Source of the DNA: a virus
IMG/VR virus record: IMGVR_UViG_3300007517_000020
Location: 1-35,458 of that record
Direction: 5' to 3' (one strand)
DNA length: 35,458 nt
This document shows, piece after piece, positions 1 through 35,458 of the stretch. Both the position numbers and the translations under genes were made by a program. Positions within the stretch are counted from its first letter, which is position 1; every line of letters begins with the position of its first letter. Below the pieces are notes generated by a model. It searched no databases. It was not told the DNA's origin and was given only the letters and a program-made list of their open reading frames with translations.

Positions 1-584
1 ATTTCAGCCTCAGCAGATTCAATCTCCTGGCGGATGCTGTCTATGTCTTCAGCAAAGAAATCATCGCCCAGGCTTAGCCAGGTTTCTGCTGCCGTATCGT
101 CGTGGCTAAGTCCACGGTCAAGGGTGCAAATCTTTAGGTAGCGCTCGGGGAATACCTGGAGCAGCGCATAGATCAGCGCCTTAGCCGTGTGGGTTTTACC
201 CTCCCCCGGTAGCCCTGCAATAATGAGCGATCGCAGTCGGCCCTTATCGGAGACCCACTCAATCAGATTTATCTCAGGGCGTTGCACCCCGTGGTCTACC
301 AATGATTTGGCCTTCTGAACCACGTTGGCGTACACCGGAACCATAGACTCAGTTTCGCGGCTCATTACCTGAGTAGCAGCCATTGCATTATCCCAAGTAA
401 ACTGCGCTACCCCCAGAGAAACAGCGCCAAACCCTAACCGTTGTTTGCGGCGGTAAAACTCACCAGCGGCCAGCAATGCAGGCCCACCAATCCAGCCAAT
501 AGGGCCAGCCACAAATGATGTGGCTAAAACCCCTGAGAACCAACTCAAACCAACAACCGCAGCCGTTTCTAGATTAGTTGTCAT
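1..584 (-). CDS. P-loop ATPase with N-terminal membrane segment (partial)
   Basis: The gene runs off the left edge, so only the first 194 residues are visible. The N-terminus (about residues 8-50) is hydrophobic and glycine-rich and could form one or two membrane segments. A Walker A motif (GLPGEGKTH) follows near residue 120, then an acidic stretch. This is a nucleotide-binding fold of unknown job; a membrane-anchored AAA or VirB4/FtsK-like ATPase is possible but cannot be decided without the C-terminal half. The ATG at 582-584 overlaps the end of the upstream gene by 11 bp, which suggests translational coupling with the secreted protein at 574-1245. Confidence 0.7.
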   Translation of the reverse strand, partial: MTTNLETAAVVGLSWFSGVLATSFVAGPIGWIGGPALLAAGEFYRRKQRLGFGAVSLGVAQFTWDNAMAATQVMSRETESMVPVYANVVQKAKSLVDHGVQRPEINLIEWVSDKGRLRSLIIAGLPGEGKTHTAKALIYALLQVFPERYLKICTLDRGLSHDDTAAETWLSLGDDFFAEDIDSIRQEIESAEAE

Positions 585-1245
585 CAGAAACCTCACTCGC
601 TAATCCTGGGTTTTCAATAGGAGCCTCGGGGCTATCCGTCAACTCGGGTTCTACTGGGGCATCGGGCGCAATCTCAGGCGCAATCTGAACCGGGGCCACA
701 TTGGCACCCACGACCCCTAGGGCCGCTAGGTATAGCTCCATCGTGGCGGGGTCATAGCGGCCATTGCTGCCAGCCATCCTGGCGCTGGCTAGGTAGTTGT
801 TAAGGCTGTGGTTGCTCAGTGGGGTTGCCTGTTTTGTCGCCAGCCAGGTTCGAGCCAGTTCGATAGCCAACGACTCAACGACAGAGTCGGCCATGGCGTT
901 ATCTTCAGCAGACCCCTGCCATATACCGCCCCGCTGGGTATCCGCTGCCCTCAGAGCGCCTAGGATCTGGCCCCGGTGACCCTCTAGCCACTCAATAGCC
1001 TTTGGCTCTTTCTGTGCTCTCTCAAGTAAGTAAGTTGCCCTGGTCAATACCAGGTTTGACAAGACGTTCTGACCAGCCTCGACCTGTTGGTTTGAGTAGG
1101 TTTTGGTATCGCCAACCAAACTGGATTGCATCGCAACGACGTCCGGGTCTGCCTCTGCAAAGTTGGCTGAGCGAACCGATAGCAGCAGCAGGGTAAAGAC
1201 CCCATAACCGCCTGCCTGTAAGATGCGTCCCCATTTGATAGTCAT
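574..1245 (-). CDS. Hypothetical protein with signal peptide or N-terminal anchor
   Basis: A 223-residue protein of unknown function. The N-terminus starts MTIKWGR and is followed by a hydrophobic stretch (about residues 8-25) ending in SANFAEA, which reads as a signal peptide or membrane anchor. The middle is helical and the last 30 residues are rich in Pro and Glu, probably a disordered tail. A TTG start 21 bp upstream would give 230 residues; I prefer the ATG because the hydrophobic segment then sits at a normal distance from the N-terminus. It overlaps the downstream ATPase gene by 11 bp, so the two products may act together at the membrane. Confidence 0.6.
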   Translation of the reverse strand: MTIKWGRILQAGGYGVFTLLLLSVRSANFAEADPDVVAMQSSLVGDTKTYSNQQVEAGQNVLSNLVLTRATYLLERAQKEPKAIEWLEGHRGQILGALRAADTQRGGIWQGSAEDNAMADSVVESLAIELARTWLATKQATPLSNHSLNNYLASARMAGSNGRYDPATMELYLAALGVVGANVAPVQIAPEIAPDAPVEPELTDSPEAPIENPGLASEVSDDN

Positions 1246-1280
1246 TGAATTAACCCAGCAAAACAACTAGAAAGAAACTA

Positions 1281-1313
1281 GCCAAACCTATTGAAACTAA
1301 CCATTTGAGTCGG
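1281..1313. repeat. 33-bp direct repeat, copy 1
   Basis: Identical to 1522-1554. It covers the last codons (DSNG plus stop) and the 3' flank of the 57-aa gene at 1297-1470. Confidence 0.9.
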
Positions 1314-1470
1314 CACTATGGTTTGATTTGGCGATCACTACCTTGCAGACAGCCATATCCCCCCGAAGGAATGAGTCTACGGTTTCGGCGACGGCAATGT
1401 GTTTCGCCACCTCAAGATCCAGGGGGCTGGTGAGTATCTGGCCTCCGTGGACGACTTGATATTTAGCCAT
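1297..1470 (-). CDS. Small hypothetical protein (57 aa)
   Basis: The ATG at 1470 (MAKYQVV) is preceded by AGGA at good spacing; the longer frame to 1545 lacks such a site and lies inside the spacer after the next gene. I do not recognise the family. The C-terminus (SADSNG) and the sequence after the stop are part of a 33-bp exact repeat that also forms the 3' end of the upstream gene at 1538-2053, so the two 3' ends share a recent common origin. Confidence 0.5.
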   Translation of the reverse strand: MAKYQVVHGGQILTSPLDLEVAKHIAVAETVDSFLRGDMAVCKVVIAKSNHSADSNG

Positions 1471-1521
1471 GTCTGATCCTAGTTTTGGTGTGCGATCAAT
1501 GCGATACCCAGCCCTATTAGG

Positions 1522-1554
1522 GCCAAACCTATTGAAACTAACCATTTGAGTCGG
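1522..1554. repeat. 33-bp direct repeat, copy 2
   Basis: Identical to 1281-1313. It covers the last codons (DSNG plus stop) and the 3' flank of the helix-turn-helix gene at 1538-2053. The spacing of 241 bp brackets the whole small gene. Confidence 0.9.
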
Positions 1555-2053
1555 TGTTGGGGGCCTCTTCGACTACCCCCAGTTGCTTTCCCGACTGGGT
1601 TTGCATTGCTGCATGAGTAGCCAGGGCGTTGCTCATCTCAGCTACGGCCATGTCATGCCCCAATTGCCGCCCACTCTCAGCCGCCATCCCTAGCAGCGCA
1701 TCCCTAAACCCAGCCTGGTTTTGCTTAAAACCAGATAGGGCCATGGTCATGTGCATCGTTTGAATATTTCGACTTAGCTCGCCGTTAGAACCCCTCAACG
1801 CCAATGGCGGCGGGCTATAGATGCCAATTCCGCCGCCGATTACATCCACCTTCTGAGCAGGCGGCGCGGCGGTTGCGGGAATAAACAAAGCCTGAGCGAT
1901 CTGGTCTTGCTCGGCTGGGTTGAGCAGCGTTGGTAATCCTTTCCCCTGGGGCAAACCTTCAATATTTAGCTCTTTCATGCGCCGTTGAACTTCGGTGTGA
2001 GACACCGCGCAAACCTCGGCAAACTTGCGAATTGATAATGATTGACGTTCCAC
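1538..2053 (-). CDS. Helix-turn-helix DNA-binding protein, likely autoregulator
   Basis: A 171-residue protein. Residues 6-45 (LSIRKFAEVCAVSHTEVQRR) read as a MerR/excisionase-like or regulatory helix-turn-helix; the next region has a Pro/Ala-rich linker and the C-terminal half is helical and Met-rich, which could be an oligomerisation domain. The start is a GTG at 2051-2053 that lies inside a repeated sequence with AAGGGG at ribosome-binding distance. Upstream lie a good promoter (2165-2193) and several GGAACAAGG repeats, so I infer that it binds these repeats and controls its own transcription. An alternative is a small replication-initiation or partition protein that uses the repeats as iterons. 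Confidence 0.6.
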   Translation of the reverse strand: MERQSLSIRKFAEVCAVSHTEVQRRMKELNIEGLPQGKGLPTLLNPAEQDQIAQALFIPATAAPPAQKVDVIGGGIGIYSPPPLALRGSNGELSRNIQTMHMTMALSGFKQNQAGFRDALLGMAAESGRQLGHDMAVAEMSNALATHAAMQTQSGKQLGVVEEAPNTDSNG

Positions 2054-2166
2054 CTTGTTCCACCCCTTGTTACAGTAAGAAACCTAACTAAATCAATGCT
2101 TTCGGCGGTTAGTGGCACGGGCTTGTTCCACCTCATGTGCCACCTTGTTCCACCCCTTGTTCCAGT
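2050..2166. repeat. Iteron/operator cluster (GGAACAAGG repeats)
   Basis: A 22-bp sequence occurs exactly at 2050-2071 and 2140-2161, and in each case a near-identical 4-5 bases follow. It is itself built from two copies of TGGAACAAGG-like units with a 12-bp period; a further unit lies at 2122-2132. Read on the minus strand the units are TGGAACAAGG. They lie between the minus-strand promoter and the GTG start of the helix-turn-helix gene, the place for operators. Confidence 0.75.
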
Positions 2167-2193
2167 TATAGCACCCTAGCCCCCTACTTGCAA
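2165..2193 (-). promoter_or_regulatory. Sigma70-type promoter for the HTH gene
   Basis: On the minus strand there is TTGCAA (2188-2193), a 17-bp spacer and TATAAC (2165-2170). The start of transcription would fall in the first GGAACAAGG repeat, so a protein bound there would block initiation. Confidence 0.6.
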
Positions 2194-2265
2194 CCTACCT
2201 AGAACCCGGTCGGCATCTATTAGGTAAAATGTTGGTGATCGCCTATGATTTTGGAGACCTTACTG

Positions 2266-2598
2266 ATGCCTGTAATGCCCATTAGAAGCGGTGCCGACAA
2301 TCTAGAGAAGCGCTCGGTAGCTTTGCCGCCTGACCTGTGGGCGGCTGCTGATAAGATTGCAGCGATAAACACAGAAAAGCCGTCTGAGGTGTACCGGCGC
2401 ATCTTTGTTGGTGGGGTGTCGGCAGAGCATGACCGCCTAGCCATTGACCTGAGCTATGAGAATAAGCAGCTGGTCAATCAGCGGCTAAGGGCAAAGCGGG
2501 ACGGCGCGGTTGAGGCGCTGCAAATACTGTCAGGGATAGCACCCCCTAGTGAACTGGCAGCGGCTATCAAAGCGATCACGGTGTGGCTGTCAGAGTAG
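2266..2598 (+). CDS. Ribbon-helix-helix DNA-binding protein
   Basis: A 110-residue protein. Residues about 13-45 (KRSVALPPDLWAAADKIAAI then SEVYRRIF) give the strand-helix-helix pattern of CopG/Arc-type repressors; the rest is helical and may dimerise. The ATG at 2266 follows GGAG with 9-nt spacing; an upstream ATG at 2245 has no such site. It is transcribed away from the HTH gene at 1538-2053, so the iteron region between them may serve both. The function as regulator, partition protein or antitoxin is open; no toxin-like partner is adjacent. Confidence 0.65.
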   Translation: MPVMPIRSGADNLEKRSVALPPDLWAAADKIAAINTEKPSEVYRRIFVGGVSAEHDRLAIDLSYENKQLVNQRLRAKRDGAVEALQILSGIAPPSELAAAIKAITVWLSE

Positions 2599-2640
2599 CC
2601 TCGCTGCCCCACCGCCGCCAGAGTGCTCCCAGGGTGGCTC

Positions 2641-2683
2641 CACAGCGAAAAGCCCCGACAATACGCCGGGGCTTTTCGCTGTG
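2641..2683. terminator. Bidirectional intrinsic terminator
   Basis: A perfect 16-bp inverted repeat (17 bp if the closing G-C pair is counted) with an 11-nt loop, carrying AAAAGCCCC/GGGGCTTTT arms so that a T-run lies in the right arm on either strand. It separates the 3' ends of the convergent genes 2266-2598 (+) and 2700-3299 (-) and closes the long minus-strand early operon. Confidence 0.85.
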
Positions 2684-2699
2684 GGGGGTGGTGTCAATC

Positions 2700-3299
2700 T
2701 CAACCCTGTATTTTTGCGACCAAGCCCCATTGGTCAAAGACCTGCATAAATCGGCCTGGGGACTTGCCGAAGTAGACTGAGCAGGTGTCGAAGTCAGCAC
2801 CAGACACAGCGTACCCATCGCAGTCCACAAACGCCATGCGCCCTGCTTTGCCCGCGCCCCAGCAACACACCGCCGAGGCATGCGCTTTGATGAGTGCCCC
2901 GGTCTTTTGATCGCTCAGGGTGCCGATCTTCAGCAGCGCGATCGCCTCCTGGATATTGTTTCTATGCAGCGTTTCTACGGCGCGGGCCAGGTAGAGGTGT
3001 GGTTGGTCAAACGGTGGATTGATGAAAGCTCCCTGCGGTGCCCCTGGGTAGTGCCAGTTGGCAACTAGGCAATTCTGAGCAAAAGTAATGTGGTTGTGAG
3101 CTGGCACGGTGCGAGCATCATCGGCGCATGGGTCAAGGCCAATCTCCCCTCCGTCTAAGGAGCGGGCCACCAGTTGCAACACGGGCTGCGCTGGGGTGTT
3201 TGGTGTACGCCAACATTGCCGTTCCGGTTTGGTGTATTTGTGGGCCTTGCGGGTTGGCGCTTCTACTGGGGTGTAATTAAGGCTGGTTAGGGTAGTCAT
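2700..3299 (-). CDS. Phage DNA N6-adenine methyltransferase (Dam type)
   Basis: A 199-residue protein with the layout of the phage Dam family (PF05869): an N-terminal CWRTP motif (residues 29-33), IGLDPCADD (SAM-binding/first strand) and the catalytic INPPF motif (residues about 92-97, the NPPF/DPPY class). It would methylate adenine in the phage's own DNA, which protects against host restriction or marks replication state. It is the last gene of the early operon, overlaps the preceding gene by ATGA and is followed by the terminator at 2641-2683. A second, unrelated adenine methyltransferase lies at 3580-4563. The sequence specificity cannot be read from the sequence. Confidence 0.85.
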   Translation of the reverse strand: MTTLTSLNYTPVEAPTRKAHKYTKPERQCWRTPNTPAQPVLQLVARSLDGGEIGLDPCADDARTVPAHNHITFAQNCLVANWHYPGAPQGAFINPPFDQPHLYLARAVETLHRNNIQEAIALLKIGTLSDQKTGALIKAHASAVCCWGAGKAGRMAFVDCDGYAVSGADFDTCSVYFGKSPGRFMQVFDQWGLVAKIQG

Positions 3300-3544
3300 A
3301 GGGTTAATGTCTCTGCAATTGCTTCAATACAAGGGTTCAGACCTATTGCCGCCGCCTTCCATTTCTCGCGCCAAACCTCGGTGCTGGCGCTGGCTTGATT
3401 GCGGCGGTTATGCTGCTGCCGTTTCACCACATCAAAGGCGCTCCACTCTGAAGGGATATCGTACCGGGCTAGCACAGTCTCAATATGGTGACCTGATTCA
3501 AGGTCGGCAGTGAGTGTCGCTAAATGGTCAAGGTCGGTGGTCAT
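3296..3544 (-). CDS. Hypothetical protein (82 aa)
   Basis: Unrecognised. It has an acidic, probably helical N-terminus (DLDHLATLTADLESG) and a basic middle (KRQQHNRRNQ). It sits between the two DNA methyltransferase genes and its stop overlaps the Dam-type start by 4 bp (ATGA), so it belongs to the same transcript. Confidence 0.6.
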   Translation of the reverse strand: MTTDLDHLATLTADLESGHHIETVLARYDIPSEWSAFDVVKRQQHNRRNQASASTEVWREKWKAAAIGLNPCIEAIAETLTL

Positions 3545-3579
3545 GCTGGGTTGTCCGGTTGTGGTGGGGTATTGACGGC

Positions 3580-4563
3580 CTAGGCAAAGGCCATCTGCTC
3601 ATACTGGGTAGCGTCGGGCTTGACTATGGGGCGGCTGCCATACATCCGCTTGCCGCCGATTTCCCAGACACCCTCAAAGCGGTGGACGGCTGTTTTGCCA
3701 GCACCCTTGTTCATCGTGGCTAGGGTGCCAAGGTGGCTAAGGTGGGCCTCTACGCCATGCCGGTGCGCGAGCATCTGCATGGCATCGCAGATCGGGTATT
3801 CGGTGGGGGTGTCGGCATCGTCGGCCATTTCACCCCAGTAGTTGAAAGCCACGATTCGCGTCACATTACCGGATGCTAGCAGCGCCTCAATGCAGTCTAG
3901 GGCCATGGCCGCGTCACCGCCAGCGTTGGCGTAGGCATCGGTAGTGCCCGCGCAGTAGGGCGGGTCAACGATGGCGATCGCCTCAACACCGTCAACGCCA
4001 TCAATCCAGTCTGTCACCCCTGACCAATCGCCAAATACTTTCAGCGATTTCGGCGGCGCGGGCCATGTGAACTCCCAGCCATTCAGAAAGCTTTGCAACT
4101 TGTCTTGGGATAGCCCCACGTTGAGCACCCCCTTTGCATTCAAGCGAATCACCCCGCCAAAGGTCAGACGGCGCAGCAGTATAGAGACGGTGGGGACTAG
4201 CACCGGATTGTACTCAATCTGATGCGCTGGGCGGTAATAAAAAGATGCCAACTCGGCTAACTCTGCGAACGCTTCTTCAGGGTTTCGCTCAATGCGTTGT
4301 TGCCAGGCTTGCACCAGTGCGGCGGTTTCCTTTCGTAGCCGGGGGCGGTGCCATGCTTCCCAGGTGGCCCTGACCAAAAAATCAGAGTCAGATACCACAA
4401 TGGGAAGCCCTGGGTATCGTTGCACAAGCCACGATTCCTGCTCGCCGCACCCCGCAAATGGGGCAAGCCAACAATCGTAGCGACCGCCATCATGCACCGG
4501 GTAGTCCTTGGGGTTCTTTGCCCCTGGGTATGGGCTGAGTAGTCGGGGGCGGGGGGTGGTCAT
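3580..4563 (-). CDS. D12-class DNA adenine methyltransferase
   Basis: A 327-residue protein. SPYPGAK (residues 10-16) and FAGCGEQES (residues 36-44) are the SAM-binding motifs of the D12 family and VDPPYCAGTTDAY (about residue 199) contains the catalytic DPPY; between them lies the variable target-recognition region. It would transfer a methyl group from SAM to adenine N6. No restriction endonuclease gene is adjacent, so it is probably an orphan, anti-restriction enzyme. The stop is 35 bp upstream of the 3296-3544 gene and its start overlaps the small gene at 4560-4691 by ATGA. Confidence 0.85.
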   Translation of the reverse strand: MTTPRPRLLSPYPGAKNPKDYPVHDGGRYDCWLAPFAGCGEQESWLVQRYPGLPIVVSDSDFLVRATWEAWHRPRLRKETAALVQAWQQRIERNPEEAFAELAELASFYYRPAHQIEYNPVLVPTVSILLRRLTFGGVIRLNAKGVLNVGLSQDKLQSFLNGWEFTWPAPPKSLKVFGDWSGVTDWIDGVDGVEAIAIVDPPYCAGTTDAYANAGGDAAMALDCIEALLASGNVTRIVAFNYWGEMADDADTPTEYPICDAMQMLAHRHGVEAHLSHLGTLATMNKGAGKTAVHRFEGVWEIGGKRMYGSRPIVKPDATQYEQMAFA

Positions 4564-4691
4564 AGCCCCACCTCCACACGAAATAGCCAGCAGTTGAGGA
4601 CTAAGCCATCAACCAATTCACTGCCCCTTGACATGACAGAGCAGTAGCAGCCCCAGTAGCTCATTTCTGCGGTGTTGATGTGGATTCTCAT
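4560..4691 (-). CDS. Small hypothetical protein (43 aa)
   Basis: The ATG at 4691 (MRIHINTAEM) follows AAAGGA at about 9 nt and the stop overlaps the D12 methyltransferase start by 4 bp, two signs of a real coupled gene. The family is not recognised. Confidence 0.55.
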   Translation of the reverse strand: MRIHINTAEMSYWGCYCSVMSRGSELVDGLVLNCWLFRVEVGL

Positions 4692-4716
4692 AGAACCAAT
4701 TCCTTTGATGTAGTGG

Positions 4717-4974
4717 TCATGCCGTAGTTTTCTCCCTTGCCAGCGCCGCCAGTTCATTGCCCACGCTGGCCCAGAATCTTGCCGCGCCGTCCTGCATATC
4801 CTGGGCAGCGTCGTGGGCAGATGCCGCCCATGCCTCTAGCTGCTCAGGCCGTGCCCCCGCGATAGCCTCGCAGGTGGCCTCTGACGCGAGGCTGAGTAAG
4901 GCCAGCGCCGGGGCCGGGGGTAGCACATGTGACCCTGCTTTGATTCGGTTGGCGATGTTAGGTGGTGAGGTCAT
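4717..4974 (-). CDS. Hypothetical Ala-rich helical protein (85 aa)
   Basis: No family recognised. It is rich in alanine and glutamate and likely all-helical. Its first 17 bp overlap the end of the gene at 4958-5221, consistent with a coupled operon. Confidence 0.6.
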   Translation of the reverse strand: MTSPPNIANRIKAGSHVLPPAPALALLSLASEATCEAIAGARPEQLEAWAASAHDAAQDMQDGAARFWASVGNELAALAREKTTA

Positions 4975-5221
4975 GGCTCTTTAATTCTTCGCTGATATGA
5001 AAGGTTTTGCGGGCCTCAACTGCCATAGCTGCCTCAAGTTCATCGGCCAACTGCGGCTGAGCAACCCGAATCGCCTGACAATAAAGCCGCAGAGCCGTTC
5101 GACTTTGGGCACCGTGCTCAGCGTCGGCGTCATAGCGAAGCACGAAATATTTAGCGCGTGGATCAATATCCTCCCCATTATCCTTGGCAAGGATGTATTT
5201 ACCAAAAAGACCCAGTTTCAT
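4958..5221 (-). CDS. Hypothetical phage early protein (87 aa)
   Basis: The ATG at 5221 (MKLGLFGKYI) is preceded by GGAGG, which fixes the start; a longer frame to 5269 has no such site. The core PRAKYFVLRYDADAEHGAQS, then a helix, resembles a small protein common in phage early regions in which a KY-x-VLR-x-D strand is followed by an Ala-rich helix. Its role is unknown. It overlaps the ASCH-like gene by ATGA. Confidence 0.65.
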   Translation of the reverse strand: MKLGLFGKYILAKDNGEDIDPRAKYFVLRYDADAEHGAQSRTALRLYCQAIRVAQPQLADELEAAMAVEARKTFHISEELKSHDLTT

Positions 5222-5940
5222 GGTGTTGCCTCCGTTATGTTTATTGGTGTGCTGTGCTCTACGCACCATACCCAGGTGCCCGCCTGCCAGCTTCCGGCCC
5301 CGTTGATCGAGTCCCAGAGCGACGCGTAGGATTCGACAGGGAACAGGTCATATCCCCCATTCAGGTAGTCGCGCCACACCCGGCTATATGCCCAGCTCTG
5401 GGCCTCAACCATATCGCCGGCGGTGACGACTACGGCGGGGTCAAGCTCGATCCCTTCTGCGATCGCGTCATCCTCGCTCATTGCCCCTAGCTGCTCAGGC
5501 CAGGTGCGAACGCCCTGCATGCGGGTGCGGGCAAACGCTTTGAGCATGAACATAGAGGTGCTGGGTTTGCGCCAGTTGACGCGCTCTACCAGCTTTTTGA
5601 AGTCGGCGGGAGTGATCGTCACCACCGCACAGTCCCCGGTGTCGGGGTACTGAATATGAGCATGCATATTTGCCCCTGCATTTTCTGGCAGCGCCAACAC
5701 CATCACCGGCTCTTTCATGTGATATTGCACCTCCCCTGCGTTGGGGTTGCCAAAGGGGCATGCCTTGCGGGCGACCAAAGCACCGCGCAAGAAAAACGCC
5801 CAGCTATTCGTGAGGTGATCGAAATAGACTTGGTCAGCAGCAATGTCCTTTAGCCCCTGAAGCCGCCGGGTCTGGGTCTTTAGCCCAGCCCTCACAAGGA
5901 ACCGATTGAATGGCGTGTAGAGTAGTCTTATTTCTTTCAT
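5218..5940 (-). CDS. ASCH-like phage protein
   Basis: A 240-residue protein with the hallmarks of a widespread phage family related to ASCH/PUA-like RNA-binding folds: an N-terminal KTQTRRL motif (residues 21-27), MSEDDAIAEGIE in the middle and a C-terminal YASLWDSINGAGSW followed by WVWCVEH. In this family the conserved Arg-rich and Trp residues line a presumed nucleic-acid-binding pocket. Its role in phage is not established. It is part of the coupled operon, overlapping neighbours by 4 bp on both sides. Confidence 0.75.
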   Translation of the reverse strand: MKEIRLLYTPFNRFLVRAGLKTQTRRLQGLKDIAADQVYFDHLTNSWAFFLRGALVARKACPFGNPNAGEVQYHMKEPVMVLALPENAGANMHAHIQYPDTGDCAVVTITPADFKKLVERVNWRKPSTSMFMLKAFARTRMQGVRTWPEQLGAMSEDDAIAEGIELDPAVVVTAGDMVEAQSWAYSRVWRDYLNGGYDLFPVESYASLWDSINGAGSWQAGTWVWCVEHSTPINITEATP

Positions 5941-6248
5941 GAAAACACCCTCACTACCGATAAAAACTGATAAGTCCCTGCGACACCAAAGAGCGTCGGG
6001 TTGTTTGCTGACCAGTCTTCTGGCAAGACAACCGAGTCAGGCGGCATGTCTGGGCGTATAATGTTGCAGCATTCCTTAGCGCATTTTGCTTTTGCCGCGT
6101 TCCACTCATTCTCAAAAGATTCGGGCGTACCGCGATAGGACAGCACCCAAAGCTCGTCAAAAGTTATGAGGGCATTAATTGATTTTCCCCCAGATGTAAG
6201 ACCCCTAAAACCCCAGGAGCCTGTGACTAGAATAATTTCTTCAATCAT
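5937..6248 (-). CDS. Hypothetical protein (103 aa)
   Basis: The ATG at 6248 (MIEEIILVTGSW) follows GAGG, which I prefer over an ATG at 6272. The sequence starts with a beta strand and a Gly-rich turn (TGSWGFRGLTSGGKS). I do not recognise a family. ATGA overlap with the ASCH-like gene; 8-bp overlap with the gene upstream. Confidence 0.6.
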   Translation of the reverse strand: MIEEIILVTGSWGFRGLTSGGKSINALITFDELWVLSYRGTPESFENEWNAAKAKCAKECCNIIRPDMPPDSVVLPEDWSANNPTLFGVAGTYQFLSVVRVFS

Positions 6249-6480
6249 GGGGCACCTCAGTGCTGCTGGCATACGCGTTGACCCACGAGGGAACTGGCTT
6301 AACTGAAAAATGAGAGTCTAGCAACGCCGCCAGAACCTCCTGAACAGTCTCCCCCTCGTAGCAGAGCCCGTTAATATGGGCCTTGTAGTACCCACCCTGG
6401 CGGCCCAACCGTTCAATGGTGACACCATGGGGCTCGAACAAGTCTTGCGCCCCCAGTAACGATATCTTAGGAAATGCCAT
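6241..6480 (-). CDS. Hypothetical protein (79 aa), first gene of a sub-operon
   Basis: Unrecognised. The pattern YYKAHINGLCYEGETVQEVL (residues 31-50) is a strand, turn and helix, loosely like HicB-type or small regulatory folds, but I cannot assign it. It is directly behind a strong promoter with an overlapping palindrome (6488-6534), so it starts the transcript that runs through the ASCH and methyltransferase genes. Confidence 0.6.
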   Translation of the reverse strand: MAFPKISLLGAQDLFEPHGVTIERLGRQGGYYKAHINGLCYEGETVQEVLAALLDSHFSVKPVPSWVNAYASSTEVPHD

Positions 6481-6487
6481 GCAACCT

Positions 6488-6507
6488 CTTGTAGAACTTA
6501 CTACAAG
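6488..6507. promoter_or_regulatory. Palindromic operator CTTGTAG-N6-CTACAAG
   Basis: Two 7-bp inverted arms separated by 6 bp. The site overlaps the -10 box of the promoter next to it, so bound protein would occlude RNA polymerase. The protein that binds is unknown; the XRE protein at 16733-16960 is one candidate. Confidence 0.6.
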
Positions 6508-6534
6508 TTACAGGCATTTATGGGGCAATGTCAA
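6505..6534 (-). promoter_or_regulatory. Promoter TTGACA-N18-TAACTT
   Basis: Minus strand: a consensus -35 box TTGACA at 6529-6534, an 18-bp spacer and a -10-like TAACTT at 6505-6510. It lies in the 66-bp gap between genes 6547-7128 and 6241-6480, an otherwise unusual gap in a packed operon. Confidence 0.6.
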
Positions 6535-6546
6535 GAGTCCGCGCCA

Positions 6547-7128
6547 TCAAGTTTCCCAGAATTTTGCGTAGGTGGGTGGCTCTTGGTTGAGCAAAAACGC
6601 CATCGACAAGATCTGCACTCGCGGATACCAAAACCGGGTCGCTGCCTTAGTGCCGTCTTTCTTGTAGCCAGGGTAACTGGCCCAGCCCCATAGCTCTAAT
6701 GTGTGGGTTGGGTTGGCTAATATCCGCCTGCATCGGTTGATGTGGTTATAGTCTGCCATTGTTTTGATATGTGACTGCCAGTCCTTACGACAGGCCTGTA
6801 TCCAGCGATTGCGGGGAATAGGGTGGGACTCCATCACGATCACATCAACAACCCCGAGAATGTCGCTACTTCGCTCTGTGGCTGCGTTGTAGGTTTCGCT
6901 TGCCGGGAAGCATGTTTCAATCCCGTGGTAGCTGTTGATAGCCTTGATGCAGCCGGTGGTCATGGCCCGGCTATAGCTCTGGGTTGATTTCCTTTTTATC
7001 TCGCCAGGCTTGAAGTTGTGGTCTTTACTGAGCATCTGAATCCATTCAGAGCCTTCTTTTAGTTCGTCGTCCGAGAATGGTTTAAGTCGGTGCATGGGGG
7101 CCGTGGTTAGGCCAATGAGGTGAGTCAT
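6547..7128 (-). CDS. PD-(D/E)XK-like nuclease-fold protein
   Basis: A 193-residue protein. Residues 80-100 (ETYNAATERSSDILGVVDVI) followed by WIQACRKDWQSHIKTM and LELWGWASY match the plan of a common phage family with a restriction-endonuclease-like core (sDlfG-x-xD, then IQ-x-(T/C)-x(n)-K, then a VELWGW strand). The first Asp, the strand pair and a lysine are present, but the middle metal-binding residue is uncertain, so activity is an inference. It may process replication or recombination intermediates. Start overlaps the end of 7125-7580 by ATGA; a ribosome site GAGAGAAA precedes it. Confidence 0.5.
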   Translation of the reverse strand: MTHLIGLTTAPMHRLKPFSDDELKEGSEWIQMLSKDHNFKPGEIKRKSTQSYSRAMTTGCIKAINSYHGIETCFPASETYNAATERSSDILGVVDVIVMESHPIPRNRWIQACRKDWQSHIKTMADYNHINRCRRILANPTHTLELWGWASYPGYKKDGTKAATRFWYPRVQILSMAFLLNQEPPTYAKFWET

Positions 7129-7580
7129 AGTTTCTCTCTAATAACAACAGCGACACAGCACAGCGGCATAACCTCTGACCGCTCGCTGCTAAATTGAACC
7201 TGACACAACTCGCCTTCAATAGCAGCAAGCTCACCTACCCGGTACTGAAGCCCGGTTCGCATTCGCAGCCGCAGCCGGTCAAGCTTGCCCTGCCATTCAT
7301 CGCGCTCGCCATCCCCCGAGAAAAACCCCAGGGTAAATTCGCGGCGTTTGGCATCCAGCCAGCCCAAATACGCAGGGAACAGCACCTCCACTCTGGCACC
7401 CACGGCAGGATACCAATTCAGCGATTCCACTCTCACGGCAGCTGCCCCGCATTCAAAATGCACCCACAGGCACCCCCATTCGTCAGCAGCAGTGAGAGCC
7501 ACCGTCAAAGGTGCGCTGTAGGGGCGATGGCATACGCGATCGCCCATCGTAGGTAAGGCTGGCGACGTTGGGAAAAACAT
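7125..7580 (-). CDS. Hypothetical protein (151 aa)
   Basis: A mostly beta-strand protein with many aromatic residues (ECGAAAVRVESLNWYPAVGA; YRVGELAAIEGELCQVQF), the last part reading like an SH3/Tudor-type barrel that binds a partner. No family is recognised. The previous gene ends TAG with CC before this ATG (TAGCCATG), so translation is coupled. Confidence 0.6.
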   Translation of the reverse strand: MFFPTSPALPTMGDRVCHRPYSAPLTVALTAADEWGCLWVHFECGAAAVRVESLNWYPAVGARVEVLFPAYLGWLDAKRREFTLGFFSGDGERDEWQGKLDRLRLRMRTGLQYRVGELAAIEGELCQVQFSSERSEVMPLCCVAVVIREKL

Positions 7581-7582
7581 GG

Positions 7583-7915
7583 CTATGCTGCTATTGCCTC
7601 AGTCGGTGCGATACCCCAGCCCAGCGCCTCAGAATGCCAGCGATTCTCAGCCACAGGGAGATAGAGCCGGGCGAAATGGCTTGCCTCTATGTCGTCGCAC
7701 CATTGCGCCTGGTGCAGGGGAATGACTCCCAGCCAGGCCACATAGACCCATTGCCCGCATGGACTCCATCCCTTTACCCTGCCATTGCTGAAGGGGCCAG
7801 TCTGGGGGCCAGTCAGCACATCCCCCAGGGCAACGGGGCAACCGTCAATGACTGGGGCTGCTGTGGGGGCTATTGCTGCGGCTGGTGCGATCAGTGCGCT
7901 TAAGGTCGTCATCAT
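7583..7915 (-). CDS. Hypothetical protein (110 aa)
   Basis: Begins MMTTLSALIAPAAAIAPT, an Ala/Pro-rich stretch, followed by a strand-rich part with several Trp residues (WSPCGQWVYVAWLGVIPLHQ). The middle resembles the small barrel in the gene downstream. AAGGG lies 10 nt before the ATG. The first 71 bp overlap another reading frame (7845-8018). Confidence 0.6.
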   Translation of the reverse strand: MMTTLSALIAPAAAIAPTAAPVIDGCPVALGDVLTGPQTGPFSNGRVKGWSPCGQWVYVAWLGVIPLHQAQWCDDIEASHFARLYLPVAENRWHSEALGWGIAPTEAIAA

Positions 7916-8018
7916 CTTCTAATTCCCTTCTGTCTTGTTGGTCTTCTTCAAGGTCTTGCAGGAACTTCTCTACCTCCGATTCTGGTCGGCGGCGTGGCTG
8001 GTCGGTGTTGTGTGTCAT
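7845..8018 (-). CDS. Small charged protein (57 aa) overlapping its neighbour
   Basis: The frame starts MTHNTDQPRRRPESEVEKFL, is rich in Glu, Asp, Arg and Ser and probably forms a short coiled coil followed by a disordered tail. The start is in a TAGCCATG junction with the gene at 8021-8518, the same coupling signal used at 7580, which is the main reason to call it. It overlaps 7583-7915 by 71 bp in another frame. No family is recognised. Confidence 0.45.
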   Translation of the reverse strand: MTHNTDQPRRRPESEVEKFLQDLEEDQQDRRELEDDDDLKRTDRTSRSNSPHSSPSH

Positions 8019-8020
8019 GG

Positions 8021-8518
8021 CTATTCAATGTCCTCCATAAATCTTTTGACCCGGATCAAGTTGCCTAACACTTCGCCTGATGCCAGCGATGGCCGCATGT
8101 CGCCTGCCATCCCCAACCATTGATCGCAGCATTCAGGGAACCTTACCGTGTAGGTGAACCCGCCGATTTTGAACGGTAGCATTCCAACGATTGAGGCCCG
8201 GTGCTCTGCCCACCATTCCAGCCAATCGGACAGGTCGGGGTGGGCCTGGTGTTCTGCCTGTGGTGGCCCAAGTGGCGCAAATATCAGCGATAGGTCAATG
8301 GCGTCGCTGTGGCCCATCCATTCGCACTGTTCTACAGGTATTGCATATTTTTTGCTGTGCTCATTAGGGTCGCTGCTTTGAGACTCAACCAACAGGCATA
8401 GCAGTACCCCGTGCAACATCCTCAGACCCTTAAATGCACCCCATGTTTTACCCTGTTCCGTTGTGTGCCATATCGTTGAGTTAATCGGTGGTGGGTTCGT
8501 CGGATTTACTGGGGTCAT
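8021..8518 (-). CDS. Hypothetical protein (165 aa)
   Basis: The ATG at 8518 (MTPVNPTNPP) follows GGAG at 6 nt; the longer frame to 8638 lies inside the helicase gene and lacks such a site. After a Pro-rich start the protein has mixed strands and helices with DWLEWWAEHR near the middle. Function unknown. It overlaps the helicase-primase 3' end by 38 bp. Confidence 0.6.
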   Translation of the reverse strand: MTPVNPTNPPPINSTIWHTTEQGKTWGAFKGLRMLHGVLLCLLVESQSSDPNEHSKKYAIPVEQCEWMGHSDAIDLSLIFAPLGPPQAEHQAHPDLSDWLEWWAEHRASIVGMLPFKIGGFTYTVRFPECCDQWLGMAGDMRPSLASGEVLGNLIRVKRFMEDIE

Positions 8519-10661
8519 ACGCTTCTCCAAAGGTGTCAAAATCTTCGTCGTCTGATAGGTAATAAATTGAGCTAATCGGTGTCGGGGCGGCGTCAGTAGG
8601 GGGTGAAACTGGCGTTGGCTCCGGGGCTTCCGGGACATCTGTTATGGCTGGCTCTATGTCCTCCAACATATCGCCCTGGTTCATCGCGTCGTGTTCAAGC
8701 TGTAACCGCAGAGCCTTGGCCGTTAGCCAGTTATCGCGGCCATCGCTGGCCCATTCATTCATGACCTGCGTTCGCCGCGATGCTGATGTTTTGTCTTTGG
8801 CCTGTTGCAGTTGCTCCAGCGTCGTGGCGTCGATCAACCGCTGTTCAAATTCCTGCCACCATTCGCGCTTGCCCTGCGTCACCCATGAGTGGGTCACCAC
8901 ATCGCCGCTATCGTCGGGGGGGGCAATAGGCTCCGGGGCTTCCTGCGCATCTACTATCTCTGGCTCAAGGGCGGGTGCTGGCTCTATGGCTGGGGCAGTC
9001 TGCCCGATGCTTTGCAGTTGCTCATCACCGTAGGGGTACAGTGCGCCGTGAGTCAGCGTCCACTCCTTAAACTCGGTAATGCCGTCATAACCCAGCCCCG
9101 AGATATTGCAGGATGCGCCAATCTCGCCAAAGTCAAAAGCAGACTCTCTCAGTTGCATATAAACAAAGCGCCTTGGGATTCGCCCGCCCTTACCCTTGCG
9201 GTCAACCCAGTTCAGGGGTAGGTGCTGTCTGAATTCGTGCTTCATCCCGTCAAGGCCCATCGGTTGACGCCCCGTGGCGGCGCAATAGGCTTTATAGGCG
9301 GTATAGGCTCGACCTTCATCTAATGTCTGGTCGTCGGCAATATCGCCAATAGTCGGGGCATAAGGATACAGGCACTCATCAATAAATGCCCAGGCGCTAC
9401 TGCTGCTAAATGATGCCTCCCTGAAATACTCAGCCGCCCCCTCGTTGTGCCGTGCTGGATTCTTTAATATGTCGTTGCGCCCTTTCTTATCCTGAGCTAA
9501 TGCCCATGAAATAATATCGGCGATGCAATTCTCTAAGTCCTGCTCTAAGTTGTCGTCTGAGATCTGGCTCGCAGTTGTAGGCAGAGGAAACACCCGCCTT
9601 GACCAGCCTTTAGAATTGCTGTACTTCGCAGGTAGTTGGCCCACACTGGCCACGGTGTATCTGATATCAAACTGCTGCGTGTACCCTTTTGGTTTGAATA
9701 AACAGCGGGCATTCATCGCGGTACGTTCTACAGCGGTGTAGAATCTACCAATCTCTTCTCCAACAAACCCCACAATGTCATCAATTGCGATCAACCGTTT
9801 CCCCGACAGATATTGATGCACTTGGTCAGGCTGAGCAAATAGCTTGAAGTTGTTAGGGCTGCCGACTGATTCTTGTCCAAAGAACTTCATCACTAGGCGA
9901 GTAAAGACGCCCTTACCTGACCCACTAGGCCCGCAAGCATGGATGAATCTATCAGGGGCAGTGAGGTCTAGGACTAACCCCAGCGCAGCCCTGACATACT
10001 CTTCCTGACCATCCCCAAATGATGAGCGGATATACCGCAGCATCGCCTCAGGGCATGGCGCGTTAGGTTTGTAGTCGTATGGCAGGCAAGTTGTGATGTG
10101 ATAGCTGGGATCGTGTTCCCTAGCCATGCCCGTTTTGGTGCAAACGGTGTAATTCTTGAAGGCAATGAGGTGCTTATTGTTCACCACACTGCTGCTGTAA
10201 AATAGTTTTTTCCCTGCAAATTTCATTGCCTTGTCCACATTCGCAGCGGTTCCCAGTGACCTTTTATCACCCTCTTTGTTAGGTGGATAATGTGCGGCTT
10301 CTGCGTTCGCCAGAACCCGTTGCTCTAACTGTTCATCGGGTATTGTTTCCCAATATCCGTATGAGGGATTGTACTGCCTGAAGGCATGGTCAATGACCTT
10401 GATTGGCCTAGCTTTGTCGCCAAAGGTCAGATTGAATAAGTGCTGTTCAATCGTCAGGTCGGCAGGCAATTGAAAGCGGTCAACGTCGTCGCTATCTTGC
10501 TGTTCTTTCTTAGCCACCGACTGAGTAATGGCTAGCATTTTTTGCTCAGCCCGTGCCAGTGGCCCACGTCGAAAGTCTGGTTTGCTGTAGATGCTGGCCT
10601 TCTGGACTTGAGAGATCAGTAGGTCGTAGTCCATCTGCGAAATCTGGGCAGTGTGGCTCAT
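8481..10661 (-). CDS. P4/D5-type SF3 helicase-primase
   Basis: A 726-residue protein. Near residues 244-252 is a Walker A motif (GPSGSGKG) followed at about residue 290 by the Walker B strand RLIAIDDI; both have the spacing of superfamily-3 helicases of the D5/P4-alpha/DUF5906 group. The region before the ATPase matches the D5-type N-terminal linker, and after residue 480 a winged-helix-like part (YTAYKAYCAATGRQPMGLDG) precedes a long acidic Pro-rich C-terminal tail. No primase catalytic site is seen here; it lies in the Toprim protein encoded next to it (ATGA overlap). It should unwind the phage origin and recruit the primase. The candidate sites are the iteron elements at 15119, 15453 and 32782. 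Confidence 0.85.
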   Translation of the reverse strand: MSHTAQISQMDYDLLISQVQKASIYSKPDFRRGPLARAEQKMLAITQSVAKKEQQDSDDVDRFQLPADLTIEQHLFNLTFGDKARPIKVIDHAFRQYNPSYGYWETIPDEQLEQRVLANAEAAHYPPNKEGDKRSLGTAANVDKAMKFAGKKLFYSSSVVNNKHLIAFKNYTVCTKTGMAREHDPSYHITTCLPYDYKPNAPCPEAMLRYIRSSFGDGQEEYVRAALGLVLDLTAPDRFIHACGPSGSGKGVFTRLVMKFFGQESVGSPNNFKLFAQPDQVHQYLSGKRLIAIDDIVGFVGEEIGRFYTAVERTAMNARCLFKPKGYTQQFDIRYTVASVGQLPAKYSNSKGWSRRVFPLPTTASQISDDNLEQDLENCIADIISWALAQDKKGRNDILKNPARHNEGAAEYFREASFSSSSAWAFIDECLYPYAPTIGDIADDQTLDEGRAYTAYKAYCAATGRQPMGLDGMKHEFRQHLPLNWVDRKGKGGRIPRRFVYMQLRESAFDFGEIGASCNISGLGYDGITEFKEWTLTHGALYPYGDEQLQSIGQTAPAIEPAPALEPEIVDAQEAPEPIAPPDDSGDVVTHSWVTQGKREWWQEFEQRLIDATTLEQLQQAKDKTSASRRTQVMNEWASDGRDNWLTAKALRLQLEHDAMNQGDMLEDIEPAITDVPEAPEPTPVSPPTDAAPTPISSIYYLSDDEDFDTFGEAYDPSKSDEPTTD

Positions 10662-11566
10662 GCTGGCACCTCTACGGCTTGGGATAGGAAGTCTTGGTGC
10701 GTTGGTTGATGAGTGGAGCTAACCCCTTTATCAGCGGGGATCTTTTCATCGCGGCATTGCTGCAAATAATCCAGCAAGGTATCGGGGTTTCTCAGCCATT
10801 GCAGCGCTTCGGAGGCAACCCACACCGCGCCCTGGGCTTCCTTCGGGTCGAGGCTGGGCCAATGCTCGATCCATGCCTTTAGCAGCGCCTCGGGCCGCAT
10901 GGCTTGATTGATGAGCTGTTGGTAGTCGGCGGGGGTATGGCCTGCCTTGAAAAACTCAGAGCCACCGCCGTCGGGGTATTGCTCCATATAGGGGAATAGA
11001 TTGACCTTGCCATCCGTCCATATTGAGGCTTGCAGTAGCGCCCGCATGACTTGAGGTTTGCGCCAGCCGTCACAGTCAAAGATGATAGGCACCTGGCAGC
11101 CGCGCTCTATTGAATAGATGACGTTGTAGACGCCGACGATTGCAGCGGTGCGCACGCCTCTGACAGTTGGCGCGGCGGCGTCGGCCCAGCCTTCGGTAAT
11201 TGCGCTACAAGATTTAATGCCGATGCCGCCCGGTGGTATCCACGCTCGGGCCGGGGTAGCAGGGCTTAGATATTTATAAGTTTTACCATCGCGGGTTTTG
11301 ATCGGAGTGTTGAATCTCACTTGGCCATAGGCATCGGTGAAGGGCAACCATATGCCGCCATCGCTTAGGTGCTCCTTAGCCAGTGGATCATACTTTTTAA
11401 TGCCCCGACTTAGGGCTTCCCGTTTTGTAATGCTCTTGACGCCCCAGGCTTTTATCTGTGCGATGTGCTCAAAATTAAAGCCTCTCTCGGTGAAATATCC
11501 GTAATGCTCGACGCTTAATGTGGCTGGGTCTGGGGCTGTGGCTGTATTGAGTGGGCTAGCAACCAT
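10658..11566 (-). CDS. Toprim primase-like protein (DUF3854 type)
   Basis: A 302-residue protein. ITEGWADAAAPTV (about residue 122) has the Toprim glutamate and PIIFDCDGW (about residue 160) has the DxD metal site. The N-terminal part (YFTERGF, WLPFTDAYGQVRF) is the usual partner of this domain in DUF3854 proteins. It would make RNA primers for the SF3 helicase encoded downstream; the two overlap by 4 bp and together correspond to the two halves of a P4-alpha-like enzyme. AAGAG precedes the ATG. Confidence 0.75.
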   Translation of the reverse strand: MVASPLNTATAPDPATLSVEHYGYFTERGFNFEHIAQIKAWGVKSITKREALSRGIKKYDPLAKEHLSDGGIWLPFTDAYGQVRFNTPIKTRDGKTYKYLSPATPARAWIPPGGIGIKSCSAITEGWADAAAPTVRGVRTAAIVGVYNVIYSIERGCQVPIIFDCDGWRKPQVMRALLQASIWTDGKVNLFPYMEQYPDGGGSEFFKAGHTPADYQQLINQAMRPEALLKAWIEHWPSLDPKEAQGAVWVASEALQWLRNPDTLLDYLQQCRDEKIPADKGVSSTHQPTHQDFLSQAVEVPA

Positions 11567-11579
11567 TAATAGAGGCTCT

Positions 11580-13373
11580 TTAGTGGGTACAGACGATTAG
11601 GCGGTCACTGGGGCGGGTAAAGGCAACGTAGGCCAGCTTATTGCGCTCGTAGATGCGCTGGCCCTCGGTTGTCCTATGCTGCCCCATGCAGCCAGCAAAA
11701 TTGGGCACATCAACAAAGCAGTAGCGATAGGTGCTGCCCTGGCTGCGATGCACCGTCAGGGCATAACCGTAGGCAATCTGGGCCATGCTGTCACGGGCAC
11801 CCCAGTATTTACCCCAGGCTTTAGCCTTTTTATGCCCCGCCAATTCTGCCTCAAATTCGGCAGGGTGGCGGGGCACTGGGATAGTCTCCCCATTATCTAG
11901 CTGAAGAAACCAGCCAGCGCGACCACTGGCTGAACCTTCATAAATACCCTTAATGGTATTCTCGTCGGAGGTGCTGATGATCGGCACCCCGCCATCTGGG
12001 GCATAGGGTGCTGTCGCTATGATGCGCTCTCCTACCACCCACGGGGCGCTATAGCCAAGGGCATTGCGCACCAGGACGTTCAGGCCATGAACCCTCTTAT
12101 TGGTATAGGCCAGTATTTTGGCGCTGTCGGGGTTCTCCTGGTACTCAGCCCCGGTAAAGACCTTGCAGATCAACGACTGCCAGGTAGAGCGGTCTATCGC
12201 GTAGACACCCTTTTTAGTCTCAGGGTCTACGCATGTTGTGATGGTCGGCAGCGCTGGCCGGTCAAGGTTATTGCGCATATTGTCGGCAAGGACTGAGATT
12301 GGCCCATCGTATCGTTGCACTTCGCTGAGGTTGGCGGCGGGGCATGGCCACCGTAGGGCCAAGGACTCGCCCTCATTGATGGGGGGCAGCTGGGCCGGGT
12401 CGCCCATGATGATGAACCGGCAACTAAAAAAGCTGCCGTGTGCTGCGTCAATCAGTATTTCCCATAGCTCCTCGTTGATGGTAGAGGCCTCGTCTACCAC
12501 GATCAAATCATAGTTTTGATAGGCAGGCTCGGCGTCACGGTCAACCTCAAACACCTCAACGCCGTCTTTGATTTTGCGCTTTAGCCCAAATAGTTGGGCG
12601 CAGGTGTGGGTAGGGATATTGCCTAAGCCCCAGTACTTGAGTATCTGCCGCTGGACTTTGACGGCTTTATTTATTGGGGCCGCTACCGCTAGCCTGGGGG
12701 GTAAGGGCTGGGCCTTTAGGTATTTGAGCAAGGATTGAATCGCCGTGCTTTTGCCGGTGCCAGCAGAGCCGGTGAGGCGAAACACTCTCTCGATGCCATA
12801 GTACCAATCGCCTAGCATTTTCAAGGCCTGGGCCTGCTCAGCGCTAGGGGTGAAGCCGTCTGGGAAGGGGAATGCAATGGTAGGAATGCTGACGAGTTGC
12901 GCTGGCACCGTCTCAACTACCGCCGCCGCTGCCATAGGCACCGTCTCAACTACCGCCGCCGCCGTGAAGTCCTCGTGGGCATCGCGCCAATCTTCTACCG
13001 CATCCCGATGCTTGCATGCCCCGCTACTCCAGCCCAAATCGTCGCAGGTGCAATCCAACCTAAACCCCTGGGTGGTAACGGTGTACGCTGTGCCCTTGGC
13101 TAGGTTTTTTACATCCCACAGGTCAGGGCATACTGGCAGCACCGACAACCTATCGCGGTAGTCGGCTTTTGTGGGGAATGTCACACCCGTTTTCTTTAGC
13201 TCACTTCTAAGCAGGGTTAGCCTGCTAAAGACATCCCATTCTTTCTCAGGGGGGATAGTGGGCATCAATGGCCCCCAGGGTATCAGCCCCAATTCCATGC
13301 CCCTGACATAGGCATCCCTGATCGCATCATGTTGCGGATCGACAGAAAGACCTGTACTATGTTGAGTAATCAT
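11580..13373 (-). CDS. SF1 helicase (RecD/Dda-like) with SWIM zinc finger
   Basis: A 597-residue protein. Near residues 105-122 is a SWIM-type zinc finger (CTCDDLGWSSGACKHRD, i.e. CxC...CxH). After a linker the helicase motifs follow: Walker A GSAGTGKST (about residue 207), VVDEAS (motif II), MGDPAQLPP (motif III), VHRSQGSTY (motif V) and LAYVAFTRPSDRLIV (motif VI). It would move 5'-3' on single-stranded DNA in replication or recombination. The linker contains an in-frame 33-bp tandem duplication (AAAVVETVP twice). I chose the ATG at 13373 (MITQHSTG) over a start at 13415, since the latter lies in the preceding hairpin; no strong ribosome site is seen for either. Confidence 0.85.
   Translation of the reverse strand: MITQHSTGLSVDPQHDAIRDAYVRGMELGLIPWGPLMPTIPPEKEWDVFSRLTLLRSELKKTGVTFPTKADYRDRLSVLPVCPDLWDVKNLAKGTAYTVTTQGFRLDCTCDDLGWSSGACKHRDAVEDWRDAHEDFTAAAVVETVPMAAAAVVETVPAQLVSIPTIAFPFPDGFTPSAEQAQALKMLGDWYYGIERVFRLTGSAGTGKSTAIQSLLKYLKAQPLPPRLAVAAPINKAVKVQRQILKYWGLGNIPTHTCAQLFGLKRKIKDGVEVFEVDRDAEPAYQNYDLIVVDEASTINEELWEILIDAAHGSFFSCRFIIMGDPAQLPPINEGESLALRWPCPAANLSEVQRYDGPISVLADNMRNNLDRPALPTITTCVDPETKKGVYAIDRSTWQSLICKVFTGAEYQENPDSAKILAYTNKRVHGLNVLVRNALGYSAPWVVGERIIATAPYAPDGGVPIISTSDENTIKGIYEGSASGRAGWFLQLDNGETIPVPRHPAEFEAELAGHKKAKAWGKYWGARDSMAQIAYGYALTVHRSQGSTYRYCFVDVPNFAGCMGQHRTTEGQRIYERNKLAYVAFTRPSDRLIVCTH
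12904..12969. repeat. 33-bp tandem repeat in the SF1 helicase linker
   Basis: Two units with period 33 bp, the first 26 bases identical. On the minus strand each encodes 11 residues containing AAAVVETVP. It lies between the SWIM zinc finger and the helicase core, where length changes should be tolerated. Confidence 0.8.
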
Positions 13374-13397
13374 TATTTTTATGCTCTGGTATAGTCT

Positions 13398-13427
13398 GGG
13401 CGGTGTTAGAAGCACCGCCCTATTTTT
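13398..13427 (+). terminator. Terminator-like hairpin facing the plus strand
   Basis: Arms GGGCGGTG (13398-13405) and CACCGCCC (13413-13420) with a 7-nt loop, followed on the plus strand by TATTTTTT. On the minus strand, the sense of the surrounding genes, there is no T-run, so it may end antisense transcription or shape the mRNA between the 444-aa gene and the helicase. Confidence 0.55.
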
Positions 13428-13442
13428 TGGCCTATTTAGAGC

Positions 13443-14777
13443 TTAGAACTCTGCAAGCAGACCAACTTGCTCAGCAGCGACCGGGGCGGCAATCAGCGAC
13501 TCCCATCCTGTGACCTTCACAGGGCCACCATCAGCGGGCATTATGCCAGTGACGGTTAGGCTGGGGTTATCAAGAGCGTCACAGTGTTCGGCTCCGATGG
13601 CAAGGGGCACCTCTCCCTCGTCAGTAACGATGCTGACGTAGGTGATCCCATCCTGGCTGTTTAGAACCATGCTAGCGGCGTTGAGGAACCCACTGCCAGA
13701 GTAGGGGCGATCGCACTCAATGAGGGTATCATCCTGGTCACCCCCGGTATAGGGAGTAGGGAATGCCTCGTTATCAACAATGAAGGAATGGATTGCCTCC
13801 CCCATTGGCGACTTGCGGGGCACCATCATATCGCTGTGCATTTTGCCTTCAGCATCCAAGCAAATCAGTAGTGACGGGTGGAGCTTTGCCTTCCTTTCCC
13901 CATTGCGCCCTCGCGGAACTTCTACGGGCTTACCGGCTTTGCTGATAGCTGGGTCACCTACTGGCGCGCTGCAAGCCACGGGCACTAGGTACGGTGCCGT
14001 GTCCTTATTCTCTTTGTAGAGGTCAAACCCCATTTCCATTCTGACAAACGCCCGATTGTCGCCCCCATATTGATTCTTGCGGTCGTAGAGATTCAGTCGA
14101 GACTTGCCTCGGCCTGTACCATAGGCACTATTTAGATTTTGATTGAACTCTTTCAACTCAGAAGCAAAAGCCCCGCCAGCGCCGCCCTTTGCTTTCCACT
14201 GAATCACGCCATCGTGCAGTGGCTCACCGTCGGCACCAATGATCACAATTAGATAGCGTTGAATCCATCGGTGAGTTTTGCGCCCATCCTCGCCAACTTC
14301 CTTCAGCAAGTCCTCAGTCGCTTGCCGCTCGGCTTTATCGCCATGCCACCGCAGCGCCACAAACCGATAGCTTTTCTCACCTTTGGTCTCAACCTCAACC
14401 TGGCTGTTGAGTATCAGGTGAAACATTAGGTTATGACTGAGATAGCCGGTGTGCTCTGTCACCTCCTGTCCAGCCTTGCCATACTCGGCAATGTCTTCAG
14501 GGGTCATTGACACGACGGCATTAGCAAAACTCTCACCCTCCACTGTGTAGAAGGTGCAAGGCTTCCAGTTGTCATCAGGCTGGAAGCCTATGGCGTCAGC
14601 GTTCTCTTGGTTCAGAAAGAAGCCCCAGGGCCGTTCCTTCTTGACCTTTACCGGGTTTTCGTTGGGGTGGGTTAGCACCTGGATGTAAGGATAGCCTCCA
14701 CCCTCAAACTCGCCTTCGAGCATTAGCTCAAGGCTTTCGTCATCAAATTGATTATCTATAGGAGTAGAGAAAGTCAT
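13443..14777 (-). CDS. Cyanobacterial phage protein of unknown function, DUF5895-like
   Basis: A 444-residue protein. It has a strand-rich N-terminal half (PWGFFLNQENADAIGFQPDD; YLSHNLMFHLILNSQVEV) and further strands in the C-terminal half, with an acidic N-terminus. The plan is reminiscent of the cyanobacterial DUF5895 proteins but I am not certain of this. It precedes the three replication enzymes in the operon and is the largest unassigned protein there, so a single-stranded-DNA-binding or replication-accessory role is plausible by position. It is separated by 70 bp from the 53-aa gene upstream, with only a weak GAGAC ribosome site. Confidence 0.6.
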   Translation of the reverse strand: MTFSTPIDNQFDDESLELMLEGEFEGGGYPYIQVLTHPNENPVKVKKERPWGFFLNQENADAIGFQPDDNWKPCTFYTVEGESFANAVVSMTPEDIAEYGKAGQEVTEHTGYLSHNLMFHLILNSQVEVETKGEKSYRFVALRWHGDKAERQATEDLLKEVGEDGRKTHRWIQRYLIVIIGADGEPLHDGVIQWKAKGGAGGAFASELKEFNQNLNSAYGTGRGKSRLNLYDRKNQYGGDNRAFVRMEMGFDLYKENKDTAPYLVPVACSAPVGDPAISKAGKPVEVPRGRNGERKAKLHPSLLICLDAEGKMHSDMMVPRKSPMGEAIHSFIVDNEAFPTPYTGGDQDDTLIECDRPYSGSGFLNAASMVLNSQDGITYVSIVTDEGEVPLAIGAEHCDALDNPSLTVTGIMPADGGPVKVTGWESLIAAPVAAEQVGLLAEF

Positions 14778-14848
14778 TGCTTTGTCTCAGTAGTGGTAAA
14801 CCGTTACACCTAGCTTTTTGTACGGGTTCAAGGGTTGCCCGGCAATAT

Positions 14849-15010
14849 TTAGGCCAGCTTCACGCCGTTGGCCTTTGCGGCGGTTCTCACCAGCCAGAGC
14901 CAGCGCTGCCGCCGACTCAGATAATTTAGGTCGAGCGCGTCAAATAAACGCTCACTTTCAGCTATGTCTGCTGGGTTGACCCAGACCGGCACCTTATTCT
15001 TTAACGCCAA
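14849..15010 (-). CDS. Small protein (53 aa), first gene of the replication operon
   Basis: A TTG at 15008-15010 is preceded on the minus strand by AAGGAGGT, a full Shine-Dalgarno sequence, at the right distance; this decides the start and rejects the longer frame to 15145, which runs into the origin-like element. The product (initiator Met, ALKNKVPVWVNPADIAESE...) ends in a basic helical stretch RRQRWLWLVRTAAKANG that may bind nucleic acid. The promoter at 15048-15076 is 38 bp upstream. The family is not recognised. Confidence 0.55.
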   Translation of the reverse strand: MALKNKVPVWVNPADIAESERLFDALDLNYLSRRQRWLWLVRTAAKANGVKLA

Positions 15011-15047
15011 AATAACCTCCTTCTGGGTATACCCCGCCAATACAACT

Positions 15048-15076
15048 ACTATAGTCCTTCTGCTGTCGGATTGCAA
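15048..15076 (-). promoter_or_regulatory. Promoter of the replication operon
   Basis: Minus strand: TTGCAA (15071-15076), 17-bp spacer, TATAGT (15048-15053). It has the same -35 box as the promoter at 2165-2193. It points into the 53-aa gene and all the replication genes, and begins 43 bp before the first origin-like element. Confidence 0.65.
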
Positions 15077-15118
15077 TAGGGTTGATGAAATTGTGGGGAT
15101 TCTTTTGGAGGCGCTCTC

Positions 15119-15356
15119 GCTGTGCCAATTCTGGGGATGCGGCACACAGGCTACTGATCCGCTGCAACCTCGGGGCAGTTGGCACCATTTTGCCCAACGG
15201 CTGAAACAACGAGGATTGGTGGTGAGTGCGAAGGGTGCAGGGGGTGCAGGCCTCCGTAAAAACTTTTTGGGTGATGTGCGATGTTTTTTATTTTTTATCG
15301 CAACGTCTGAATATTTCTCAAACGGAGCCTGTCACCCCCTGCACCCCTCGCACCCT
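15119..15356. repeat. Origin-like iteron element, copy 1 of 3
   Basis: About 238 bp, closely similar to 15453-15690 and more distantly to 32782-33017, all in the same orientation. In order it has a small inverted repeat (TGTGCC / GGCACA), a diverged middle, a left arm of three 9-bp iterons of the type GTGCRRGGG (15226-15252), an AT-rich core of about 74 bp with an internal hairpin (GCGAT / ATCGC around a T-run loop) and a right arm (15327-15353) that is the inverse complement of the left. Iterons in inverted arms flanking an AT-rich core are the form of SaPI origins and resemble phage P4 ori and crr. The plus-strand frame 14964-15389 that crosses it is not likely to be a gene. Confidence 0.75.
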
Positions 15357-15402
15357 GCATCTGAAACCCTAGGCATCCCTGGCTACTAATTGAGGTTAGT
15401 CA

Positions 15403-15444
15403 GGCCGAATAAACTACCTCAGATCTGAGGTAGTTTATTCGGCC
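15403..15444. repeat. Perfect 42-bp palindrome without a loop
   Basis: Two 21-bp arms meet at CAGA/TCTG (15423/15424) and every base is matched; the flanking bases are not complementary. There is no T-run on either side, so it is not an ordinary terminator. It lies in the 96-bp gap between origin-like copies 1 and 2. A telomere-resolution site, a dimer binding site or a recombination site are possible; see findings. Confidence 0.9.
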
Positions 15445-15452
15445 GCGCTTTT

Positions 15453-15690
15453 GCTGTGCCAATTGCAGGGATGTGGCACACAGGCTACCGCTGGCCCTGA
15501 ACCTCCTACCGACTGGCTGCATTTTGCCCATAGCCTGAAACCCCGAGGATCGGTATCAAGTGCGAGGGGTGCAGGGGGTGCAGGCCTCCGTAGAAACTTT
15601 TTGAGTGATGTGCGATGTTTTTTATATTTTCTCGCATCGCTTAAATATTTCTCAAACGATGGCTGTCACCCCCTGCACCCCTCGCACCCT
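15453..15690. repeat. Origin-like iteron element, copy 2 of 3
   Basis: Same length and order as copy 1. The entry inverted repeat is TGTGCCA / TGGCACA, the iteron arm starts at 15560 with GTGCGAGGG GTGCAGGGG, the right arm is 15661-15687, and the first 21 bases of the arms are perfectly complementary. The inner hairpin is GCGATG / CATCGC with a T-rich loop. Differences between copies keep the pairing, which points to a selected structure. The plus-strand frame 15451-15726 crosses it but has no ribosome site. Confidence 0.75.
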
Positions 15691-15778
15691 GACCTAAAGT
15701 GCTATCCTGAGCACAGGCCCGGTTAGGCCGGTTGATTGGTTGGTTGTGGTTTCCTGTTTTGCGCTCTCCGAAGACGAA

Positions 15779-15808
15779 CCCCCTGTAGATTGAGTAATCT
15801 ACAGGGGG
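15779..15808. terminator. Terminator-like hairpin
   Basis: A 13-bp perfect inverted repeat (CCCCCTGTAGATT / AATCTACAGGGGG) with a 4-nt loop, followed on the plus strand by CTTTGCTTTG. It lies just past the 3' end of the minus-strand genes 15835-16637 and shields the origin region from their transcription. Confidence 0.7.
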
Positions 15809-15834
15809 CTTTGCTTTGCGGGGGTGGTGTGGCT

Positions 15835-16038
15835 CTAGCGTCCTTGCATGGCCTCTTCGGGAAATTGATTAAAGAGGCGGTGTAGCTCGATGGTGCCTCG
15901 TCGTTGTAGCGTGTAGAGGCCCAGATTATCCACAGGGGCAATGTAGTCGGCTAGCGCGGCCAGGTCGGCGTCGCTGAGTTGCACCCGCTGAAGTCTGTAG
16001 ATTCGCCGTAGCGTTGCCATTTTCCTTTTGGCATTCAT
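15835..16038 (-). CDS. Small basic hypothetical protein (67 aa)
   Basis: Begins MNAKRKMATLRRIYRLQRV, strongly basic, followed by a helix DADLAALADYIAP and a C-terminal helix. It may bind nucleic acid; no family is recognised. The ATG at 16038 overlaps the stop of the preceding gene in ATGA, which supports this start over one at 16020. Confidence 0.55.
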   Translation of the reverse strand: MNAKRKMATLRRIYRLQRVQLSDADLAALADYIAPVDNLGLYTLQRRGTIELHRLFNQFPEEAMQGR

Positions 16039-16190
16039 GCCGCTACCTCATCGGGAATATCTTGAACCCATCGCACCATGTTGGGCGCTTGCTTTGTCAG
16101 GGCGATCACCGACTCCCATGCGGCATCGTCGTCAGCGGCTTGCACTGTGCCCCTAGTGCCGTTGCGTAACTTGAAAAACCAAATGCTCAT
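16035..16190 (-). CDS. Small hypothetical protein (51 aa)
   Basis: The frame begins MSIWFFKLRNGTRGTVQAAD and continues with DDDAAWESVIALTKQAPN and a C-terminal PDEVAA. It is preceded by a purine-rich AGAGAGAAGAGAGA ribosome site and overlaps the next gene by ATGA. The upstream flank shares 14 bp exactly (16196-16209) with the flank of the gene at 16224-16637 (16642-16655). The function is unknown. Confidence 0.55.
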   Translation of the reverse strand: MSIWFFKLRNGTRGTVQAADDDAAWESVIALTKQAPNMVRWVQDIPDEVAA

Positions 16191-16223
16191 TCTCTCTCTT
16201 CTCTCTGTAGTGGTTGTGGCGGG

Positions 16224-16637
16224 TCAGGATGCGCGGCGGGGGGCTGCGAGTAGGGGCTTGAGGTTGTGAGGGATAGCGCGGCCCTTGCTGCGCCAGTGCT
16301 CTAGGTCTGCGAACCTTGTTAGCTCATCGGCCTCAACTTGCAAATCTAAGGCCCAATACCTTTCTTTGAGAATTGCAGAGCACAGCCATGATTTCGTTTT
16401 CCCTACCCTCTGGGATATCTCTGAGTAGGTCAGGTACTGGCCCCGGCGCTTTGCCGCGTTGATGACACCCGCCGCCCGCCCCAAGGCAGCGGGGTCGGCG
16501 CAGCTAGTGATGTTCCCTGCCTGTGGGGGCGTAGGAGCACACCCCGCCGCTGTCAAAACCTCAATGTTGTGAGTCAGCAATTCAGATGCCGCCACAAGGG
16601 GCATGCCGTACTTGTTATGAGTCTTTGCCTTAGGCAT
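16224..16637 (-). CDS. Helix-turn-helix protein (137 aa)
   Basis: The stretch TYSEISQRVGKTKSWLCSAI (about residues 69-88) reads as a helix-turn-helix; the sequence before it is low complexity and the C-terminus is basic. It may be a regulator or DNA-binding accessory protein. The start is the first ATG after GAGAGAAGAG. It is one of three minus-strand genes between the repressor and the origin region. Confidence 0.55.
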   Translation of the reverse strand: MPKAKTHNKYGMPLVAASELLTHNIEVLTAAGCAPTPPQAGNITSCADPAALGRAAGVINAAKRRGQYLTYSEISQRVGKTKSWLCSAILKERYWALDLQVEADELTRFADLEHWRSKGRAIPHNLKPLLAAPRRAS

Positions 16638-16732
16638 TATGCTCTTCTCTCTGTAAAACTATTGATTCAACCTAGCCTCAAACCGTAGCCATTTTCCTTT
16701 CACAAAGTGAAGATTCAACTAAGAAACCTCCT

Positions 16733-16960
16733 TCACTTTGCCGCTTTGTTGTCGTCACCCCCTAGGCACAATTCCATCACTTCATCAAAGGTGAGTCCCA
16801 GCGCCCGGGCAATCGCCTCCCAGTACCGGGCACTAGGAACCCGCGCCCCACGCTCCCAATTGCAGTAGCCTTGGCCGCTAACGCCTAGCAGGTTACCCGC
16901 TGCCCTCAGTGACAGGTGCTTACCCTGTCGCCAGTCTTTTAGCATCTGCTTTATTTCCAT
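16733..16960 (-). CDS. XRE-family repressor (75 aa)
   Basis: A short cI/Cro-like helix-turn-helix protein: MLKDWRQGKHLSLRAAGNLL followed by GVSGQGYCNWERGARVPSA and WEAIARALGLTFDEVMEL, the usual five helices. I take the ATG at 16960 (MEIKQML); upstream ATGs at 16978 or a start at 17023 would add residues that overlap the promoter. It is divergent from the ribbon-helix-helix gene at 17049 and the promoters overlap, the layout of a lysogeny or copy-control switch. It has no cleavage domain, so inactivation would not be LexA-like. Confidence 0.75.
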   Translation of the reverse strand: MEIKQMLKDWRQGKHLSLRAAGNLLGVSGQGYCNWERGARVPSARYWEAIARALGLTFDEVMELCLGGDDNKAAK

Positions 16961-16970
16961 ATAGATGCTT

Positions 16971-16986
16971 GTCCACATGTGTTGAC
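16971..16986. promoter_or_regulatory. Candidate operator (16-bp near-palindrome)
   Basis: GTCCACATGTGTTGAC is complementary to itself in 12 of 16 positions. It lies just downstream of the repressor -10 box and overlaps the -35 box of the rightward promoter, a position from which one protein could control both. Confidence 0.4.
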
Positions 16987-17023
16987 ACTTTCGATTATAG
17001 TGCAGTAAGGTATAGAAGAACAA
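16982..17023. promoter_or_regulatory. Overlapping divergent promoters
   Basis: Leftward: TTGTTC (17018-17023 on plus as GAACAA), 18-bp spacer, TATAAT (16994-16999), reading into the XRE repressor. Rightward: TTGACA (16982-16987), 18-bp spacer, TAAGGT (17006-17011), reading into the ribbon-helix-helix gene. The rightward -10 is weak; the leftward is good. Confidence 0.5.
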
Positions 17024-17048
17024 GAGCGGCAGAGAAGGAAGATAACCG

Positions 17049-17240
17049 ATGAGCGTTACCCAGAAATTAACTGTTACGTTTCACATGCCTGAGTCCGACT
17101 ACCTAAAGCTTTTGGCTAAGTGCGAGAAAGAACGGATCGCTATGACCACGGCCATGCAAGAAGCGGTAGGCGGTTATGTCAATAGCCCTGCATCAGTTGA
17201 AACCATTGGCCAAATGCTGACTCATATCAGCATTGATTAA
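17049..17240 (+). CDS. Small ribbon-helix-helix protein (63 aa)
   Basis: LTVTFHMPESDYLKLLAKCE then RIAMTTAMQEAVGGYV reads as a strand followed by two helices, the Arc/CopG fold. GAAGGAAG precedes the ATG. Being divergent from the XRE repressor, it may take the Cro-like or antirepressor position. A weak hairpin followed by TTATTTTTTT lies at 17283-17310. Confidence 0.65.
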   Translation: MSVTQKLTVTFHMPESDYLKLLAKCEKERIAMTTAMQEAVGGYVNSPASVETIGQMLTHISID

Positions 17241-17321
17241 GCCAAAGGAAGCCCAAACCACGGGCAACAGGGGCGCGGCTGCACAACGCGCAAAGGTTGT
17301 TTATTTTTTTAGGTGTTTGTG

Positions 17322-17624
17322 ATGGCTGCAATTGGAATAGTGTCGGTTAGCCTAGGGCTGCTTGCTGTTGGTGTTCTGCTTAATGGGTTTGTCCTTAGCA
17401 TTTTATGGGGGTGGTTTATTGTTGGAGTGTTTGGCTTGCCAGCTTTGACTGTTGGGCAAGCCATAGGGGTGAGCATGGTGATTGGATTTTTGACTTATCA
17501 GCAAACGCATGACTCGGCAAAGAAGTCATGGGCTGAAGTATTGAGCGCTGGCCTTGGCTTGGCTATTCTAAAGCCATTGATCACGCTGGCATTTGGTTGG
17601 GTTGTCTATACCGTTGCGTTTTAG
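17322..17624 (+). CDS. Hypothetical membrane protein (100 aa)
   Basis: Three or more hydrophobic segments: MAAIGIVSVSLGLLAVGVLL, LSILWGWFIVGVFGLPALTV and a C-terminal LGLAILKPLITLAFGWVVY. The hydrophilic loop QQTHDSAKKSWAE lies between. The ATG at 17322 is preceded by TTTTAGGTGTTTG; the same leader sequence precedes the next gene. The function is unknown; a holin is conceivable but nothing specific supports it. Confidence 0.55.
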   Translation: MAAIGIVSVSLGLLAVGVLLNGFVLSILWGWFIVGVFGLPALTVGQAIGVSMVIGFLTYQQTHDSAKKSWAEVLSAGLGLAILKPLITLAFGWVVYTVAF

Positions 17625-17633
17625 GTGTTTGAT

Positions 17634-18014
17634 ATGCGTGGACTAATTTTTTCATCCCTTACCGCTGCTCTATCCCTAGGCATAGCCATAGGCATCGCTG
17701 CCGCCGCCGCCATTGGTGCATCATCGGGGCAACCCCCAGCGGCCCGGTGTGGCACCGCAGGGGAGAACCCCAGGGAGTGCGTCCGAGAAGGGGCACAGCA
17801 GGCCAGCGGGCGCAGTTGGATGGCGGGTGCCGCCGCAGTCATGGGTCTATCCCTAGGCCTATCCGCCGCCGCCGCCCTTGGTAACCAGCAAGCCAGCGAA
17901 ACCGGTTGGATAGCAGGTAGTGAACCTGGCTGGGGGTCGCTGGTCGCTACCCGGTGCCCACGGGGTGAGCGCGGGCGTCGTGATTGCTTCCCTGAGACAG
18001 CGCCTCGGGGGTAG
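17634..18014 (+). CDS. Hypothetical membrane protein, Ala/Gly-rich (126 aa)
   Basis: Two Ala/Gly-rich hydrophobic segments (residues about 5-30 and 65-85) separated by a loop with cysteines and a short basic C-terminus (CPRGERGRRD). The ATG at 17634 has the same AGGTGTTTG leader as the gene before it. Not recognised; the pair probably forms a membrane unit. Confidence 0.5.
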   Translation: MRGLIFSSLTAALSLGIAIGIAAAAAIGASSGQPPAARCGTAGENPRECVREGAQQASGRSWMAGAAAVMGLSLGLSAAAALGNQQASETGWIAGSEPGWGSLVATRCPRGERGRRDCFPETAPRG

Positions 18015-18069
18015 GGCGATGGCGGGGTGCGTCGGTGATTATGTTGATGCTGTTTTAGAGGATTTGACC

Positions 18070-18258
18070 ATGTTCTACGCCACCCTTGGCCCCGACCAAA
18101 GCCTCACGATTGACGGTGGGCCATACGCAGACCTAGATACTGCGATCAAGCATTGCCCCCCAGGGCGCAACATCTGGGATAGTTCCGCCAATAAATACCT
18201 AAACAGGGGGTCGCTGATGCAGGGCGAAGTGGTTTGGCTATCTGTAGAGGTTTCATGA
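18070..18258 (+). CDS. Small hypothetical protein (62 aa)
   Basis: The ATG at 18070 (MFYATLGPDQSL) follows GAGG at 8 nt, the reason I prefer it to an ATG at 18019. The sequence has a strand-turn-helix start and a basic middle (KHCPPGRNIWDSSANKYLNR). The family is not recognised. The stop overlaps the ATG of the next gene by 4 bp. Confidence 0.5.
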   Translation: MFYATLGPDQSLTIDGGPYADLDTAIKHCPPGRNIWDSSANKYLNRGSLMQGEVVWLSVEVS

Positions 18259-18455
18259 TCAACCCCGATGATATGATCCCGATTGAGTTGATGATGCTAA
18301 AGACTGGGCGCGGTCTATACCACTTCAGCCCGTCTGAATTTAAGGCACAGTATCTAGAGATAGCCGACCGCGCATCATGGGCGCTGCATAGGGCGCATGC
18401 AATGGGGCAAGGCGTAGAATTGGCGGGGTATCTGTGGATGAGAGGGAAAGTCTAG
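18255..18455 (+). CDS. Small hypothetical protein (66 aa)
   Basis: Starts MINPDDMIPIELMMLKTGRG; helical with a Tyr/Phe-rich middle. ATGA overlap with the preceding gene and a GAGG site 6 nt upstream of the ATG support it. Unknown function. Confidence 0.5.
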   Translation: MINPDDMIPIELMMLKTGRGLYHFSPSEFKAQYLEIADRASWALHRAHAMGQGVELAGYLWMRGKV

Positions 18456-18515
18456 CCGCCTAGGATTGGTTCACCGTTCTAGAGCTAAAATAAAGTTGTC
18501 GCCGTGGGGGCAAAT

Positions 18516-18839
18516 ATGTGGCCGTGGCAAACAGCAAAACTCTTTGAGAAAATTAAGGAACTTATGGCAACATTGCAAGCATACAAGGATTTGATTGCGG
18601 CGGGCTTTGCCAATATTGCGGCAGAGCAGCGGGAAGTGGGGCAGAAAATAGCAGAGCTAAAGGCCAAGATTGATGAGCTTATCGCCCAACCACCTGCCGA
18701 CCTGGGAGAGGCGTTTCTTGAACTGCAAGGGCTGGTAGATGCAATCTCTACCGTTTACGATGCCGACGTTGCCACTGAACTCGCCCCAGAGCCGACACCA
18801 GAACCAACACCAGACCCCGAGCCTACACTCCCTGGCTGA
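18516..18839 (+). CDS. Coiled-coil protein with Pro-rich tail (107 aa)
   Basis: After MWPWQTAKLFEKIKELMATL the residues about 30-60 (AAEQREVGQKIAELKAKIDE) form heptads of a coiled coil and the end is the repetitive PEPTPEPTPDPEPT, a disordered spacer. It is probably a structural or assembly accessory protein; no family is recognised. A GTG 12 bp upstream is an alternative start. Confidence 0.55.
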   Translation: MWPWQTAKLFEKIKELMATLQAYKDLIAAGFANIAAEQREVGQKIAELKAKIDELIAQPPADLGEAFLELQGLVDAISTVYDADVATELAPEPTPEPTPDPEPTLPG

Positions 18840-18879
18840 GATAGAATAGGCACGCCCGAGAGCTAAGCTACGCCCCGCC

Positions 18880-18911
18880 CCGCCGGTTATCCGGTGGGGT
18901 TTTGTTTTGCC
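18880..18911 (+). terminator. Intrinsic terminator
   Basis: A 9-bp stem with one G-U pair (CCCCGCCGG / CCGGTGGGG), a TTAT loop, then TTTTGTTTT. It ends the plus-strand transcript of genes 17049-18839. Confidence 0.75.
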
Positions 18912-18974
18912 GCCAGCGAGACTGATGTGCCAGTGCCCTGTGCCAGATATATTCAGAACTTACCCCAAGTCCTA

Positions 18975-19003
18975 TTGCCAAGCCCCTGTTTATTGCGTAA
19001 TAT
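18975..19003 (+). promoter_or_regulatory. Promoter TTGCCA-N17-TAATAT
   Basis: A -35 TTGCCA (18975-18980), 17-bp spacer and -10 TAATAT (18998-19003), 26 bp before the ATG of the gene at 19029. It follows the terminator, so the two genes 19029-19753 form their own unit. Confidence 0.5.
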
Positions 19004-19028
19004 AGAAGGGCAGCAAGTGAGAAGCACC

Positions 19029-19385
19029 ATGGCACTATTGAGCAACCCTGACCGCCGCGCAGTTTATAACAAGCCCCAGATTAGGGCGCTGTTTACAGTG
19101 CAAGACCAGGTTACAAATGAGCTTTGCGACTGGCTCTTGGAAGAGTTTGAAATGTATGGCAATCAGGGCATGATTATTGCTCGCCCTGTGGTTGAGGCTG
19201 CAATTGCTGCCCGATTCAAAGCCACTGCCCCCGGAGCGCCTTCGGTGCAGGTAAACCTGAAAGTCTTTGCTGATTACCTGCTGATTGATTCCCAGGTGCT
19301 AGCTCAGCAAATGAATGAGCGCAATGAGTGGGATGCTATATTGGCCGAGCAGCAGCGCGATGAAGACTATGCAAAGCACGCCTAA
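19029..19385 (+). CDS. Hypothetical protein (118 aa)
   Basis: The ATG at 19029 (MALLSNPDRR) follows AGTGAGAAG and the promoter; an upstream in-frame start at 18894 lies in the terminator. The sequence is helical (QVTNELCDWLLEEFEMYG, VVEAAIAARFKA). No family is recognised. The stop TAA shares its A with the next ATG (TAATGA), so the two genes are coupled. Confidence 0.55.
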   Translation: MALLSNPDRRAVYNKPQIRALFTVQDQVTNELCDWLLEEFEMYGNQGMIIARPVVEAAIAARFKATAPGAPSVQVNLKVFADYLLIDSQVLAQQMNERNEWDAILAEQQRDEDYAKHA

Positions 19386-19753
19386 TGAGCGCTCCTGAAT
19401 CCTACCCAAACCTGAGCAACGCAGGCAAGGGTAGGCCGCCTAAGGGTGAGCGCCGCCGCATCACCACGCAAGTTTCCCCCGATGTTGCAGAGTATCTAGA
19501 AACTCTAGGGGGCGGGCCTCGACGGATCGGGGCGGCAATTGAAAAATTAGTACAGGAGAGAATAGCTATGCAACGCACTGAATCGGCTCAAGAATTGCTT
19601 GGGCAATCAGCCAACGGCATGAAGGTAGGCGACATTGTGAGCATTGCTCATGTGCAGTACGTGATCTCTGATTGGGAGGGAGACACCCTCACTCTAGATG
19701 CCTTGCCAGAAGATGAAAAAGTGAAGGCTGAGTTTGTGTTGATTTTCAAGTAA
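19385..19753 (+). CDS. Ribbon-helix-helix-like protein with SH3-like tail (122 aa)
   Basis: Residues about 15-60 (KGRPPKGERRRITTQVSPDV, then RRIGAAIEKLVQERI) have a basic arm, a strand and helices like a ribbon-helix-helix domain; the C-terminal MKVGDIVSIAHVQYVISDWE is strand-rich and could be a small barrel. It is likely DNA-binding, perhaps a regulator of the upstream promoter. Coupled to the gene before it. Confidence 0.5.
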   Translation: MSAPESYPNLSNAGKGRPPKGERRRITTQVSPDVAEYLETLGGGPRRIGAAIEKLVQERIAMQRTESAQELLGQSANGMKVGDIVSIAHVQYVISDWEGDTLTLDALPEDEKVKAEFVLIFK

Positions 19754-19766
19754 TTCCCACCCTAAC

Positions 19767-19803
19767 CCGCCCCGCCGCCTCAACCATGGGGCGGCTTCTC
19801 TTT
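19767..19803 (+). terminator. Terminator at the convergent junction
   Basis: A 7-bp inverted repeat (CCGCCCC 19767-19773, GGGGCGG 19788-19794) followed by CTTCTCTTT. It overlaps the 3' end of the minus-strand EAL gene and ends the plus-strand pair. Confidence 0.6.
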
Positions 19804-20514
19804 GCCAGCCCGCGCGATCGCATCCCAGGGTATTGCCAACCCATAAAGCGCCCCTTGCCCCAGGTCGCAGCCCCAGTCCCTTAGCTGGTCGGCCTGCTCT
19901 TCACACTCCACCCACTCGGCGGTAGTCATCAGATCGTAAGTTTCTGCGAACTCAAGCAGTAATCGGCAGGCCGTAGCGGTGCGCTCATCGGTGAGGATGT
20001 TTTGGGTGAGGCCTCTACAAAGTTTGATGCCGTGAAACAGCGGGCCATGTTCGCCAACGATTCGATCAAGCCCGCCGTGTTCAGAGCTGCCGATATCGTC
20101 GGCCTTGATGGTGTGCTGCAGTGCGATCGCTTTGATCACCGCAACCGATGCCGGGGTGAGCCGCACCGATTCAAGAATTTCCACATGCACCCGCAGATGG
20201 TGGGGCAGTGCGGCAAGCAGCGCGGCTAACCCCGGCAGCGCTAGGGCTTTTTGGTTGAGGTTGAGACTAACCCACAGGGGCGGGGGTGCGCTTGCCAGCA
20301 TCGCGTCAACATCGGCCAGCTGCTGCTGAATCCACACCGCCTGAAGGGAGTGCTCTTCGATCAGATTGGCAATAGCGGGCGGCGGTATCTTACCCCACCG
20401 GGCCAGCGCCTCGTAGCCTTCTAGTTGCCCTGTGCTCAGATTGTGGATGGGTTGGTAGTGAAGCTTGATTTCGCCTAGGGATAGCGCTGCCTTGATTGAA
20501 TCGTAATCTGGCAC
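19780..20514 (-). CDS. EAL-domain c-di-GMP phosphodiesterase
   Basis: A 244-residue stand-alone EAL domain with the catalytic set: EALARW (35-40), Asn85, Glu112 (VEILES), DDIG (139-142), Lys164 (IKLCRG), Glu200 and Glu203 (AEWVECEEQ) and Gln220. All the residues that bind Mg and c-di-GMP are present, so it should hydrolyse c-di-GMP to pGpG. In cyanobacteria c-di-GMP controls motility and sessile growth, and a phage enzyme could change this or degrade signals used in defence. The GTG start (20514) is coupled to the upstream gene by TAGTG. The FHA gene is next to it; a GGDEF protein lies at 30717-31226. Confidence 0.85.
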   Translation of the reverse strand: MPDYDSIKAALSLGEIKLHYQPIHNLSTGQLEGYEALARWGKIPPPAIANLIEEHSLQAVWIQQQLADVDAMLASAPPPLWVSLNLNQKALALPGLAALLAALPHHLRVHVEILESVRLTPASVAVIKAIALQHTIKADDIGSSEHGGLDRIVGEHGPLFHGIKLCRGLTQNILTDERTATACRLLLEFAETYDLMTTAEWVECEEQADQLRDWGCDLGQGALYGLAIPWDAIARAGKEKPPHG

Positions 20515-20855
20515 TAATTACCCCAAATTGCAACAACTACGACCACACCCGCTGCCACCAATCCCGCCAGCACAACCAACTGGATAACCTGTGGCAATGC
20601 CTTGAACCAATCCCAGAACGCTGGCCCCCAGTCGGCGGCTAGGCTGAACATGGTTTCAGGGGGCGCGTCATCCGTAGGCCGTTTCTCTTCGCGGCGGCCA
20701 TGTGCCTGTAGTCCTGTTGATACGCCATCGTCAGAGTCGCCATCGTTTTGGCTCATTGTGTCGTCGACATCGAAAGAGCACCTGACCATCGCCGCCTGGC
20801 AGCCGAACTGAATCCGGGTGCGGTCTTTGATTTCGTAGGGGACATTGGGGCGCAC
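20514..20855 (-). CDS. C-terminal part of frameshifted FHA protein, with TM segment
   Basis: Residues 1-35 (RPNVPYEIKDRTRIQFGCQA) match the last strands of an FHA domain whose first part is in another frame at 20753-21139. After this come a Asp/Ser/Pro-rich linker and a C-terminal membrane helix (VIQLVVLAGLVAAGVVVVVA). A GTG start at 20855 has no ribosome site, so I regard it as the continuation of the FHA gene and not an independent gene. The stop overlaps the GTG of the EAL gene. See finding on the frameshift. Confidence 0.5.
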   Translation of the reverse strand: MRPNVPYEIKDRTRIQFGCQAAMVRCSFDVDDTMSQNDGDSDDGVSTGLQAHGRREEKRPTDDAPPETMFSLAADWGPAFWDWFKALPQVIQLVVLAGLVAAGVVVVVAIWGN

Positions 20856-21139
20856 CTATAGAGATTGTCGCCCGATGATTCAATGTAGGTGCCGTTGGTG
20901 CTGATGAGGTCGAGCACTACCCACAAATACATAGGCTCACCCTCAAGGACAGTCGCTTCTTTGTCAATTGCCGCCATGATTTTGGCATGCTGTTTCGAGA
21001 CTGGGCCTAGCCGGAAAACGATGTCGCAGGTAGGCGACCGGCCCACTGCCCAGTACCCACAGCTAGGTGGGTGCTCAGCATCCAAAACACGGAGCGAGTC
21101 ACTTTGGGCAAGAAAATAAACGGCAAGCCTGGTACTCAT
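20753..21139 (-). CDS. FHA-domain protein, N-terminal part
   Basis: The FHA signature is clear: GRSPTCDI (residues 33-40), SKQHA (48-52) and STNGTY (80-85); FHA domains bind phosphothreonine. The frame then leaves the FHA pattern at about residue 94 and ends in an Arg/Ser-rich tail, while frame 20514-20855 continues the domain, so the true product is probably a fusion of both parts by a one-base correction near 20860. The gene is the second of a minus-strand operon with the gene at 21188-21631 and leads into the EAL gene. Confidence 0.65.
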   Translation of the reverse strand: MSTRLAVYFLAQSDSLRVLDAEHPPSCGYWAVGRSPTCDIVFRLGPVSKQHAKIMAAIDKEATVLEGEPMYLWVVLDLISTNGTYIESSGDNLYRCAPMSPTKSKTAPGFSSAARRRWSGALSMSTTQ

Positions 21140-21187
21140 TAGTCACAGATTTCTTTTGGTTGGGGGCTGGGGCGATGCACCTACCGC

Positions 21188-21631
21188 CTATTCTACCTGT
21201 TGAGGCTCAATCGCTTGCACTGGGCCTAAATCCAGCACCACCCTGAGATTTTTATCGCTGCCCCAATCGTAATAGGAGGCGTTGCACCTGGGGGGCAACG
21301 TCCCCACCCACCCATCTAGCCGATAGTGTGCAGGCGATTGGCTGTAGGGCACCGCCGCCGCGACGAGCTGCGACCGGGACTGGGCTAGCTTGGCCAGAAA
21401 ATCTTTGGCGTCGTTTCTATTCAAGAATCCACACTCAAAGCGGATAAAGCCCCCGGAGATCTCAAAGACTATAGCCCCGTCTACGCAGCTAGGATTGGTG
21501 CTGCCCCCGCGAGCAATCAGGTTGGCGACCTTGACCCTCTGAAAGGCTTGCTCTCCAATGCTCTGCAACTGTGCATCAGTGGCGGCGCAGGCGATGCGGA
21601 TAACTCGCAGGAAGCTACGGAAGAAGTTCAT
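21188..21631 (-). CDS. Hypothetical protein with hydrophobic N-terminus (147 aa)
   Basis: MNFFRSFLRVIRIACAATDA could be a signal or membrane anchor. The rest is mixed with several aromatic and cysteine residues (CNASYYDWGSDKN). It is the first gene of the FHA-EAL operon, diverging from the terminase promoter. No family is recognised. Confidence 0.5.
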   Translation of the reverse strand: MNFFRSFLRVIRIACAATDAQLQSIGEQAFQRVKVANLIARGGSTNPSCVDGAIVFEISGGFIRFECGFLNRNDAKDFLAKLAQSRSQLVAAAVPYSQSPAHYRLDGWVGTLPPRCNASYYDWGSDKNLRVVLDLGPVQAIEPQQVE

Positions 21632-21667
21632 GGGATACCTTGGTGGGGGTGGTTGGTGTTATGCCCA

Positions 21668-21695
21668 TTGTAGGGCGGCGGGTGCGGCGTATAAT
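21668..21695 (+). promoter_or_regulatory. Promoter of the packaging/head operon
   Basis: A perfect -10 TATAAT (21690-21695) with TTGTAG at -35 (21668-21673, 16-bp spacer). It lies 28 bp before the small terminase ATG. Confidence 0.55.
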
Positions 21696-21723
21696 AATAG
21701 GGGCACTGCTTTATTGTGAGGAC

Positions 21724-22407
21724 ATGACAGGAGCCAAGGGCAAATACAACCCAGAGAATATCCAACGGTGCTTAGACGCAATCTCACTATATGGCACTGA
21801 CAAATCTGGGTACTCTGCGATACCTATTCACAAGGACACGTTTTATAAATGGGTTTCCGACAAATCCGACTTTTCCGACCGGGTCGCAACTGCGCATAAA
21901 ACATGGCAGGATTCCCAGGGCAGTACCGCAAGGCTCAAGGCATGGGATGTACTCAAGCGGTATCTATTCGAGGGTCAGGTTGAGCATTGGACTATTGTTA
22001 AAGACGTTATCCAAGGAATAGGAGATGATTCCTCAATCGTCCAATTAACCGAAACTCGCACTGTCCGAAAGACTACCCCTCAATGGGTTATAGAGCGATA
22101 CCTGGGCAAAGGGATGCATGAGATAGAGGCATTGCAGGCAATTGCGGCTTGGTTGCCCCAGAGAACTTTAGAGGTGGTGACGAGTGAAATTGGCCGCACT
22201 ACAGAAACAATTAGCCAGCACTTTGCAGGAACGCTCCCAGATATCAGCGAATCTAAACGACCTGGACTCTCCGACGAAACTGCTGGGATTGTCCGATCGC
22301 AAATTCTGGGCATTGATGCCTCCGATACTGTTGCCATATCAGGCCAAGTGGGTTCAAGACAAGAACCCGGTAAAGATAACCGAAAAGTCGAGGCGGATCG
22401 GGATTAG
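21724..22407 (+). CDS. terS: Terminase small subunit
   Basis: A 227-residue protein. The N-terminal part (KGKYNPENIQRCLDAISLYG, then HKDTFYKWVSDKSDFSDRV) has the helix-turn-helix pattern of phage small terminases that bind the packaging site. The ATG at 21724 follows GAGG; a frame start at 21640 is upstream of the promoter -10. The last 224 bp overlap the large subunit in another frame, and the C-terminal portion is predicted mostly helical. The gene directly precedes the large subunit, as is usual. Confidence 0.75.
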   Translation: MTGAKGKYNPENIQRCLDAISLYGTDKSGYSAIPIHKDTFYKWVSDKSDFSDRVATAHKTWQDSQGSTARLKAWDVLKRYLFEGQVEHWTIVKDVIQGIGDDSSIVQLTETRTVRKTTPQWVIERYLGKGMHEIEALQAIAAWLPQRTLEVVTSEIGRTTETISQHFAGTLPDISESKRPGLSDETAGIVRSQILGIDASDTVAISGQVGSRQEPGKDNRKVEADRD

Positions 22408-23614
22408 TTGGGCCGATGCTGCTGATGCTGCACTAACCGCAGCCCAAACGAATGGGCACGATTGTTGGTACATTGGTTACAACTACGACATGGCAGAACA
22501 GTACATTGCTGATGTCGCTACATGGGCTAGGGCTTACAACCTGGTAGCCAGCAAGGTAGAAGAAACGCTTATTGATGAAGATAACGACATATTAGCTTTT
22601 AGGGTACGGTTTGCTTCTGGGTTTAGAGTTACTGCTTTATCATCTCGCCCTACCAACCTCCGAAACAAAAAAGGCCGAATTGTTATAGATGAGGCCGCAT
22701 TCCACAACGATCTAGACGAATTACTGAAAGCTGCACTGGCTATCGTGATGTGGGGTGGCAGAGTTTCAATAATCAGCACACATAATGGGGCTGAGAATCC
22801 TTTCAACAAGTTGTTACTACAGATAGCTAATGGTCAAAAGAACTATAGTGTGCACACCTATCCGCTGAAGCGTGCGATCGCGGATGGTTTATATCAGAGA
22901 ATATGTCTAGTTACAAATGCCCCATATTCCATTGATGCAGAGTTTCAATGGGAGAATAACTTACGGGATATATATGGGGCGGCATCGGGGGAAGAGTTAG
23001 ACTGCATCCCTAACGTGCTGACAGGGCGCATATACGATGCTCTGATGCCCCACCACCTATTGAAGAACATGCCAGATATAAGCTGGGCCAAGACGGTGAT
23101 GGGTGTAGATTGGGGCGATGTTAACCCAGCATTGGCCGTGGCAGGTTGTGATCATGATGGGCATTGGGTAACGATTGAGCGATGGCACCCAATTGAGGGC
23201 GCTGTCGTTCCACCGCATGAGCATTTGTCTATGGCTAAAGAATTTGTAAAGCGGTGGAATATTCGCAGGGTGTGGTGTGGGCATGACCGACCAGCCACTA
23301 TTGATGAATGGCAAAAACAGCTAAATAGATATGGTTGCTTAGTCCAGAAAGCCTACAACAAAGTGGCAGAAGGAAACGCCGCTATTAATGATTTGCTTTC
23401 TAAAGATTATTTGCACTATTCCCCTCAATGTAGTGACCTGCATAAGCGAAGCGAAGTCTATCGAAGGGCAAAAGACCGCTTTAGCGTGTTTGTTGACGAA
23501 CCAGCTCCAGGGCAAGACGATCACGACATTGACGCGAATAGGTACGCGATCGCCTCCGAAGTTCTGACCCCCGAGGATGACGTTGCTTCACGCCTATCTG
23601 CCCTATCTGGCTAG
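22184..23614 (+). CDS. terL: Terminase large subunit
   Basis: A 476-residue protein. The Walker-A-like EKSRRIGISWA (residues 67-77), the Walker B RIVIDEAAFH (165-174), the coupling motif IISTHNG (about 197-202) and the nuclease metal site VDWGD (308-312) and DDHDIDANR near the C-terminus show the ATPase and RNase H-fold nuclease domains that package phage DNA. The GTG at 22184 follows GAGGTGG. The first 74 residues, including the Walker A site, are encoded in the same DNA as the small subunit's C-terminus, in another frame. Confidence 0.85.
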   Translation: MKLAALQKQLASTLQERSQISANLNDLDSPTKLLGLSDRKFWALMPPILLPYQAKWVQDKNPVKITEKSRRIGISWADAADAALTAAQTNGHDCWYIGYNYDMAEQYIADVATWARAYNLVASKVEETLIDEDNDILAFRVRFASGFRVTALSSRPTNLRNKKGRIVIDEAAFHNDLDELLKAALAIVMWGGRVSIISTHNGAENPFNKLLLQIANGQKNYSVHTYPLKRAIADGLYQRICLVTNAPYSIDAEFQWENNLRDIYGAASGEELDCIPNVLTGRIYDALMPHHLLKNMPDISWAKTVMGVDWGDVNPALAVAGCDHDGHWVTIERWHPIEGAVVPPHEHLSMAKEFVKRWNIRRVWCGHDRPATIDEWQKQLNRYGCLVQKAYNKVAEGNAAINDLLSKDYLHYSPQCSDLHKRSEVYRRAKDRFSVFVDEPAPGQDDHDIDANRYAIASEVLTPEDDVASRLSALSG

Positions 23615-23656
23615 GCTAGGGTAGCATAGGGGCAACCCTACCGCACCCACCACACC

Positions 23657-25192
23657 GTGACCGATACCCTTGAAGCCCTAAACCCAGAACTACATTATGA
23701 CTCGCTGATGACGGCGATCAGCAGCAGCGTCTTGGGCAACCGAGCCACGGGGCAAGGCGGGGCCAGAGATCCATTTACCCAAAACCAAGTAGGGCACGGG
23801 CCATTGCTCGGTGAGCAGGAATTGAGGGCGCTATACAGAGGCAGTTGGTTTATCCGCAGAATAGTGGAAATGTTGCCCCAGGATATGACCAGGGCGGGGG
23901 TTGATATCACGCTGCATGGCGATGCCGATGACCGCATGGTAAGCGCGGCTCAGCAGATATATCGGGACGGTGGCAGCGGGCAAAATCCCTACAACCGGCG
24001 GATGGGCTGCGGTGAATCGTTCCGTAAAGCAATGGTCTGGGCGCGGCTGTTTGGCCAAGGGTATTGTGTGATGAGGGTAAACGGTGCTGAAGACCCCTCA
24101 AAACCGCTAACCAAAGTCACTAGCTTTGAAGGGCTATCGGTGCTCGACCGCTATACCTTGCTGCCAGGGTTAGGCACTATCAACCCAGATAGGCCGGAAT
24201 TTTACCGTGTAGCTCGCAATGAATCGCCGGGTGAATTTGACACCGCCGCACGGCTAGGGCAAGGTATTCACGAAAGCCGGGTGTTGGTTTTCAGCGGGGC
24301 CATGATTCACCCCTACGATATTCAGATCGAAGGCGATGGCGGGCACGATTCCGTCATCCAACAGATGTATGAGGTCTTCTGCCGTCACTACCAGGCCAAA
24401 ACTGCGATCAGCAAAGGGCTGGATAGCTACAGCCTGTTTAAGGTGGCGATCTCAGGGCTGAGCACTTTGATGCAGGCCCCGAACGGCACCGCCACCCTGA
24501 CCGCCTACCTCAACACCGTGGCTCAGCAGATGAGCCTAAATAATATATTGGTGCAAGATTCTGAGGCCAGCAATAGCGAGTTTCAAGAGCGCACCTTTAC
24601 GGGTGTTGCTGACAATTTTAGGTTCTTTCTCGAAGAACTTGCAGCCGCCAGTGGATACCCCCACTACAAAGTTTTTGGCAGCGTGGACAAGGCGGGGCTA
24701 GCCGATAGCGGCGGGGCTGAGAGTCGCGCCTATGCCGAGACTGTCAACGGCAATCAGAGCAACGACTTTGGCGATAATCATCGCAGACTATTTCACGGCA
24801 TTTTTGAAAGCCTCGGCCCGGTGCCAACAGACTGGGAAGTTGAATATCCGAGCATCTATGTCCCAACGCCTGAAGAGGTGGCGGCGCTAGAAAAGACCAG
24901 GGCGGAAACCTACAAAACCCTGGTGGGGGCGTCCATCGTAACCAAATCGCAGGTGTACCAGGCTATTGCCACCGGGCAGCCCCTAGAGAATGTATGCGAA
25001 CCCCTTGATGATTCCGATGTGCTGACCATCATTGATGAGGTTGAGCAGGTAGTTGCCCCAGCCGAAGACCCCGCCGCCGCGCCAGTGGTAGAACCCGAGA
25101 CGGGGGGTGTGGTAGAGACGAGGGGCGCAGAGACGGAGGATGCGATCGCGCTAGATTCTGGGGATGCCCTCCCAAAGCCGCAGCCCCTCTAA
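23657..25192 (+). CDS. Portal protein (DUF1073 type)
   Basis: A 511-residue protein. The region ELRALYRGSWFIRRIVEMLP (about residues 55-75), the PQDMTRAG motif and the long helical middle are typical of the DUF1073 portal family of tailed phages. It would form the dodecameric channel at the head vertex. The C-terminus is acidic and Pro-rich and varies. The start is a GTG with no clear ribosome site 42 bp after the terminase stop. The family also includes proteins annotated as anti-CBASS Acb1-like, but length and context argue for portal. Confidence 0.8.
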   Translation: MTDTLEALNPELHYDSLMTAISSSVLGNRATGQGGARDPFTQNQVGHGPLLGEQELRALYRGSWFIRRIVEMLPQDMTRAGVDITLHGDADDRMVSAAQQIYRDGGSGQNPYNRRMGCGESFRKAMVWARLFGQGYCVMRVNGAEDPSKPLTKVTSFEGLSVLDRYTLLPGLGTINPDRPEFYRVARNESPGEFDTAARLGQGIHESRVLVFSGAMIHPYDIQIEGDGGHDSVIQQMYEVFCRHYQAKTAISKGLDSYSLFKVAISGLSTLMQAPNGTATLTAYLNTVAQQMSLNNILVQDSEASNSEFQERTFTGVADNFRFFLEELAAASGYPHYKVFGSVDKAGLADSGGAESRAYAETVNGNQSNDFGDNHRRLFHGIFESLGPVPTDWEVEYPSIYVPTPEEVAALEKTRAETYKTLVGASIVTKSQVYQAIATGQPLENVCEPLDDSDVLTIIDEVEQVVAPAEDPAAAPVVEPETGGVVETRGAETEDAIALDSGDALPKPQPL

Positions 25193-25230
25193 GGGGCGAT
25201 GCTGACCTATTCATCCCTTCAGCCCGTGGG

Positions 25231-26106
25231 TTGACCCGTGACGAGGTGCGGCGCATCGTTCGCGAGCTCGAGACCCAAGAGCAGATTGACGCATTCTTAG
25301 CCGACTGGTCACCCCCTGAAGATGACCCAGTGTTGCCCGCATTGCTTACCGCCACTACCGACGAATCAGAGTTAATGGATGCGGTGATCGCCCTGGGGGT
25401 GTCGGGGTCTATATTGCTAGCGCTTGCCACTACAGGGCGCTACACAGTGCTACAACTCGAAGTGCCTGAAGGTTGGCCGGTGCTATCATTGCGCGACCGA
25501 TACAGCAGGGCGCGTGAAGGGATTGCCGCCGCCGACCGTGGCACCATTGGCCCTGATGCACTGGCCCAATACCGGGGCCAACTTGACGAATACTACAAGG
25601 GCAAGACCCGTGGGCATGGTGAGGCGCTGGCGGGTAGTGACATTGACCTAGCAGAATATCACCGCCGTATGGCTCGGGATATCAGCGAGGCCCACACCGT
25701 ACACCGTAAGCTAGGCCAAGGCATCCTAGGGCCATCGGCAGACCAAGAGCTACAAGACACCATTGATGAGCAGCTAGGGTATCTCAGCCGAATGGTTGGG
25801 CAAATAGAGGATGGCGGGCTAACCCCCGCGCAGATAGCCGACCGCAGCGGGCGATATGGGGCCAATGGTGGTCTATCGTTCAATATGGGCATGGCCGCTG
25901 CCACCGCTGCGATCGCATCAACAGAGCAACGATTCCTGGGTAGCTGTAGCCCCCATTGCCGAGATTGCCTAGACTACGCCGCTCAAGGCATGGTAGCAGT
26001 GGGGTCGTTGCCATTGCCCAGACAAAAATGCCGCTGCTCTGAGAATTGTTGTTGTCAGTTAATTAGATATGATCTGCTGGGGTCGGCGGTGGGGTGGGTG
26101 GGTTAG
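25231..26106 (+). CDS. Phage head morphogenesis protein (SPP1 gp7-like)
   Basis: A 291-residue protein. The helical core (residues about 90-200) is followed by a C-terminal zinc-binding part: CSPHCRDC then RQKCRCSENCCC, the CxxC...CxC pattern of phage minor head proteins. It would bind the portal and take part in early capsid assembly. The only start seen in the frame is a TTG at 25231 with no clear ribosome site. The frame is open upstream and reads DADLFIPSARG before LTRDEVRRIV, which is continuous with the protein's style, so the true start or a link to the portal may lie upstream. Confidence 0.75.
   Translation: MTRDEVRRIVRELETQEQIDAFLADWSPPEDDPVLPALLTATTDESELMDAVIALGVSGSILLALATTGRYTVLQLEVPEGWPVLSLRDRYSRAREGIAAADRGTIGPDALAQYRGQLDEYYKGKTRGHGEALAGSDIDLAEYHRRMARDISEAHTVHRKLGQGILGPSADQELQDTIDEQLGYLSRMVGQIEDGGLTPAQIADRSGRYGANGGLSFNMGMAAATAAIASTEQRFLGSCSPHCRDCLDYAAQGMVAVGSLPLPRQKCRCSENCCCQLIRYDLLGSAVGWVG
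26077..26106. repeat. 30-bp direct repeat, copy 1
   Basis: Identical to 26399-26428. It forms the 3' end of the head-morphogenesis gene (codons LGSAVGWVG and stop) and the downstream flank of the minus-strand gene at 26108-26377. Confidence 0.9.
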
Positions 26107-26107
26107 C

Positions 26108-26377
26108 TCATTGGTAATAGAATGACTCAGGGCTGGGTTCTCTACTCGTACCAGGTGCCACTGCCTCCTGATTCAAATCGTAATCGCTTAACTGATCTAG
26201 AAGTCTTTCATACTCGTCAAAATCGCCAGCTATGATCGCAGCCAATGGTGGATTTATCCTGCAAATATACTCTGGGGGGCCATCTGGATATTCTTCCATT
26301 GCCCGAATAGCGGTGTCCTGAAAGTCTTGCAGTATCTTAGCCTGCCACCGCTTCGGTAGTCTGTAGAGGTCAGACAC
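26108..26377 (-). CDS. Accessory gene A, hypothetical (89 aa)
   Basis: A GTG at 26377 follows GGAGG at 5 nt. The product (initiator Met, SDLYRLPKRWQAKILQDF...) starts with a helical part, is acidic, and ends in a Ser/Pro-rich tail. The function is unknown. The gene lies between two copies of a 30-bp repeat and has the same 18-bp upstream flank as the next gene, which suggests it entered as a cassette. Confidence 0.55.
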   Translation of the reverse strand: MSDLYRLPKRWQAKILQDFQDTAIRAMEEYPDGPPEYICRINPPLAAIIAGDFDEYERLLDQLSDYDLNQEAVAPGTSREPSPESFYYQ

Positions 26378-26393
26378 TAAATCCTCCAATATT
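26376..26393. repeat. 18-bp repeat with ribosome site, copy 1
   Basis: Exact match to 26637-26654. On the minus strand it carries AATATTGGAGGATTTAGT, the GGAGG ribosome site of the genes at 26108 and 26396. Confidence 0.85.
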
Positions 26394-26395
26394 AC

Positions 26396-26635
26396 TTACT
26401 GGGGTCGGCGGTGGGGTGGGTGGGTTAGATAGGTGATGGCTGTCAGCATCGGCGGCGGGGTGCATGTGTCAAAAGGTGGGACGGTCTTGCGGGGCGTGGG
26501 GGTGGGCTCGTTCAGAATCCTTTGATAATCCTTTTCGGAAATCGCAAGGCTGAATAATGAGTCGGCGACAAATTCTCCATTGACTCGCGTTCCACTGTAG
26601 ATAACGCTAACTTTGACGGTCTCAATATCATCCAT
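26396..26635 (-). CDS. Accessory gene B, hypothetical (79 aa)
   Basis: The ATG at 26635 (MDDIETVKVSVIYS) is preceded by GGAGGATTTAGTA. The protein has a strand-rich N-terminus and a Pro-rich tail with PTPTPRKTVPP. Its 3' end is formed by the second copy of the 30-bp repeat. No family is recognised. Confidence 0.5.
   Translation of the reverse strand: MDDIETVKVSVIYSGTRVNGEFVADSLFSLAISEKDYQRILNEPTPTPRKTVPPFDTCTPPPMLTAITYLTHPPHRRPQ
26399..26428. repeat. 30-bp direct repeat, copy 2
   Basis: Identical to 26077-26106, 322 bp away. It covers the 3' end of accessory gene B and separates it from accessory gene A. Confidence 0.9.
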
Positions 26636-26636
26636 T

Positions 26637-26654
26637 ACTAAATCCTCCAATATT
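26637..26654. repeat. 18-bp repeat with ribosome site, copy 2
   Basis: Identical to 26376-26393. It overlaps the end of the helix-turn-helix gene at 26638-26856 and provides the ribosome site of accessory gene B. Confidence 0.85.
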
Positions 26655-26856
26655 CCATATCAACTCCAAGGGCATCGCACAATGACCCCAGCGATTCAGT
26701 GGGGATACTGCCTGTGATTTGCCAATACCTAACGGTGTAGTAGGGGCGTTCCATCTTGCGGGCCAACTCTGACAGCGGCATCGTAGGGCAGTGCAATGCC
26801 CTCGCTAATTGGAGCTTGACCTTTAGCTGTACCGATGGGGATTGGATCACTGACAA
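26638..26856 (-). CDS. Helix-turn-helix (XRE-like) protein (72 aa)
   Basis: LSELARKMERPYYTVRYWQI (about residues 28-47) and SLGSLCDALGVDME read as the helix-turn-helix and last helix of a small XRE protein. It may repress the head operon or its own. The TTG at 26856 or the GTG at 26850 could be the start. It diverges from the protease-scaffold gene. Confidence 0.6.
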   Translation of the reverse strand: MSVIQSPSVQLKVKLQLARALHCPTMPLSELARKMERPYYTVRYWQITGSIPTESLGSLCDALGVDMEYWRI

Positions 26857-26928
26857 ATACTCTTAAACCTGCGCTAATTCTAGCCTATACCCGGCTCACC
26901 GCTGCAAGTGGCGGCTAGTGTTGGGGCT

Positions 26929-28107
26929 ATGTCCCTACGCTTTGATAGAGCCAGCCTAAATGATGTGGAGCGGTTGCCCGATGGGCGGCTCAGAGTTCGG
27001 GCAACGTTTAGCCGGGTGGGGCCACTCAACTACTTGCGGGCCGATGGCAGTTTTCAGCAGGAAATTGTCACGCCTGAAGAATTATTCCGTGAGGATTCGC
27101 TGGCAACGGCGGGCCTTGCTGTTGTCACTCTTGGCCATCCCCCCGATGGCGTAGTGACACCAAAGAACTGGAAAAAATACGGTGTTGGGGCCAGCGGTTC
27201 TGAGATCAAAGCCAACCGCGTCGATGGCCTAGTGTCGGTCGTCTTTGTCGTTGGCGATGAGGAGGCTATCGAAGCGGTTGAGGAGGGCCGCGCCACTGAG
27301 GTATCGGCAGGCTACAGCACAACCGTAGTGCAGCGGGGCGATGGGCTGTTCTATCAAACCGACAGGCAATACAACCATCTGGCCCTAGTCGAGCGCGGTA
27401 GGGCTGGCCCCACCGTGAGGCTACACCTGGACGCTGCCGATGACTGGGCATGGCAGCAGGCCGATGACGACGACGATCAAACCACTAACGCCGATGGAGG
27501 CTGTATGAAGTACAAAGGTTTTGAAATGGATGAGGGCGCGGTTGACGCTTTCAAAAAGATGGAGGCCGATATGGCAGCCATTAAAGAAGACATGAAGGGT
27601 ATGAAGACCAAAAAGGATGCTCTTGAGGGCAACCGCATTGAAACCCTAGAGGGTGAAAACGAGGGGCTAAAACTTAGCCTTGATTCACTCACCGCAGAAC
27701 TGGCCACTCGCATGGATGCCACCGCTGTTGAGGCTGCTGCTACGGCCCGCATGGATGCCTACGCTGAGTGCCTCCCATTGCTTCCCGATAGCGTTAACTT
27801 TGATGCCACCATGGCCCCTATTGACTGGCGCAAAGCTGCGATCACTGCCCATAACAAAACCGTGAATCTTGACAACAAGAGCGATGACTTTGTGAATGGC
27901 ATGTTTGAGGTCATGCAATCGGTTGGCACTTCCGTAGTGGCCAAGACCGATGCGGCTGCAACTGCTGACTTCCGCCGGGTGCTAGAGGGCGCGGCTGTCG
28001 GCGGTGACCACAATGGCGCGAGCCTGACCCGTGATGATAGTGCCGAGTTTGAGTCTCAGCAACGGGCTGATGAAGACGAAATCCACAAACTATGGGGGGC
28101 TAAGTAA
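26929..28107 (+). CDS. Capsid maturation protease/scaffold (DUF2213)
   Basis: A 392-residue protein. The N-terminal part starts MSLRFDRASL and has LAVVTLGHPP, VSAGYSTTVV and the NHLALVERGRAGPTVRL motif of the DUF2213 phage proteases. After an acidic linker (DDDDDQ) comes a coiled coil (about residues 195-260) typical of scaffolds. A GGAGG site with an in-frame ATG at 27505 lies at the junction and would give the scaffold alone (about 200 residues). I chose ATG 26929 over GTG 26908 because family members start at the equivalent place. Confidence 0.75.
   Translation: MSLRFDRASLNDVERLPDGRLRVRATFSRVGPLNYLRADGSFQQEIVTPEELFREDSLATAGLAVVTLGHPPDGVVTPKNWKKYGVGASGSEIKANRVDGLVSVVFVVGDEEAIEAVEEGRATEVSAGYSTTVVQRGDGLFYQTDRQYNHLALVERGRAGPTVRLHLDAADDWAWQQADDDDDQTTNADGGCMKYKGFEMDEGAVDAFKKMEADMAAIKEDMKGMKTKKDALEGNRIETLEGENEGLKLSLDSLTAELATRMDATAVEAAATARMDAYAECLPLLPDSVNFDATMAPIDWRKAAITAHNKTVNLDNKSDDFVNGMFEVMQSVGTSVVAKTDAAATADFRRVLEGAAVGGDHNGASLTRDDSAEFESQQRADEDEIHKLWGAK
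27496..27507 (+). promoter_or_regulatory. Internal ribosome site for nested scaffold
   Basis: GGAGG followed after 4 nt by ATG, in frame with the protease gene, at the end of the acidic linker. It gives MKYKGFEMDEG..., the usual start of a scaffold. Confidence 0.5.
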
Positions 28108-28619
28108 TGTTTGGTTCTTACACTGATGTTCAAGACAAAGACCTGGTGGCAGGCTCTCAGTTCAAAGTTACCCAGGGCGCTAACCCTGTCTCTCTGATTA
28201 ATGGCGGGGCGGGTGTCATCGCCGCCGGGTTCGGTGTGGTTTATGGCGCGGTTGCAGGTGAGGCAATTCTCCCTGCTGGCGCTGGCGTGTTTGCAGGCGT
28301 TGTCGCCTTGCCTCACACCATTGAGGTTCGCGCTGCTGGGTCTGTGGGCGCATCCCTTGACGCGGGCGGGCGCTATGGCTACCCCGTCAACTACGAGATG
28401 GCGGTTGCTCAGGGCGATACCTGGGCTGTATGGGTAGACGGCACCGTTGTTCAAGGCAACCCCGTATTCCTCAATCACACGGTCGCGACTTCTGTAATCG
28501 GTGCATTCCGCGCCACTGCCAACAGCGCCAATGCTCAAGCGGTGCCTAACGCGGTCTTTGTGCTGGGCGCTGTCGGCACCGCTGCCAACCTGGCTGTTGC
28601 TGTAATTCAATTTAACTAG
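28107..28619 (+). CDS. Capsid decoration/structural cement protein
   Basis: A 170-residue, strand-rich protein, low in charged residues with an AGVIAAGFGVVYGAVAGEA stretch, like the DUF2190/decoration proteins that lie before the major capsid gene in many phages. The stop of the scaffold gene overlaps its ATG (TAATG). Role by position and composition. Confidence 0.6.
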   Translation: MFGSYTDVQDKDLVAGSQFKVTQGANPVSLINGGAGVIAAGFGVVYGAVAGEAILPAGAGVFAGVVALPHTIEVRAAGSVGASLDAGGRYGYPVNYEMAVAQGDTWAVWVDGTVVQGNPVFLNHTVATSVIGAFRATANSANAQAVPNAVFVLGAVGTAANLAVAVIQFN

Positions 28620-28631
28620 GGAGATAATCAA

Positions 28632-29612
28632 ATGCCTACTGGTGGCTCTGTTACGTTCAGACGATTACAGCAACGGAAAAACGAGGCATTGCGCGAGCGT
28701 CGGCAGCCTAAACGGTTTGCTGATTCAACCTTTGTGCCAACGTCGTTTGACATTCGCCCTGGCGCTCGTACTTTTGTGCAAGACCGGGTGCAAGAGTTTG
28801 GCCAAGCGCTTGTACTGTCCCCCGATGCCGCTGATTTTCCCCTGGTGGAAATCAAGGTTGATGAGGTGGAATATAGGATCTTTATGATCGGCGCGGGGTA
28901 CAAGCTGACCTATGGCGAAACTCAGGCCCAAGGGTTTGCAGAAGCCAACGGCCAGCAGTTTGGCACCCGCGATGTAAAGATGGGCACCGTGGTTACAGTC
29001 ATCACTGAGAAGATGAATGACCTGGCCGCGTTTGGTGATACCCGGCTGGGCATTACCGGGGCGTTAAATGATACGGGGGTAACGCTGGTAAACTCGTCAT
29101 TCAACCCCTACGACCGTGCGACAAATACGGCTGAAGCGGTAGCGGCTTGGTTCCTTGATTCGGTTGGCGGCATCGCGGTATCTACCAACAATGCTGAGTA
29201 TCCGACCACCGCAGTGATAGCTACTGAGTTGTGGAATGAACTATCGGCGCGGCTAATGCCGCAGACTGGCGAGACCGTCCTTAGCGTCATTTTGCGTACC
29301 CAGCGCGAAGCCGCTAGCCAGAATCAAAACGGGATCACCGACATATTTCGCTCTACAGAGTGTCGGTCGGTGAACCTAGAGGCCAATGGCGCACAGTCGG
29401 CAGCAACCAACAAAGATCGGATCTGGCTATACCCCCAGTTTTCATATATTCTGGAAAAACATGCCCTTGCTGGTGTGATCCAGTCATATCCTGAAGATTG
29501 GTGCGGCCAGGGGGCGGGTTATAAAACCTACCCTATGTTTGGCTGCCAGTCGCAGTTGATCTACAACTTCCCCGCCGCGATCCGCTATGTTGACCACCCT
29601 AAGAAGTCGTAG
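28632..29612 (+). CDS. Major capsid protein (DUF2184 family)
   Basis: A 326-residue protein. The C-terminal part (HALAGVIQSYPEDWCGQGAG, then YPMFGCQSQLIYNFP) and the central ADFPLVEIKVDEVEYRIFM stretch are typical of DUF2184/HK97-fold capsid proteins. It is encoded after the decoration gene with AGGGAGATAA before the ATG. It should form the icosahedral shell. Confidence 0.8.
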   Translation: MPTGGSVTFRRLQQRKNEALRERRQPKRFADSTFVPTSFDIRPGARTFVQDRVQEFGQALVLSPDAADFPLVEIKVDEVEYRIFMIGAGYKLTYGETQAQGFAEANGQQFGTRDVKMGTVVTVITEKMNDLAAFGDTRLGITGALNDTGVTLVNSSFNPYDRATNTAEAVAAWFLDSVGGIAVSTNNAEYPTTAVIATELWNELSARLMPQTGETVLSVILRTQREAASQNQNGITDIFRSTECRSVNLEANGAQSAATNKDRIWLYPQFSYILEKHALAGVIQSYPEDWCGQGAGYKTYPMFGCQSQLIYNFPAAIRYVDHPKKS

Positions 29613-29620
29613 GTTACTAG

Positions 29621-30007
29621 ATGCCCATTGTTATCTACAAGTCTGAGAATTGTTACCCCCAGCGAACGGGTGCGCTTGCCTTTGACGGCATTCAGCTAAC
29701 GCCGGGGGTGAACCACCTTTCTGATGCCGACCTTGCCAAGCTACAGGCTCACCCCGACTTTGGGGCATACCAAGAGCGCAAGGCGTTGTCGGTGAAAGAG
29801 AGTGAGCCAGACAAAGAAGTGCAGACGGTGCCACTGTCTGAGGTGCCCAAAGACCTCAGCGCCTACAACGTGAGCGAGGCTGACGACATCGTGGATAATA
29901 CCCATGATGTTGATGTGCTCAACCGATGGCTGATTGGCGAAACCCGATCAACGGTGCGGAAAAACATCACTCAGCGGAAAAAGGCCATTGAGTCTGGGGT
30001 GATTTAA
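29621..30007 (+). CDS. Hypothetical head protein (128 aa)
   Basis: A strand-rich N-terminus (VIYKSENCYPQRTGALAFDG) is followed by an acidic linker and a C-terminal helical part (VDVLNRWLIGETRSTVRKNI) like the HeH/LEM-type helices found in small head proteins. Position between capsid and head-completion genes suggests a head-assembly role. Confidence 0.55.
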   Translation: MPIVIYKSENCYPQRTGALAFDGIQLTPGVNHLSDADLAKLQAHPDFGAYQERKALSVKESEPDKEVQTVPLSEVPKDLSAYNVSEADDIVDNTHDVDVLNRWLIGETRSTVRKNITQRKKAIESGVI

Positions 30008-30009
30008 CG

Positions 30010-30384
30010 ATGGCGGTGCTTTTTGACACTTTCACCATCGACTTTCCTCAGTTCACTACGGTGGATGAGGATGCTTTCGATTCGGCGCTGGCGATCGCAC
30101 GGTTGCTGGCCAGCGCCGACGCATGGGGCGAACTAGCCGACCGCGCCCACTCGCTGCTGACGGCTCACATGCTTGCCCTCCGTGCCCAAGCTGGGCTATC
30201 TGGGGGGCGCAGCACAGGCAACCTAACCGGCGTTCGCATCCCAAGTGAGGTTGACTATTCATTCAGCAACACCGCAACCAGCGGGGCCAAAAGTAGCGGC
30301 GATGAAGGGCTGAAAAGCACAACCTATGGCCAAGAGTTTTTACAACTGAAACAATTTAAGTTTTTGCCCTTTGGCATCTTTTAG
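30010..30384 (+). CDS. Head-tail adaptor (DUF4054)
   Basis: A 124-residue protein: DFPQFTTVDEDAFDSALAIA, WGELADRAHSLLTAHMLALR, SVDYSF-like VDYSFSNT and TTYGQEFLQL are the conserved blocks of the DUF4054 adaptor family. It would sit on the portal and close the head. A terminator follows. Confidence 0.75.
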   Translation: MAVLFDTFTIDFPQFTTVDEDAFDSALAIARLLASADAWGELADRAHSLLTAHMLALRAQAGLSGGRSTGNLTGVRIPSEVDYSFSNTATSGAKSSGDEGLKSTTYGQEFLQLKQFKFLPFGIF

Positions 30385-30409
30385 CGTTCACTGAGAACAC
30401 CTAAACCCT

Positions 30410-30438
30410 ACCCCTGGCTACGGTCAGGGGTTTCTTTT
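30410..30438 (+). terminator. Terminator of the head operon
   Basis: A 7-bp inverted repeat (ACCCCTG 30410-30416 / CAGGGGT 30425-30431), 8-nt loop, then TTCTTTT. It follows the DUF4054 stop. Confidence 0.7.
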
Positions 30439-30450
30439 GGGCAATGAAAA

Positions 30451-30467
30451 GCCCCTCGGTTGAGGGG
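30451..30467. repeat. Hairpin spacer R1 (GCCCCTC-GGTT-GAGGGG)
   Basis: First of five related hairpins in the accessory array; it lies 13 bp past the stop of the 55-aa gene at 30481. Confidence 0.8.
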
Positions 30468-30480
30468 TGGGTGGTGGGTG

Positions 30481-30648
30481 CTAGAGTCCAGTTGCTGCCT
30501 TGAACGCGGCCAAGTCGTCGCCATCCAGGTCATAATCTCTGCCGCTGGTCATGTAGACCACCCAGCACTCAGGATCTCGGCGGTCAATTTCAGAGATTTG
30601 GGCCAGAACCAGTGTGAAGCCAGAGTCAGAGAAGGTGAAGAATTTCAT
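30481..30648 (-). CDS. Small acidic protein (55 aa)
   Basis: The frame begins MKFFTFSDSGFTLVLAQISE and ends with DYDLDGDDLAAFKAATGL. Its start follows an AAGAG and hairpin spacer R2, its stop precedes spacer R1. No family is recognised. Confidence 0.5.
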   Translation of the reverse strand: MKFFTFSDSGFTLVLAQISEIDRRDPECWVVYMTSGRDYDLDGDDLAAFKAATGL

Positions 30649-30674
30649 GGGTTAGTGCTCTTTTTATTTGTGCG

Positions 30675-30719
30675 GTGAGAGTGAACGGTAGCCCTCGGTT
30701 GAGGGGCGGGGGTAGGTTA
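30675..30719. repeat. Hairpin spacer R2
   Basis: Contains GTGAGAGTGAACGGTAG followed by CCCTCGGTTGAGGG (core 30691-30707) and ends at the stop of the GGDEF gene. The left part matches R5 exactly over 14 bases. Confidence 0.8.
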
Positions 30720-31226
30720 GGGGTTCGCATAATGAACACCGCCGCGATTATTGTCTGCCTTGGCATTTTGCACCATCCCAGACGCGGTGCGAACGGCTTC
30801 TCTCCAATCGCCGCCGACGATTTCAGCCACCCCACATGTGACGCCAATGCTTTGGGCTTTGAATAGCGCCACGATACTTGCAGCAGCTTGGGAGGCTTCG
30901 GCAGCAGGGCAAGCGTAGATAAATTCATCGCCTGAGTACCATCGGGCAATGAGGGTGCATCCCCTGGTGTGGCGGATATGGGCGCATGCTTCCCGAATCC
31001 GCTTGTCTACCCCTTCATATCCCCACACTTGGTTGAGATCGTGCATTTTATCAACGTCCCAGAAGACGATCGCGCCTTCTGTCGCGGGGGACGCCTCTAG
31101 GGCAACCCGAGTCAATATCCCATAGGTGGGATCTATCTTCATCGCGTTAACCTGGTTTTGCGCCAGCGTCAACGCGATGATTAACTGATCTCGGGTCATG
31201 TTTGCCATGTCGGTCATTGGGGTCAT
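30717..31226 (-). CDS. GGDEF-domain protein, diguanylate cyclase-like (SGDEF)
   Basis: A 169-residue stand-alone GGDEF domain. DPTYGILTRVALE (residues 32-44, the DPLTGLLNR-like start), FWDVDKMHDLN (residues 55-65, with the metal-binding Asp) and WYSGDEF (about 96-101) are present, with A/G at the first position of the signature replaced by Ser; variants with Ala or Ser here are reported active in other proteins. It should make c-di-GMP or bind GTP, and complements the EAL gene at 19780. It lies in the array of small accessory genes with R2 after it. AAGGG precedes the ATG. Confidence 0.75.
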   Translation of the reverse strand: MTPMTDMANMTRDQLIIALTLAQNQVNAMKIDPTYGILTRVALEASPATEGAIVFWDVDKMHDLNQVWGYEGVDKRIREACAHIRHTRGCTLIARWYSGDEFIYACPAAEASQAAASIVALFKAQSIGVTCGVAEIVGGDWREAVRTASGMVQNAKADNNRGGVHYANP

Positions 31227-31252
31227 CAGAAGCCCTTTTGGGGAGAGTGGTA

Positions 31253-31291
31253 GGGAAACGGTAGCCCCTCGGTTGAGGGGCGGGGTGGCTA
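31253..31291. repeat. Hairpin spacer R3
   Basis: GGGAAACGGTAG followed by GCCCCTCGGTTGAGGGGC (31264-31281) and the stop codon of the 97-aa gene. Confidence 0.8.
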
Positions 31292-31582
31292 GGCTGAAGC
31301 CTCAGATATTTTCTGCCAGACGTTATTAGTGGACTCAGAGTCTAATGAAATATCGCCCAGGTCAAAGCCCTTTAGCAGTCCCAAAACTTTTTCGCCGTCA
31401 TAAAACCCAGAAACATGATCGTCGTAAATTGCCACTATGCAGATGGTGTCAGCAACCACGTTAGGCACGGCTGCCATCAGTCCAGAGATAGGGTCTGTGT
31501 CGGTGTCGATAGAAAGCCTGATAAATTCATCAACGATCAGGTCGGCAGTCTTAGCAGTGCGCTTGTCTAGTTCGGTAGTCAT
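31289..31582 (-). CDS. Hypothetical protein (97 aa)
   Basis: MTTELDKRTAKTADLIVDEF is helical and acidic; a central hydrophobic strand (DTICIVAIYDDHVSGFYDGE) follows. No family is recognised. It is served by the promoter at 31625-31653. The stop is in R3. Confidence 0.55.
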   Translation of the reverse strand: MTTELDKRTAKTADLIVDEFIRLSIDTDTDPISGLMAAVPNVVADTICIVAIYDDHVSGFYDGEKVLGLLKGFDLGDISLDSESTNNVWQKISEASA

Positions 31583-31611
31583 GGGTCGGTGGCCTTTTGC
31601 GTTATTTGCTT

Positions 31612-31656
31612 GTCTATGTCTCCCATCATAAGCCCCTGAACTCGTAACGTCAACCC
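31612..31656. repeat. 45-bp direct repeat with promoter, copy 1
   Basis: Exactly identical to 32704-32748; similarity continues for about 20 bp beyond. It contains the promoter TTGACG-N17-TATGAT on the minus strand. Confidence 0.9.
31625..31653 (-). promoter_or_regulatory. Promoter TTGACG-N17-TATGAT, copy 1
   Basis: -35 TTGACG (31648-31653), 17-bp spacer, -10 TATGAT (31625-31630). It reads toward the genes 31582 to 30481. Confidence 0.7.
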
Positions 31657-31666
31657 ACTAACCAAT

Positions 31667-31924
31667 CTATTTGCTAGGGATGCGATCGCGCTTCAACCTT
31701 GCCCGATACGCCGCCTGCCTCTCAGCCCCGCTGACATAGGTTGCCCTTGGCCCTGGCTGCTGTGGGGCTGGGGTGTACTTGCGGCCACAGCCCTTGCATC
31801 GGCGGCGGGCCGACCCAGCGGCGGTTTTGCCAGCGCTGGTACTGTCGGGATGTCGGCAATGGGGGCAGTTCATGGGGCTAGAGATTGAATAGGTCAGCAT
31901 CTTCACACACCGGGGGCATATCAT
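31667..31924 (-). CDS. Zinc-ribbon protein (85 aa)
   Basis: CPRC, NCPHC and RRCKGCGRKYTP form two zinc knuckles like the N-terminal zinc ribbon of IS1 InsA, followed by a basic tail (RQAAYRARLKRDR). I take the ATG at 31924 so that the first CxxC is included; a TTG at 31966 would add 14 residues. No transposase or inverted repeats are nearby, so it is more likely a small regulator. It ends before the duplicated promoter. Confidence 0.55.
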   Translation of the reverse strand: MICPRCVKMLTYSISSPMNCPHCRHPDSTSAGKTAAGSARRRCKGCGRKYTPAPQQPGPRATYVSGAERQAAYRARLKRDRIPSK

Positions 31925-32009
31925 AGGGCAGCTCTGTGGTGTGATCACTGCTTGAGGTTGCTCCAAGGTTCTTTTGAGTTATTTTATTTTTAATGACGTA
32001 CAAAGCCCC

Positions 32010-32126
32010 TTAGAGACTTTCATAAGCGTCGTAGCTTATCGGCTTCAAGGTAAAGGCAGCAAGCTGTAGAGCATATTCGATCTGTTCTACTTCTTTTTTA
32101 TTCAAAGCTATTGTTTCGTCATTCAT
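32010..32126 (-). CDS. Very small hypothetical protein (38 aa)
   Basis: The frame begins MNDETIALNKKEVEQIEYAL and ends AYESL, a single amphipathic helix. No ribosome site stands out. It fills an otherwise empty gap in the array, and spacer R4 lies upstream. Confidence 0.35.
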   Translation of the reverse strand: MNDETIALNKKEVEQIEYALQLAAFTLKPISYDAYESL

Positions 32127-32154
32127 GGCTTTTAGATGGCGGCTCTGTGGGGTG

Positions 32155-32190
32155 AAACGGTAGCCCCTCGGGTGAGGGGCTGCGGGGCTA
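32155..32190. repeat. Hairpin spacer R4
   Basis: AACGGTAG then GCCCCTCGGGTGAGGGGC (32163-32180) and the stop of the 49-aa gene. Confidence 0.8.
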
Positions 32191-32337
32191 GGCGATTATC
32201 TCGGCGGTGTAATTTGCTGAGTCCATGTTTCGCTCTACCCCAGCCTGCACCTTCTCTGCCTTGCGTTGCCCTCCTGAGGTAATCGGGATTTCACGTATAG
32301 TTTCGCCTGTGCCTCTCTCGGTGATTCTGATCATCAT
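32188..32337 (-). CDS. Small hypothetical protein (49 aa)
   Basis: The frame begins MMIRITERGTGETIREIPIT and ends NYTAEIIA, with two basic strand-like segments. AAGGA lies before the ATG pair at 32332-32337. Stop in R4. Confidence 0.5.
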   Translation of the reverse strand: MMIRITERGTGETIREIPITSGGQRKAEKVQAGVERNMDSANYTAEIIA

Positions 32338-32360
32338 GGTCTGGTAGTCCTTAGGTAGTG

Positions 32361-32407
32361 GTGAGAGTGAACGGAATCCCCTCGGTTGAGGGGCGGGGTG
32401 GGTTAAC
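32361..32407. repeat. Hairpin spacer R5
   Basis: GTGAGAGTGAACGG followed by TCCCCTCGGTTGAGGGGC (32377-32394), then GGGGTGGGTTAA, just before the stop of the gene at 32416. Confidence 0.8.
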
Positions 32408-32415
32408 TTATGACT

Positions 32416-32670
32416 TCAGCTATCTAGTTGGGAATCTCCAAAAATATCTTCAGGCTCCACGCCGTCCCAGCCTGAATTATCTTGATTCTCGGGGCGGTAC
32501 CCCGGAAGCAAACAAGCCAAGGCGACAACGTGGCGAGCGCCACCGTAAGTGGCAGCGTAATCCGCTGCCTCAATTGAGGGCTGAGAAGTTGTGCAGAACT
32601 CTTCGAGACGAGGCTGATTAGGAAACTTTTTAGAAACACGATTGGTGTAAATCACTTCGCAGGTGGGCAT
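32416..32670 (-). CDS. Hypothetical protein (84 aa)
   Basis: The ATG at 32670 (MPTCEVIYTNRVSKKFPNQP) follows GGAGA and the promoter at 32717-32745; upstream ATGs lie in the promoter. The C-terminus is acidic (GWDGVEPEDIFGDSQLDS). No family is recognised. Confidence 0.5.
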   Translation of the reverse strand: MPTCEVIYTNRVSKKFPNQPRLEEFCTTSQPSIEAADYAATYGGARHVVALACLLPGYRPENQDNSGWDGVEPEDIFGDSQLDS

Positions 32671-32703
32671 GGTCGGTGTCTCCGGGTAATTGGTCGATTG
32701 CTG

Positions 32704-32748
32704 GTCTATGTCTCCCATCATAAGCCCCTGAACTCGTAACGTCAACCC
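32704..32748. repeat. 45-bp direct repeat with promoter, copy 2
   Basis: Identical to 31612-31656, 1092 bp apart. It contains the second copy of the promoter. Confidence 0.9.
32717..32745 (-). promoter_or_regulatory. Promoter TTGACG-N17-TATGAT, copy 2
   Basis: -35 TTGACG (32740-32745), 17-bp spacer, -10 TATGAT (32717-32722). It reads into the gene at 32416-32670 and the array beyond it. Confidence 0.7.
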
Positions 32749-32781
32749 CTCAACCAAGCTATTTTGCCTTGGCCCGGTCGC

Positions 32782-33017
32782 GCTGTGCCACATTCCCGCG
32801 ATTGGCACACAGGCTACCGCTGGCGGGGCACCTCCTACCGCCTATCCCTAATTCACTCAAAGCCTGAAACAACGAGGATTGGTAGCGAGTGCAGGGGGTG
32901 CGAGGGGTGCAGGCCTTCGCTCAAACTTTTTGGACGGTGTGCGATGTTTTTATTTTTTCTCGCAACACCATTATTTTTCTCAATCAAAGGCCTGCTACCC
33001 CTGCACCCCTCGCACCC
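32782..33017. repeat. Origin-like iteron element, copy 3 of 3
   Basis: About 236 bp, the same order as copies 1 and 2: TGTGCCA / TGGCACA entry repeat, then the left arm of 9-bp iterons (GTGCAGGGG, GTGCGAGGG, GTGCAGGCC; the first two swapped in order compared with the other copies), an AT-rich core with hairpin GGTGTGCGA / TCGCAACACC and a T-rich loop, and a right arm CCCCTGCACCCCTCGCAC. It is more diverged and contains a stop in the frame that is open in copies 1 and 2, which argues against a coding role. It lies 17 kb from the others. Confidence 0.7.
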
Positions 33018-33087
33018 ACCTATCGCGCCATGGTTAGCGGCGGCGTTCTTTTGGCTATCATTGGGGCACCTATCTACTGCTGAACCC

Positions 33088-33477
33088 ATGGCATTACTCA
33101 ACCCCAGCGGCGCATCATTGACCACCCTCACCTTCACCGCCTTGGCCACGGCGGGCAGCACAACAGACGACCTAGGCAACCCCAGGCCGGGTAGTAGGGT
33201 GGTGACCGTGGCGGCGGTGGTGACTCCGTTAGCACTGGCCCGCATCGCAGACCTGACCGCTGCCGTGGGAGTGCATAGCGGCGCGATCCCTGTGAAAGTG
33301 CGAGTGCAGGCCTGGCCCAATGAAGTGAGGGCACAACAGCCAGCGGTGGCAAGCCTCACCTACAACGGCAGGGCCGCGAGCATCCACCTAGCAACTATCC
33401 GCGAGCAGAACCCCCACGCCGCCGCCCTGACCCCTGAGATTGGGCAAAGCTGTGAAGGGTTGTTGGTTTATGGATAA
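33088..33477 (+). CDS. Hypothetical structural protein (129 aa)
   Basis: The ATG at 33088 (MALLNPSGASLTTLTFTALA) begins a strand-rich, Ala/Thr-rich protein with VTVAAVVTPLALARIADLTA and a C-terminal GRAASIHLATIRE. It lies in the place of a neck or head-closure protein between the adaptor gene and the tail-completion gene, but no motif settles it. There is no obvious ribosome site; the frame upstream of this ATG crosses the origin-like element and is not taken as coding. Confidence 0.5.
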   Translation: MALLNPSGASLTTLTFTALATAGSTTDDLGNPRPGSRVVTVAAVVTPLALARIADLTAAVGVHSGAIPVKVRVQAWPNEVRAQQPAVASLTYNGRAASIHLATIREQNPHAAALTPEIGQSCEGLLVYG

Positions 33478-33513
33478 AGATGAAGGGTGCTACGATTAGA
33501 GTCCATGTGCTTA

Positions 33514-33550
33514 CCCCAGCGGTGTCATAGTCGCTGGGGCTTTATTGTTG
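33514..33550 (+). terminator. Intrinsic terminator
   Basis: An 8-bp inverted repeat (CCCCAGCG / CGCTGGGG) with a 10-nt loop followed by CTTTATTGTT. It follows the gene at 33088-33477. Confidence 0.65.
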
Positions 33551-33578
33551 GGACTTTTTCTCAACCGCATAACCCCAT

Positions 33579-33761
33579 TTACATCAACCGACACCCATGC
33601 TTCCGCGCAAATTCCACAGCCTCGATGCTGCCACTTCTGATCCCGATGCACAGGGGCGGCTCCGGGGCGAACCATACCCAGGGGCGCAGCACAGCACCCC
33701 CCACGATGAGGCCCACAGATAGGATAGAGGCGGCAATGGCGGCGGTTTGGGTGTTGGTCAT
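33579..33761 (-). CDS. Small membrane protein (60 aa)
   Basis: MTNTQTAAIAASILSVGLIV is a single membrane helix; the rest is short and basic at the end. ATGA overlap with the gene at 33758-34024 supports it. Last gene of a four-gene minus operon. Confidence 0.5.
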   Translation of the reverse strand: MTNTQTAAIAASILSVGLIVGGAVLRPWVWFAPEPPLCIGIRSGSIEAVEFARKHGCRLM

Positions 33762-34024
33762 AGAGACCCCAACGAAATGGTTTCAGGGTAAGGAGTAGGT
33801 ACTACTAGATCTAGCGTTACTGCGCTTAAAAACGTTTGAATCTGTGAATCTGTAGCGTCTGGGTCAATATAGCCATGCCCAATGTACCAGGGGCGTCTGT
33901 TGCAGTCTCCTACATTGAACTGAACGTAAACTTCGCCGGTTTTAGGGTGAAGCAACGGAGCTACATTGGCCGTTGCGTTTTTGGGCATCTTTGCCGATAG
34001 ACGTTGCTGTAATGTTTTGGTCAT
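33758..34024 (-). CDS. Hypothetical protein (88 aa)
   Basis: The ATG at 34024 (MTKTLQQRLSAKMP) overlaps the stop of the upstream gene by ATGA; the frame upstream of it is not used. After the helical start the sequence is strand-rich (HPKTGEVYVQFNVGDCNRRP). No family is recognised. Confidence 0.55.
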   Translation of the reverse strand: MTKTLQQRLSAKMPKNATANVAPLLHPKTGEVYVQFNVGDCNRRPWYIGHGYIDPDATDSQIQTFLSAVTLDLVVPTPYPETISLGSL

Positions 34025-34188
34025 AGCATTGCCACGGTAAAGAGCAGGGCAAACATCAAGGCAGACACGACCCCGACAACGATCAGATCCCCGTCTGCGG
34101 TGGCTACCGATACGGCCATCCCTGTTGAAAGACACATCAGGGCGATCATCCCTATGTCCCAAGCTACTGAGAAATCTTCTGTGCTCAT
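34021..34188 (-). CDS. Small membrane protein (55 aa)
   Basis: The frame begins MSTEDFSVAWDIGMIALMCL and ends with LFTVAMLFALL-like hydrophobic sequence, giving two membrane helices (residues about 10-30 and 35-55). It overlaps both neighbours by 4 bp. It could be part of a membrane unit with the gene at 33579. Confidence 0.5.
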   Translation of the reverse strand: MSTEDFSVAWDIGMIALMCLSTGMAVSVATADGDLIVVGVVSALMFALLFTVAML

Positions 34189-34538
34189 TTCTCCCACGCC
34201 TCTCTAGATACCTGGTACGGGGTGCTGTTCAGGGAAACGTGGATACAAACGCGATCGCCCCCATTCAGAAAGGCCACCCCGATTATCTCTTCTTTTGAGA
34301 GCAGCACTTCGGGCTTTAACCGTTTCAGGACGCGCCACCCATGGGCCTGCTGCTGTTCCCAGTGGGTGCGGCTTAGGTGCCTAGCGTGGGCTTCTACGAT
34401 TAGCTGGGCTACGGCATCGGCACGCACAGGGAAGCCCCACAGCCCCCTCAGTGCGTCGAGCTTAGCCATTATCTCAGGGGGTATCTGGCAGCGTAGCTCT
34501 GAAGCCATACGAAAGAGCCGGAAAGTTACCCCCATCAT
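34185..34538 (-). CDS. Ribbon-helix-helix-like DNA-binding protein (117 aa)
   Basis: SELRCQIPPEIMAKLDALRG and VRADAVAQLIVEAHARHL follow the strand-helix-helix pattern; the C-terminus (KEEIIGVAFLNGGDRVCIHV) is strand-rich. AAGGG precedes a double ATG (34533-34538). It is first in the minus operon, so it may regulate it. ATGA overlap with the next gene. Confidence 0.55.
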   Translation of the reverse strand: MMGVTFRLFRMASELRCQIPPEIMAKLDALRGLWGFPVRADAVAQLIVEAHARHLSRTHWEQQQAHGWRVLKRLKPEVLLSKEEIIGVAFLNGGDRVCIHVSLNSTPYQVSREAWEK

Positions 34539-34562
34539 ATCCCTTGTACGCGGAAACTACTG

Positions 34563-34591
34563 CCAATAGCCCCCAGTGAGCAGACTATTGG
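34563..34591. repeat. Inverted repeat between divergent genes
   Basis: CCAATAG (34563-34569) and CTATTGG (34585-34591) separated by 15 bp, in the intergenic region between the RHH gene and the tail gene; a candidate operator. Confidence 0.45.
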
Positions 34592-34594
34592 GGC

Positions 34595-34999
34595 ATGACT
34601 ACGCGCATCCTTAACCCCGGCTCTGTCGTTCGCAACCTTGAAGGCATCGTGATTGATGCTGCCGAGTCAGTTGTGGCGGGGTTGGATAGTGCCTTCACCG
34701 AGAAACTGGCTAGCACTGAATACGACTGGCCCCGCCCCACGGTTCGCAGCAATGGCCGCACCGTTACCAGCCCGCGAGACATCATCGACACGGGCGAACT
34801 TGAGGGCAGTCAACGCCTAGCCCGCATCAGCCGCGTGGAGTGGCTATGGGATTGGCGAGCAGGCCATGCGTTGATTGCCCATGAGGGTGGGACATTACGC
34901 AATGGCACCGACTACCCGGCGCGGCGGTGGACGGCGCGGGCTGTGCAGTCATACAAACCCGCCGAGAAATTTGTAGCAGAGGTTCGCCGTCGTGTCTAG
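34595..34999 (+). CDS. Tail-completion/neck protein (HK97 gp10-like)
   Basis: A 134-residue protein. VTSPRDIIDTGELEGSQRLA, the HEGGTLRNGTDYPARRWT part and the final basic helix have the plan of HK97-gp10-like and related tail completion proteins. It would join head and tail. The ATG follows the inverted repeat at 34563. Confidence 0.65.
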   Translation: MTTRILNPGSVVRNLEGIVIDAAESVVAGLDSAFTEKLASTEYDWPRPTVRSNGRTVTSPRDIIDTGELEGSQRLARISRVEWLWDWRAGHALIAHEGGTLRNGTDYPARRWTARAVQSYKPAEKFVAEVRRRV

Positions 35000-35192
35000 C
35001 CAAGAGATTCGCATCGTTACCGGGCCAAACGGCACGGTCACTGGTTCCAAAGTTTTTATCAATGGTAAAGAGATTGACAGCCTGACTTATTTCGAGGTAT
35101 CGGGCCAGGCTGGCGACGTGTGGCAAACCACTATGCGCCAAGTGATGACCAGCACCGATGGTCTGATGTCTGATGAGGTGCCCGATGTCTAG
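34992..35192 (+). CDS. Small phage protein near tail genes (66 aa)
   Basis: A GTG start at 34992 overlaps the previous gene by 8 bp. The sequence (MSSQEIRIVTGPNGTVTGSK) is strand-rich and short, unrecognised. It overlaps the next gene by 8 bp. Confidence 0.5.
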   Translation: MSSQEIRIVTGPNGTVTGSKVFINGKEIDSLTYFEVSGQAGDVWQTTMRQVMTSTDGLMSDEVPDV

Positions 35193-35458
35193 CACCATTA
35201 CCGAAGTCGAAATTCGTAGCGCGATCGCAGTTGCCCTGACTGGATTACTGGGCACCTATCGCTACAGCAATGGGACTACTGAGACGGCGTTCAAGGCCAC
35301 CGACGGGCGGTATCAGGCGGCGGGTCACCCCTGGCCGTTTGGGCCGGAAGTGCCCAAGGTGTCGGGGCTAGAGTCTGTCCTTGAGGTGGACGTTGATGCC
35401 CCCGAGTTAACTCAGCTAATGGGCAACGATTATTGGCTCTACCGCCGCTGTCGTTTGA
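35185..35458 (+). CDS. Putative tail-terminator-like protein (partial)
   Basis: The ATG at 35185 begins MSSTITEVEIRSAIAVALTG; the frame continues to the right edge (91 codons visible). The mixture of strand and helix (SGLESVLEVDVDAPELTQLM) and position after the gp10-like gene suggest a tail terminator or tail completion protein, but this is only positional. Confidence 0.45.
   Translation, partial: MSSTITEVEIRSAIAVALTGLLGTYRYSNGTTETAFKATDGRYQAAGHPWPFGPEVPKVSGLESVLEVDVDAPELTQLMGNDYWLYRRCRL

Follow-up and report, generated by a model that had tools for sequence, protein, structure and literature searches.

Inverted-iteron elements dispersed through a probable cyanobacterial virus genome are candidate replication origins of the PICI/SaPI type linked to an SF3 helicase

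The window analysed here is the whole of IMG/VR virus record IMGVR_UViG_3300007517_000020, 35,458 bp long and probably a fragment. Its genes include those for terminase, portal, head protease and major head protein, and its minus strand carries a replication module encoding a D5/SF3-type helicase, a 302-aa protein, a Dda-like SF1 helicase and a DUF5895 protein. The D5/SF3-type helicase (8481-10661, minus strand), presumed to be an iteron-binding initiator, matches D5_N (6.5e-11), Pox_D5 (3.9e-5) and the DNA primase families phrog_6088 and phrog_864. The 302-aa protein (10658-11566, minus strand) has no Pfam or PHROG match and is conserved and syntenic in relatives. The SF1 helicase (11580-13415, minus strand; phrog_325, 1e-69) is 51-56% identical in two relatives, and the DUF5895 gene (13443-14777, minus strand), the first of the replication operon and also syntenic in relatives, starts ~340-450 bp from the first of the elements described below. 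Together, the relatives and the DUF5895 gene point to a cyanobacterial host.

Relatives of the D5/SF3-type helicase were not found by single-protein scans but were recovered by alignment-based searches. The alignment also delimits a C-terminal domain (9018-9464, minus strand), presumed to be a winged helix and the reader of the iterons, for which an AlphaFold model was obtained with a pLDDT of 80 and a pTM of 0.76. The best fold matches of this model, RFX-DBD and AsfvPrimPol, are of DNA-binding or D5-like type and are weak and non-significant, so that the winged-helix reading of the domain derives from the Pox_D5 match and from analogy. A PDB sequence search with the helicase gave nothing useful, and an AlphaFold model of the full-length protein from a three-sequence alignment reached a pLDDT of only 39.

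The initial annotation had drawn three copies of an iteron-bearing element on the plus strand at 15119-15356, 15453-15690 and 32782-33017. All three are real: they align with one another over their full length, copies 1 and 3 being 83% and 77% identical to copy 2. A scan of the window for long-range inverted repeats, blind to the iterons, ranked exactly these three at the top, with scores of 21, 21 and 18 (the arms of copy 1 being found de novo at 15226-15257/15322-15353). In 60 dinucleotide-preserving shuffles of the window a score of 18 was never reached and a score of 14 was reached once. The three elements are the window's only long-range inverted repeats of such a kind. Copies 1 and 2 lie 334 bp apart, start to start, and copy 3 lies among the late genes.

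What is conserved is a unit of ~130 bp (15225-15354, 15559-15688 and 32888-33016) consisting of three iterons of the form GTGCRRGGG with a period of 9, a core, and then an inverted arm. The left arm (15225-15251, 15559-15585 and 32888-32914, plus strand) has its three 9-bp iterons in all three copies, as originally described. The proposed inverse arm (15328-15354, 15662-15688 and 32990-33016, minus strand) holds for two exact iterons, but its third is degenerate. The swap of the first two iterons noted for copy 3, which reads AG, GA, AG at the variable dinucleotides where copy 1 reads GA, AG, AG, is present in the left arm but not in the right. Between the 27-bp arms the cores measure 76, 76 and 75 bp (15252-15327, 15586-15661 and 32915-32989, plus strand), that of copy 1 being T-rich on the plus strand with an inner TGCGAT...ATCGCA hairpin, and their middle ~70 bp are indeed AT-rich (64-68% AT versus 45% for the whole window). 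The small inverted repeat that had been counted as part of the element does not belong to the conserved unit: the upstream ~105 bp, which are 63-73% identical among the three window copies, are common only to these and absent from the relatives, and the repeat had no match in viral contigs. The whole element likewise had no match in phage or plasmid records. The GC-skew minimum of the window falls at ~16-17 kb, adjoining copies 1 and 2. This would fit an origin at 15-17 kb, but gene direction switches there too and confounds the signal.

The ~130-bp unit also occurs in four relatives with the window's D5/SF3-type helicase: a prophage, two viruses of 78-80 kb and one chromosome. The prophage, from Nodosilinea sp. 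FACHB-131 (IMGVR_UViG_2914543266_000001, 74.5 kb), carries six clear copies, each of them between genes, and a seventh, degenerate copy within its helicase gene. Exact matches in the 6.2-Mb Nodosilinea genome are all inside the prophage, and among 65 same-family and 390 class genomes searched the Nodosilinea genome was the only one with clear matches. Among other cyanobacterial genomes one further match was seen (G081). The prophage and the window have the replication module in common (helicase 39-59% and SF1 helicase 51% identical over the matched parts); their terminases and portals are unrelated. The two viruses, IMGVR_UViG_3300042561_001378 (G395, 78 kb) and IMGVR_UViG_3300037468_000493 (G396, 80 kb), have four and five copies respectively, similarly spaced along the two genomes, with helicases 70% (over the main part) and 62% identical. 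The cyanobacterial chromosome (G017; 80 kb examined) has one copy, with four iterons in one arm, and a helicase of 62% identity. In each of these four relatives one copy, the degenerate one in the prophage, sits within the helicase gene, in its 3' part, at the linker that joins the SF3/C-terminal region to a conserved tail; the window's helicase gene is without a copy. The intragenic copy suggests that the element is tied to the helicase and that the dispersed copies, most of which in the relatives sit among late or unrelated genes, are additional.

The copies are much alike within a genome and differ between genomes, with a mean identity of 84% within and 53% between (window, Nodosilinea and G395). 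Genome-specific letters recur: GGCCTCCG is found in three of the four G395 copies, the fourth having CCTTCG, and GCTCTCG in four of the five G396 copies. Such a pattern resembles concerted evolution in response to a single trans-acting factor. At least two copies occupy the same sites in the two viruses, at G395:13466 and G396:29695, where the flanking protein is 95% identical, and at G395:61568 and G396:76119, where it is 90% identical. The core is 60-68% AT in the window and Nodosilinea copies and 54-58% in those of G395.

All IMG/VR contigs were also scanned, with no reference to helicases, for a less strict pattern in which two GGTGC iterons spaced by 9 bp are opposed, across 78-108 bp, by two in inverted orientation. 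About two thirds of the matches fall in coding repeats, such as collagen-like genes. When coding and non-coding matches were separated, a split made after seeing them, for 13 of the 15 unrelated non-coding matches an SF3-type primase-helicase gene, as called by a D5_N, DUF5906, VapE or DNA-primase PHROG match, proved to be no more than 1 kb away, the element mostly being within ~150 bp of its stop codon (L060, L062, L065, L066, L068, L071, L072, L077, L089, L095, L097, L102 and L026). The L065 element reaches into the primase ORF at its 3' end, and that of L068 is 957 bp from the gene. The two exceptions are L064, which looks like chance, and L080, near a contig end. D5_N, DUF5906 or VapE was found in none of 39 proteins beside the coding matches and in none of 27 beside matches to the reversed pattern, although the latter set does hold two DNA-primase-like Pfam families, Prim-Pol and DUF3987. 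The same holds for two bacterial genomes, Nonomuraea ceibae with a D5 gene and Pseudolabrys with a VapE gene. The other viral contigs, many of them fragments, have one matching stretch each.

The search of other genomes proposed in the initial annotation has found elements of the same architecture beside SF3 helicases in 13 of 15 non-coding cases and within the helicase gene itself in the four relatives. The full element was not met with in genomes without a P4/D5-type helicase; its presence in such a genome would have spoken against the original proposal. The bare motif does turn up elsewhere, in genomic repeats of Streptomyces acidiscabies and Acidobacteria; these seemingly unrelated repeats, with no SF3 helicase seen nearby, were set aside.

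The alpha protein of phage P4 is an SF3 initiator with a winged-helix origin-binding domain and also a primase domain, and P4 needs two separate iteron regions, ori and crr, which do not repeat a common inverted-arm unit. The window would resemble P4 in joining a presumed SF3 initiator to separate iteron regions, but the P4 iteron sequence differs from GTGCRRGGG, and the window has three iteron regions with no distinct ori and crr types seen.

A likeness in layout is offered by the origins of PICIs, including the SaPIs, in which two iteron sets surround an AT-rich melting region beside the initiator gene and in which a cloned pri-ori segment replicates (PMC6092414). Here, too, two inverted iteron sets lie around an AT-rich core and the element is tied to a phage-type initiator-helicase gene, a cognate SF3 (D5/VapE-class) helicase being encoded in the same genome. 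The iteron here is GTGCRRGGG, however, and the elements occur in tailed phages with capsid and terminase genes of their own, the window's head and packaging genes setting it apart from a helper-dependent satellite. They are also dispersed, in 3 to 7 copies, one of which, in the relatives, is contained in the helicase gene, in its 3' part. Most of the other scanned phages have the element just past the helicase stop codon, much like the PICI position directly 3' of the initiator gene, but in the window copies 1 and 2 lie upstream of the operon and copy 3 in the late region.

The origin of plasmid pRN1 is a movable stem-loop of ~100 bp that lies 3' of the SF3 replication gene and works elsewhere on the plasmid (PMC4234260). 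Like the putative origins of phages BIP-1 and BPP-1, it is an extended palindrome 3' of a gene for a primase-SF3 helicase-winged helix protein (PMC4234260). Those systems differ from the present one in that several copies are found here, and pRN1 needs an intact stem-loop and is without iterons (PMC4234260), whereas here the iterons are conserved and the pairing is not.

The ~130-bp units probably all serve replication in cis, as elements of the PICI/SaPI type and candidate initiator-binding origins. The origin reading is well supported by the recurrence of the layout beside SF3 genes and within the homologous helicase gene, and it best explains the layout, the fixed spacing, the helicase linkage, the confinement to the prophage and the likeness within genomes. 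Several observations run contrary to it: the lack of a copy within the window's own helicase gene; the position of window copies 1 and 2 ahead of the operon, where PICIs have the origin 3' of the helicase; the location of most of the relatives' copies among late or unrelated genes, which is odd for an origin; the AT richness of the core, which is weaker in G395 and absent in the high-GC loci L020 and L026; and the non-significant fold matches of the C-terminal domain model.

An alternative is that the copies are dispersed operator or silencer sites, all bound by a phage protein that shares the DNA-binding domain and controls transcription or genome conformation, replication being only one user. 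The copies among late genes are intergenic and paralogous copies are kept alike, and the Nodosilinea prophage encodes, between its copies 4 and 5, a protein in which an antirepressor (Ant) N-terminus is fused to the D5 C-terminal domain (E 8.5e-10). The fusion and the location of its gene hint at a domain that can be carried from protein to protein to recognise the element, and at competition for the element as a possible part of regulation. We nevertheless consider the operator reading unlikely, since the other phages show one copy in the scan, adjoining the helicase, since the fusion protein is unmatched among the window ORFs except for the helicase, and since the copies were not seen to keep a constant placement with respect to promoters.

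The long hairpin could instead be a structured RNA or a bidirectional terminator. Its fold is very stable (z -7.7), and the T-rich strand mostly runs with late transcription. The earlier claim that differences between the window copies largely keep the pairing stands for the inner hairpin, where changes are compensated, but not for the iteron dinucleotides, the one-arm swap of copy 3 or the broken pairs. In a consensus fold of the window copies, 19 of 63 pairs are broken in at least one copy and just 2 of 63 have changed on both sides. Over nine copies, the dinucleotides of paired iterons agree between the arms in 12 of 27 comparisons, with 10.4 expected (P=0.28), so there is no covariation between the arms and selection on arm pairing is not supported. 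The spacing between the arms, on the other hand, is nearly fixed, with cores of 75-78 bp in the nine copies. A spacing that is kept and a pairing that is not favour protein-binding sites over an RNA or a conserved cruciform. Stem-preserving covariation, as looked for in a structured RNA, was not found in the element copies, and an Rfam search of the element gave no match. A terminator-like site is absent from copies 1 and 2, and in the four relatives one copy each lies within the helicase gene. An RNA or terminator is therefore very unlikely.

The inverted termini, the range of copy numbers from 1 to 7 and the insertion in the helicase linker of the relatives, missing from the window, are also features of a MITE-like mobile element spreading in phage genomes, the arms being its terminal inverted repeats; mobility and origin function are not exclusive. 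Such an element seems highly improbable: the flanks, read by eye, are without a consistent target-site duplication, matches in the Nodosilinea genome do not leave the prophage, the shared sites in G395 and G396 include one beside a 95% identical gene, and the link to SF3 helicases holds across phyla. Dispersed centromere (partition) sites as in the phage-plasmid N15 would likewise be inverted-repeat sites scattered over a temperate phage genome, but no ParA/ParB-like protein was found among the 44 window and 53 prophage proteins scanned and the prophage has an integrase-like gene at its end, which makes this extremely improbable; it is, like the RNA and terminator readings, poorly supported.

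Taking the elements as origins, the phage's own D5/SF3 helicase would bind both inverted arrays of 9-bp GTGCRRGGG iterons through its C-terminal winged-helix domain, form ring-shaped assemblies on the AT-rich core of 75-78 bp, with loading on both sides, and melt the core so that replication starts. The element appears to go with the helicase gene, one copy lying within its 3' part in four of five genomes. Further copies are dispersed over the genome and may stay alike through gene conversion or because all must fit a single initiator. Most likely at least one copy is an origin; the others could be extra origins, or initiator-binding sites tuning replication in the manner of P4 crr. We tentatively suggest that this cyanobacterial virus lineage is a multi-origin replicon, with 3 to 7 dispersed, concertedly evolving origin copies of the PICI type at which one SF3 initiator fires or counts many sites, and for which an antirepressor with a captured DNA-binding domain may compete.

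What is new is the dispersed multi-copy use of the element, the copies of one genome resembling each other and diverging from those of other genomes. With these candidate origins, a type described as a peculiarity of phage satellites would extend to tailed phages from several bacterial phyla, and they provide a searchable signature, inverted GGTGC iterons ~100 bp apart beside an SF3 helicase. A virus with up to seven near-identical origin-like elements is a natural system in which the use of several origins by a phage, and the co-evolution of an initiator and its sites, become testable. Such viruses may start DNA copying at several places, or may spread a start-site switch over the genome.

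The origin-like element can lie within the coding frame of a helicase homologue, as it does in two loci of relatives (L127:14580-14714 and L135:11738-11871) and in a cyanobacterial chromosome (G017:C5:6950950-6951104), so that the palindrome there doubles as a translated protein linker segment. In the Nodosilinea sp. FACHB-131 prophage, two copies of the element flank a gene whose product fuses an antirepressor N-terminal domain to a D5-type C-terminal DNA-binding domain (G001:C23:78765-79799, equivalent to L010:3046-4080).

In the window, a perfect, loop-less palindrome of 42 bp (15403-15444; GGCCGAATAAACTACCTCAGATCT...) sits between element copies 1 and 2, and a hairpin resembling a strong intrinsic terminator lies shortly past copy 2 (15779-15808). 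Alternating CG-rich palindromes, such as GCGCGTGCGCGC, are present in the cores of several non-cyanobacterial elements from other phages (L060, L062, L071, L102 and L026).

The window's protein set contains one EAL, one GGDEF and one FHA domain, the likely carriers being the ORFs at 19780-20514, 30717-31226 and 20753-21139. The protein from 19780-20514 has a counterpart with 59% identity in the 78-kb viral relative IMGVR_UViG_3300042561_001378, and the Nodosilinea prophage also encodes an EAL protein. Together, the three domains suggest that the phage carries genes for cyclic-di-GMP signalling.
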